A DNA stretch of 37,131 nucleotides from a virus. Shown here piece by piece: positions 1 through 37,131 of the stretch. The stretch covers positions 1-37,131 of the IMG/VR virus record IMGVR_UViG_3300027506_000008; one strand, given 5' to 3'. A program made the position numbers and the translations under genes. How positions within the stretch are numbered: position 1 is the first letter of the stretch; every line of letters begins with the position of its first letter. Below the pieces are notes generated by a model. That model saw only the letters and a program-made list of their open reading frames with translations, ran no database searches and was not told where the DNA came from.

Positions 1-920
1 GTCAAATCTCTGGTGCGGGTGGCGATTTAATCTTTGATGCCGACAGAGATAATGAAAAAGCCAGCAGCGTAATGTCGTTTAAGGTAGACGGCTCAGAACG
101 TATGCGCCTCGACAGCAGCGGTAACTTGCTGGTGGGTAAGACGAGTGCTGACCTTTCGCTTACTGGCATACAGGCAACCTCTAGCGGTCAGGCGTTCTCA
201 GTTACTAGGGATGGCGGCGCACCTTTTAACTTGAACCGAAAAAGCTCAGAAGGTGAAATTGCAGGGTTCTACAAAGATGCTGTCAAGACGGGTGCTATCG
301 GCGTTCGAAGTAGCGACTTGGTAATATATAGTTCAGCAAGTGGACATGAGGGTTTGCGTCTGGGTAATGGCGCAATCGTGCCAACGAATAATACTGGGGT
401 ATCAACGGACAACGCTTGTAACTTAGGAAGTGCAGGAGGGAGGTTCACCGACGTTTATTTAGCTGGCGGTGTTTTCTTGGGCGGAACTGGTGTGGCCAAT
501 AAGCTGCATGACTATGAAGAGGGAAGTTGGACACCCGTGATAGGAGGTAGCTCTTCAACTTCGGGTCAATCTTATAGTCAACAACATGGTACTTACACAA
601 AAATTGGAAACGCTGTACATCTACACGCCTATGTTTCTTGTACTGCTACAGGGACAATGAGTGGTAGTTATGCTACAGTTCAAGGTTTGCCGTTTAGTGT
701 TGCTAATAATAATGGTTCTTACGCAGCAGTTAATGTTGGGTATTACTCTGGTCTTGGGATAAGTGTTACCAGCATACAAGGGTACACAAACAAAAACGGT
801 AACTTTGCTTATTTAACCCATTCACCCTCAGCACAGGCGGCAATAAGCTATCTTACGCCTTCACAGTTGGGGACAACAGCATCGTTAATACTTTCCATAA
901 CGTACAATACAGACTCATAA
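1..920 (+). CDS. Tail fibre-type structural protein, 5' end cut off
   Basis: The frame is open from the left edge (first whole codon at 3), so the gene starts outside the window. The ATG at 72 is internal. The visible 305 residues begin with a beta-rich stretch of the kind 'VDGSERMRLDSSGNLLVGKTS', common in phage fibre and appendage proteins in front of C-terminal folding domains. Further on are 'NLGSAGGRFTDVYLAGG' and a Gly/Ser/Thr/Tyr-rich C-terminus with 'YEEGSWTPVIGG', a phrase seen at the start of receptor-binding tips. No S74 chaperone motif (SDxRxK) is present here; the next large fibre gene has one. Probably part of the distal tail or fibre, exposed on the virion. Function rests on sequence style and location; host receptor unknown. 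Confidence 0.75.
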   Translation, partial: QISGAGGDLIFDADRDNEKASSVMSFKVDGSERMRLDSSGNLLVGKTSADLSLTGIQATSSGQAFSVTRDGGAPFNLNRKSSEGEIAGFYKDAVKTGAIGVRSSDLVIYSSASGHEGLRLGNGAIVPTNNTGVSTDNACNLGSAGGRFTDVYLAGGVFLGGTGVANKLHDYEEGSWTPVIGGSSSTSGQSYSQQHGTYTKIGNAVHLHAYVSCTATGTMSGSYATVQGLPFSVANNNGSYAAVNVGYYSGLGISVTSIQGYTNKNGNFAYLTHSPSAQAAISYLTPSQLGTTASLILSITYNTDS

Positions 921-924
921 CCAC

Positions 925-942
925 CCCTGTTGGATTACAGGG
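925..942 (+). other. Short hairpin after first fibre gene
   Basis: CCCTGT and ACAGGG form a 6-bp stem with a 6-nt loop just after the stop at 920. No T-run follows, so it is not a convincing intrinsic terminator. It may act as an mRNA end-protecting or processing hairpin, or be chance. Confidence 0.3.
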
Positions 943-973
943 TAGTCAGTCCAAGCCACAAAGGAGAAAAACG

Positions 974-1231
974 ATGGCACTTACAGAGCAAGAAGTACAA
1001 GATAAAATAGAGATCGTATCAGAACACAAAATGATACAGGTCAGAACCGCAACGGTCATCAAACGTGATGGTACAGAGATAAGCCGCAACTTCTCACGTC
1101 ATGTTGTTGCGCCAGATGCAGATATCTCAGGCGAGAGCGCAGAGGTGCAAGCCATTTGTGCAGCGGTACACACGCAAGAAGTTAAAGACGCCTATGCAGC
1201 CCATTTAGCTGCTAACGCGTTAACAGAATAA
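974..1231 (+). CDS. Small conserved-type phage protein between fibre genes
   Basis: 85 residues, start supported by AAGGAG 7-8 nt upstream. Acidic overall, with an N-terminal 'LTEQEVQDKIEIV' helix, a short beta-like 'TATVIKRDGTEISRNFSRHVV' segment and an Ala-rich C-terminal helix ending 'AAHLAANALTE'. No family recognised. The size and position between two fibre genes suggest a small tail accessory or fibre assembly factor, but nothing in the sequence proves it. Its last codons contain one of the repeated 16-bp dyads (1210-1225), which lies 17 nt before the next start. Confidence 0.7.
   Translation: MALTEQEVQDKIEIVSEHKMIQVRTATVIKRDGTEISRNFSRHVVAPDADISGESAEVQAICAAVHTQEVKDAYAAHLAANALTE
1210..1225 (+). 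promoter_or_regulatory. 16-bp dyad, copy 1 (start-proximal)
   Basis: TGCTAACGCGTTAACA matches the dyad TGTTAACATGTTAACA at 13 of 16 positions and is followed by GAATAAGGA, which contains the Shine-Dalgarno of the fibre gene at 1243. It also encodes the end of the upstream protein. Proposed operator-like site. Confidence 0.5.
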
Positions 1232-1242
1232 GGAACTAGCTA

Positions 1243-3714
1243 ATGACCAAGGCGAGAACACTAGCAGACTTCACATCGGACGGTAGCCTCTTAGCTGATG
1301 GACAGATCACTGTGTCAGAAGTTGTTGGTGCTGCGCCACTAGCAAGCCCTACGCTCACCGGTACTGCTACAGTAGCTGGCAACCTGTCAGTTGATAGCGG
1401 CACAATCAAGCTCGACGGCAACTACCCCAATGGTACAGGCAACGTGGCGTTGGGTGACGCTGCGTTAAATACATCTATTACAGGCAACTACAACACGGCA
1501 GTTGGACAGGTCGCTGGCACGGCTCTTACTTCCGGCACAAAGAACGCATTCTTTGGGTCATATACTGCGGATGCAAACACGACAGGCAGCTATAATACAG
1601 CAATAGGTCAGGCGGCATTTAGCGCAAACACTACAGGATCAAACAATACATCTTTGGGTAATGACGCACTTTTATCCAACACCACCGCAAGCTATGGCAC
1701 GGCTGTTGGGTGGACAGCTGGGTACGCCAATACTACTGGCAACGTAGCCGCATTCGGAGCGCAAGCACTCAAGTCTAACACAACAGGCGTTTACAACACG
1801 GCTGTTGGAGGTTCAGCACTTCAATTTAGCACAACAGCTAATTACAATACCAGTGTGGGATTCCAAAGTAGTTATACAACAACAACAGGGGGTTACAACA
1901 CGGCTGTTGGTTATCAGGCTGCGTTCAGTAATACCACAGGTACTCGTAATACTGCCATTGGTTTTACTGCTGGGAAGGCACTGACCACACAAGGCTACAA
2001 CGTCTTTGTTGGCTCATACTCTGGGGATGGCGCTACTGGCACACAAAACGTAGCTGTTGGTGATGTTACGTTAAGAAATGCCTCTGGCGGTCAAAACACA
2101 GCCATTGGCGCTGAGGTACTTACCTCCATCACCACCGCATCCCGAAACACGGCTGTCGGGTTTCAGTCTATGTATGCCAATACAACTGGTACTGAAAACG
2201 TGGCTATGGGTGCGTATTCTTTGGACGCCAATACAACTGGTACTTCCCTTACGGCTATAGGTGATGCTGCAATGTCGGCAAACACTACTGCAGATAATAA
2301 CACAGCAATAGGCTCCGAAAGTTTAAAAGTTAATACGACAGGGGCATCTAATACGGCTATAGGCAAGAAGTCACTGTGGTCCAACACCACCGCGCCAGAA
2401 GGGACCGCTGTTGGTTATCAGGCTTTATATAGTAATACTACAGGATCTACCAACACGGCATTAGGTAGACGTGCGCTTTACTCTAACACGACTGGCGTTC
2501 AAAACGTGGGCTTGGGTGGAAGGGCTTTAAACTCCAACACATCTGCAAATTACAACACTGCTGTTGGCATGGACTCTCTTTATTCCAATACAACTGGGGC
2601 TAATAATACTGCTTTAGGGTGGCAGTCAATGCACCTTAACACCACCGCAAGTAACAACACTGCCGTGGGGTATCAGGCGGGGCATGCTACTACAACAGGA
2701 GCAAGCAACGCATTTTTTGGTAGACGCACGGCTGTAACTAATACGACGGGAGCAAGCAATGCGGCGTTTGGGGCGAATGCATTATCATCAAACACAACAG
2801 GTGGTCAAAATGTTGCGATAGGAGAATCTGCTCTTACATATAATAGCACCGGAATCGGAGGAACAGCGGTTGGGTATCGTGCTCTGTTCGCAAACAATAC
2901 AGGCAGCAACAATACTGCTGTGGGCAGAGATAGCCTCCTAACGGCAACAACGGCATCTGATAATGTGGCTGTTGGTAGAGAAGCAATGAAGAGAGCCACA
3001 ACTGGTTATTCAAACACAAGCATTGGTACAGAGGCATTAAAAGAAGCAACTACAGGATACCAAAACGTATGTGTGGGAAAAGACGCTGGTGGTGAAATTC
3101 GTTCAGGGCATAACAACGTCTTTATAGGATTTTCGACGGGTAATTACACCGTGGATACAACCACAGGTTCGGGAAACGTTATAGTCGGTAACTATTCACG
3201 ATCAACTGCAGTGGGAGGAGCCTCTGGCGATTACTCTATGGGTTTGGGTTATGATTTGGCTTGTGCAGGTGGGTACACAACTCTTGGACAATCAGGTAGT
3301 GACATACGCGCACAACACGGCGTTGCGACTTGGGCAACCGTATCAGATGAGCGTTACAAGAAAGACATTACTGATTCTACAGCGGGTCTGAGCTTCATCA
3401 ATGATCTGACGCCTCGTACCTTTAAGTATAAAAACTTAGGTGAGCTACCTGATACCTTTAATGCTTACAAAGAAGGTTCAACAGACACCTTTAAGAATAA
3501 CTACACGAACCACGGTTTTATAGCACAGGAGGTTAAGACAGCTATTGATGCTCACCCTGAGATTAAAGATGGCTTCACTCTGTGGGATGATCGTGAGGAT
3601 GGCTCTCAAGAGGTAGCAGAGGCAGCGTTAATACCTGTCTTGGTTAAAGCACTACAAGAACTTTCCGTAAAGAATGATGCTCTTGAAGCACGTATCGCTA
3701 CTTTAGAAGGATAA
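1243..3714 (+). CDS. Repeat-rich tail fibre with C-terminal S74 intramolecular chaperone
   Basis: 823 residues; start has AAGGA 9 nt upstream. Residues ~50-680 are about three dozen units of 14-20 residues around 'SNTTGxxNTAVGxxAL', the pattern of left-handed beta-roll or helix fibres (YadA head-like, trimeric). Residues ~695-823 form an endosialidase-type chaperone (Peptidase_S74): 'SDERYKKDI' with Ser701 and Lys706 in the Ser-x4-Lys spacing of the self-cleavage dyad, then 'NHGFIAQEV' and a C-terminal coiled coil 'ALQELSVKNDALEARIATLEG'. In known members this domain folds the trimer, then cuts itself off before the Ser. Expected to be a long trimeric receptor-binding or host-contact fibre. 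The DNA repeats could change copy number by recombination. Strong call for domain type; receptor unknown. Confidence 0.9.
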   Translation: MTKARTLADFTSDGSLLADGQITVSEVVGAAPLASPTLTGTATVAGNLSVDSGTIKLDGNYPNGTGNVALGDAALNTSITGNYNTAVGQVAGTALTSGTKNAFFGSYTADANTTGSYNTAIGQAAFSANTTGSNNTSLGNDALLSNTTASYGTAVGWTAGYANTTGNVAAFGAQALKSNTTGVYNTAVGGSALQFSTTANYNTSVGFQSSYTTTTGGYNTAVGYQAAFSNTTGTRNTAIGFTAGKALTTQGYNVFVGSYSGDGATGTQNVAVGDVTLRNASGGQNTAIGAEVLTSITTASRNTAVGFQSMYANTTGTENVAMGAYSLDANTTGTSLTAIGDAAMSANTTADNNTAIGSESLKVNTTGASNTAIGKKSLWSNTTAPEGTAVGYQALYSNTTGSTNTALGRRALYSNTTGVQNVGLGGRALNSNTSANYNTAVGMDSLYSNTTGANNTALGWQSMHLNTTASNNTAVGYQAGHATTTGASNAFFGRRTAVTNTTGASNAAFGANALSSNTTGGQNVAIGESALTYNSTGIGGTAVGYRALFANNTGSNNTAVGRDSLLTATTASDNVAVGREAMKRATTGYSNTSIGTEALKEATTGYQNVCVGKDAGGEIRSGHNNVFIGFSTGNYTVDTTTGSGNVIVGNYSRSTAVGGASGDYSMGLGYDLACAGGYTTLGQSGSDIRAQHGVATWATVSDERYKKDITDSTAGLSFINDLTPRTFKYKNLGELPDTFNAYKEGSTDTFKNNYTNHGFIAQEVKTAIDAHPEIKDGFTLWDDREDGSQEVAEAALIPVLVKALQELSVKNDALEARIATLEG
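1435..3210 (+). repeat. Protein-coding repeat array (NTTG/NTAVG units)
   Basis: About three dozen imperfect in-frame repeats of roughly 42-60 bp built on codons for N-T-T-G-x-x-N-T-A-V-G. Synonymous codons are mixed between units (aacacaaca, aatactact, aatacgaca), so the protein rather than the DNA is what is conserved. Forms the shaft of the fibre protein. Confidence 0.85.
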
Positions 3715-3718
3715 GACT

Positions 3719-3934
3719 ATGGAACTAACAGCAGAAGAAATCGCACAGAACTATACAGCAATGGGTCACTCTGTTGAGCTGTTGAACGCTGGCAAACCAG
3801 AAGACATGGAAGACGCCGATTGGACAGATACAGTTGCTCGTAACGTTGAGCATCTGCAACTCATGGTGGCAAAGGACTACTGGACAACAGAGGACATGAC
3901 CGCCGCTAACGCTGCAATCGCAGCTAACTCTTAA
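3719..3934 (+). CDS. Small acidic protein of unknown function
   Basis: 71 residues, starting 4 nt after the fibre stop with GAAGGA as ribosome site inside the fibre gene's last codons. Sequence is acidic and helical ('AEEIAQNYTAMGHSVELLNAGK', 'ARNVEHLQLMVAKDYWTTEDM'). No family recognised. The tight coupling to the S74 fibre suggests co-expression with it, perhaps as a fibre accessory factor; this is inference only. Confidence 0.7.
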   Translation: MELTAEEIAQNYTAMGHSVELLNAGKPEDMEDADWTDTVARNVEHLQLMVAKDYWTTEDMTAANAAIAANS

Positions 3935-3957
3935 CCCCCCGCCAAAAGGAGATCAAA

Positions 3958-4176
3958 ATGGCAGAAAACAAAAACACCATCACGATCAACGGTACCGAAT
4001 ACACTGAAGACCAACTAACAGATCAACAGAAGGTGATGGTAAATCACGTCTCTGACCTCGACCGAAAGATCGGCTCAACCCAGTTTAATCTGGATCAGCT
4101 GAATGTAGGCAGGGAAGCATTTGTTAACATGTTAACACAATCGTTGGAAACACCAGCGCAGGAGGCAGCTGAATAA
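3958..4176 (+). CDS. Small coiled-coil phage protein (DUF6447-like)
   Basis: 72 residues; strong AGGAG 7-8 nt before the ATG. The N-terminus 'NTITINGTEYTEDQLTDQQKVMVNHVSDLDRKI' followed by a helical stretch ending 'REAFVNMLTQSLE' resembles small phage proteins that I associate with DUF6447; this is memory-based and unverified. Function unknown. Its 3' part carries the only perfect copy of the 16-bp dyad (4122-4137), 38 nt before the next start, and its stop overlaps that start (TAATG). Confidence 0.7.
   Translation: MAENKNTITINGTEYTEDQLTDQQKVMVNHVSDLDRKIGSTQFNLDQLNVGREAFVNMLTQSLETPAQEAAE
4122..4137 (+). promoter_or_regulatory. 16-bp dyad, copy 2 (perfect palindrome, intragenic)
   Basis: TGTTAACATGTTAACA is a perfect 16-bp palindrome inside the 3958-4176 gene, 38 nt before the ATG at 4176. 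It lacks the GA flank seen after most other copies. Confidence 0.5.
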
Positions 4177-4409
4177 TGGAAATGAACGCGCTTTGGGACG
4201 TCGGACTAACTGCGGGGTTAGGCTTCATCGTGTGGTGGGCCAAAAGCCAGCATGACGAACTGCGGCGCGTTCAAATCCTTCTCAACAGAACCAGAGAGGA
4301 ACTCGCCAAGGAGTATTCGACCAAAGTCGAGAGCAACGCATCCATAGACCGACTTATAGTTCGTTTAGATGCTCTCGACAATAAAATGGACAGGATGCTG
4401 GAGCGGTAA
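4176..4409 (+). CDS. Small membrane-anchored coiled-coil protein
   Basis: 77 residues, start overlapping the previous stop as TAATG. One N-terminal membrane segment (~residues 5-22, 'ALWDVGLTAGLGFIVWWAK') is followed by a charged coiled coil with heptad-like 'DRLIVRLDALDNKMDRMLER' at the end. This topology matches small phage inner-membrane proteins near lysis genes or tail-associated membrane proteins. It could be an accessory to the membrane proteins at 4413-4883 and 6655-6996, which share the anchor-plus-coil design. Function not recognised. Confidence 0.7.
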   Translation: MEMNALWDVGLTAGLGFIVWWAKSQHDELRRVQILLNRTREELAKEYSTKVESNASIDRLIVRLDALDNKMDRMLER

Positions 4410-4412
4410 GCT

Positions 4413-4883
4413 ATGGACCCTATTAGCGCAATCGCTGCGGCAACAGCGGCCTTCCAGGGTATTAAAAAAGCGGTGGACGTAGGCCGCGACATTAGTGGCA
4501 TGGCTGGTACTGTGGGTCAGTGGTCTAAGGCTATTAGTGACTTGGATTATATGGAAGAACGGGCGCGAAAACCTCCAGCATACAAGATGTTCGCGAACAC
4601 TGAGACTGACGCGATTGAGCTGTGGGCGCATAAGCAAAAAGCCAAGGAGATGCGTAAGGAATTAAAGGATCATATCTCTTGGACGTATGGGCCATCAGCT
4701 TGGGAGGAAATTCTCAGGATGGAGGCTGAGCAGAGGAAGATACAGAGGGACTTAGTATATAAAAAGCAGGAGTTCATAGATAATTGTTTGAATGCGATCA
4801 TTATCGCTTTGCTTCTTCTTGGTGGAGTAGCTTCGCTAGTATTCGTTCTGTATTTGTACAACGAACGCAACGGGAATTACTGA
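4413..4883 (+). CDS. Phage protein with C-terminal membrane segment
   Basis: 156 residues. The N-terminus is Ala/Gly-rich and helical ('MDPISAIAAATAAFQGIKKAVDVGRDISGMAG'), the middle is strongly charged ('HKQKAKEMRKELKDHISWTYGPSAWEEILRMEAEQRKIQRDLVYKK', residues ~73-120), and residues ~127-148 ('AIIIALLLLGGVASLVFVLYLY') are a clear membrane helix near the C-terminus, giving a tail-anchored layout. I recall similar proteins in marine phages between fibre and lysis genes but know no assigned function. It lies 3 nt after the previous stop and 2 nt before the next start, so it is translated as part of the run. Confidence 0.75.
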   Translation: MDPISAIAAATAAFQGIKKAVDVGRDISGMAGTVGQWSKAISDLDYMEERARKPPAYKMFANTETDAIELWAHKQKAKEMRKELKDHISWTYGPSAWEEILRMEAEQRKIQRDLVYKKQEFIDNCLNAIIIALLLLGGVASLVFVLYLYNERNGNY

Positions 4884-4885
4884 CT

Positions 4886-5059
4886 ATGTGGTTTCTTGTC
4901 TGGCTTTCATTCCAAAACAACCATGTCGAGCACTACGTTCTAGGTCAGCACGCCACAGCACAGGCGTGCGAAAAAGCAAAACAAACCGCTGCGGTGCTCA
5001 TCACCAACAGCACGACCGTGGTGTACTGCCTTGACGCTATACAGGAACAAAAAGGGTGA
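4886..5059 (+). CDS. 57-residue hypothetical protein
   Basis: The longer frame opens at 4784, but that start lies inside the previous gene. The ATG at 4886, 2 nt after the previous stop, gives the likely product beginning MWFLVWLSFQNNHVEHY. The first nine residues are hydrophobic but too few for a membrane helix. Two Cys (in 'QACEKAK' and 'VVYCLDA') could form a disulfide if exported. The pattern 'FxxxxACxxAKxxA' is seen in small host-like proteins that process user-unspecified ligands, but no family is assigned. Function unknown. Confidence 0.6.
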   Translation: MWFLVWLSFQNNHVEHYVLGQHATAQACEKAKQTAAVLITNSTTVVYCLDAIQEQKG

Positions 5060-5063
5060 TTAC

Positions 5064-5153
5064 GTGGTGTACGATAAAAACGGCAAAGTCGTCATCATTA
5101 CGCACCACAAACGCAGAGCAATTCAATACGCACAGAGTTTGAAAGGGAAGTAG
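5064..5153 (+). CDS. Possible 29-residue protein with GTG start
   Basis: A short frame opens with GTG at 5064, 4 nt after the previous stop, with AAAGGG about 8 nt upstream, and runs to the TAG that directly abuts the ATG of the next gene at 5154. The product (VVYDKNGKVVIITHHKRRAI...) is basic with a beta-hairpin-like start, and the frame fills a gap that would otherwise be empty in this tightly packed region. Small size makes it uncertain; conservation in related phages would decide. Confidence 0.4.
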   Translation: MVYDKNGKVVIITHHKRRAIQYAQSLKGK

Positions 5154-5438
5154 ATGGCAGACAAACCTATAAGGAAAACGACAGGCAAAGGCGGGAACTA
5201 CCGCAAGACAAAGTCTGGCGCTGGCATGACAGCCAAGGGAGTTGCTGCGCACCGACGCGCGAACCCCGGTTCTAAGCTAAAGACTGCTGTGACAGGCAAA
5301 GTCAAAAAGGGCAGCAAGGACGCCAAGCGGCGTAAGTCGTTCTGCGCACGTTCGGCTGGTCAGATGAAGAAATTCCCTAAAGCTGCAAAAGACCCGAACT
5401 CGCGTCTGCGGCAAGCTCGAAAACGGTGGAAGTGCTAA
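5154..5438 (+). CDS. Very basic small protein (DUF6321-like)
   Basis: 94 residues, roughly one third Lys/Arg. Key phrases are 'KGGNYRKTKSGAGMTAKGVAAHRRANPGSKLKTAV', 'AKRRKSFCARSAGQM' and the ending 'SRLRQARKRWKC'. I recall this signature as a small family widespread in aquatic phages and giant viruses (DUF6321-like); unverified. No enzymatic motif. The charge suggests nucleic-acid or membrane-phosphate binding, for example DNA compaction in the virion or host nucleoid binding. It begins a run of four basic genes. AAGGGAAG precedes the start. Confidence 0.75.
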   Translation: MADKPIRKTTGKGGNYRKTKSGAGMTAKGVAAHRRANPGSKLKTAVTGKVKKGSKDAKRRKSFCARSAGQMKKFPKAAKDPNSRLRQARKRWKC

Positions 5439-5638
5439 TGGCAAACGCAAAACCTACAAACGCAGCATTGTGGTCAAAAGCAAAGTCTGCGGCAAAAGCA
5501 AAATTCAAAGTTTACCCGTCTGCATATGCTAACGCGTGGGCAAGTAAGTGGTATAAATCTAAAGGCGGCGGCTGGAGCGGCGGCAATAATAAGGTAGCTA
5601 AACGTGGCAAAAGCAAAAGCAAAAGCAAAAAAGCCTAG
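5438..5638 (+). CDS. Basic small protein, second of the basic cluster
   Basis: The frame opens at 5426, but the ATG at 5438 overlaps the previous stop (TAATG) and gives the natural 66-residue start MANAKPTNAALWSKAKSAAK. Residues ~20-44 hold 'KFKVYPSAYANAWASKWYKSKGGGW', an aromatic motif that I know as common in small phage proteins, followed by a tail of alternating Lys/Ser. Strongly basic. Function unknown. Its 3' end overlaps the next gene by 35 nt. Confidence 0.75.
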   Translation: MANAKPTNAALWSKAKSAAKAKFKVYPSAYANAWASKWYKSKGGGWSGGNNKVAKRGKSKSKSKKA

Positions 5639-5864
5639 TGCCAAAGGTGGCTTGGGTAAATGGTTCGGTGAAGAGTGGACGGACGTTAAGACAGGTAAAG
5701 CCTGTGGACGCAAATCGGCTAAGGGTAAATCCAAAAGGCCGTATCCCGCTTGTCGCCCTAAAAAGGTTGCGTCGAAGATTTCTAAATCGGAGGCAGCAAA
5801 GAAGACCGGTTCTAAGCGAGTGAAGTGGTCAACAACAGCCAGCGGAAAGAAAAGGAAAAAGTAA
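5604..5864 (+). CDS. Basic small protein (DUF5872-like), third of the basic cluster
   Basis: 86 residues beginning MAKAKAKAKKPSAKGG. The core 'GLGKWFGEEWTDVKTGKACGRKSAKGKSKRPYPACRPKKVASKISKSEAAKK' fits what I recall as DUF5872 (KWF...W.D...CGR.....YP.C.P). Two Cys in 'ACGR' and 'PACRP' are conserved features of that pattern. Overlaps the previous gene by 35 nt and shares its stop with the next start (TAATG), so translation of the group is probably coupled. No function is known; high charge points to nucleic-acid contact. Confidence 0.75.
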   Translation: MAKAKAKAKKPSAKGGLGKWFGEEWTDVKTGKACGRKSAKGKSKRPYPACRPKKVASKISKSEAAKKTGSKRVKWSTTASGKKRKK

Positions 5865-6016
5865 TGCCATATGGAAAAGGTACCTACGGGAAACAGGTCG
5901 GAAGACCTAAGACCAAAAAAAGTTCAAGTAAAAAAGCACCGTTTAAAAACTGCGCTACTTGTAAATCAAAAGCCGCCTGTAAAAAAATGGGCCGTTGCAT
6001 GAAAAAGAAGAAGTAA
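5864..6016 (+). CDS. 50-residue Cys/Lys-rich protein, fourth of the basic cluster
   Basis: The frame opens at 5825, but the ATG at 5864 overlaps the previous stop and gives MPYGKGTYGKQVGRPKTKK, a start that I recognise as recurrent in aquatic phages. The C-terminal half has four Cys in 'NCATCKSKAACKKMGRC', spaced C-x2-C-x5-C-x5-C, in a Lys background. That could be a small zinc knuckle or a disulfide-bonded cationic peptide. Function unknown. Confidence 0.7.
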   Translation: MPYGKGTYGKQVGRPKTKKSSSKKAPFKNCATCKSKAACKKMGRCMKKKK

Positions 6017-6017
6017 C

Positions 6018-6233
6018 ATGGCTTACACCGTTATTGACGATTGGAAAATTATCCCACGGCTAATGATGCTCGCAGTGACGGTGCTCACATATCAGGCTGT
6101 GCATTGGTTCATGTCGCTTTCCGACCCTTCCATTGCTCAGTCTGGCCTTGTCAGCGTTTGTATGGGTGCTCTCACAGGGTGTTTCGGCATCTGGATGGGT
6201 AAAGAAGCAACTCCGAGTGGAAAGTCTGAATAA
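6018..6233 (+). CDS. Two-pass small membrane protein, candidate holin
   Basis: 71 residues with two hydrophobic segments (~11-33 'IIPRLMMLAVTVLTYQAVHWFM' and ~41-60 'QSGLVSVCMGALTGCFGIWMG') and short charged ends. This is the layout of class II holins. It lies 1.4 kb before an endolysin in the same operon and in front of another holin-like gene. Either could be the pore-former, the other an antiholin. No catalytic motif. Membrane topology is clear; the holin role is inferred from position. Confidence 0.65.
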   Translation: MAYTVIDDWKIIPRLMMLAVTVLTYQAVHWFMSLSDPSIAQSGLVSVCMGALTGCFGIWMGKEATPSGKSE

Positions 6234-6237
6234 TATG

Positions 6238-6253
6238 TGTTAACACGTAAACA
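6238..6253 (+). promoter_or_regulatory. 16-bp dyad, copy 3 (start-proximal)
   Basis: TGTTAACACGTAAACA, 14 of 16 matches to the dyad, followed by GAAAGG, which leads into the Shine-Dalgarno of the lysis gene at 6269 (15 nt from dyad to ATG). It lies in a 35-nt non-coding gap, so there is no coding explanation. Confidence 0.6.
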
Positions 6254-6268
6254 GAAAGGTGTGGTTCT

Positions 6269-6658
6269 ATGATACAAGCATTGATCGGTCCAGTCGCGAG
6301 TTTAGCGGGAAGCTGGCTACAAGGCAAAGCGGATAGGCAAGCAGCCGCTACTAACCTTCAGCTGGTGGAAGCGGAAGCAAAAGCGACGATTTTAAAATCA
6401 GCCGCTACAAGCGAGGCGGACTGGGAACGCATAATGGCGCAAGGCAGTCAGAACTCGTGGAAAGACGAATGGCTTACAATTTTGTTCAGTATTCCACTTG
6501 TTTTAGTGTTCTTTGGGGACACCGGCAGACAAGTAGTTGCGAACGGGTTCGCGGCTTTAGAGACCATGCCTGATTGGTATCAGTACACTCTTGGCGTCAT
6601 CGTCGCTGCTAGTTTTGGTGTGCGGTCAGCGACTAAATTCTTCGGCGGTAAACGATGA
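6269..6658 (+). CDS. Holin, GTA-type 3-TM-like
   Basis: 129 residues. It begins 'MIQALIGPVASLAGSWLQGKADRQAAATN', continues with a charged helix, then 'WKDEWLTILFSIPLVLVFFG' (membrane, ~64-83), 'ALETMPDWYQYTLGVIVAASFGVRSATKFF' (membrane, ~105-122). The 'KDEW' before a membrane span and the 'WYQY' before the last span match my memory of the gene-transfer-agent and marine-phage holin family (GTA_holin_3TM-like). Expected to permeabilise the inner membrane at lysis so that the endolysin at 6993 reaches peptidoglycan. AAAGGTG precedes the start, and a 16-bp dyad sits upstream. Ends in an ATGA overlap with the next gene. Confidence 0.75.
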   Translation: MIQALIGPVASLAGSWLQGKADRQAAATNLQLVEAEAKATILKSAATSEADWERIMAQGSQNSWKDEWLTILFSIPLVLVFFGDTGRQVVANGFAALETMPDWYQYTLGVIVAASFGVRSATKFFGGKR

Positions 6659-6996
6659 TGGAAAATTTAAAGCTTCCAGTTGCACTTGTTGCGGCAATGG
6701 GCGTCCAGCTTTGTGGTGGTGTGTGGTGGGTATCACAGCAAGCGTCAACAATATCGAGCCTCGAAGAAACCGTTAGCCAGCTTGGTTCTCGAATGGCAAT
6801 CGAGGACAACGTTAATTTAAAACGCGATGTGAAATCAAACGCTGCGGAGATTGAGGACATTTGGGCCGATCTATCAGGCATGATGATGAGCATCAGTCAG
6901 ATCAATTCGATCAAGCAACGAATAGCGCTACTCGAAAATGATATGAAATACATCAACCGGGATCATACCGGAATGATGAACACGAAAGGTAAATGA
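6655..6996 (+). CDS. Membrane-anchored coiled-coil protein in lysis cassette
   Basis: 113 residues; ATGA overlap with the holin stop. One N-terminal membrane segment (~6-27, 'KLPVALVAAMGVQLCGGVWWV') is followed by long heptad-rich helices ('SSLEETVSQLGSRM', 'INSIKQRIALLENDMKYI'). The topology is that of an inner-membrane spanin subunit or Rz-like protein, but no outer-membrane lipoprotein partner was found. It may alternatively serve as a scaffold or regulator of the holin. The ATGA overlap with the endolysin places it firmly in the lysis operon. Confidence 0.65.
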   Translation: MMENLKLPVALVAAMGVQLCGGVWWVSQQASTISSLEETVSQLGSRMAIEDNVNLKRDVKSNAAEIEDIWADLSGMMMSISQINSIKQRIALLENDMKYINRDHTGMMNTKGK

Positions 6997-7463
6997 GCAT
7001 GGCTTACAAACTAGGAAACAGAAGTATCGCAAAGCTTGAAGGTGTGGACGAACGACTGCAAGCCGTAGTCAAAAGCGCAATAGGTCAAAGCTCTCAAGAT
7101 TTTAGCGTGATCTGTGGCATGAGAACTATTGAGGAACAGCGCAAGCTGGTCGCTAAAGGCGCGTCACAGACGATGAAGTCTAAGCATATCGAAGGTTTGG
7201 CTGTTGATCTTATGGCGTACGATGCTGACGCATCTCCATCTGGCCGCTGGGAATTAAACCTCTATGACGAGATTGCAGATGCCATGAAGAAGGCCGCGCA
7301 AGACTGCGGCGTTGCTGTAAAATGGGGAGCAGCGTGGAGTGTGGGTGACATACGAGACTGGACCGGCACGATGGAAGAGGCAATGAACTGTTATGTAGAC
7401 GAAAGACGCTCACAAAATCGCAGACCCTTTATTGATGGGCCTCATTTTGAGCTTATAGTTTAG
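6993..7463 (+). CDS. Endolysin, M15-family peptidase (L-Ala-D-Glu / VanY-like)
   Basis: 156 residues with no signal peptide, so release needs the holin. The zinc-peptidase signature is complete: 'CGMRTIEEQRKL' near the N-terminus, 'SKHIEGLAVDL' giving His65 and Asp72 of the SxHxxGxAxD motif, and 'DGPHFEL' giving His151 at the C-terminal end. Known members (phage T5 Lys type) cut the L-Ala-D-Glu peptide bond in peptidoglycan of Gram-negative hosts. It is the last gene of the lysis cassette, with ATGA overlap to the membrane protein before it. An extra segment (~106-135) sits before the last His, where the family varies. High confidence in enzyme class, lower in exact bond. Confidence 0.9.
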   Translation: MSMAYKLGNRSIAKLEGVDERLQAVVKSAIGQSSQDFSVICGMRTIEEQRKLVAKGASQTMKSKHIEGLAVDLMAYDADASPSGRWELNLYDEIADAMKKAAQDCGVAVKWGAAWSVGDIRDWTGTMEEAMNCYVDERRSQNRRPFIDGPHFELIV

Positions 7464-7472
7464 GAGAACGTT

Positions 7473-10067
7473 ATGGCCGTCTTTTCCATAAAATCGTTTG
7501 GCGGCATAGCCCCTGTTGTACCCCCGCGTTATCTGCAAGATAACCAAGCGCAGACAGCCCTAAACTGTCCTGTTTTCCGAGGGAGCATTCAACCTTTAGC
7601 TGATTTAGGCGCATCGGTGGCAGACTTGCCTAAGACTGGAACTATCAAGTCGTTGTATCGGTTTGGGCAAGATACTCTTTCAGATAATAATTACTGGTTT
7701 CATTGGAACGCAGATGTAGATGTGTGCAGAAGCCAAATCGCAGGAGATGTATCGGAGTGGACATTTTTCACTGGCGATGGCGGTCCCAAAGCCACGTACA
7801 ACTCAATAGCGTTGTCGGGGTCGAACTACCCTACTGTTACTCGGCCTTTGGGCATTCCCGCACCGGTAGCACCAGCCGTCGCTTCGCCAGATACTTTTAC
7901 GCCCACGGCACACGCTGCTTCTGTCACCTTAACTGCCAACCATATAACCAATCTTACAACAACTTACGGTATTATGATTAGCACTGTAGCGGACGATTCT
8001 AGTGACTATACAACCATTAGCTTGTCAGGAACGATTGACGCCTCAAGCGTAAAGAACGCCATTAACAGCGCACTGTCCACAGTCTCCGCGTCGGTAGATA
8101 GCGGCACAGTCAAAATAGACACAACCGCTACGGGTGACACTGCCAAATTGTTTGTAAAATTTCAAACAGGCACAACACCAAACACCGAGGGAACGTTTTC
8201 TTATGACAGTAGCCCAGACCTACAGGCTACAGGTACAACAGATACTGATGCGTTTTTGGTACTTACTGACGCTGAGATCGGGTCAATTACGTCGGGGGAT
8301 AAATTACACATCAGCACTGACGGCGGCACTTGGATTAATGATGTTGCTTATACGTTTAGTGGAACTTTAACAGCCGCTGCGTTTGCGACGCATTTAGATA
8401 CTCTTCTTACGAATAAAGTTGAGGCAACAGCCTATGGGTCGTCTGTAGTATTGACCCCCCACACTCAAGGCGGTGGGGCATCGGATTTTATTACATACGA
8501 GCGTAAGACCATCAACCAACTGGAAAACGAAGAGGTGGTAGCCGTAACAATTACAGAAACAGGTTCAGAGTCTGCTGGCCCAGCTAGGTTGTTTATAACT
8601 CAAGCGCACATGGACGCCATCGAAGGCCAGTATCTTGCGCTAAGCGTGAATGGCGCGGAAAACATTCTATCGGTATCAGACCCCGCGTTCCCTAGCACGT
8701 TTAGAACGTTTTCGACGTATGGGATTAGCACTGAAACTCACGGGTCCATTGAACCCTTCGCCATCGTGTCGACAACGTCTGTGGGGTCGTCCGCTACCCT
8801 TCGTGTTAGAACCGGTGATTACCCCACTGAACCAACGTTTACGACGCAACAGGCCGAGGGGTATGAGGATGAGGACGACACGCTGGAAACGCGTGTTTAC
8901 GCGTACACATATGTAAATAAGGAAAGTGGGTTTGAATTTGAGTCTGCACCGTCTGGTCCTTCCGGTTCTGTAGACGTCCGCGACGGTCAGACCGTAACAC
9001 TGTCAGGTTTTTCTGGCGTGCCAGAGGGAGATTACATTATTACTCACAAGCGAATTTATCGCGCTGTTCGAGGCGTTTATTTGTTTGTCGAGGAAATAGG
9101 CATTGCGGATGCAAACTTTACAGATGACGTAGAACCAGACAACCTCGGAGAAGAACTGTTTACACTAACATGGTCGGCACCGCCCCAAACGCTTAAAGGG
9201 CTGACCAATCTACCAAATGGTTTGATGGCTGGTTTTAGTGGGCGAGACATATATTTCTGTGATCCCTACCACCCTCACGCATGGCCCGAACAGTATATCC
9301 AGACGATTGATTATCCTATCGTGGGGCTGGGTCGCATGGACACAACACTGGCGGTTCTTACCAAAGGCACCCCTTATTTCGTCCAAGGAACTCACCCGCT
9401 CAACATGGCTGTGGTAAAGTCGGACCTTGAGCAAGCATGTGTGTCTAAAAACAGTATTGTTAGTTTAATGGGTGGGGTAATGTACGCTGCGCCAGATGGG
9501 CTAATGCTTCTTTCCCCCGGCGGTTCGCGCATCGTTACGGAAAACTTATTTGACTTTACGCAATGGCAAACTTTTTTTAAGCCCGAAACAATCCACGCGT
9601 ACCAACAAGATAATAAGTATATCGCGTTTTATAACAACGGCACGCAGAGCGGCGGGTTTATTTTTGACGTCCGTAGCGGTCAGTTTATTCTACACGACAT
9701 GTATGCCGACGCTGGCTACCATGATCTTTTGAGAGACAAGTTGTTTTTAGCGGTCACCGAAAGCAACACCAACAAAGTTAAGCCTTGGGGTTATGGCAGC
9801 TTAAAGTCATACACTTGGCGCTCTAAAAAGTTTACTCTCCCACAGGTTATGGGTTTTTCTTGTGCGCAGTTGGAAGCCGAAACGTACCCAATAACGCTCA
9901 AGTTCTACCTAGATAACACGTTGTACCACACGCAGACGGTGCAGAACCGCAACCCGTTTAGACTACCTGCTAAGGTTGGACGCGATCTTGAAATGCAAGT
10001 TGAGGGGTCAAGCGAAGTGTTTTCTCTATCAATCGCCAACTCAATGACGGAGCTTGCAAGTGGCTAA
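7473..10067 (+). CDS. Large virion structural protein (tail/portal-distal type)
   Basis: 864 residues, AGGAG before the start. The N-terminus 'MAVFSIKSFGGIAPVVPPRYLQDNQAQTALNCPVFRGSIQPLADL' matches what I recall from large structural proteins of Bcep22- and HMO-2011-like podoviruses. The middle (~140-480) is Thr/Ser/Asp-rich and beta-type, with two similar halves ('ISTVADDSSDYTTISLSGTIDASSVKNAINSAL' and 'ISTDGGTWINDVAYTFSGTLTAAAFATHLDTLL') that look like a repeated domain. The C-terminal part includes 'GLMAGFSGRDIYFCDPYHPHAWPEQYIQTIDYPIVGLG' and 'VMYAAPDGLMLLSPGGSRIV', suggestive of a beta-propeller or tail-tube ring. No enzymatic motif seen. Likely part of the tail hub or baseplate; the exact position is unknown. 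Confidence 0.75.
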   Translation: MAVFSIKSFGGIAPVVPPRYLQDNQAQTALNCPVFRGSIQPLADLGASVADLPKTGTIKSLYRFGQDTLSDNNYWFHWNADVDVCRSQIAGDVSEWTFFTGDGGPKATYNSIALSGSNYPTVTRPLGIPAPVAPAVASPDTFTPTAHAASVTLTANHITNLTTTYGIMISTVADDSSDYTTISLSGTIDASSVKNAINSALSTVSASVDSGTVKIDTTATGDTAKLFVKFQTGTTPNTEGTFSYDSSPDLQATGTTDTDAFLVLTDAEIGSITSGDKLHISTDGGTWINDVAYTFSGTLTAAAFATHLDTLLTNKVEATAYGSSVVLTPHTQGGGASDFITYERKTINQLENEEVVAVTITETGSESAGPARLFITQAHMDAIEGQYLALSVNGAENILSVSDPAFPSTFRTFSTYGISTETHGSIEPFAIVSTTSVGSSATLRVRTGDYPTEPTFTTQQAEGYEDEDDTLETRVYAYTYVNKESGFEFESAPSGPSGSVDVRDGQTVTLSGFSGVPEGDYIITHKRIYRAVRGVYLFVEEIGIADANFTDDVEPDNLGEELFTLTWSAPPQTLKGLTNLPNGLMAGFSGRDIYFCDPYHPHAWPEQYIQTIDYPIVGLGRMDTTLAVLTKGTPYFVQGTHPLNMAVVKSDLEQACVSKNSIVSLMGGVMYAAPDGLMLLSPGGSRIVTENLFDFTQWQTFFKPETIHAYQQDNKYIAFYNNGTQSGGFIFDVRSGQFILHDMYADAGYHDLLRDKLFLAVTESNTNKVKPWGYGSLKSYTWRSKKFTLPQVMGFSCAQLEAETYPITLKFYLDNTLYHTQTVQNRNPFRLPAKVGRDLEMQVEGSSEVFSLSIANSMTELASG

Positions 10068-12003
10068 TCTACCTACAGTATCTACCCCACTCCCAAGAGA
10101 TTTGCAGGGGTTTGTTCAGCGTGTCCGAGAGGTCATAGACGGAAATGGGCTAGATGCGGTTGTAACTGAGCGCAAACTTATTTCTAGGGGGCTAACTGCA
10201 ACTTCAGTAGGTGGCGTCGCTGTGGTTGGTGAGACTATAGACACTCCTCGCGCTCCACGGAACGTGACCACTTCGGGCGCATTGGCAAATATTATTGTTA
10301 GCTGGGATGGGCCTAACTATGGAGGTCATTCGTATAGCGAAATATGGGCGCATACAGCAGACCTGATAGGCGAAGCCGTTCTTGTTGGAATGACAGCTGG
10401 AGATAACTTTTCCCACAATATAGGCGCTGCTGCGGTTAGATATTATTGGGTTAGGAATATAAACCGGAACGGTGTTGCGAGTGCTTTCAACGCCACAGCG
10501 GGAACTCAAGGCTCTACTGGGCAAGACCCCGCTTATCTTTTATCTTTACTAACTGATGAGATTACTACCAGTCAGCTCGCTGGCGCTCTCAACACAAGGA
10601 TTGATTTAGTAGACGCCGCTGCCAGCGTGACTGGTTCTGTCAATGCTCGTATTCAAACGGTGTCCTCAACAGTAGGAACAAACACAGCTGCTATACAAAC
10701 AAACTCAACCGCTGTTAACGGCTTAGAGGCCCAATATACAGTAAAGATTGACAACAATGGCGCAGTAGCTGGTTTTGGTTTAGCCAGTACAACTACAGGG
10801 TCAGGCAATATTACTTCTGAGTTTATTGTTAACGCTGACCGCTTTGCAATTATGCGCGGTGGGTCCGACACAACAGCAGCTGTAGTTCCATTTGTTGTGC
10901 AAGCCACTCCGACCACGATAAATAACGAAACTGTCCCCGCTGGCGTTTACATGGAAACCGCCTTTATTAAGAACGGCACTATTAACAGCGCAAAAATAGG
11001 CTCTCTTACTGCGGACAAAATAAGTGCAAGCCTTCTAAACACTGTCGATTTTTACGGGAACACCATCGCTGGCTCGGAAATATATTTAGGTGGCACAGTA
11101 AATTATACACAAGACGGCGGTGGAAATAATATTGGCATTAGCAACGTGTCTTCTCCCAAGGTCTCTATGACATCTACGGGCGCAGTTTTCGCTGTTGACG
11201 CATTTACTATAGACAACCCCGGCGGTTCAAGCGTTACGCCTTTTGCGGTGGTAAACAACACGGTGCGCATTGACGCTGCTGTAATCGGGGATGCAAGTAT
11301 AACCACCGCTAAGATCGGAAACGCAGAAATAACTACTGCTAAAATCGAAGACGCGGCCATAACCACCGCCAAAATTGGAAACGCAGAAGTAACTACCGCT
11401 AAAATCGAAGACGCAGCGATAACTACCGCTAAGATCGGAAACGCTAGTATCACAGATGCTAAGATCGGAAACGCAGAAATAACCACCGCTAAAATTGACG
11501 ATGCAGCGATAACTACCGCTAAGATTGACAACGCGGCCATAACTACCGCTAAGATCGGAAACGCTGCAATTGGAACCGCTCAAATTGGTGACTTGCAAGT
11601 TAGCACACTGAAAATTGCGGGTCAGGCAGTCAGTAATACTGCGTTTGACGAAGATACAAAATCAGGGCAATGGAGTGGGTTTGAAACCGTAGCGGACTTA
11701 ACTTTATCGACAGAGGGTGGAAACAAAGTTATTGTGCAGATGTCTTGCAACGCAACTATTGGGTCATCCGGCCAAGGGCAACCTGTTGTGCTCACTATGC
11801 AATTACTCAGAAACAATGTTCTTGTAGAAACATACGGACGATTATTTGATGATCAAACCTATGGAAACAGTATTGGACCGTCTGCGGTGTACGTTGATAC
11901 AAGTGCAAGCGGAACGACAAACTACAAAACAAAATTAAATAGACAGGGCGATGGGACTGTTAGCTTTACCAGCTACCTTGTAGCTACGGAGTTAAAGAGA
12001 TGA
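10060..12003 (+). CDS. Lambda J-like tail tip / fibre protein with DUF1983 and decapeptide repeats
   Basis: A TTG at 10054 is possible, but the GTG at 10060 has GGAG at the right distance (7 nt), so I take 647 residues, overlapping the previous gene by 8 nt. Residues ~65-150 resemble a fibronectin III domain ('TPRAPRNVTTSGALANIIVSWDGPNYGGHSYSEIWA'). Residues ~195-300 match the DUF1983 region of lambda J-type host-specificity proteins ('YTVKIDNNGAVAGFGLAS', 'SEFIVNADRFAIM'). Residues ~414-513 are ten decapeptide repeats of the type ITTAKIGNAE. The C-terminal domain (~535-647) is beta-rich. The product should sit at the tail tip and contribute to host recognition. Followed by its likely assembly chaperone in an ATGA overlap. 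Confidence 0.85.
   Translation: MANLPTVSTPLPRDLQGFVQRVREVIDGNGLDAVVTERKLISRGLTATSVGGVAVVGETIDTPRAPRNVTTSGALANIIVSWDGPNYGGHSYSEIWAHTADLIGEAVLVGMTAGDNFSHNIGAAAVRYYWVRNINRNGVASAFNATAGTQGSTGQDPAYLLSLLTDEITTSQLAGALNTRIDLVDAAASVTGSVNARIQTVSSTVGTNTAAIQTNSTAVNGLEAQYTVKIDNNGAVAGFGLASTTTGSGNITSEFIVNADRFAIMRGGSDTTAAVVPFVVQATPTTINNETVPAGVYMETAFIKNGTINSAKIGSLTADKISASLLNTVDFYGNTIAGSEIYLGGTVNYTQDGGGNNIGISNVSSPKVSMTSTGAVFAVDAFTIDNPGGSSVTPFAVVNNTVRIDAAVIGDASITTAKIGNAEITTAKIEDAAITTAKIGNAEVTTAKIEDAAITTAKIGNASITDAKIGNAEITTAKIDDAAITTAKIDNAAITTAKIGNAAIGTAQIGDLQVSTLKIAGQAVSNTAFDEDTKSGQWSGFETVADLTLSTEGGNKVIVQMSCNATIGSSGQGQPVVLTMQLLRNNVLVETYGRLFDDQTYGNSIGPSAVYVDTSASGTTNYKTKLNRQGDGTVSFTSYLVATELKR
11299..11598 (+). repeat. 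Ten tandem 30-bp repeats (ITTAKIGNAE units)
   Basis: Ten in-frame 30-bp units run without gaps, coding for I-T-T-A-K-I-(G/E/D)-(N/D)-A-x. Units are very similar at DNA level (ataactaccgctaagatc type), so copy number could shift by slippage. In J-like proteins such segments form a triangular beta-helix spacer before the tip. Confidence 0.9.
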
Positions 12004-12380
12004 CGTACGATTACTCACGCTACAATCTTGAAACTGGCCGGTTTACTGGTCGCGGTAGTAACTTAGATCAAGCCAATGTCACAGCTAAAGACGGCGAAGG
12101 CATCATCGAGGGGTTTTACGACCCTAGCACTCAAATGGTCCAGAGCGGCGCGGTGGTTAGTATCCCAGAAAATATTGTCTCGCAGGAACAAACAGACTCA
12201 GCTTGGAGTGACCTAAGATCAGTACGCTCTGAAATGCTAAAATTCACCGACTGGACACAAGTTTCCGACGCTCCTGTGGATGCGTCAAGTTGGGCAGTTT
12301 ACCGTCAGGCGTTGCGCGACCTTCCAGAAACCACAACTGACCCACTAAACGTAGAGTGGCCCGAGAAACCAACAACGTAA
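12000..12380 (+). CDS. Tail assembly chaperone-like protein (Phage_tail_APC type)
   Basis: 126 residues in ATGA overlap with the J-like gene. The C-terminal half 'AWSDLRSVRSEMLKFTDWTQVSDAPVDASSWAVYRQALRDLPETTTDPLNVEWP' is the hallmark of the phage tail-fibre/tail assembly chaperone family: R-x3-L-x3-DWT near residues 75-90 and YRQALRDLP at 100-110. The N-terminal half is a variable, fibre-specific domain. It should help fold or attach the upstream tip protein. Family match is by memory but the motif is very characteristic. Confidence 0.85.
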   Translation: MTYDYSRYNLETGRFTGRGSNLDQANVTAKDGEGIIEGFYDPSTQMVQSGAVVSIPENIVSQEQTDSAWSDLRSVRSEMLKFTDWTQVSDAPVDASSWAVYRQALRDLPETTTDPLNVEWPEKPTT

Positions 12381-12433
12381 AAAGGGATTGTTTTAATGTA
12401 TTCTTATGTGTTAACGTGTAAGCAGAAGTAGTT
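12381..12433 (+). other. Non-coding gap before the GNAT-like gene
   Basis: 53 nt of A/T-rich sequence with TTGTTTTAATGTATTC, which could hold weak promoter elements, then the dyad at 12409-12424. No clear -35/-10 pair was identified. Confidence 0.4.
12409..12424 (+). promoter_or_regulatory. 16-bp dyad, copy 4 (start-proximal)
   Basis: TGTTAACGTGTAAGCA, 13 of 16 matches, followed by GAAG, 9 nt before the ATG at 12434. It is intergenic, so the match is not caused by protein coding. With copy 3 it shares the longer block ATGTGTTAAC at its left side. Confidence 0.6.
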
Positions 12434-12898
12434 ATGGCTGAACCGGGTTTAATATTTAACGAGACACATCGCGTTGGTAGTTGGGTAGCTGACCAAATGC
12501 CTGACGGCGCGGACTTTCATAATTACTACGCTATGGGCGCTGAAAAAGAGGGCGAACTGGTGAGCGGGATCGTGTTTGAAAGTTACAACGGTCACAACGC
12601 CAACGTCCATATTGCTGTCAGCAAACCCAACAAGTTGTTTTTAAAGCTGCTGGATCACGCATTTATTTACGCGTTCGAAACATGTGGGCTTAAGCGGGTA
12701 ACAGGGTTGGTAGATGCAGACCACGTCAGATCTATTCAACTAAATTTACATGTCGGCTTCCGCATAGAAGCTGTGATGAAAGAGGCTGGGTCAGCCGGTC
12801 AAGATTTATTGGTCCTCGTGCTGTGGCCCGAGAATTACTACAGAGGGAAAAAGTCATGGGAAAAAGCTCACCGCCGCCACCAGACTACACGCCACTAG
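12434..12898 (+). CDS. GNAT-fold acetyltransferase-like phage protein
   Basis: 154 residues. The C-terminal half 'KLLDHAFIYAFETCGLKRVTGLVDADHVRSIQLNLHVGFRIEAVMKEAG' carries the GNAT pattern: a helix, beta strand, then 'N/S-x-L-N-x-x-x-GF', where the acetyl-CoA-dependent fold pairs a strand with the C-terminal hairpin. The N-terminal acceptor half is atypical. Similar genes sit between tail and ejection-protein genes in T7-like and marine podoviruses, where T7 gp13 has a related fold; whether this one is an enzyme or a virion protein is open. The 3' end overlaps the next gene by 43 nt. Confidence 0.7.
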   Translation: MAEPGLIFNETHRVGSWVADQMPDGADFHNYYAMGAEKEGELVSGIVFESYNGHNANVHIAVSKPNKLFLKLLDHAFIYAFETCGLKRVTGLVDADHVRSIQLNLHVGFRIEAVMKEAGSAGQDLLVLVLWPENYYRGKKSWEKAHRRHQTTRH

Positions 12899-13908
12899 CT
12901 GAGGCTAGTGCTGAAGCTGCACGTATTCAAGGCGAGATAGGGCGCGAGCAATTAGCTTTCGCAAGAGAGCAGTACGACCGTTCGGCTCCAATTATGGAGA
13001 GCATCGCCAACCAACAAATGGCTGCGCAAAAAGAGCAAATGGCTCAGGCGCGAGATTACTATGACTACCAGACAGCAACATATCGACCACTTGAACGTGG
13101 CTTGGTCGCCGACGCTCAAAACTTTAACACACAGGCGTATCGCAACAAAGTAGCGTCTCAAGCCGCCGCTGACTCAGGCGTGGCTTTTGGAATATCGCAG
13201 CAGCAGAATCAACGCGCGATGGCAGCTATGGGAGCCAACCCCAACTCAGGCCGTTTCGCTGGTATGCAGAACGCCACAGGTCTACAACAGGCAGCTGTAC
13301 GCGCAAACGCTATGACGGGTGCGAGGAACCAAGCACAGCAGATGGGCTACGCAAGAAAGCTGGATGCAGCTGGTCTCGGACGTGGTCTTGCGGGTGCATC
13401 TATCGCCGCTTACGGCGGCGCAAACCAAGCGGGTTCTATGGCCGGAGGAAACGCACAGTCCGCAGGGCTGAACTACATGCGCGGCATGAGTATGGGTGCG
13501 GGTACTATTGGGCAAGGCCAACAAATGCAGCTTAGTGGTTTAAGCAGCGTACTTAACGCGCAGACACAGACTTATATTAACTCGCAAGATAGCTTTATGG
13601 GCGACCTTGGTGCGGTCCTTGGCGGTGCTGGAGCACTTGCTAAAGGCGGCGGGTTCGCGGCTTTACTCGGCGGTTCAGATCGTAGGATTAAAGAAAACAT
13701 TGTCGAGGTAGGTGTCGACCAACGCACGGCGCTTCCACTTTACGAGTTTAACTACAAAGAAGAGTTCGGTGATCCAAATATCCGTTACGTTGGCGTGATG
13801 GCTGACGACGTTGAGCTTAGCTACCCAGACGCAGTGTACACAACCGAAAGTGGCTTCAAGGCCGTAAGATATGATCTGCTCGGTATAGAGTTAAAGGAAC
13901 TGGTATAA
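12856..13908 (+). CDS. Putative internal/tail-needle protein with short S74 chaperone domain
   Basis: The frame opens at 12823, but the ATG at 12856 has GAGGG 8 nt upstream and gives the typical start MGKSSPPPPDYTPLAEA; 350 residues. Residues 1-265 are Ala/Gln/Gly-rich helices ('AARIQGEIGREQLAFAREQYDRS', 'QQMAAQKEQMAQARDYYDY') without a clear fold, ending in a Gly-rich stretch 'AVLGGAGALAKGGGFAALLGG'. From 273 on, 'GSDRRIKENIVEVG' places Ser274 and Lys279 in the S74 dyad spacing, then 'YVGVMADDVELSYPDAV'. The chaperone part is only ~77 residues, shorter than usual and without the terminal coiled coil. It probably forms part of the ejected or tail-tip complex with its neighbours. Confidence 0.75.
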   Translation: MGKSSPPPPDYTPLAEASAEAARIQGEIGREQLAFAREQYDRSAPIMESIANQQMAAQKEQMAQARDYYDYQTATYRPLERGLVADAQNFNTQAYRNKVASQAAADSGVAFGISQQQNQRAMAAMGANPNSGRFAGMQNATGLQQAAVRANAMTGARNQAQQMGYARKLDAAGLGRGLAGASIAAYGGANQAGSMAGGNAQSAGLNYMRGMSMGAGTIGQGQQMQLSGLSSVLNAQTQTYINSQDSFMGDLGAVLGGAGALAKGGGFAALLGGSDRRIKENIVEVGVDQRTALPLYEFNYKEEFGDPNIRYVGVMADDVELSYPDAVYTTESGFKAVRYDLLGIELKELV

Positions 13909-16181
13909 TGGCTAGACAAAACCGTTGGGCGCAATTCGGTAACGCTTTTAACGCTGTTTACAATGCGGGTACTCAGTTGCAGAGCGCATTCGCATCTGGC
14001 AAAATTGCCATGAAAGACTACGAGGATGAAGAGGGTAATAAACTTACCGGCCTTGCGTTAGACCGTGCCAAAATGGATGACTATGCTGCGATTGAACAGC
14101 GGTATGGCGATCCGATGGAAGCCCTGCGGATGCGAACTGGTGTGGAAACGTTAGGCCAGAGTAGGCTAAAAACTGACTACGACACTGACACATACGACGA
14201 GCGAGTTTTCCAAGGGGGGGCTGGCGCTTCTGCTAAGCTTAGAGCAGACACTGCGCTGACAAGCAGCGCCGCTGGTCTCAACGTCGCCAATGCTGGCCGT
14301 GTAAACGAACTAACTAAGGGATTGGGTTTAGAAAACACATTTACAGCAGGGACGCTTGATTCGCGTGTGAAGCGGGGTAACGCACAGAATACGTTTGACA
14401 CAGTGAAAGCTAATCAGGGCGCTATCGCTGCTAACGACGCCAGCTACGTCGCAAACTTGATTGAGAAACAAAAAGCTGACGCGGCGGAGAGTCGCGCTAA
14501 TGTAACACGGTTTGACTCAGAGGAGTATGCTGCCAGTTTAACGGCTACCGACAAGCAGACGACAGCTGAAGCTACTCTGGCGCGAAACGTTGCCAATTTA
14601 CAAAATAGCGTCACAACCAATCCAATATACCAAGATAACTTTGTTGGGGCGGAACTAGCCAAAAGTGGTCGAGTTAGAACTATGGAGGAAGTAAACTTGG
14701 CGATTGCGCAAAACCCCAACACTTTAGCGTTGGCGGAGCAAAACCTTTCGAACACGTTAAAAACGGCAGAGACGGCGGCTCTTAACTTACAAACTAAATT
14801 CGACCTAGCGAACAACGCGGAATTTCAAGCTTATAATTACGCAGCTGGGCTATCTCAGGCCGAACGCGGGGATGTAGAAGGTAAAGAAGCTGTCCTCTTG
14901 GCGCAACAATCTTACGCGGTAAATCAATTTATTAGGGAATGGGGCAAAACTGCAAATCCAGACGACCCAACATCTATGCGAAACCTTGTCAAAGGCATCG
15001 CTAAAATAAACCCCATCATGGGACAGAAGTTATCTCAGGAATATGGCGAGCACGAACTATGGGAGATCACCAATAGGGGTCTGCGTATGAGAGCCGAAGT
15101 TAACGAAGCACTTGCGGCCAAAGGTGCTGCGGGGGCCAAAGAGGTTTTGGACAAATACAACGGCGCACAGCTAGGTGTAGACATCGTTACGAACGATGAT
15201 GGCAGTGTGTCGATGGTCGAAACTAGAAACGTTGGCCCCGGCGGGAAAGAAAAGGAAGTTGCTCGTACAATCGCTACCGGTGCGGATGAGCAATCATTTA
15301 TTAAAGACCTCAACGCGGCAATGGACCCTGCTAGTTTGATGGAATACTCCGCGAGCTTAATCGACATGGACTACAAACGGGCGGCTACTATGCTCGCTGA
15401 AGCGCAAGCTGGAGAGTTAAAAAAGGGTAAGCCTCTTAGTGCGCAAGACACGGCCTTCCAGATAATGATGAACCCAGATGCAAGTAATGAGAAAAAGAAC
15501 TTAGCGATGGCGTTTTTGTTCCGAGACAACCCAGACCTAGCTGCAACCCTTATAAAGCAAAATAAGCTCTCTAGTCTTATTAAGGGAGCGGAAGGCGACG
15601 ACGACGGCGTCGGCCTTAACGGTAACGGCGGTAACCTTAGAGGGCGCATAGACACATCAGCACCGACTACGCAGGAGGAAGTACAAGAAGCAGAAGAGGT
15701 GATTGCAGCAATACAGGCAGTACTTCCTTCGGAACGTGGTCCTCTTCTCAATGAACATAAACAGTTACTGAATAAGGTAGCGCCTGAGTTCCGAGAAATG
15801 GAAAACAATAAAATTACAGCAGCCGAAGAAATGCTTGAAAATAACATACTTACCGCAGAAGAACTTGAAGATTTTTTCAAACAACAGCAAACGCTGGCGA
15901 ACGAAGAAAATCGCGGTCCAACAAGAGGGGGCCGTCGTCCATTCGTATCCTCTAAGCAACGAAGGGCTAAAGAAGTTACCGCTGCGCTAGGAACCATTGA
16001 GGGTCGATTAGAGGTGCTTCAAATTGTTATAAGTCAACAAAAAGGTCTCGCGGCGAAGGCTGGTAAAAAAAGAGGATCACGTGCTGGGGGAGATCAATCG
16101 GCAAAGGCAAACAAGAGGGTTCAGAGTTTAGTTGAAATGCAAAATAAATTATTAGAACAACTTAAAGAGCTGGAGCGCTAG
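13908..16181 (+). CDS. Helical putative internal virion (ejection) protein
   Basis: 757 residues, TAATG overlap with the previous gene. Almost wholly alpha-helical by composition: Ala/Leu/Glu/Lys-rich, long amphipathic stretches ('NVANLQNSVTTNPIYQDNFVGAELAKSGRVRTMEEVNLAIAQ'), and a basic C-terminus ('AAKAGKKRGSRAGGDQSAKANKRVQSLVEMQNKLLEQLKELER') with coiled-coil ends. No catalytic signature found. Its location between an S74 protein and the giant polyvalent protein, as in T7 gp14-16 or Bcep22 operons, supports a role as a capsid-internal protein that enters the host with the DNA. Family not recognised. Confidence 0.7.
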   Translation: MARQNRWAQFGNAFNAVYNAGTQLQSAFASGKIAMKDYEDEEGNKLTGLALDRAKMDDYAAIEQRYGDPMEALRMRTGVETLGQSRLKTDYDTDTYDERVFQGGAGASAKLRADTALTSSAAGLNVANAGRVNELTKGLGLENTFTAGTLDSRVKRGNAQNTFDTVKANQGAIAANDASYVANLIEKQKADAAESRANVTRFDSEEYAASLTATDKQTTAEATLARNVANLQNSVTTNPIYQDNFVGAELAKSGRVRTMEEVNLAIAQNPNTLALAEQNLSNTLKTAETAALNLQTKFDLANNAEFQAYNYAAGLSQAERGDVEGKEAVLLAQQSYAVNQFIREWGKTANPDDPTSMRNLVKGIAKINPIMGQKLSQEYGEHELWEITNRGLRMRAEVNEALAAKGAAGAKEVLDKYNGAQLGVDIVTNDDGSVSMVETRNVGPGGKEKEVARTIATGADEQSFIKDLNAAMDPASLMEYSASLIDMDYKRAATMLAEAQAGELKKGKPLSAQDTAFQIMMNPDASNEKKNLAMAFLFRDNPDLAATLIKQNKLSSLIKGAEGDDDGVGLNGNGGNLRGRIDTSAPTTQEEVQEAEEVIAAIQAVLPSERGPLLNEHKQLLNKVAPEFREMENNKITAAEEMLENNILTAEELEDFFKQQQTLANEENRGPTRGGRRPFVSSKQRRAKEVTAALGTIEGRLEVLQIVISQQKGLAAKAGKKRGSRAGGDQSAKANKRVQSLVEMQNKLLEQLKELER

Positions 16182-16195
16182 GAGCGAGCATAATT

Positions 16196-19100
16196 ATGGC
16201 GACGTATTTAGAGCAAGTTCGCGCAGCCTTTCCCGACCTAGACAAACAGGGTTATAGTGACGAAGAAGTTGTCATCTGGCTTGCTGATAAAAATGGTGCG
16301 GACCGCCAAGAGATTGGTGAGTTTCTTGGAGTGTACGACCCGAACCAAGGAGATTTTTCTCGTGGGGTTTCGTCTGCAATCGACGCCACGCAGGGGATGG
16401 CCTATGGCGCTGGTGCTTTGTTGGCAGACACCGTTGGCGCTGACAACGCTAGAGACAAAATGCTCGGTGGTTATCGAAGAAACATGTCGCAGATTGAGCT
16501 GCGCAGTAAGCCTACCGACAGCTACGAAGGAATTAATAACTTCAGCGATGCCGCCGCCTTCGCAAAATACTACTCAGGCTACGGGTTAGCGCAGGGCGTA
16601 CAGGCAATTGCCACTGGTGGCTTGGGGGGCATAGTAGGTAAACAGGTCGTCAAGCAGGGACTAAAACGAGCGGGTAAAGACTTACTCGAAGATAGCTCAC
16701 GCACTGCCTTAGAAAAGGGTGCTAAAGTTGGTAGCTATGGTGGGTTTGGTTCGCAAGCTGTTGGTACAGAGCTAGGTGCCACATACGGCGGAGCCGTTGA
16801 CCGCGCCTCGGAAACCGGACAGAGTATCGACGATATTAATCTTGCAAAAGTTTACGGGTACGGCACCGCAGCCGGTCTTGTGGAAGGCGTCGCCGACGTT
16901 GCCACAGCGGGTTTGGCTCGCTTCGGACCAGCTAAAAACCTCCTAGAAACCGCTGCCAGCTCGCGCAAACGTAGTACAAACGTTCTGACTGGCGCAGTTA
17001 AAGGCGCAGCGATAGAAGGTGCTACCGAGGGTGTTCAGACAGGTCTTGAAGATTTAGGTGCAGGATACTCTGCGGAAGAAGCCCGGTTCTTTGATCCAAC
17101 TTCTGTCTTGGCTGGGGCCATAGGTGGCGGACAATTAGGTGGCGTCGGTGGGCTTTTACGAACTCCGCAACAAAGCAGTACGGATCTAAACGAGACTGTA
17201 GAAGTAGCCAAAGCCAACGTCGGCGAACAGTTACAGCTGAACCTCGATGACCCGTCGACGCCGCAGCAGCTTGAGGCGCAACGCGCCGAGCAGCAGAACA
17301 AAGCTGAAGCCATAAATAAACTTAACAAGTCCCGACAGGAAGCTGAGAACGACGCGTTCCGCGTCGAAGCGCAATCGTTCACAAAGAAAGACTTCAAAAA
17401 ACAACTCGCCGCTGGGCTAGAGGCAACTGTGGATGATCGTACATCTGATTTAGGTCGAGAATTTCTTAGCGAGTTGAATACCCCTACCGATGAAAACCCT
17501 ACAGGTATTATTGACCCAGACGACGTTAAAGCTGCACGTACTAAATTTGTAAAAAGAAAAACTGACGAGCAAACAGGTAAGCTCAACGAAGCATACATAT
17601 CTGAAATACAAAGACGGATAGCTGAGAAAGCAAAGAACCAAGATCAGATCGAACTGGACTTCGATCAAAAGACACAACAAGAAAAACAACAGCTGGAGCT
17701 AGATAAGCCAGCCCTCAGTGGTACAAAAGCTATCGAGCAGACTGAGCGTATGTTTGGCAAAGACTGGGTTGCCAGTGGGAACTATGAAGCCTTGGAAGCT
17801 GCGGTAAACGCACCCAAATTTAACCGCAAGAAGTACGCTCAGGCGTTGAATGAAGCAGTTAACTCACCTGTTAACGCGTCAACAGAACAAGCGTTAGAAG
17901 GTCCAAGGGGGCGGGTCCAAGAAGCGATTGAAGCTATTGCTCCTGCACTAGAAAGAGCGCCGCAACAAAAAGCAGTCTTCGAAACGTTTACAAACGCGTT
18001 GTTTAACAACCAAATGGATAAGTACATTCAAGTAAACATACGAAAAGGAAAAAAATACTACGCCCTAAATTACCAAGAGTTAGCCGATGATGCGGGGATA
18101 ACAGGCAAGAACAATCGTACCACCGCCAACAATGCCATGAAGCGCATTATGCCGAAGCTAAACAAAGCGCTTGGCTTAGAGGAAAATGACAGCGGGGGTT
18201 TACAAAAACTACTTGCAGAGCTTGCGGCAGAACGAAAGCTTGAGACACAGCCGCAAGCACCGGGGCAATCTGAAACGAACGTTGGCGACGACGACATAAG
18301 GACTGGTGCTAAGCTAGACGACGTTGCCCCAGATAAAATTGAACAGACCCTTAAACAGATGCCAGCTGTGGGAGCAGACGGGCCAGCAACACGCGGTACG
18401 GTTACCAGAGCTGACGCCGACGAAGTGTTGGACGCTCAAGAAAACCTAGATGGAACAGCCGGTGAGCAGTCCGCGTTTGATCTAGGTCGAAGCACGGTTA
18501 TATCTGCGGGGTCTGGTAATTATAGGGGCGTAAAGAAAGAAGACAAAGCCTTTACGCGAAGCCTTGTAAGCTCCAACGAAGAGGTAGCTGCGGTGGCTGC
18601 TGAGCGAAACCAGAAAATAGATGACGAAGTTGAGTCGAAGAGCGCCCTCCTTAAAGGCGTATGGGACAGCGGCAAGGCTCCTGACACAATGTCGTTTGTC
18701 GATCTGAGCGCAGCTGACAAGCGCGAAGTCTATTTCATAGTGCGCCAATACTTAGATGACCAGCTTGACCAAAGCATAAGTTCAGAAGCCGCTCTGGAAC
18801 AAGTTCGCGCAGGAATTGCGAAGATAGAAACAACCTTACCTACAGCGGAAGAGAGCGGTACCAATGAAACAACAACTCAAGATGCCGAACCGAGGCGATC
18901 TAATGAAGCTGAAGAAGGGGTTCGACGAGAACGTGCTGCCAATCCTACAGGAGATGGACCAAGCGGGACAGGAAATGTCACCCAGAGCAAAGAAGCTGTT
19001 ACAGGCGAGCAAGAAAACAAAACAGTCGTAGAGACTAAACCCGTTGAGAAAGCTGTTAAAAAGCCAAAAAAGCCACCCGCTAAGAAAGCTTCTAAAAAGC

Positions 19101-22100
19101 CAGAAACACCACCCGCTAAACTCGCTAAAGACAGGCTCATGCCTACGTCGTTCGTTACCGGTCAAGCCTTTGTAGCCGACGTTTACCACGGGACTACTAC
19201 CGATATTAATGAGTTTGATTCCACGAAGCTGGGAGATAACACCGGAGCGGGGTCAGCGCAGGAAGCATTTTTCTTTGGCGGAAAGCCTCAGACCGGAAAT
19301 TCTTATGCGACATCTAAGTCAGAACGGCAGAAAGACGCAGAGTACAATCGAGTTTTGAACGTATCTCGCAAATATTTGGGACAAAAAAAATTAAACGCTT
19401 CTGAGCAAAGCACTTTGGAGGACATGTTAGCTCGCGCGGCTGAAATGAAAGACGGGGAAAAACTTTTAACAGCTCTTGTGAAGGCGTATAGTCAAGACCC
19501 AAAAAATGGAACGCCTGTTTTGTCTATGGCGAGAAACTTTAGTCCAATTTCGAAGCCTCAAGTTCAGCTGCGTAGAATACGGATGAGTAACCCCTTCGTG
19601 TACGACTACAAGGGCGCAAAAATTAGGGACGTAACCTACCTAAGTTTAATCCAGAAAGCCAAAGCAGCCGGTCACGATGGCGTCGTTATGCTCAACACAT
19701 ACGACCGCGCTGGAAAAAGAAGGGCTGAGCTTACCGAGGAGGATATGGATAATATCTTTGCCGTGTTCGACGCGTCAGACATTACCAATACCTTTAAGCT
19801 TAGAGAAGACAAAACCAAGTTTGGTCTCCCCGTGGAAGCCAAAGAGCCTTCTACGCGCGTGGCGTTTGAGCAGGAAATAGAAAACCTAACAGGGCAGAAA
19901 ACAAACTCACGTATCCACGTGTTCGATACATATAAGGAAGCTCTACAAGCTATCGAAGACGGCGCTGTTCCCGCAATGGATATCGAACGTCTGAATAAAG
20001 CTCAGCCGTATGGGTGGGTTGCGCTTGACGATAACGGTGATCCCCACGCCCACTTCGTCCTCAGTAAAGTTAGTGCTGGTCGTGAGAAATCGGCTTTCCT
20101 CCACGAAATGGGTGGTCATGTCGGCATAGATGGCATTATTCCTGCGCAAGATCAGAAAGACCTCGCCGATCAAATCTCTGATTGGGCGGGTCAGAACAAC
20201 AATACACTGGAAAGCAATATTGCTCGACGTGCGATTGCTCGTGTTGCTGACGCACGTACGAAAGACAGTAAAGGCATGGCTTCTGAAGGAGCTATTCTGT
20301 CTGAGACCATAGCATATTTCTTGGAAGAAGCTGCCATTGCTGGCGTTGACCCAAGCGTGAACAGCACTGTGGCTAACTTTGTTAAAAAGCTACGTGATCT
20401 TTTCCGCATCGCTTACGAGAAGCTAGGGTTTGGCGAAGCAAGTACGCTCACCACTCAAGACATTGTTGATTTAGCCTACGGCGCAGCTCGTCTGGAGTTG
20501 ATGCATGGTGTGTCTGAATTGAACACACAAAACCCGATGACAACGACGTCGATGCAAGCAGCTCGCCTTGGTGTTGCAAGCCGAGAGTACGTTAGAGAAC
20601 ATCTTGGTGGGGCAAACGCAGTACAAGCATACGATACAGCGGCGGGAGTAGCCGCCAAGGCAGCGCTTTCGCTAAAGTTCGTGCACAACATAGTACGTGA
20701 CAACCGAGCTAGTATGCCAGCTTTGGGGCGGTGGTATGACGCCATGTTGAAAGTCGAAGCCACACGGAATGAAATAAAGCGTTCTCTTAACGACATGAAA
20801 AAACAAGCTCGCGCCTTGAGTTCTGAACGCCGTGCCGTGGTAAATAAATTCTTGGGTGAGAGTACATTTGACCAGCAGTGGGGCTACGACCCAAAAGAAT
20901 ACCACGCTGACTTGTTCGCGGGTAAAGAAGTTCAAATCAACACTGGGAAAAAGCTTCAGTTCGACAGGCTATCCTCTACAGAAAAACAGCTTGTTGCAGA
21001 CATATTTTCTCACGGTGAGCGTATGCGACAGCGCAAAGCCGCCCTCGCCAAGAGGCTAGGCGTCTCAGGTAAGTTCTTTAGGGACGGTTCGCTGGAAGGC
21101 CCGTACGCCCCTCTGAAGCGCTTCGGCAATTACGTCGCAGAACTCAAGTCCGCTAGATTAGTGGAAGCTGGCAGAGCCGCAAAAGCAGCGGGAGCCACGA
21201 AAAAACAGAAAGAGTTGTACGAGACGCTCAAGTCTGACCGCAACCACTACATTGTTAGCTTCTTCGACACCGAAGGATCGGCAAACCGTTTCATCGACAA
21301 CAACAAAAAGAACTATGCGTTTTCATCTCCAGCGACAGAGCGTTCGCCAGACCCCAACAGAGATAGGGTTTCGGATTCCGAGGTTTATGAAAAAGTTATG
21401 GGCGCATTGTCGGCTAGCGAAAGCAGCAATATGGACCCGAACGCAAAGGCAGCATTCCGCAACATGATACGCGGTATGTACTTCCAGTCTATGGATGAGC
21501 GCAGTGCTAGGACATCAGGGGCCAAGCGTCTTAATCGCGCTGGCTACGAAGAGAACATGTTACGCTCGTTTGAAAGCCACGCGGACGCCGAGGCAAGTAT
21601 GATAGCGCAAATGGAGAACGGCACTGAAGTCAACACGGCGTTAGCCCAAGCGAATAACGAAACTCGTATTGACCCTGCTGACCCCGAAAGTATGCGCGAC
21701 ACAAATAAGAAACGCATATATAACAACATAGCTAAGCATTACGGAAACACTCTGACCCGAAACGAAACACCGGTCCAAGACATGGTTTCCACCGGTAACT
21801 CTGTTTATATGTTGCTGACCAGTGTGGGGTATCACTTAACCAACGCAACACAGCCGATGATGGTTTCGGTCCCACGCATAGCTGGCGACTTCGGCAACTA
21901 CGGCAACGCTTGGAGCGGTATGTTCCGAGGTTATAAGTATTCTAGGGCTGCTGCTAAAATCGGCATGGATATGGAGACCGAGATTGATCTCGACAAAGTT
22001 CCACAAGAGTACCGTGCGCTTTTAAAGACGCTACAAGACCGCAATCTCCTCGACCAAGGTATGGAAGAAGACGGCGCGTTCGACCGTTTCAACACAGGTT

Positions 22101-23296
22101 CTGAGGTTCTAAATCGTGCGTCAGATGTACTCGGCACCATCACAAGCAAGTTGTACAACGTGGCTAAGTTCGTCGAGGCGCAGAACCGTATTTCTACTGC
22201 CATAGCCGCCTACGATGCGGCACGAGCCAATCCGACGAAGCTCGCTGCTATGAAAATGACACCCGAGCAGTATGCAACTGCCGTCGTCGAGGACACTCAA
22301 GGTAACTTCTCTCAGCTAGACGCGCCGTCTCTGATTAAAGCATTACCCAAGGTTGTCACACAGTATCGCAAGTACCAGCTTCTTATGGCGTGGCACTATT
22401 CCAGTGCATTCAACCAAGGGTTTTTAGGGGAAACTCCAGAGATTAGAGCAGCTGGCAAAAAAGTTCTCGCGTACTCTTTAGGTCACGCTTCTATGGGCGC
22501 TGGCGCTACGGGTATTCCGCTACTCTCTTTAGCTTTCTATGTCAGCACGTTCCTAGGCGTAGGCGACGACGAACCAATAGACATGGAGCGCTATATCAAA
22601 GAGAATATTGACGATGGTCCTTTGGGCCAAGCACTGTCACGCGGCGTGTTCTCTGTATTCGGTCTCGACCTAAGCACCAAGCTCAGCCAAGGCAAGATAT
22701 TCCACCCCCTACCCTACGTAGATTTTGAGGTTGGTGAAGAAGGTGCGCGAAACATTATTATGGGCGCTGTTGGTCCCGCTGGTACAACGGGCGTCAATTT
22801 CTTCCGCGCAGCGGAGTATTTTAAACAGGGCGATCTACTTAAAGGTATCGAATACTCCATGCCCAAAGGTATCCGCTCAGCGGCTGAAAGCTATCGTCTG
22901 GCAACAGAAGGTATGACAACTAAGTCAGGCACCGTCGTCGTCGACCCGCGAGAGATTGATGTTGTTAGTCTACTCATCAACGCACTTGGCTTACCCGCCA
23001 GTGAGATCAACAGTCTCAAGTGGACGAAGGGGCAACAGTACGAGATACAACAGTATTTCAACAAAGAGAGTGGCAAGATACGCAGGAAGTACATCGAAGC
23101 CACGCGGAACAGAGACCGCAGCGGGCAAGCAGAAATGCGCCAAGAGTTCAGAGACTTACAAAAATCCAAAGATCGTGTGCGACCATTCTTCAACGATGCT
23201 CCCGGTGCGCTGAAGCGCCAAAGCATCAGTACGCTACTCAAATCGCCAAGCGCCAAGGCCAAGCTAGAAAAAAGAGAACAAGAAAAACTCAGATGA
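16196..23296 (+). CDS. Giant polyvalent protein: ART-like, metallopeptidase-like and PLxRFG regions
   Basis: 2366 residues, the largest gene here. N-terminus 'YLEQVRAAFPDLDKQGYSDEEVVIWLADK'. Residues ~110-330 contain hydrophobic Gly/Ala segments ('GLAQGVQAIATGGLGGIVGK', 'LAGAIGGGQLGGVGGLL'); ~360-930 are charged helices, then a Lys/Pro linker (~940-980). From 996, 'VYHGTTTDINEFD' with 'FFFGGKPQTGNSYATS' and 'HDGVVMLN...VFDASDI' resembles the ART-PolyVal ADP-ribosyltransferase domain. 'FLHEMGGHVG' (His1303, Glu1304, His1308; HExxxH) is the metallopeptidase-like signature of this class. 'PLKRFG' at 1639-1644 is the PLxRFG motif. A hydrophobic block lies at ~2088-2125. Known relatives are injected multi-effector virion proteins (DarB/Bcep22 type). 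Target unknown; the peptidase may be inactive because the spacing is not HExxH. Confidence 0.85.
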   Translation: MATYLEQVRAAFPDLDKQGYSDEEVVIWLADKNGADRQEIGEFLGVYDPNQGDFSRGVSSAIDATQGMAYGAGALLADTVGADNARDKMLGGYRRNMSQIELRSKPTDSYEGINNFSDAAAFAKYYSGYGLAQGVQAIATGGLGGIVGKQVVKQGLKRAGKDLLEDSSRTALEKGAKVGSYGGFGSQAVGTELGATYGGAVDRASETGQSIDDINLAKVYGYGTAAGLVEGVADVATAGLARFGPAKNLLETAASSRKRSTNVLTGAVKGAAIEGATEGVQTGLEDLGAGYSAEEARFFDPTSVLAGAIGGGQLGGVGGLLRTPQQSSTDLNETVEVAKANVGEQLQLNLDDPSTPQQLEAQRAEQQNKAEAINKLNKSRQEAENDAFRVEAQSFTKKDFKKQLAAGLEATVDDRTSDLGREFLSELNTPTDENPTGIIDPDDVKAARTKFVKRKTDEQTGKLNEAYISEIQRRIAEKAKNQDQIELDFDQKTQQEKQQLELDKPALSGTKAIEQTERMFGKDWVASGNYEALEAAVNAPKFNRKKYAQALNEAVNSPVNASTEQALEGPRGRVQEAIEAIAPALERAPQQKAVFETFTNALFNNQMDKYIQVNIRKGKKYYALNYQELADDAGITGKNNRTTANNAMKRIMPKLNKALGLEENDSGGLQKLLAELAAERKLETQPQAPGQSETNVGDDDIRTGAKLDDVAPDKIEQTLKQMPAVGADGPATRGTVTRADADEVLDAQENLDGTAGEQSAFDLGRSTVISAGSGNYRGVKKEDKAFTRSLVSSNEEVAAVAAERNQKIDDEVESKSALLKGVWDSGKAPDTMSFVDLSAADKREVYFIVRQYLDDQLDQSISSEAALEQVRAGIAKIETTLPTAEESGTNETTTQDAEPRRSNEAEEGVRRERAANPTGDGPSGTGNVTQSKEAVTGEQENKTVVETKPVEKAVKKPKKPPAKKASKKPETPPAKLAKDRLMPTSFVTGQAFVADVYHGTTTDINEFDSTKLGDNTGAGSAQEAFFFGGKPQTGNSYATSKSERQKDAEYNRVLNVSRKYLGQKKLNASEQSTLEDMLARAAEMKDGEKLLTALVKAYSQDPKNGTPVLSMARNFSPISKPQVQLRRIRMSNPFVYDYKGAKIRDVTYLSLIQKAKAAGHDGVVMLNTYDRAGKRRAELTEEDMDNIFAVFDASDITNTFKLREDKTKFGLPVEAKEPSTRVAFEQEIENLTGQKTNSRIHVFDTYKEALQAIEDGAVPAMDIERLNKAQPYGWVALDDNGDPHAHFVLSKVSAGREKSAFLHEMGGHVGIDGIIPAQDQKDLADQISDWAGQNNNTLESNIARRAIARVADARTKDSKGMASEGAILSETIAYFLEEAAIAGVDPSVNSTVANFVKKLRDLFRIAYEKLGFGEASTLTTQDIVDLAYGAARLELMHGVSELNTQNPMTTTSMQAARLGVASREYVREHLGGANAVQAYDTAAGVAAKAALSLKFVHNIVRDNRASMPALGRWYDAMLKVEATRNEIKRSLNDMKKQARALSSERRAVVNKFLGESTFDQQWGYDPKEYHADLFAGKEVQINTGKKLQFDRLSSTEKQLVADIFSHGERMRQRKAALAKRLGVSGKFFRDGSLEGPYAPLKRFGNYVAELKSARLVEAGRAAKAAGATKKQKELYETLKSDRNHYIVSFFDTEGSANRFIDNNKKNYAFSSPATERSPDPNRDRVSDSEVYEKVMGALSASESSNMDPNAKAAFRNMIRGMYFQSMDERSARTSGAKRLNRAGYEENMLRSFESHADAEASMIAQMENGTEVNTALAQANNETRIDPADPESMRDTNKKRIYNNIAKHYGNTLTRNETPVQDMVSTGNSVYMLLTSVGYHLTNATQPMMVSVPRIAGDFGNYGNAWSGMFRGYKYSRAAAKIGMDMETEIDLDKVPQEYRALLKTLQDRNLLDQGMEEDGAFDRFNTGSEVLNRASDVLGTITSKLYNVAKFVEAQNRISTAIAAYDAARANPTKLAAMKMTPEQYATAVVEDTQGNFSQLDAPSLIKALPKVVTQYRKYQLLMAWHYSSAFNQGFLGETPEIRAAGKKVLAYSLGHASMGAGATGIPLLSLAFYVSTFLGVGDDEPIDMERYIKENIDDGPLGQALSRGVFSVFGLDLSTKLSQGKIFHPLPYVDFEVGEEGARNIIMGAVGPAGTTGVNFFRAAEYFKQGDLLKGIEYSMPKGIRSAAESYRLATEGMTTKSGTVVVDPREIDVVSLLINALGLPASEINSLKWTKGQQYEIQQYFNKESGKIRRKYIEATRNRDRSGQAEMRQEFRDLQKSKDRVRPFFNDAPGALKRQSISTLLKSPSAKAKLEKREQEKLR
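17869..17884 (+). promoter_or_regulatory. 16-bp dyad, copy 5 (intragenic)
   Basis: TGTTAACGCGTCAACA, 13 of 16 matches, followed by GAAC, inside the giant gene (codons 559-563, VNAST). No start codon with a ribosome site follows nearby, so if functional it would act as an internal binding site. Confidence 0.35.
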
Positions 23297-23341
23297 TTTC
23301 TCCAAAGCCGCTTCTATTCTCCTCCCTATGAGGCGGTAACT

Positions 23342-23391
23342 ACCCCCAGCCCGGCTAGGTTTCGCACTGCAACGGTTGGGGGTCTTTTTTT
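23342..23391 (+). terminator. Rho-independent terminator ending the late operon
   Basis: ACCCCCAGCC pairs with GGTTGGGGGT (10 bp, one G-T wobble) around a 22-nt loop, followed by C and seven T. It lies 46 nt after the giant gene's stop and before the converging integrase gene. The T-run orientation serves rightward transcription. Confidence 0.85.
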
Positions 23392-23399
23392 GCCCTCAG

Positions 23400-23410
23400 C
23401 GTGGGACACC
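23400..23410 (+). repeat. GTGGGACAC repeat 1
   Basis: CGTGGGACACC, first of four copies in the region between terminator and integrase stop. Shorter match than copies 2 and 4. Candidate integrase arm-type site. Confidence 0.5.
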
Positions 23411-23452
23411 TTTATCCTAACCTATTGATATGTTTAGGGCCGGATTTACTTT

Positions 23453-23470
23453 CCGTGGGACACCCTACCA
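23453..23470 (+). repeat. GTGGGACAC repeat 2 (18-bp form)
   Basis: CCGTGGGACACCCTACCA, identical over 18 bp to the copy at 23573-23590 and 120 bp away from it. Candidate integrase binding site or one attachment-site arm. Confidence 0.6.
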
Positions 23471-23554
23471 TTGATTTCATTGACATTTTTATTTAAATGG
23501 TGGGCGACCCTGCACTCCCAATAGGGCAGTTTTAGCTATATTTTGTTGACTAAA

Positions 23555-23583
23555 GTGTCCCACGTAAAAACACCGTGGGACAC
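23555..23583 (-). repeat. Perfect inverted repeat at integrase 3' end
   Basis: GTGTCCCACG (23555-23564) and CGTGGGACAC (23574-23583) are perfect 10-bp inverted copies around a 9-nt loop; the right arm belongs to the 18-bp repeat 23573-23590. It lies just beyond the integrase stop and could double as a leftward transcript-end hairpin, though only three T follow on that strand. Confidence 0.65.
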
Positions 23584-23590
23584 CCTACCA
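23573..23590 (+). repeat. GTGGGACAC repeat 4 (18-bp form)
   Basis: CCGTGGGACACCCTACCA, identical to 23453-23470, and overlapping the last codons and the TAG of the integrase gene (23585-23590). Confidence 0.6.
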
Positions 23591-24667
23591 GTCTAAGGCC
23601 GCTAGAGATTTTAGTCCGTCCGCTGCCAAACCGCGTCGTTCGACGCCCTTGGTGTATATCTCCGACGTCCGCGCTTCTGTGTGGGACATGACAGACATTA
23701 TCTGGTGTTGAGTGCTACCCGCTTCGGCCATCAGTTCAGCCATGGCTTTGCGCACCCCATGTGACGAACGCCCGTCTAGTCCTGCGGCTTTACACCAGCG
23801 TTGAACTCTAACACGCAGCGCCTCAACAGAGGTAAACGGTAGTCCTTTTTCGTTAAGAATGTAACTCGACCCGACCACGGTAGACAGGCGCGTGGCTTCA
23901 ACTAGCGGTGGGAGCATGGGGATCGACACAAACGCAGAACCTTTTTTGCGCGGCTGGAACTCTAGCCACAGCTGGCCGTTCCTAGTTTTTTCTTGGCCGC
24001 GCCCAATCCATAGTGCGTCGCCAATACGACAGGCGGTGAATGCTTGGATCGTCAACCACAGATGAGCAGTTGTACCACGAGGGTGTTTTTCTTTGAAGGC
24101 TTTAATGTCTGCGGCGGTCCACGGTTTAGCGCCACCTTTAGGATTTTTGTTTATGGCTCCGATACCCGCAGCTGGATTGTGACCTATTTCGTCACGCTCC
24201 ATAGCCCATGCGTACAGAGCTTTGATTGATTTGATTAGGTTGTCCGCTGCGCCGGGGCGACTAGCCCAAGCATCTCGTATCTCCACAAACACGCTTGTGG
24301 GGGCATCCATATCACAATCGCCGTATCGAACGTCGTCGTCGCCGCGATAGTCACACATGCGGGTAAGGACGCTTCGACGTTGTTTTAGAGTATCTGCTGA
24401 CATTTGCTTGGCGGCGACCATGTCTCCTAAGAACTTTAAGTATCGAGCTACTAACCAATCGAGGGAGCGTGTTACTTCGGTCTTCTCGGCAACAAGCTCC
24501 CAAACTTCTCCTGCCCGTGCTGCGTAGTAGTGATGTAGAAAATCAGGGTGGGTCGGACCCACAGGCATTGTAGTTCGCTTGGTTTTATCGCCTTCCTTGC
24601 GCACACGGTAGCGCTTTGAGCCGCTCGGGGTTTTATCCACTACTAGCCCTGCAAGTTTGACTTTCAA
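23585..24667 (-). CDS. int: Tyrosine recombinase, phage integrase
   Basis: The frame allows a GTG at 24688, but a TTG at 24667 has a perfect GGAGG (24673-24677) 5 nt upstream and follows the previous stop by 2 nt, so I take TTG; 360 residues. N-terminal ~60 residues are an arm-binding-like basic domain ('SGSKRYRVRKEGDKTKRTTM'), then a SAM-like core-binding domain (~70-165). Catalytic set is complete: Arg214 in 'TACRIGDAL', His303 and Arg306 in 'SSHGVRKAM', His329 in 'VMSHTEA', Tyr338 in 'SEIYTKG'. It should catalyse site-specific integration and, with a directionality factor, excision. It is the last gene of the leftward operon, next to the repeat array. The phage is therefore probably temperate. 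Confidence 0.93.
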   Translation of the reverse strand: MKVKLAGLVVDKTPSGSKRYRVRKEGDKTKRTTMPVGPTHPDFLHHYYAARAGEVWELVAEKTEVTRSLDWLVARYLKFLGDMVAAKQMSADTLKQRRSVLTRMCDYRGDDDVRYGDCDMDAPTSVFVEIRDAWASRPGAADNLIKSIKALYAWAMERDEIGHNPAAGIGAINKNPKGGAKPWTAADIKAFKEKHPRGTTAHLWLTIQAFTACRIGDALWIGRGQEKTRNGQLWLEFQPRKKGSAFVSIPMLPPLVEATRLSTVVGSSYILNEKGLPFTSVEALRVRVQRWCKAAGLDGRSSHGVRKAMAELMAEAGSTQHQIMSVMSHTEARTSEIYTKGVERRGLAADGLKSLAALDW

Positions 24668-24669
24668 TA

Positions 24670-24864
24670 TTACCTCCGCGCAGCCCACTGTTTGGGCTTC
24701 GGACTTTGATCCAGAACGGACTCGGTGTCCAGTTTTTTCTGGTCTGTTTCGACGCGGACGCTGCCATCCTTACCCACAGACACGGCGCAGATAGATAAAC
24801 CTGCGTCCTGCGCTGCTTCGATGGCTCGCTTAATCGCGGCTTTGGTTGTGACAGCTGCTGGCAT
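24670..24864 (-). CDS. Small protein directly upstream of the integrase
   Basis: 64 residues; start overlaps the upstream gene's stop (ATGA) and the stop is 2 nt before the integrase TTG. Sequence: Ala-rich helix ('TTKAAIKRAIEAAQDAG') then a short beta hairpin 'ICAVSVGKDGSVRVETD' and a polar C-terminus. I recall similar small proteins next to integrases of alphaproteobacterial phages. A role as excisionase or integration accessory is possible but no HTH is visible. Its last codons supply the integrase's Shine-Dalgarno, so the two are translationally coupled. Confidence 0.7.
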   Translation of the reverse strand: MPAAVTTKAAIKRAIEAAQDAGLSICAVSVGKDGSVRVETDQKKLDTESVLDQSPKPKQWAARR

Positions 24865-25175
24865 CAGTCTACGTCCCGTGGTAGCGAGTAACGCTTCTTC
24901 ATATCTCGTATAGACTGCGCAGTTTTATTCAGAATGTTTCCGATTTCGATGCAGTTAAGCCCAGCGTGAAGCATTTTGTTTACCATTTCAGCGTTGACTG
25001 TGAGCGGCTTGGCGTTATCGCGTTTGTTTCTGCCGCCTTTAGCTCCCCGCTCCTTCGCTTCAATCGAACCAGTGGCGTCGCGGTACAAACCCCACGTTTT
25101 ACGCACTCTGGCATTTTCCATCAGCGCCATTTGTGCCATTTGTGCGCCTAGTTGTTGTTCTTTGTCAGGTGTCAA
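24864..25175 (-). CDS. Helix-turn-helix protein, candidate regulator
   Basis: 103 residues. The N-terminal half is helical and includes 'ERGAKGGRNKRDNAK', a basic linker. The C-terminal ~45 residues ('LTVNAEMVNKMLHAGLNCIEIGNILNKTAQSIRDMKKRYSLP') have the layout of a resolvase/sigma-like HTH: helix, 'GLNCIEIGNIL' first HTH helix, 'KTAQSIRDMKKRY' recognition helix. Probable DNA-binding protein placed between replication and integration genes; it could regulate integrase or bind the repeated dyad. Overlaps the preceding gene by 11 nt and the next by ATGA. Function inferred only. Confidence 0.7.
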   Translation of the reverse strand: MTPDKEQQLGAQMAQMALMENARVRKTWGLYRDATGSIEAKERGAKGGRNKRDNAKPLTVNAEMVNKMLHAGLNCIEIGNILNKTAQSIRDMKKRYSLPRDVD

Positions 25176-25317
25176 TGCGTTGCTCCAACATCTCTACAAG
25201 GTGCTGCAACTCTTCAAGTTGCTGCTTGTTCCCCGGTCTATTTCGTAGTTTAGCTTCTTCGATCATGCCCGATACGCGATTTTTCACCGCTTTTAGAATT
25301 TGCTCTATCTCTGCCAT
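25165..25317 (-). CDS. 50-residue coiled-coil protein
   Basis: The open frame extends upstream into the primase gene, but the ATG at 25317 follows the primase-helicase stop by 4 nt and gives MAEIEQILKAVKNRVSG. The product is almost fully helical with heptads ('LEELQHLVEMLEQRI') and an 'RNRPGNKQ' turn in the middle, so a helical hairpin is likely. Function unknown; could be a small partner of the helicase or HTH protein on either side. Confidence 0.6.
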   Translation of the reverse strand: MAEIEQILKAVKNRVSGMIEEAKLRNRPGNKQQLEELQHLVEMLEQRIDT

Positions 25318-25321
25318 TTTT

Positions 25322-28297
25322 TTATTTAGTCGCCTCCACTGATTTATCGTTGGGCACGAGCGCAAGCGCTTTGCCGTAGTAAAGTTTGTTAAAGTTAAGT
25401 TCGTAGCACCGTGCCAAACCACTCGGGATGGTACTGCCCTGCCCTATGTACATGCGTGGGTTGAACGTGCCGTCGGCTTGGTAAATTAGGTATCCCGCCC
25501 TATCCAACTCCTCGCGCATAGCCGATGGGGCGACGCCGAACTCTTTGCACCACTCGGACACAGACTTGATGGTAACGAACGCCTTCTGATCGTCGGTGCA
25601 GATACGCCCCACAGCGGGTGCGCGGAGCATAAATGCGCTGTCTTCCTTCTTCGCGTTGGCGTTACCCAGTCGCTTAGTCACAATGAGACGGCCCTGTAGC
25701 GTGGCGATGTAGGCCGCTAAATGCTCAGAGATGTCGGTGTTGATTTCCTTGCGGCTCTCGCGCAGAGACTTAACCGCTGCTAGCGCCCACTTCTTCATCT
25801 CGTTGACGTCGAAGCTAATCAAGCCCAGCTTCGCCGCGATCTTTCCAGCCACCAGCGCAGTTACGATGGTGTCACGGTAGAAGCGTTCTTTGTTGTCGTC
25901 GTCACTTTTTGGGTTGAACTTCGCACGGGCAGCTACCATTTGGCGGCGCACCCAGTCTTGGTTTTTAATAATAAAGCGGATAAATGGTAGACACGCTTCG
26001 CCATAAACGTGGTCCATGTGGTGTTCGACAAACCCCTGCGGGATGTCCGCAAAAGTGGTTGTAGTAAAGCCCTTCGGCAGCGGCACTTCGAAGAAACGTA
26101 GCTGCGTAGCCTCAACTTTATGTCCCGCTGGCAGCTTAGAGATAGTCTCTAAAATGCTGTCGTTTGATGTGATAAAACTGTTCTTGAACCACTCGCCGCC
26201 GACCGTGGCGAACTCGCCGTTTGTCTTGAGCCGTTCTTTATCCCGCCCGTTGGCGAGGGCGTAACCTGTACGAGTAAGCTCGTCGGCGGTTCTACCCGAT
26301 AACTCGTCAAGCAACATAGGTACACTACCCATGATGGCAACGCGTTTTATAGCCGAATTTAGGGTTGTGCCCTGCTCACCTGCTTGCCGCTCCATGTGTT
26401 TGTGGTTGCCGAAAAACCCGCAAGCGATCCTACACGCCGTCGTTTTACCTGTGCCGCCGTGGCCGGTGAACGCGAGAGGTAGCCCATGCCAGTTGGACGA
26501 ACCCATTAACTCGACCAGAACGGACCCCATGGAGTGGCAGAGGGCAAACTGGTATGGCTCAGCGCCCTTACGGTTGTACAGGGTTTCGATGTTTGCGATC
26601 CACTCTTCTAAGGTGCCGCTGCGCCCGAAATCCACGGCGACATCAGGCGGCACAGTCTTGGCACAAAGCACTTCAAGAGTATCATCCTTGGTAATCATCT
26701 TGGTGCCCATCACGAACCCAGAGCGATCAGGTAGCCAGCCAAACTGACTGTATGTTTTGGTTTCCATTTTCCACGCCTGTAGCGTTTCAATGAGTGTTTC
26801 TGCAAATTCCGCCATATCGTTCCTCGCGTTCTTGGTTCGCGTCAGAAAAACTTCATAAGACGCGAAGGTTTTCGCCATCAGATCAGTCGATGCCAATTCG
26901 GACGTCGGCATAAAAAACTCTCTCCACGCGCCGTTCTTTTCCTTGGCTCGCCAATGAATTACCCACGTACCTTCGCTGTCCTTGATGCGGTTAAGCGGGT
27001 AGATGAACGAGCGGCAGAACGGTTTCCATGTCACTACGCCGTCGGCGTCGGTGTACGCGCGGCTCAGCGACGCGCCGTTCCATCTCCAGCCAGATGTCGG
27101 CCAGTAAGGGATGTTCTGCCCTTCGACTATGGTTTGCGGTTGTGGGGTCGTCGTCGTCGAGGCAGAGTTCGATGCAGAAACAGCGGGGGCAGTCTCCTCC
27201 TCCACAGATGGTGCCTCTTCTGAGAAGCCCAGCTGAATGGGGAATTTGCACTTACCCGCCACCGGGCAATCTTTCATGCAGCCGATGTGCTTATCCATCT
27301 CCACGCAAGACGTCGGGCCGACCTCCCACATGTCAATCTTTTCTTGTGTTTCTTGTTGTGAGTACCCGTCGTAGCCTTCGCTCCATGCGTGAATTTTGCT
27401 CTCGCCATCTTCGCAGAACTTGAGGATACCAATGGCGCGGTGCCAGTGGGGTTCATCTACATTACCCATCGTGTCGCGGAACTCGCGCACAGCCGCACAG
27501 TTCTCCGCAACCTTGTCTGCGTCGGAGGGTGGGTACTCGCCAGCCGCTGCGAACGGGTTCGCCATGACTGCATCTTTACTACGCGTTGGCGCAGGAGAGA
27601 CGTTATTATCTTGTATGTATGCCTGTAGTGCCGAACGGATTTTATCTACAGAATACTGTTTGCCCTTCTTGATGAGCTTGACCTCAACAGGAGTGTCGTA
27701 CTTACGGTTGTGTAGCCCGACTGGGCGAAGAACTCTGGCGCTATCACAGTCCACGGCGCTGTCGACCATCATTGATAGATGTGTCGTGACGTCTCGTTTC
27801 ATCGAGGCCAGTTCGCCCCACGTACCTTCGTCGATGTCCTCATCAAAATGATAGTACCCGTGGTAGCCGCCCCCACTATCTACGATAGTAGGCGTTAGCT
27901 TTAGCGCCCGTGATAGTTTCACGATGTCGTCGAGCGCTTCTTTCTTACTCTGGTAATGCTTATCGTTTCCCGCCTTTACGTCGTAGTCGTCGTAGAGTGC
28001 TCGGGCTGCAACGACGTTACCCTGCTTGCGCATGACCATCTTAGGGTTGCCAAACTTATCTAGTTTGCCGTTGCCCTCGTTGTCACGCTCTTGGTACTCA
28101 GGGCCAAAACGGTGAACCGCAAAATATACTGTCGTGCCAGCCGCATCGAGTTTTTCGGCGGTCTCTGCGGCGGCTTCGATGTCATCAAAATATTTATGGT
28201 CCCACCACGTGCCGCCATGCGACGCTGTCTTGGGTAAGCCTAAAACGACATTACCTGACGTCGGCAAAACCCACCTCAGAAAATCTAATGTGTCCAT
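25322..28297 (-). CDS. Primase-helicase fusion (AEP-type primase + SF3/DUF927-like helicase)
   Basis: 991 residues. The N-terminal domain has archaeo-eukaryotic primase motifs: 'LYDDYDVKAG' (acidic motif I at 103-106), 'DSGGGYHGYYHF' (motif II, 140-151) and 'VDCDSARVLRPVGLHNRK' (motif III, ~182-199). A PriCT-like region follows (~270-350) with a Cys cluster ('IGCMKDCPVAGKC') and then a Ser/Thr/Pro linker (~370-400). The C-terminal half is a P-loop helicase with Walker A 'GHGGTGKTT' (~611-619) and Walker B 'MLLDELSG' (~660-667), like DUF927/RepA-type phage helicases. It should synthesise primers and unwind DNA at the fork, working with the polymerase at 34034-35953 and the SSB-like protein upstream. 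Preceded by a dyad site and a hairpin. Confidence 0.88.
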   Translation of the reverse strand: MDTLDFLRWVLPTSGNVVLGLPKTASHGGTWWDHKYFDDIEAAAETAEKLDAAGTTVYFAVHRFGPEYQERDNEGNGKLDKFGNPKMVMRKQGNVVAARALYDDYDVKAGNDKHYQSKKEALDDIVKLSRALKLTPTIVDSGGGYHGYYHFDEDIDEGTWGELASMKRDVTTHLSMMVDSAVDCDSARVLRPVGLHNRKYDTPVEVKLIKKGKQYSVDKIRSALQAYIQDNNVSPAPTRSKDAVMANPFAAAGEYPPSDADKVAENCAAVREFRDTMGNVDEPHWHRAIGILKFCEDGESKIHAWSEGYDGYSQQETQEKIDMWEVGPTSCVEMDKHIGCMKDCPVAGKCKFPIQLGFSEEAPSVEEETAPAVSASNSASTTTTPQPQTIVEGQNIPYWPTSGWRWNGASLSRAYTDADGVVTWKPFCRSFIYPLNRIKDSEGTWVIHWRAKEKNGAWREFFMPTSELASTDLMAKTFASYEVFLTRTKNARNDMAEFAETLIETLQAWKMETKTYSQFGWLPDRSGFVMGTKMITKDDTLEVLCAKTVPPDVAVDFGRSGTLEEWIANIETLYNRKGAEPYQFALCHSMGSVLVELMGSSNWHGLPLAFTGHGGTGKTTACRIACGFFGNHKHMERQAGEQGTTLNSAIKRVAIMGSVPMLLDELSGRTADELTRTGYALANGRDKERLKTNGEFATVGGEWFKNSFITSNDSILETISKLPAGHKVEATQLRFFEVPLPKGFTTTTFADIPQGFVEHHMDHVYGEACLPFIRFIIKNQDWVRRQMVAARAKFNPKSDDDNKERFYRDTIVTALVAGKIAAKLGLISFDVNEMKKWALAAVKSLRESRKEINTDISEHLAAYIATLQGRLIVTKRLGNANAKKEDSAFMLRAPAVGRICTDDQKAFVTIKSVSEWCKEFGVAPSAMREELDRAGYLIYQADGTFNPRMYIGQGSTIPSGLARCYELNFNKLYYGKALALVPNDKSVEATK

Positions 28298-28309
28298 CTC
28301 GTACCTATC

Positions 28310-28325
28310 TGTTTACATGTTAACG
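28310..28325 (-). promoter_or_regulatory. 16-bp dyad, copy 6 (start-proximal)
   Basis: On the minus strand CGTTAACATGTAAACA, 14 of 16 matches, followed by GATAGG, 12 nt before the ATG of the primase-helicase at 28297. Intergenic, so unconstrained by coding. Confidence 0.6.
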
Positions 28326-28332
28326 TGTTGTA

Positions 28333-28350
28333 GTCGGGGCGAACCCCGAC
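28333..28350 (-). promoter_or_regulatory. Strong UUCG-loop hairpin between SSB-like and primase genes
   Basis: GTCGGGG and CCCCGAC pair perfectly (7 bp) around a 4-nt loop that reads UUCG in the leftward transcript. No T-run follows, so it is not a standard terminator. It lies 18 nt after the SSB-like stop and just before the dyad; it may protect the upstream mRNA 3' end or reduce read-through. Confidence 0.6.
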
Positions 28351-28368
28351 CACATGGGACAGGGACTT

Positions 28369-29295
28369 TTAGTCTTCGAAATTTAAGTTTTCTAAGGCCG
28401 CGTCGATGTCATCGTAATCAACATCTGACTGGGTCTCAACCTTGGGTTCTGGTGCTGGCGCTGGCTCGTCAACTTGAACCTCTGCCTTCGGCGGTGCTAC
28501 GACTTCTTCCACGGCCTCTTGCAGCTTTGGAGACTTCTTGGCTGGCGCTGGCGCTGGCGCTGGAGCGTTGGAGACATGTTCCCCTGTGGTGGCTTTGCCG
28601 CCAGACACACCAGTGATTTCCTCAACCAAAGTTTTTTGGTCTGCTAGTACAGCTGTAACGTCAGCTAACTCTTCTTCTGTGATAAAGCGCTCCGGTTTGA
28701 ATGTTACTGCGAACGCGGCGTTTTTGTCGAAGCCGATACGAGTAACGACGTGGCTTGGGCCTACATTACGCTGAGCCAAATATTTGCCGTACTCGTTGAG
28801 GTTTTTGAGTGAGCCGGGAGGGACGCGAAGCAACATAGGATCATTTATTTGATCTGCCGCTGCCACAGCGAGACGCATGTTGTCGTCACACGCTTTGCGC
28901 TTCTGACCGTTCTTGATTCGGGAACCCCAGATGTTGTGCGGACAGGCTGCGCATGTTTTGCACTGAGCGGTCTCCGCATCTGCCGCTGGCTTTATACCAT
29001 CGTGCGAGTAACAATCGGGGGCGCGGTTGTCGCCGTCCGAGTAGTCTTCGGTGTAATAGACCTTAGACTTTTTAGGGTTAACGGATACGATCACGGCCTC
29101 GAAAGACCGCACCGGATCACCATGCTCGTTAGTGATGATTTCTTTCTCGCCACCTCTTACAATCGTGAAGTCTTTACCCTTTAGGGAAATGACAGGGAAA
29201 CCGCCTTCGCTGGCGGCGCTTTGGAATACGTTTTCTACTTTTACACCTTGAAGGTGTGCTGGTAGATTTGCATCTAGGCTAACCATCTCGTTCAT
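28369..29295 (-). CDS. SSB-like single-stranded DNA-binding protein
   Basis: 308 residues; GGAG 7 nt before the ATG. A central Cys cluster 'AQCKTCAACPHN' with a further Cys in 'RKACDDNMR' and one before in 'APDCYSHDG' could bind zinc, as in T4 gp32-like phage SSBs. The C-terminus is a Pro/Ala/Glu linker ('APAPAPAPAKK', 'DEPAPAPEPK') ending in an acidic tail 'DYDDIDAALENLNFED', the classic SSB protein-interaction tip. Placed before the primase-helicase, it should coat the displaced strand and recruit replication proteins. Assigned from layout, not from an OB-fold match, so the family is not certain. Confidence 0.75.
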   Translation of the reverse strand: MNEMVSLDANLPAHLQGVKVENVFQSAASEGGFPVISLKGKDFTIVRGGEKEIITNEHGDPVRSFEAVIVSVNPKKSKVYYTEDYSDGDNRAPDCYSHDGIKPAADAETAQCKTCAACPHNIWGSRIKNGQKRKACDDNMRLAVAAADQINDPMLLRVPPGSLKNLNEYGKYLAQRNVGPSHVVTRIGFDKNAAFAVTFKPERFITEEELADVTAVLADQKTLVEEITGVSGGKATTGEHVSNAPAPAPAPAKKSPKLQEAVEEVVAPPKAEVQVDEPAPAPEPKVETQSDVDYDDIDAALENLNFED

Positions 29296-29304
29296 ATTAT
29301 TCTC

Positions 29305-29709
29305 CTATTTACGTCTAAAGTTTACGACTTGCGTCGCGGATGTGTTTACTCCGGGCACGTTGTCCCCGTTGATTTCTTGGTGCTGCTGGTGCGCAGTCTT
29401 GTTCACGCGGTTCTCGACAAGTTCCCACGCATCGTTTTCTTTGACGTAACCCCAGAATGCTTCTGGGTCAGCCACCGTCGCCGTCGAACGTGTTGACATG
29501 TAAGCAGTACCGACGTCGCGAGAAGACACGCTGTCGATATCACGTTCGTTCATACGCCGAAGAAATTCAACTTCGATCTTGTCCTGCATGTACTTGTCAC
29601 CGCTGTCATCTTGTGAGTACGCCGCTTTGCGTTGCGCTCTGCGGTCACGAAGCCCAACAAAGACTTTTATGAGATGGCCGTCAGCCAACTCGCATATTTT
29701 TCTCTCCAT
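29305..29709 (-). CDS. Conserved-type phage protein of unknown function
   Basis: The frame opens at 29730, but the ATG at 29709 has GGAGG 6-7 nt upstream; 134 residues, overlapping the AlpA-like gene by 29 nt. Charged N-terminal half ('RDRRAQRKAAYSQDDSGDKYMQDKIEVEFLRRMNERDIDSV'), then 'DPEAFWGYVKENDAWELVENRVNKTAH' and the ending 'PGVNTSATQVVNFRRK'. I recall the 'FWxYVKENDAWELVENRV' phrase from many phage replication modules, always without assigned function. Probably a replication or recombination accessory because of its place just before the SSB-like gene. A dyad copy lies within it (29491-29506). Confidence 0.7.
   Translation of the reverse strand: MERKICELADGHLIKVFVGLRDRRAQRKAAYSQDDSGDKYMQDKIEVEFLRRMNERDIDSVSSRDVGTAYMSTRSTATVADPEAFWGYVKENDAWELVENRVNKTAHQQHQEINGDNVPGVNTSATQVVNFRRK
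29491..29506 (-). promoter_or_regulatory. 16-bp dyad, copy 7 (intragenic)
   Basis: On the minus strand TGCTTACATGTCAACA, 13 of 16 matches, inside the 29305-29709 gene. It lacks the GA flank. Confidence 0.35.
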
Positions 29710-29887
29710 TTTCTTCCTCCTTTTTGGCATTTAGCCATTGGTCAATATCAGATTCGTCCCAACGCAAGACCTTCTGCGAGACCCTAATCGGCTGGGGGAA
29801 ACTGTCTTCTCTTCGTCGTAGTGCAGGGAGCGCTGCTTTAGTGATCCCTAGCTTTTCCGACACTTGTTCGGGCTTTAGTAAGTTCAT
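29681..29887 (-). CDS. AlpA/MerR-like HTH regulator or excisionase
   Basis: The frame opens at 29902, but the ATG at 29887 has GAAGG at ideal spacing; 68 residues. 'MNLLKPEQVSEKLGITKAALPALRRREDSFPQPIRVSQKVLRWDESDIDQWL' is a textbook winged-helix AlpA (HTH_17) pattern: HTH at ~5-25, wing 'FPQPIRVSQKVLRW' and the 'DIDQWL' closing helix. Such proteins are phage transcription activators or recombination directionality factors. A weaker dyad sits 18 nt before the start, so it may control itself. It is a good candidate either for the missing excisionase or for the protein that reads the dyads. Confidence 0.85.
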   Translation of the reverse strand: MNLLKPEQVSEKLGITKAALPALRRREDSFPQPIRVSQKVLRWDESDIDQWLNAKKEEENGEKNMRVG

Positions 29888-29905
29888 TGTAGATACCTTC
29901 ATATG

Positions 29906-29921
29906 TGTACACCTGTCAACA
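29906..29921 (-). promoter_or_regulatory. Weak dyad copy before the AlpA-like gene
   Basis: On the minus strand TGTTGACAGGTGTACA, 12 of 16 matches, 18 nt before the ATG at 29887 in a 58-nt gap. Contains GTGTACAC, an 8-bp perfect palindrome, and also TTGACA, which resembles a -35 box. No fitting -10 box was found. Confidence 0.4.
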
Positions 29922-29945
29922 CATTAGTTCAGATAGGTGCATGGG

Positions 29946-31517
29946 TCAAGCGATCAAGAGTTCGCGATGCGCTTTAACTTCGTCCAGAAGTGCGCCTTGC
30001 ATCTTCTGTTTGGTGCGGAGCCGTGCATATATGCGCTTCTCCACGGGAGTGCCTTCGAGACAGATGATAAAATTGTTCATTTTCTGTCCGGGGCGGTTGA
30101 TGCGTCCGTTAGCTTGCTCGAACGTCTCGTTGCTGGTGATGCAGCTGTACCATACTATTGTACTGGCTGCTGTTAGAGTAAGGCCGTGGCTCATAGCGGC
30201 GGGTTGCGCCACGAGAACTTTGGGGTCTTTGGCTTTCTGAAACGCACCAAATATGCGGTCGCGCTCGTCTTTCTTTACTCCCCCGTGAATGATCTCGACG
30301 GTGAAGTCTTTGCTTAGCTCCTCCGCTACCATGTTCACTGAGGACACGAACGGCACAAACACAATTACTTTGCCTTGCGCGGAGTGACATATTGATCGGG
30401 TCTCCTCAATGCGCGGCGTCGCTGGGATAGTAACCTCGGTGCCATCGGTGGCATAAACTACACCACATGCAATCTGTACCAACTTGCCCATCTTCACTGC
30501 CTCGTTGACGGCGGTGATGTCACCCTCGTCCGCTTGGATACGCAGCTTGGCTACCATTTCTTTGTATGCTTTGCCTTGCTCTTTCGTCAGCGGAACGGCG
30601 CGGGTCTCGTACATAAGCGGGGGTAGGTCTAAGCACTCGTCGCGGGTGAAGCGCACAGAAGGTTGCATAACTGCGCGTACGGTTTCGGTAGCATCTTTTT
30701 TAGCGATCCATTGAAACTGGCTAAGCTGCTTCATAACTTGGCCCTTAAAGCGATTAAAGTACGGCGGGACTGTATCAGGTACGACTAGGCGGCATTGCGC
30801 CCATGCGTCTGTAGGAGAATTTGGTGTCGGTGTTCCTGACATGCCCCAACATGCGCGGGGTGCTTTGTGTTTATTGACGACGGTGTTGATCTTACGCCAG
30901 CGTGTGGTGCCAGCGTTACGAGCGCATTGTGCAATCTCGTCAACGATCACAAGGTCAATGTCTGTACGATCTTTGAGGTGCGGCTCGATGATGCCAACGC
31001 CGTCGTGGTTAATGATATAAACATCGAAGTCTTCTTTAAGCAACTTGATGCGTTTGTCCTTGGCTCCATGCAAAACTGTAAACGTGAGGTGGGGGAAGTG
31101 CTGAAAGATTTCGTCAGCCCACGTCCGTTCCAATGTAGATAGCGGCGAGATCACCAATGCTTTGTTCATCTGTCCGATGCTGCGTAGGTAATCGTACGCC
31201 CATAGCGACGCCAGTGACTTACCTGTACCTAATTCACTTAGGTTAAACGCACGTTTGTTCATGGACAAGAACGCGGCAGCTTCGCGCTGTGCGTGGAATG
31301 GTTTAAAGCGACCCGGCCAGTCGTAGTACGAGCGGATTGGTGCAGGAGCGTCGTACCCCAAGTTGCGCAGTAGAGTGGTTTCTTCTGTACGGTGCGGCAC
31401 AGCCACGAGAGGCTGACCTTTTACACTGAAACTTTTGGCGCTTGGCACCACGTTCAATATCTTCTCAGGCGTTCTACTTTTGAGTATCAGCGCCTTCTTT
31501 TTCGGCCATACTAGCAT
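29946..31517 (-). CDS. SNF2-family DNA helicase/translocase
   Basis: The frame allows a start at 31532, but the ATG at 31517 has GAGGA 7 nt upstream; 523 residues. Motifs in order: Walker A 'SELGTGKS' (~94-101), 'LVISPLSTLERTW' (motif Ia), 'VIVDEIAQ' as the DExx box (DEIA instead of DEAH, ~193-196), 'MSGTPTPN' (motif III), 'KVIVFVPF' (IV), 'QANGRINRPGQ' (VI, ~473-483). This is the SNF2-like helicase found in many podovirus replication modules. It likely removes proteins from, or remodels, DNA during replication or recombination. No primase or nuclease domain is fused. Overlaps the DUF3310-like gene by 44 nt. Confidence 0.9.
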   Translation of the reverse strand: MLVWPKKKALILKSRTPEKILNVVPSAKSFSVKGQPLVAVPHRTEETTLLRNLGYDAPAPIRSYYDWPGRFKPFHAQREAAAFLSMNKRAFNLSELGTGKSLASLWAYDYLRSIGQMNKALVISPLSTLERTWADEIFQHFPHLTFTVLHGAKDKRIKLLKEDFDVYIINHDGVGIIEPHLKDRTDIDLVIVDEIAQCARNAGTTRWRKINTVVNKHKAPRACWGMSGTPTPNSPTDAWAQCRLVVPDTVPPYFNRFKGQVMKQLSQFQWIAKKDATETVRAVMQPSVRFTRDECLDLPPLMYETRAVPLTKEQGKAYKEMVAKLRIQADEGDITAVNEAVKMGKLVQIACGVVYATDGTEVTIPATPRIEETRSICHSAQGKVIVFVPFVSSVNMVAEELSKDFTVEIIHGGVKKDERDRIFGAFQKAKDPKVLVAQPAAMSHGLTLTAASTIVWYSCITSNETFEQANGRINRPGQKMNNFIICLEGTPVEKRIYARLRTKQKMQGALLDEVKAHRELLIA

Positions 31518-31728
31518 GGTTGGTTTCCTCATCTATCTGTCTGATGCGTTCATCGCAGATGTGTTTAATTTTTTCATAGTCTAGGCGGCGTTCGCCTTTG
31601 TCTCGTAGGACGCGCTTAATGATGTCTGCGTCCCAAGGGTTGAGACCGTACTCAAACCATATGTCCCAAGGTTGAATACGTCGTTTGGAATAGTCGGAAT
31701 GACCGACGTTGTATTCGCGTGGGTTCAT
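31474..31728 (-). CDS. DUF3310-like small protein (T7 gp1.7-like)
   Basis: 84 residues in ATGA overlap with the HNH gene. 'YNVGHSDYSKRRIQPWDIWFEYGLNPWDADIIKRVLRDKGERRLDYEKIKHICDERIRQI' follows the DUF3310 pattern: an N-terminal H-Y/S-x-x-x-x-I-x-x-x-D-x-x, a central 'W-D/N-A-x-I-x-R/K-x-x-R' and a basic-acidic helical end. Phage members include the T7 gp1.7 nucleotide kinase-like protein, so a nucleotide metabolism role is possible. The match is moderate; the C-terminal 25 residues are acidic and not typical. Confidence 0.65.
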   Translation of the reverse strand: MNPREYNVGHSDYSKRRIQPWDIWFEYGLNPWDADIIKRVLRDKGERRLDYEKIKHICDERIRQIDEETNHASMAEKEGADTQK

Positions 31729-31997
31729 GTCTTCCCTTTGGTGTACATGCCGGGTTTTTTGCCACGCCAGCCTTTATTGGCCTTCGCGCTTACTACTCGA
31801 GTGTTCGCCTTGGTATTGCTACCACCAGCATCCAAAGGCACCTTGTGGTCTACGTGCTTGCCGTCGCCTTTCTTGACGCGCCCTGCGGCCACCGCTTGAC
31901 GCCGCGACTTGTTCGTCGCTGCGCGTTTCTTCTTCACGTCGGCACGGGCGTTGTACTTTGCCTTGGTAGCCAACTCTTTCTTTGAGGACTTAGTCAT
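31725..31997 (-). CDS. HNH endonuclease-like protein
   Basis: The frame opens at 32042, but the ATG at 31997 has AAGGA about 7 nt upstream; 90 residues. Very basic N-terminus ('KKELATKAKYNARADVKKKRAATNKSRRQ') followed by the HNH signature 'KHVDHKVPLDAGGSNTKANTRVVSAKANKG': the His-His pair around D (VDH), Asn and the closing Asn (N..N..V..S..N). Lacks the zinc Cys pairs of some HNH families. Could be packaging- or recombination-linked, or a homing-type remnant; its integration in an operon with VRR-NUC and Cas4-like genes favours a DNA metabolism role. Overlaps the previous gene by 8 nt. Confidence 0.8.
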   Translation of the reverse strand: MTKSSKKELATKAKYNARADVKKKRAATNKSRRQAVAAGRVKKGDGKHVDHKVPLDAGGSNTKANTRVVSAKANKGWRGKKPGMYTKGKT

Positions 31998-32298
31998 CAC
32001 ACTTCCTTTTAATAGTATCAATAATACACTTAACTTGCTCAACGTCGTCGACTACATGTGCTAACCCGTAAGCACGTTGTATGTCGTCAATTTCACGTTG
32101 CTGGTTAGCCGTGACGTTCTTGATCTTACCCGGTGCTTTAGTCTCGAATGCCATGAACATACCTTTGTAGCAGACGAGAATATCAGGACAGCCAACTCGC
32201 CCCATCCCGTTCGACACTGGCATGTAGTACCAAGCACCTACGGATTGAAGGTATTCTTTGACCTTCTTTTTAACTTTGCCCTCGGGTGTCATTGCCAT
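31990..32298 (-). CDS. VRR-NUC nuclease
   Basis: 102 residues, full length for phage members. Signature: N-terminal 'TPEGKVKKKVKEYLQSVGAWYYMPVSNGMGRVGCPDIL' with Asp39 (G-x-PD), then 'MAFETKAPG' with Glu52 and Lys54, and 'QQREIDD' at 66-71, the complete PD-(D/E)XK fold in VRR-NUC order. Phage VRR-NUC proteins resolve branched DNA or cut Holliday junctions during replication and recombination. It sits just upstream of an HNH gene and near a Cas4-like nuclease, forming a nuclease group. Confidence 0.92.
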   Translation of the reverse strand: MAMTPEGKVKKKVKEYLQSVGAWYYMPVSNGMGRVGCPDILVCYKGMFMAFETKAPGKIKNVTANQQREIDDIQRAYGLAHVVDDVEQVKCIIDTIKRKCDD

Positions 32299-32300
32299 GA

Positions 32301-32486
32301 TTAGTCACGCTCTCGCGCTTTAGCGTCTAAGTAGTCACCGTACATGCTAATATAGGCTTCCAGCCTGTGCAGTAGCTCGTTTTCTAGCAATGTGGCACTT
32401 GGCTGCTTGAACCCGTAGCGAACTAATTCGTCGTTGGTTAGCTGCATTGGGTCGACTGCTTGCTGAGTTGAAATTGTCATTTCCAT
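32301..32486 (-). CDS. Small helical protein of unknown function
   Basis: A TTG at 32489 is also possible; the ATG at 32486 gives 61 residues (MEMTISTQQAVDPMQ...). 'LTNDELVRYGFKQPSATLLENELLHRLEAYISMYGDYLDAKARERD' is helical and acidic-amphipathic, without known motif. Shine-Dalgarno is weak (GAAAG). It lies 3 nt before the VRR-NUC gene and probably works in the same process. Confidence 0.6.
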   Translation of the reverse strand: MEMTISTQQAVDPMQLTNDELVRYGFKQPSATLLENELLHRLEAYISMYGDYLDAKARERD

Positions 32487-32532
32487 CAAAGTCTTTCTAC
32501 CAGACCTATAGTCGCTGGCGTTCTACATATTG

Positions 32533-33198
32533 TTACTTACCACAATGCTCACACAAGGACTGGCCCACAGGGCACCAATTTTTGCATAAACCCGAAGGTT
32601 TCGGTAGCCATTTATCTTCTTGGTACGCGTATGCTACCCGCGATAGTCGCGGAAGAAACTCATTCCAGATTTCTGGTAGCTGCTCACGCGTGAACATCTC
32701 TTTGTCAAACTTTGAGACTTTTAACCAGATAAACCCAGTCACCACTTTGTTAACCCAAGGATACATTGCAAAGGCCAACGCTGCAAATAATTTTAATTGG
32801 TCGTTATCAGGACGATGTTTTCCCGTCTTCCAATCGAGCAAGTACGCGGTATCGGAGCCGACAACTCCGATGTCTATAATCCCACGCACCCACACATCCT
32901 TCGCCATCCATTTGGTCTGGCGAAAGTCTTTAGTAAGCGCGACACGTTCTTCGACAACGCGCTTACCTTCATACGACAGTATCTTTTTAACGTACCGTCC
33001 GTACTGCTCCATTTCGGGGGGCAATGGCTTCTTACCATTGGCGAAGTCTTCAAGTGCTTTATGCACTTTATTGCCCCAAATTGTAGCCTCGGTCTGTTTC
33101 TCAACAACTTGTTTTGTCACACGCGTCAGCTGAAAGCGCTTCGGGCATGTTTCAAACGCAGTAAGCGCTGAGTAAGACCAAGGTTTGGTTAGTTCCAC
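32533..33198 (-). CDS. Cas4/RecB-like PD-(D/E)XK exonuclease with Fe-S cluster cysteines
   Basis: 221 residues. Motifs: 'YSALTAFETCPKRFQL' (Cys18), 'WGNKVHKALE' (His46, Glu50), 'VRGIIDIGVV' (Asp109), 'LLDWKTGKH' (Asp122, Lys124), 'DQLKLFAA' (Gln134), and 'CKNWCPVGQSLCEHC' with Cys205, 209, 216 and 219. The one-plus-three(four) cysteine layout is the 4Fe-4S pattern of Cas4 and AddB/RecB-type nucleases. There are no Cas1/Cas2 genes or arrays near, so it is best read as the phage recombination exonuclease (T7 gp6 or lambda exo role). Overlaps the upstream gene by 10 nt. Confidence 0.92.
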   Translation of the reverse strand: MELTKPWSYSALTAFETCPKRFQLTRVTKQVVEKQTEATIWGNKVHKALEDFANGKKPLPPEMEQYGRYVKKILSYEGKRVVEERVALTKDFRQTKWMAKDVWVRGIIDIGVVGSDTAYLLDWKTGKHRPDNDQLKLFAALAFAMYPWVNKVVTGFIWLKVSKFDKEMFTREQLPEIWNEFLPRLSRVAYAYQEDKWLPKPSGLCKNWCPVGQSLCEHCGK

Positions 33199-33740
33199 GG
33201 TGGTACACCTCCTTCAAATATTTCAGTGTCGATAATTTCCCAGAACTCTAACAACAGCTCCGCTCTAGTTTCTGTGTCGAGCCGTTCAGCCGTTCGGCTG
33301 TCGCGGTGCTTGTCCAAAAACAACAGGCGTCGCTTCGCCCACCCATGCTCTAGGTCAGAGACCCACTTTAGGCGCGAGTGGTAGTCCGTCTCGCCGTACA
33401 ACTCTTCTGCCTTAGTGATTGCACGTGCTGCTCGTTCGCGTCGTTGCTGCTGAACATATCGCCCGTTGACGCGACGTTGTATATTTTGCACCTGCTCCCA
33501 CGCCAAGTCTTCTTTGCTGAAGCTGTCGCGTAAACCAACAAGGTATTGCACAAATCCATCTATGTTAAACGCATAGGCTTCAATTAACGGCTTCAAGAAC
33601 TCGTGCGTCTTTGGCAAAAGAAATATGTTTGGGTCTTTAGCAAAGGTCTGCATGTACTTGTCCGTCAGTGTCAGCCATTTTTTGATATTGCTGGGATTTC
33701 GCAGCAAGTAATCAGTTGTTTCTCTTAAATCGGGTTCCAT
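33189..33740 (-). CDS. Hypothetical protein upstream of the Cas4-like nuclease
   Basis: The frame opens at 33824, but the ATG at 33740 has GGAG 7 nt upstream; 183 residues. Helical and charged with many aromatic residues ('LRNPSNIKKWLTLTDKYMQTFAKDPNIFLLPKTHEFLKPLIEAYAF', 'WVSDLEHGWAKRRLLFLDKHRDSR'). No motif recognised. It is co-translated with the nuclease and overlaps the gene before it by 16 nt, suggesting a recombination/replication partner role. No function is assigned. Confidence 0.65.
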   Translation of the reverse strand: MEPDLRETTDYLLRNPSNIKKWLTLTDKYMQTFAKDPNIFLLPKTHEFLKPLIEAYAFNIDGFVQYLVGLRDSFSKEDLAWEQVQNIQRRVNGRYVQQQRRERAARAITKAEELYGETDYHSRLKWVSDLEHGWAKRRLLFLDKHRDSRTAERLDTETRAELLLEFWEIIDTEIFEGGVPPWN

Positions 33741-33952
33741 CCCGCATCTCCCATAAAATTGTACCGTTGAGGTGTTCCATAGTTTAGAGAGTTTTTGGGT
33801 GGGCCGAGTGGTGGGTTCTGCCAATTGGACGCGGCGTTCAACGCATACGCCGCCAGTGCTGGCGTGTTGCAGACGTAAGTTCTAACAGGAGAATACATCG
33901 CAAAATATTTACTCTTGATGTGGCTCCATGTGTATACGCTTACAGGTTTCAT
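33725..33952 (-). CDS. Small hypothetical protein, first of its sub-operon
   Basis: 75 residues; GGAG 8 nt before the ATG. Sequence is Asn/Pro/Tyr/Ala-rich ('MYSPVRTYVCNTPALAAYALNAASNWQNPPLGPPKNSLNYGTPQRYNFMGDAG'), with little predicted structure. It follows the 81-nt gap downstream of the polymerase and overlaps the next gene by 16 nt. Function unknown. Confidence 0.6.
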   Translation of the reverse strand: MKPVSVYTWSHIKSKYFAMYSPVRTYVCNTPALAAYALNAASNWQNPPLGPPKNSLNYGTPQRYNFMGDAGWNPI

Positions 33953-34033
33953 TTTCTTTTCTCCAAGAACTTACTTACATGTATATAACATGAGCTGAAC
34001 ATAAGTGCACACATTTTAACACCTTTCAAGTAG
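33953..34033 (-). promoter_or_regulatory. Candidate promoter/operator gap after polymerase gene
   Basis: 81 nt without a gene, one of the few gaps in the leftward operon. On the minus strand it contains TTGAAA, a weak dyad (TGTTAAAATGTGTGCA at 34006-34021, 12 of 16) and TTATATACATGTAAG. A sigma70-like promoter could be built from these but the spacing is not ideal. Confidence 0.35.
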
Positions 34034-35953
34034 CTATTTTGCGTCGCCGTATGTATCGGCTATATCGCCTTCGCTCCATGTCACTAGCTCGGGCCACCAC
34101 TCAGGCGGTGTCCTCATTACTTGTTGTACCGTATCTAGCATTATCTCAGCTTGATCTTCTGGCACGATGTACACTAATTCGTCATGTACCATTAGCGCAG
34201 GGTTCATTTCCGTGAGCCTCTGAACTGTTAAGGCGTTGTCGGCGATTACGCACCGAGCCAAGTGCTGCACAATGTTCTCGTCTATTTTACCAGCGTATAT
34301 TCTGGCCTTGTTTCGGCCATGTCCGTAGACGAACTCTTTGCGGTTATCGTCTTCGTTTACCTCTGTCCGCAAGTCTGGGTACCGAATCAACCCCTTGGGA
34401 GTGCGTAATCCTTCAGCTACTGGCACCACCATACCCCACGGATCGACTGCGTTGCCCTCCGCACCTCGCATAATCGTAGGCAATGCGGCGTGGCATGTGC
34501 GCCAGCCTTTGGTAATTTCGTAGTATTCGTCACGCCATTTGTCGACGATGTCCCTGCTCTCGTCTTCAGTGATGTCGACGCCGCCCATCAGCTTAGCAAC
34601 CTTTTGAAACGTGATGTATCCAGCACCAAAGCCAAGCCCTAAGTGAGCCACTTTACCCACCTGACGTTGGACTTTCGTCACTTCGTCGTAGTCGATGTCG
34701 TAGAGGCGGCTGGCGAAGTCTTTGTATAAATCTGCCTTCTCAGGCTCCGCTTGGTACATCGCCACGCTTGATGGAACCTTCCACAAGAAATGGTTCACAC
34801 GTAACTCAATGCCTGACAAGTCGGCGACGACGACCTTGTGGCCTGGAGGGGCGATCAACGACCGACGTAGTGCGTCCGATGGACGGGGGTTGTACGGGTT
34901 CACGCGTGGTAAATTCTGTGGGTTATAGCCCCAACCAGACCACCGGCCTGTCGTGTCTGCGCCGTAATACTTTAGCGGGATCGGTACCTTCTTCGTCGGG
35001 TGCGAGTTGGATGCGTCCATGAACGCTTGAATGCGTGTTTGTAGAATTGTGGACTTCGCGTCGAGCCGTGCTGCGGCAGCTGTGGCGACGAGCGGGTCAT
35101 CGTGTTCCTGCAACTCAAGAAAGCCTTCATCTGTCTTAGCCAGCGCCGGTATCTCTTTGCCCGTATTAGGAGAAACTTTAGTTGGAACGTCGACCTTTAT
35201 GGTTCGCAGGAACGCTGCGAACTTAGCGGCGGACGACAACACCGTCAACGCTGCGGCGGCGGCTTCGTCATCGTCCATATCGAAGTCGTAGACATCCATT
35301 TTACGCGCAGCCTCAACGAGCATTGCCTTTTTGCGAATACCTTCTTCTGTTAACGTGTTAGCAAGTAACGTAGCGTCACTTTCGAACGTGGGTTCCACAA
35401 GCATACGGATGGTCATGTCTACGAGCTTGACCTCTTCCTTGCGTGTCTGCGGTATTAACTTGAGCAACAGCCCATAGCACTGATCGACGTCGGCGGCGTT
35501 GTATACCCGCATCTCATCTATCTCTTCATCTGAGAAGTCACACAGGTTCTTGCCCTTGGTGGCGATGAGTGCCGACTGATCTTTGTAGCCCAGCCCGTAG
35601 TGCGCGACGAGTTTGGCGAGGGACAACCCAACATCCTTCGCGTGGATAGGTCTCGCCATTGCAAGTGTACAACCCCAGAGCTTTGGCTTTACGCCAAGTC
35701 GCCACGATAAAATCATGCTATCGAAGCCTGAGAGGTTGTGTCCGACAACCCAGTATTGTGACCAGTCCACGTTATTGCAGTAGTCGATGACCGCCTGCTC
35801 GCCAAAGACGACGACGGTGGGATCGTTCCCGAACTTAAAGGCGCAGCTGATAATCTCTGTGTCTTCGTGCATACAGTACGCGATGGGTGACATCTTAGTC
35901 AGCGAGTGACCAACAGCCCAATATGTTTCTAGGTCAACGGTAGCTATTTTCAT
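34034..35953 (-). CDS. Family A DNA polymerase with 3'-5' exonuclease, Leu at the Phe762 position
   Basis: 639 residues; GGAGG before the ATG. Exonuclease: 'DLET' (Asp7, Glu9), 'GHNLSGFD' (Asn73, Asp78), 'YNAAD' (Tyr151, Asp155). Polymerase: motif A 'ADLSGIELR' (Asp378, Glu383, Arg385; canonical DYSxIELR with Tyr replaced by Leu), motif B 'RQVGKVAHLGLGFG' (Arg430, Lys434), motif C 'VHDEL' (His590, Asp591, Glu592). Aligned to E. coli Pol I motif B (RxxxKxxxFGxxYG), Leu438 occupies Phe762 and Phe442 occupies Tyr766. No 5' nuclease, and the 220-330 linker/thumb is short without zinc Cys. It should be the phage replicative polymerase working with the primase-helicase. Confidence 0.95.
   Translation of the reverse strand: MKIATVDLETYWAVGHSLTKMSPIAYCMHEDTEIISCAFKFGNDPTVVVFGEQAVIDYCNNVDWSQYWVVGHNLSGFDSMILSWRLGVKPKLWGCTLAMARPIHAKDVGLSLAKLVAHYGLGYKDQSALIATKGKNLCDFSDEEIDEMRVYNAADVDQCYGLLLKLIPQTRKEEVKLVDMTIRMLVEPTFESDATLLANTLTEEGIRKKAMLVEAARKMDVYDFDMDDDEAAAAALTVLSSAAKFAAFLRTIKVDVPTKVSPNTGKEIPALAKTDEGFLELQEHDDPLVATAAAARLDAKSTILQTRIQAFMDASNSHPTKKVPIPLKYYGADTTGRWSGWGYNPQNLPRVNPYNPRPSDALRRSLIAPPGHKVVVADLSGIELRVNHFLWKVPSSVAMYQAEPEKADLYKDFASRLYDIDYDEVTKVQRQVGKVAHLGLGFGAGYITFQKVAKLMGGVDITEDESRDIVDKWRDEYYEITKGWRTCHAALPTIMRGAEGNAVDPWGMVVPVAEGLRTPKGLIRYPDLRTEVNEDDNRKEFVYGHGRNKARIYAGKIDENIVQHLARCVIADNALTVQRLTEMNPALMVHDELVYIVPEDQAEIMLDTVQQVMRTPPEWWPELVTWSEGDIADTYGDAK
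35348..35363 (-). promoter_or_regulatory. 16-bp dyad, copy 8 (intragenic)
   Basis: On the minus strand TGCTAACACGTTAACA, 14 of 16 matches, followed by GAAGAAGG, inside the polymerase gene (codons 198-202). The flank looks like the start-proximal copies although no start follows. Confidence 0.4.
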
Positions 35954-36168
35954 TCAGTTTCCTCCACGTATTTCGGATCAATGAAATGGAACTCGCCTTT
36001 CTTCGTGGTGCGGTACAGCGTACCGAAACCCACCCAATCATTCTTCTCATCCAAAACGTCCATCAATTTGGCGTCATAAATCAGGCTTTGTATTTCCTCA
36101 TCCCCCAACGCTCTATCGCAAGTGATGGTTATGCCTTCATTCGTGAAGTGTTTAATGGTTGGTTTCAT
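35950..36168 (-). CDS. Small hypothetical protein upstream of the polymerase
   Basis: The frame opens at 36198, but the ATG at 36168 overlaps the previous stop (TGATG) with GGAGG 7 nt upstream; 72 residues: 'MKPTIKHFTNEGITITCDRALGDEEIQSLIYDAKLMDVLDEKNDWVGFGTLYRTTKKGEFHFIDPKYVEE'. Mixed alpha/beta with many acidic residues. No family recognised. ATGA overlap with the polymerase suggests co-translation. Confidence 0.7.
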   Translation of the reverse strand: MKPTIKHFTNEGITITCDRALGDEEIQSLIYDAKLMDVLDEKNDWVGFGTLYRTTKKGEFHFIDPKYVEETE

Positions 36169-36350
36169 CACGCTTCCTCCACCTGCCAAATTTTCCACGA
36201 GCTGTCCCCGTAAAATGTTTCTTTTTCACTAATCGCTTTTTCGAAAAGACTGCCGTTGTCGAGCAGCTTAAAAATCTCGTCTTCGCTTTCTGCCTCAACG
36301 ATAATTTCGCTCTCTTTTTCGGTTGAAAGATTAACCTTGTACTTTGTCAT
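36168..36350 (-). CDS. Small acidic hypothetical protein
   Basis: A GTG at 36353 is in frame, but the ATG at 36350 has GAGG 7 nt upstream; 60 residues: 'MTKYKVNLSTEKESEIIVEAESEDEIFKLLDNGSLFEKAISEKETFYGDSSWKIWQVEE'. Beta strand pair plus helix, acidic. Resembles small phage inhibitors or DNA-mimic-like proteins only in charge; no family. Overlapping stop/start on both sides. Confidence 0.65.
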   Translation of the reverse strand: MTKYKVNLSTEKESEIIVEAESEDEIFKLLDNGSLFEKAISEKETFYGDSSWKIWQVEEA

Positions 36351-36670
36351 CACAGTTCCTCCGATACATCTTCAAGGCGGGATATCAACGCAACAAGTGC
36401 TGTACCCAAATCTTCGCGGTCACAATTTAATACGGCATCACGTACGTCCCAAACATTAGGGTTAGCGCTGCACGATAGTGGGTGCGTCTTTTGTTTTACC
36501 GTTTCCGTTTGAGCGCTTACCACGTCAGCGGCACCCACTTGGTACTTATTCAAGAACTCCAACAAGGTTGGCTTGTCAGTTGGCACCTCGACTTGCTCAA
36601 AGGCATCGAACTGTTTGGCATCGGACTGTGTGCCAGCCCAAGCGCCTTTGCCATCTGTGTATAGTCTCAT
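36350..36670 (-). CDS. Hypothetical protein of the early operon
   Basis: 106 residues; GGAGG 5 nt before the ATG and ATGA-type overlaps with both neighbours. Sequence mixes a short beta start ('MRLYTDGKGAWAGTQ'), 'TDKPTLLEFLNKY' helix and an acidic C-terminal helix 'LGTALVALISRLEDVSEEL', with two Cys ('LSCSANP', 'LNCDRED'). No recognised family. Placed between a cell-wall hydrolase and small pre-polymerase genes. Confidence 0.65.
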   Translation of the reverse strand: MRLYTDGKGAWAGTQSDAKQFDAFEQVEVPTDKPTLLEFLNKYQVGAADVVSAQTETVKQKTHPLSCSANPNVWDVRDAVLNCDREDLGTALVALISRLEDVSEEL

Positions 36671-37050
36671 ATTTTCCTCCGATAAAAAATGTGCCGACCA
36701 ATCTTAGTGATCCTCACACAAGACGTTACCCAGTAGGGTTGGACGTAGTCTGCGTGGTAATGAACCGTGTCTGATGGCACGATGCTAAGGCTGTTGTCGT
36801 CGTCGTCGAGTACAGCAGAGGCTACCCACTGCGCACGCTCCCAAGCTTTTCTTTCTTTGGGCTTGTCGCTCTTGCCGTCGTGCGTCCACGAAAATTGCTT
36901 ACGCTGCCACACGACATCGCACACGGTGTCGGGGTACGTGTCAGACAACACACGGTTCATGGTGACTTGAGCCACGGCGAACTGCGCGACAACAGGCTCT
37001 GAACGAGCTTCAAAGTACACATTCAGAGCGAGACAGGTTACGGCAAGCAT
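36667..37050 (-). CDS. SleB-type cell wall hydrolase (Hydrolase_2 family)
   Basis: 127 residues, typical length. 'LALNVYFEARSEPVVAQFAVAQVTMNRVLSDTYPDTVCDVVWQRKQFSWTHDG' is the family hallmark (YxEARGE-like with catalytic Glu in 'FEAR', then AVAxVxxNR and QFSW). The C-terminal part 'DTVHYHADYVQPYWVTSCVRITKIGRHIFYR' also fits. The first helix may act as a signal or anchor ('MLAVTCLALNVYF'). Members cut peptidoglycan glycan strands. It is encoded in the replication module, far from the main lysis genes. Start overlaps the stop of an upstream membrane protein gene. Confidence 0.88.
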   Translation of the reverse strand: MLAVTCLALNVYFEARSEPVVAQFAVAQVTMNRVLSDTYPDTVCDVVWQRKQFSWTHDGKSDKPKERKAWERAQWVASAVLDDDDNSLSIVPSDTVHYHADYVQPYWVTSCVRITKIGRHIFYRRKI

Positions 37051-37131
37051 TAGAGTGCCGATACCAGCAAACCGACAACGATAACGATTGCTGCGCCGAT
37101 AAGTATGTTGCTCGTGGCGGACAGTGATGTG
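37050..37131 (-). CDS. Membrane protein, C-terminal part only (gene runs off the right edge)
   Basis: A frame open from the right edge ends at TAA 37050-37052, overlapping the SleB ATG (TAATG). The 26 visible residues end in 'ILIGAAIVIVVGLLVSAL', a clear membrane helix at the C-terminus. Probably a small membrane protein, possibly paired with the hydrolase as a holin-like or anchor protein. Its N-terminus is outside the window. Confidence 0.55.
   Translation of the reverse strand, partial: TSLSATSNILIGAAIVIVVGLLVSAL

Follow-up and report, generated by a model that had tools for sequence, protein, structure and literature searches.

Dispersed near-symmetric palindromes in podophage-like genomes as putative operators of a phage-encoded repressor

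Introduction

The cI repressor of phage lambda acts as a dimer on palindromic operators that overlap promoters, and these operator sites are few and lie at two promoters. In the cluster A mycobacteriophages, the repressor of L5 has an N-terminal HTH and a stoperator domain, and bound repressor blocks elongation. Dispersed operator sets that silence a whole genome are best known from mycobacteriophages; for cluster A phages such as L5 and Bxb1, PMC6550527 describes 20-30 repressor sites genome-wide, some on promoters and most not, with a consensus that differs between heteroimmune subclusters. The L5 sites are presented in PMC9283540 as 13-bp, asymmetric and oriented elements that are bound by a monomer and no longer repress when reversed.

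Here we analyse a family of sites in the window, by which we mean the whole 37,131-nucleotide stretch of viral DNA (IMG/VR record IMGVR_UViG_3300027506_000008), for which a preliminary description had proposed an oriented, L5-like stoperator network. The sites resemble lambda cI operators in being palindromic, putatively dimer-bound and overlapping promoters, but differ in being spread genome-wide, with some copies ahead of structural genes and others intragenic. The set would work like the stoperators of cluster A mycobacteriophages without being a member of that class. The likeness to cluster A lies in many sites of one consensus, dispersed at promoters and elsewhere; unlike the L5 sites, those described here are near-symmetric 22-bp palindromes, are more often linked to gene starts and occur in podophage-like genomes, and asymmetric sites oriented with transcription, as in cluster A (PMC9283540), were not found.

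Results

A dispersed family of near-symmetric sites

The window carries about 11 near-identical palindromic sites over both genome arms:

1210-1225, plus strand: putative operator TGCTAACGCGTTAACA, 17 bp before an 823-aa tail-spike-like gene (1243-3714)
4122-4137, plus strand: putative operator, perfect copy TGTTAACATGTTAACA, intragenic in a 72-aa gene, with a 77-aa gene starting 38 bp further on (site 35-45 bp upstream of the latter in 8 of 13 records)
6238-6253, plus strand: putative operator TGTTAACACGTAAACA, in front of a 129-aa gene (gap of 15 bp) that lies upstream of the endolysin gene; seen in 5 of 10 records
8894-8909, plus strand: additional copy within a gene, TGTTTACGCGTACACA, with 1 mismatch against the refined pattern
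12409-12424, plus strand: putative operator TGTTAACGTGTAAGCA, 9 bp before an acetyltransferase-like gene (12434-12898)
17869-17884, plus strand: intragenic copy TGTTAACGCGTCAACA, within a giant 2366-aa gene
28310-28325, minus strand: putative operator CGTTAACATGTAAACA (minus-strand letters), 12 bp before the DUF927 gene (25322-28297) and directly after a GC-rich hairpin
29491-29506, minus strand: intragenic copy TGCTTACATGTCAACA (minus-strand letters), within a 141-aa gene
29906-29921, minus strand: putative operator TGTTGACAGGTGTACA (minus-strand letters), 2 mismatches, upstream of an AlpA-like gene and following TTGACC-N17-TAATGT
32681-32696, minus strand: intragenic copy TGTTCACGCGTGAGCA (minus-strand letters), within an exonuclease gene (32533-33198)
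35348-35363, minus strand: intragenic copy TGCTAACACGTTAACA (minus-strand letters), within the DNA polymerase gene (34034-35953)

All eight copies of a 16-mer that had been reported earlier at no more than 3 mismatches are present, and their excess is confirmed by 100 dinucleotide shuffles of the window (8 found against a mean of 0.16 and a maximum of 2). The 16-mer is a real core, but it is too narrow as the element and misses the copies at 8894, 29906 and 32681. The refined pattern that contains it is a 22-bp palindrome, AnnTGTTNACRYGTNAACAnnT, with a conserved A at -3, a conserved T at +18 and two free symmetric positions; the window holds 10 sites with at most 1 mismatch to it and one more with 2 mismatches (11 at ≤2). 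Across 22 phage records we counted 98 copies at ≤1 mismatch, while scrambled palindromes gave a mean of 0.43 and a maximum of 6; these counts are not independent, since many records are near-copies as judged by identities and sites (G031/G032/G036, G020/G021 and G023/G024/G029). Intragenic copies in the 35 window genes also exceeded shuffles that keep codon use, the control that the preliminary description had called for: the original pattern at ≤3 mismatches gave 5 copies (mean 0.79, maximum 4 in 200 synonymous-codon shuffles) and the refined pattern at ≤1 mismatch gave 7 (mean 0.62, maximum 2). The sites are far above chance.

The 26 motif-bearing records include four (G006, G008, G011 and G016) without a site at ≤1 mismatch; only a single match at ≤3 mismatches was obtained in G006, G008, G011, G020 and G021, and a reversed control pattern gave one match each in G004 and G008. 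Non-overlapping sites at ≤2 mismatches number 18 in G009, 18 in G015, 14 in G014 and 6 in G003 among the long records, and an AT-rich subgroup has few sites (0-4 per record at ≤1 mismatch). G007, G010, G027 and G036 were covered over 20,000 bases each, and G031 over 40,000.

The proposed orientation did not hold. Six of the eight sites first reported are indeed followed by GA in the direction of transcription, but GA follows only 15 of the 98 sites across the 22 records and is therefore no general orientation mark; the element is near-symmetric, with some residual asymmetry in gene-start sites (T at -2 in 75%, A at +17 in 43%). Because the element is not oriented, the strict analogy with L5 fails too, and what stands is a dispersed operator-like network in phages that often encode an integrase. 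The relevant gene in the window is:

23585-24688, minus strand: tyrosine integrase

It is a sign of a temperate life style. An integrase was found in 11 of 27 records, plus G015, and was not found in five AT-rich records or in nine sister records (related phages introduced below). Helicase scans of the species genomes yielded no close prophage, only two distant helicases (47-48%). A full-text literature search, which included the exact 16-mer, returned no description of the motif at the level of search results.

Sites recur at orthologous places in related phages

Relatives keep the network at orthologous places, both linked to gene starts and inside genes. In 23 gene families of our choosing, sites at ≤2 mismatches precede the gene in at least half of the records for 10 families, rarely for 3 and never for 10, with genes called as greedy ORFs, so that some gene starts are wrong. 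Upstream sites were found for DUF927 (13 of 17 motif-bearing records), the acetyltransferase (11/13), the portal gene (9/10) and the post-portal gene (8/10), mostly at near-constant distances in the families that have them. None was found for the helicase (0/15) or the polymerase (0/13), and p141 (2/16), the exonuclease (2/14) and an internal virion gene (2/19) fit weakly. Scrambled palindromes occurred upstream of the same families in 0-1%. AlpA was counted in just 6 motif-bearing records in this comparison. The labels TerL, portal, ATPase and capsid are supported by PHROG matches, while 'small terminase' (TerS) comes from gene order, without a PHROG match. Of 14 aligned motif-bearing records other than the window, 13 keep the intragenic site at 32681 at ≤2 mismatches; none of 8 sister records does.

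Promoter-like boxes at some sites

In several families the gap between site and ATG is just 9-21 bp and contains, by eye, the ribosome-binding site; transcription must therefore start within or upstream of the site, a position that suits a repressor and not an upstream activator. Among 80 AlpA loci, which reduce to 46 distinct upstream regions, 32 regions have a site and 14 do not, and all 32 with a site show a TTGA box 15-19 bp before a hexamer that overlaps the left edge of the site. By eye, the post-portal gene has TTGACA inside the site and a hexamer 17 bp further on (TATTAT in G005), and at the ATPase gene the site lies between two boxes. Overall, promoter-like box pairs are only moderately enriched near sites (30% of 56 sites score at least 9 of 12, against 11% of shuffles).

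Sister phages carry other palindromes

Nine sister records have no site at ≤1 mismatch; at 2 mismatches there are 2 matches in G024, 1 in G026 and 2 in G029, none of them to the 22-bp pattern. Seven of the nine carry another palindrome, AGTCCACNGTGGACT or AGTATCNNNGATACT, including before DUF927. In sister phages a small gene, R, changes together with the palindrome (three palindrome types, 5 distinct upstream sequences), and a copy of the palindrome lies 35-39 bp upstream of R itself in 11 of 11 loci. This co-change may parallel the consensus switching of cluster A, but is seen in three sister types only, outside the lineage of the window. R itself gave weak family matches alone (HTH phrog_16239, E 0.0098; CtsR_C, 0.074) and a low-confidence structure model (pLDDT 46). 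A TGTACTCTCTTGAACA-like 16-mer occurs once, at most twice, per record at sister AlpA promoters and is taken as a decayed site.

A palindrome scan of T7-like phages with phrog_1448 relatives gave top clusters of 4 in Vanda (first 22 kb), 5 in 4AB-P and 7 in LNA10, against 2, 3 and 3 in one shuffle each, with GC-rich clusters in LNA10; we judge these three to be without a network. The same scan did not raise the motif above the shuffle in G003 (4 vs 5). KPP25 (first 50 kb) and two Burkholderiales MAG contigs had no clear palindrome family, and Rollin has weak dyads.

Candidate binders

Two of the proteins that were considered as binders are located as follows:

29681-29887, minus strand: AlpA-like DNA-binding protein, whose promoter bears a site
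33189-33824, minus strand: RP family protein (179-211 aa)

AlpA and a 103-aa HTH-like protein (24864-25175) had been put forward earlier, and neither proposal is borne out. Upstream of AlpA a site at ≤2 mismatches was present in each of the 12 first records, but AlpA is disfavoured because the nine sister records retain AlpA (71-81% identical) and have no site at ≤1 mismatch, unlike an AlpA regulon, in which sites would occur wherever AlpA is kept. The AlpA proteins of motif-bearing G001, G013, G002 and G003 are more divergent from that of the window (57-67% identical) than the sister proteins are, and the AlpA upstream regions of G034 and G035 (L140 and L172; upstream regions only) have no good site. 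With tblastn, only 4 of the 22 first records (window included, the records being fragments) yielded the 103-aa protein, as did 3 of 4 later motif-bearing records. RP family members occur in 13 motif-bearing records, with a fragment in G018, and are absent from 8 sister records in which both flanking genes are present; RP is, however, missing from motif-bearing G002 and G003, only 1 of 13 RP genes has a site of its own (≤2 mismatches), and the family was set aside.

By place and co-occurrence the best candidate is a gene at the early/late junction outside the window, the p181 family (phrog_1448), an assignment that we consider rather doubtful. It is present in 8 motif-bearing records and not in G024 or G025, sister records that reach the junction; it is missing from motif-bearing G007, whose junction is covered, is present in G008, where there is no site at ≤1 mismatch, and in 8 records lacks a nearby upstream site at ≤2 mismatches. 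The order of helices and hairpin in its AlphaFold model (pLDDT 77.8) recalls a winged helix. No Foldseek match fell below E=0.001 (rows for MarR, PadR and IscR at E>1 only), VIA-align Z scores reached no more than 4.4 and were led by unrelated proteins, and no fold was assigned. Profile comparison found no homology of p181 with R or with the G007 junction protein.

Discussion

We consider it probable, from the sequence patterns described above, that the sites are operators or roadblocks of one phage-encoded dimeric DNA-binding repressor. Each 22-bp palindrome would be bound symmetrically by a repressor dimer. Where a site heads an early or late transcription unit, it would lie on the promoter or start point and binding would block initiation, and inside genes the bound dimer may be a roadblock to elongation, so that a single regulator could keep both arms silent, in lysogeny or as a delay during infection. 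We infer repression, roadblocking, the dimer and the transcription-unit heads, as well as a binder that comes from the phage and not from the host.

The placement of sites before particular genes on both arms, at near-constant distances from the ATG, would also suit phage-specific promoter elements or activator sites that switch on early and late genes, and DUF927, with its GC-rich hairpin just upstream and no evident -35 box, could be read in this way. We nevertheless regard this as unlikely: a near-symmetric element gives little direction, gaps of 9-21 bp leave no room for both a downstream start point and a ribosome-binding site, several copies are intragenic, and the sites stand in several registers relative to sigma-70-like boxes. 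A family search for T7-type (single-subunit) RNA polymerases found none in 9 records, but none in 14 controls either. A host-encoded regulator or nucleoid protein might be bound instead, given that our survey of phage proteins yielded no binder and that a cI/Cro-like HTH_3 domain was found in 0 of 24 records (fragments) against 14 of 14 controls; yet sister phages with the same core genes have other palindromes that change with a phage gene carrying its own copy upstream, and the motif is the same in records that span 39% to 54% GC, which makes a host factor quite improbable.

The sites share with parS, as quoted in the preliminary description, a 16-bp palindromic length with TGTT at the start and AACA at the end, and they are dispersed over both arms, as centromere-like, packaging or replication sites might be. 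Their inner bases are unlike those of parS, however, they are tied to gene starts, and the ParB N-terminal domain (ParB_N) was found in 0 of 9 records (fragments) against 10 of 14 control genomes; such a role is very unlikely. A role for the palindrome at the RNA level, as a hairpin close to the ribosome-binding site, seems to us extremely improbable. Self-complementary sites do lie just upstream of several ATGs, and standard plus G-U pairs are numerically in excess at the free positions (50/98 against 38.6 expected). Watson-Crick pairs are not (30/98 against 28.8, p 0.42), the commonest combination being the mismatch A/A (22); the G-U excess may stem from one class of sites carrying TTGACA, and intragenic copies and overlap with -35 boxes fit an element that works as DNA.

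The favoured reading, a repressor with dispersed operators, can be taken further. A podophage-like family may run genome-wide palindromic operator networks, and its sister lineages may have swapped the entire network along with the regulator gene that sits at the early/late junction, up to the substitution of a gene without detectable sequence relationship (p181 versus R type); we put this forward tentatively, as somewhat less than an even prospect. It would amount to a system of immunity groups comparable to that in cluster A mycobacteriophages, with dimeric palindromes and new regulator families as its basis, and more distant phages such as RHph_TM3_14A possibly share it. RHph_TM3_14A has its own set of 26 palindromes.

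If the sites are operators, they would place a symmetric operator network in a phage group quite different from the mycobacteriophages. With several different palindromes in sister lineages, one group of which is tracked by a small gene, sequence data could be used to test how immunity specificity evolves, and the sites would open a way into gene regulation in phages that are known for the most part from environmental DNA.

A dispersed 22-bp palindrome

The preliminary description had reported eight copies of a 16-bp dyad in the window as a possible stoperator or operator network, and all eight were recovered at their coordinates, against 0.16 expected. At ≤3 mismatches the same 16-mer was matched in all of the 21 records compared at the outset. 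The refined pattern, TGTTNACRYGTNAACA, occurs in 22 records 39 times exactly, 98 times at ≤1 and 165 times at ≤2 mismatches; up to 60 scrambled palindromes gave means of 0.017, 0.43 and 7.75 and maxima of 1, 6 and 19, respectively. The window itself contains eleven, ten with ≤1 mismatch and an eleventh with 2. The proposed codon-preserving control also bore out the intragenic copies, which numbered 7 compared with a mean of 0.6 and a maximum of 2 in 200 synonymous shuffles. Logos revealed an extra A at -3 in 98% of 56 gene-start sites and 90% of 42 other sites, and a T at +18 in 68% and 76%. Because both classes share these positions, the element is a 22-bp palindrome.

Sites recur upstream of particular genes

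The refined pattern at ≤1 mismatch had no site in 4 of 26 motif-bearing records (the window's lineage), and the AT-rich subgroup (G002-G006, G008) carries 0 to 4 such sites. Upstream regions of 23 gene families were then scored at ≤2 mismatches, where scrambled palindromes matched 0-1%.

Motif-bearing records with a site upstream of the gene (≤2 mismatches)
DUF927: 13/17
Acetyltransferase: 11/13
Portal: 9/10
Post-portal gene: 8/10
AlpA: 6/6
AAA-type ATPase: 6/8
TerS (label from gene order): 6/9
Capsid: 7/11
77-aa gene: 8/13
Pre-endolysin gene: 5/10
Rare, p141 family: 2/16
Rare, exonuclease: 2/14
Rare, internal virion gene: 2/19

Site-to-gene distances are nearly fixed in most of the ten site-preceded families. 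No upstream site was found at this threshold for helicase (0/15), polymerase (0/13), TerL (0/10), the giant gene (0/12), families p308 (0/16), p344 (0/9), p392 (0/9) and p181 (0/8), or two other families. Of 14 motif-bearing records aligned across the exonuclease gene, 13 retain a site inside it at ≤2 mismatches, as against 0 of 8 sister records; the peptide is similar in both groups, yet altered at the site, and selection at the DNA level is suggested. Of 12 records, 6 retain the intragenic site of a 72-aa gene, which is identical between G000 (50% GC) and G002 (41% GC).

Position relative to putative promoters

In all 32 distinct site-bearing AlpA upstream regions, a TTGA box is spaced 15-19 bp from a downstream hexamer, by eye mostly TAATCT or TAATGT, and this hexamer overlaps the site at its left edge. 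Also by eye, TTGACA falls within the post-portal site and is followed 17 bp later by a hexamer, which reads TATTAT in G005 and is poorer in other records, and the ATPase site lies between two promoter-like boxes. Overall, promoter-like pairs near sites are moderately enriched (30% of 56 sites vs 11% of shuffles). The DUF927 upstream region has no evident -35 box, and in many records a GC-rich hairpin, which probably terminates the preceding operon, stops just short of the site. In the window this hairpin lies at about 28333-28350, directly upstream of the DUF927 site, and its sequence varies among many relatives. Since the gap of about 9-21 bp between site and ATG in several families contains the ribosome-binding site, transcription must start within or before the site.

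These positions would suit a repressor or roadblock, and the best explanation, which we consider probable from the sequence patterns, is that the sites are operators of one phage-encoded dimeric repressor. That the palindrome instead works in RNA, as a hairpin near the ribosome-binding site, appears very improbable: at the free positions Watson-Crick pairs occur at expectation (30 vs 28.8), although an excess emerges once G-U is counted (50 vs 38.6 expected).

Genome organisation and life style

The window record is linear by its classification (37,131 bases), and its genes read as podophage-like. The left arm (plus strand) encodes a tail-spike-like protein, small genes, endolysin, internal virion protein, tail fibre, an acetyltransferase-like protein and a giant protein of 2366 aa, part of which is DarB-like; the right arm (minus strand) encodes integrase, DUF927 protein, AlpA-like protein, helicase, nucleases and DNA polymerase. 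The giant protein (16196-23296) has a weak ART-PolyVal match beside its DarB-like antirestriction region. Terminase, portal and capsid genes, present in related 53-59 kb records, were not found in scans of the window genes. The closest named phages are distant, the window polymerase being 33% identical to that of Rhizobium phage RHph_TM3_14A and the capsid of the relative G009 43%.

A Pfam search found integrase in 11 of 27 records, and a PHROG match added G015. Dissimilar tyrosine integrases share one position, flanked by the giant gene and DUF927:
Window, 23585-24688
G009, 21189-22259
G015, 28344-29603
Those of G009 and G015 have no BLAST match to each other. Integrase was found neither in the five AT-rich records searched nor in the nine sister records, and two helicase scans of species genomes detected no close prophage. 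Distant relatives of the phage helicase (47-48%) occur on two Burkholderiales-type MAG contigs (L209, L210). Lysogenic silencing by the network is plausible.

Sister lineages carry other palindromes and a candidate regulator

The sister records (G022-G030) retain AlpA (71-81%), DUF927 (72-74%) and helicase (72-77%), G025 additionally TerL (84%) and portal (74%), and none has the window palindrome at ≤1 mismatch. Because they keep AlpA without such sites, the AlpA-like protein, earlier proposed as binder, is an unlikely one. At ≤2 mismatches, AGTCCACNGTGGACT occurs in G022 (3), G023 (2), G024 (5), G028 (1), G029 (2) and G030 (2), and AGTATCNNNGATACT nine times in G025; both are missing from G026 and G027. 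One of these palindromes precedes DUF927 in 7 of the 9 sister records, in four of these with 2 mismatches.

R, a small gene of the sister lineages (154-167 aa), is a neighbour of TerS in both G024 and G025. Loci of the family include:
L206, 839-1339
L177, 563-1060
L208, 6309-6770
A palindrome lies 35-39 bp ahead of the R start in 11 of 11 loci found, which comprise only 5 distinct upstream sequences. R at 87-100% identity pairs with AGTCCACNGTGGACT, at 36-37% with AGTCCAANTTGGACT and at 30-36% with AGTATCNNNGATACT; as the identity classes track the palindromes, the two change together. R is thus likely the regulator in these lineages, judged from sequence, and no DNA-binding or other known domain was recognised in it.

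In the window's lineage, p181 (phrog_1448) occupies the early/late junction in eight records, is absent from the G007 junction and lacks a site of its own. The RP family (179-211 aa; window 33189..33824, minus strand) is a further candidate binder. Among the records searched, all of them fragments, the HTH_3 domain turned up in 0 of 24 (controls 14 of 14) and the ParB N-terminal domain in 0 of 9 (controls 10 of 14).

Comparison with other networks

Cluster A mycobacteriophages have, according to the cited passages, 20-30 repressor sites that differ between heteroimmune subclusters (PMC6550527); these sites are described as asymmetric, monomer-bound and non-functional on reversal (PMC9283540). 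The present system resembles the stoperators invoked in the preliminary description in its dispersed layout and, apparently, in its lineage-specific consensus; because its sites are near-symmetric, it is not classed with them. Full-text literature searches returned no description of this palindrome system in their result listings.

Dispersed TTACC-N6-GGTAA dyads also occur in RHph_TM3_14A: the first 50 kb contain 24 exact copies, where 0.01 would be expected, and the complete genome contains 26. The phage's palindrome (L090, MN988472.1 1-50000) reads GTTACC-N6-GGTAAC; several copies immediately follow stop codons, and the one at 20131-20146 sits after TTGACA-N15-TATATATG. Two phages have palindromes similar to that of the R lineages, namely CRP-1 (L005), with a small dyad family GTCCAACGTTGGAC counted as 4 exact GTCCA dyads, and HMO-2011 (L203), with 3 copies of AGTCCG-N4-CGGACT.

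It is conceivable, though we hold this tentatively and at somewhat less than even confidence, that sister lineages exchanged the whole operator network together with the junction regulator gene, apparently unrelated regulators (p181 versus R type) included. Palindrome networks of this kind may be widespread among such phages.

Follow-up and report, generated by a model that had tools for sequence, protein, structure and literature searches.

Why does a virus carry four copies of one short word in the gap between its late genes and its integrase gene? The window, meaning the whole stretch of DNA that was analysed, is a viral record of 37,131 bases. Its late genes end at position 23296, with a terminator-like stem behind them; the integrase gene (23585-24688, minus strand) faces the late genes, and the repeated boxes occupy the gap between them. 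The stem with its T-run (23342-23390, plus strand) belongs to the convergent late operon and borders the putative phage attachment site (attP). It is kept in the related loci L004, L006, and L110. The reading frame at 16196-23296 (plus strand) encodes a 2366-aa protein, the C-terminus of which matches a DarB-like antirestriction family (PHROG 10089, E 1e-30); a sub-threshold match to an ADP-ribosyltransferase was also seen.

Four boxes beside the integrase gene

The original prediction described three direct copies and one inverted copy of a short motif as likely attP arms. It was found that GTGGGACAC occurs exactly at 23401, 23455, and 23575 on the plus strand and at 23555 on the minus strand. 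These are its only four copies in the window, all inside 23400-23584. Both the 18-bp identity (23453-23470 with 23573-23590) and the inverted repeat of 10 bp, perfect between 23555-23564 and 23574-23583, were confirmed. The final copy had been said to overlap the integrase stop, which is true of the 18-bp extension (stop codon at 23585-23587) and untrue of the 10-bp box, which ends just outside. In 60 first-order shuffles of the window, no 9-mer appeared four times within 190 bp, and 3 shuffles had one appearing three times.

The unit kept in relatives is a 10-bp box, GTGTCCCACG in the sense of the integrase gene, and not the 18-bp sequence. Box 1 (23574-23583, minus strand) starts at offset +1 from the stop codon and is the first half of the inverted pair; box 2 (23555-23564, plus strand) is inverted relative to it, with 9 bp between the two. 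Box 3 (23454-23463, minus strand) is a direct copy beyond the core described below, and box 4 (23400-23409, minus strand) lies 54 bp from box 3. The IHF consensus TATCAATAGGTTA (WATCAANNNNTTR) is matched perfectly between boxes 3 and 4 (23418-23430, minus strand), the sole such match on its strand in the window. Between the core and box 3 there is a sequence, AATGAAATCAA (23471-23481, minus strand), which is invariant in five aligned attP regions and is a putative accessory site.

A fifth near-copy, GTGGGACAT at 23681-23689, lies inside the integrase gene. It stays TGTCCCA in the relative L003 even though the L003 boxes have changed, so it was set aside as coding sequence rather than a site. 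A search of viral contigs with the exact 17-bp repeat gave no match.

Box layout in relatives

Is this layout common among relatives? Genes related to the integrase gene were found in 33 of 395 Rhodobacteraceae genomes at E <= 1e-40, and also on large plasmids of Rhodobacteraceae and in IMG/VR contigs. Repeats with the same spacing are present in relatives having the same kind of integrase. With the integrase stop as reference, the box offsets are 1, 20 (inverted), 121, and 175 for the window and L004 alike; those of L006 and L110 are smaller by one base, and those of L077 are 1, 20, 121, and 176. In all five, a perfect IHF consensus begins 153-155 from the stop. The distance of 54 bp between boxes 3 and 4 also recurs in L004, L006, L110, and the attL of L011, and L123, L013, and L278 have the same box order with slightly different distances. 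The IHF consensus is in the same place in L004, L006, L110, L077, L123, L011, L013, and L014; no match to it was found in L079, L080, and L136. In L120, L125, L126, and L162 the attP is a mirror image, with a direct pair 54-55 bp apart and the IHF consensus adjoining the integrase gene, while the other pair lies away from it. A fixed order of boxes, together with its mirror image, argues for a working assembly.

Each element has its own box word: GTGTCCCACG in the window, GTGCTCCACG in L004, GTGCCCCGCA in L006, GTGCTCCCCG in L110, and GTGTCCCGCA in both L077 and L011. In the window, L004, L006, L110, and L077 all four copies share the word of the element, and the sequence between the boxes is largely kept; in L079, one of the four boxes is degenerate. 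Among the 109 distinct integrases with at least 45 nucleotides downstream, 52 have a pair matching at least 9 of 10 positions near the stop codon, compared with 0, 0, 0, and 2 in four shuffled controls. No recognisable pair adjoins the integrase gene in about half of the distant relatives, and no box at all was found for about 10 integrases.

The inverted pair alone might be read as an RNA hairpin, a terminator or 3′ stabiliser of the integrase message, with the other copies incidental. Its perfect 10-bp stem, its 9-nt loop, and its place immediately 3′ of the stop codon suit such a role, but no T-run follows the pair in the window. Moreover, L027 and the mirror-image group (L126, L162, and L166) retain the word but have it as a direct pair next to the integrase gene, which argues against a hairpin. 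The two far copies also show the same changing letters, and the letters track integrase residues as described below. The hairpin is thus extremely unlikely, and the boxes are treated hereafter as arm-type sites.

In L054 and L136, the first integrase start is followed directly by a second one downstream. The boxes of L054 are about 560 bases further on; for L136, a box is not assignable with certainty to one of the two proteins.

The core and the tRNA-Tyr gene

A crossover core had been expected in the A/T-rich middle of the interval. Instead, the putative core is the G/C-rich sequence CAGGGTCGCCCACCA (23498-23512, minus strand), which lies beside the A/T-rich stretch and equals the 3′ end of tRNA-Tyr(GTA) including CCA, as seen in the tRNA-Tyr of L011 and L047-L050. 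ARAGORN detected no tRNA gene or fragment in the window, and the core was recognised from relatives. The word CAGGGTCGCCCACCA occurs in 70 of 100 Rhodobacteraceae genomes, while the reversed control occurs in none, and it belonged to tRNA-Tyr in the four loci examined.

As the original prediction had proposed, an integrated form was sought in host genomes. It was found for a relative, L011, in a replicon of Paracoccus denitrificans (NZ_CP141053.1). Here an element about 18.7 kb long has a 65%-identical integrase at one end and a tRNA-Tyr(GTA) gene (2377-2460 of the locus) at the other. The 22-bp core GATTCCAGGGTCGCCCACCACT, the 3′ end of the tRNA, is duplicated, with one copy at each end of the element. 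The boxes are split accordingly: the inverted pair lies between the integrase gene and one core copy, and two direct boxes, 54 bp apart, lie beyond the tRNA gene. Joining the two halves reproduces the attP layout of the window. In the relative, the integration junctions fall in the matching interval, the core is present twice, and attL and attR each have part of the boxes; the proposal of attP arms is supported.

The identity of the window core with tRNA-Tyr is 15 bp, against the 22-bp duplication in L011. From this identity and from the relative, I infer that the window phage integrates at tRNA-Tyr. An integrated copy of the window phage itself was not found, nor was the empty attB of the L011 strain in the plasmid collection, nor a second integrated example in the 20-kb regions; the elements are probably larger than the 20-kb regions examined. 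Other, short elements at tRNA-Tyr (L051-L053; 5.6-12 kb) also have the 3′ end of the tRNA duplicated and have no such boxes, and a related integrase is distant or absent in them. Thus, tRNA-Tyr is a shared target, or hotspot, and is not specific to this integrase family.

Two further loci were noted. In L006 the core (around 7160-7175) is GGGGTGGCCTACCA and not the end of tRNA-Tyr, and the boxes and their spacing are kept; this may reflect another target or host. In L014 (4480-4760), a tRNA-Tyr junction with boxes of the GTCCCGCA type and an IHF consensus adjoins a different integrase and another tRNA-like sequence; these are stacked elements.

The integrase and its predicted N-terminal domain

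The integrase is a tyrosine recombinase (PHROG 1; PF00589, E 5.4e-9), and its catalytic residues R221, K248, H310, R313, H336, and Y345 are invariant in 28 sequences. Translation probably starts at the TTG at 24667, which lies behind a GGAGG and seven codons after the listed GTG; the L006 and L011 integrases begin at the equivalent position.

An AlphaFold2 model was built with 28 sequences (mean pLDDT 85.7), and the best fold match of the whole model is full-length lambda integrase. Residues 8-58 (24515-24667, minus strand) form a predicted N-terminal domain, the proposed arm-binding domain, with strands at residues 15-19, 25-31, and 34-41 and a helix at 50-58. Three strands followed by a helix is the order known for the arm-binding domains of lambda and Tn916. 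In the model, residues 20-22 make up the first turn, between strands 1 and 2, while residue 28 is in strand 2 and residue 38 is in strand 3. When the N-terminal domain alone was searched against PDB folds, there was no significant match, and none of 28 members had a match to a Pfam arm-binding family in residues 1-60. For this reason, homology to the known arm-binding domains is plausible only. The lambda and Tn916 domains do share a fold (PMC8138268).

Box letters and integrase residues change together

If the boxes are read by the N-terminal domain, do the two change together? The integrases of the window and L003 are identical at 283 of 292 residues (97%) after residue 75 and at 52 of 75 (69%) up to it, and their DNA identity is 59% in codons 24-46 and 81-99% after codon 70. 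Their boxes differ: the window has GTGTCCCACG, and the two copies visible in L003 read GTGCTCCC. Differing boxes also go with another pair of close integrases, those of L004 and L006.

Mutual information was calculated for 49 integrases with a called pair over 352 alignment columns. Box letters 4-5 have residue 38 as their top column and letter 6 has residue 28; for letters 8 and 10, residues 20, 21, and 22 lead. In the window, these correspond to the codons of Arg38 (24575-24577), Arg28 (24605-24607), and Thr-Pro-Ser at 20-22 (24623-24631, the turn between strands 1 and 2), all on the minus strand. A further 13 rows, near-duplicates among them, had no called pair; when box words were sought close to the stop codon, these rows fitted the same residue-letter rule, and with them the table has 62 rows. 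In this table, Arg38 goes with T4C5 in 38 of 38 rows and Val38 with C4T5 in 3 of 3; Lys38 is found with CC (9), GA (8), TA (2), and TC (2; L039 and L177, which speak against the rule). Arg21 goes with A10 in all 14 cases and other residues with G10 in all 48. Leu28 goes with A6 in 3 of 3 in the 49-row set. The Fisher p-values are around 1e-14 when kinship is ignored. Some box labels were registered by hand (palindromic GTGGACCAC words, L003, and the added rows), which limits the comparison, as does the ambiguous box of L136.

To take kinship into account, a tree of residues 76-367 was used, and independent pairs on well-supported branches were compared for 294 columns. Letters 4-5 and residue 38 each changed about 13 times on the tree. 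Residue 38 was concordant in 6.4 of 7 independent pairs on average (6-7) and opposed in none (sign test p 0.016-0.031), the best of the 294 columns; the runner-up scored 3.1. For A10 and Arg21 there are 3 independent pairs, all concordant, and for A6 and Leu28 there is one pair. Five new viral loci (L326, L330, L333, L334, and L345) agree with the rule; all are of the common Arg38/Pro21 class, and the agreement is weak support. Genome draws made after the rules had been fixed mostly returned the same genomes. On these comparisons, the coupling of box and integrase appears strong for residue 38, suggestive for residues 20-22, and thin for residue 28. The comparison of about 60 relatives suggests which integrase residues read which box letters.

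Could the four copies be alike merely through recent local duplication or gene conversion, with no selection for a match to a protein? Two of the window copies do agree over 18 bp, beyond the box. However, L004 and L110 lack this extension, the letters inside the boxes change together against a retained sequence between them, the spacing is fixed almost to the base, and agreement of letters with integrase residues recurs across the tree. Duplication alone has next to no plausibility as an explanation, and arm-type sites held to the integrase by selection are preferred.

A candidate directionality factor

A 64-aa ORF overlaps the start of the integrase gene (24670-24864, minus strand). Of 148 distinct integrases, 100 have an upstream match to a home-made profile of this ORF. 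In 17 of the 148, its place is taken by an AlpA-like winged-helix protein, and the two were never found together; the chance of no overlap under independence is 5e-10 with kinship ignored. The 64-aa protein, which has no family name, is a candidate recombination directionality factor. Among 50 prophages in a survey of Rhodobacteraceae, no excisionase was reported (PMC8224337).

The presence of a small protein gene just upstream of the integrase gene in most relatives raises the question of whether the boxes are instead operators for another DNA-binding protein, such as an excisionase or a repressor of the integrase gene; excisionases in general also bind attP arms. On the other hand, the box letters co-vary with residues of the integrase N-terminus, and the same GTGTCCCGCA box is common to elements with the 64-aa type and with the AlpA-like protein (L079 and L080 versus L077). 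The box thus follows the integrase and not the small protein, making operators improbable and leaving sites for the integrase as the reading pursued here.

A proposed lambda-type assembly and its comparison with known systems

The interval very probably serves a lambda-type (heterobivalent) tyrosine integrase as its attP. This integrase would target the host gene for tRNA-Tyr(GTA) at its 3′ end and read the boxes with its N-terminal domain. The catalytic part of the integrase would act at the 15-bp tRNA-identical core, and the N-terminal domain with its three-stranded sheet would hold the four 10-bp arm boxes, the inverted pair on the integrase side and the other pair, 54 bp apart, across the core. 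IHF, bound between boxes 3 and 4, would fold the far pair back onto the core. Letters 4-5 may be read by residue 38 in strand 3, letter 6 by residue 28 in strand 2, and letters 8 and 10 by residues 20-22 in the turn between strands 1 and 2; such reading would make box and domain change together. Arm binding, the use of IHF, the points of strand exchange, and the contacts of single residues are proposed from sequence comparison.

The arrangement has the traits of a lambda-type attP: a core shared with attB and duplicated (in L011), and repeated arm-type sites which flank the core and adjoin the integrase gene. The lambda attP likewise has separate arm-type and core sites. It has an IHF site between them, for which the consensus between boxes 3 and 4 is the candidate counterpart, and lambda Int, the best whole-chain fold match, has N-terminal, core-binding, and catalytic domains (PMC4880445). 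The differences are also clear. The window has four boxes instead of five, of unrelated sequence. On one arm, two of them stand inverted with 9 bp between them, and on the other, direct copies at a distance of 54 bp flank the predicted IHF site; the core is in the 3′ end of a tRNA, and the arm domain belongs to no family detectable by sequence. Elements with arm-binding-domain integrases commonly target tRNA 3′ ends. Those integrases of phages and ICEs (Tn916, SXT, and P4 types) have the domain order proposed here, AB-CB-CAT (PMC8138268); their arm-binding domains and the lambda assembly have been reviewed (PMC8138268, PMC4880445). The Rhodobacteraceae survey reports prophages in tRNA genes, that is, the same kind of hosts and tRNA targets; in the available part of its text, the tRNA targets are listed without Tyr and arm sites are not treated (PMC8224337).

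The motif had been called unfamiliar, and this stands: in the literature searched, which left most subscription journals outside, there was no arm site of matching sequence. The same literature described no coupling of residues to letters for arm sites, and within it the residue-letter rule is new for such integrases. Thus, the attP is of a known kind while its layout and sequence are new, and its interest lies in an arm code that can be read.

A compact residue-to-base code (turn 20-22, residue 28, and residue 38) may have been switched repeatedly by selection while the catalytic domain stayed constant, so that elements using the same tRNA keep their arm specificities apart and do not act on each other's sites. 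I offer this tentatively, with the balance tipping slightly against it. Since arm-type sites differ from one integrase to the next, it is difficult to recognise them in a sequence. With the rule, the boxes, and hence the attP and both arms, would be predictable from the integrase N-terminus in phages and islands of Rhodobacteraceae. The natural series of near-identical integrases with differing arm specificities offers a test of how a beta-sheet arm domain chooses its DNA, and bears on whether arm specificity separates prophages with a common target site.

Elsewhere in the window (11290-11440, plus strand), short direct repeats, for example four copies of AACTACCGC, are clustered in the tail-fibre gene.
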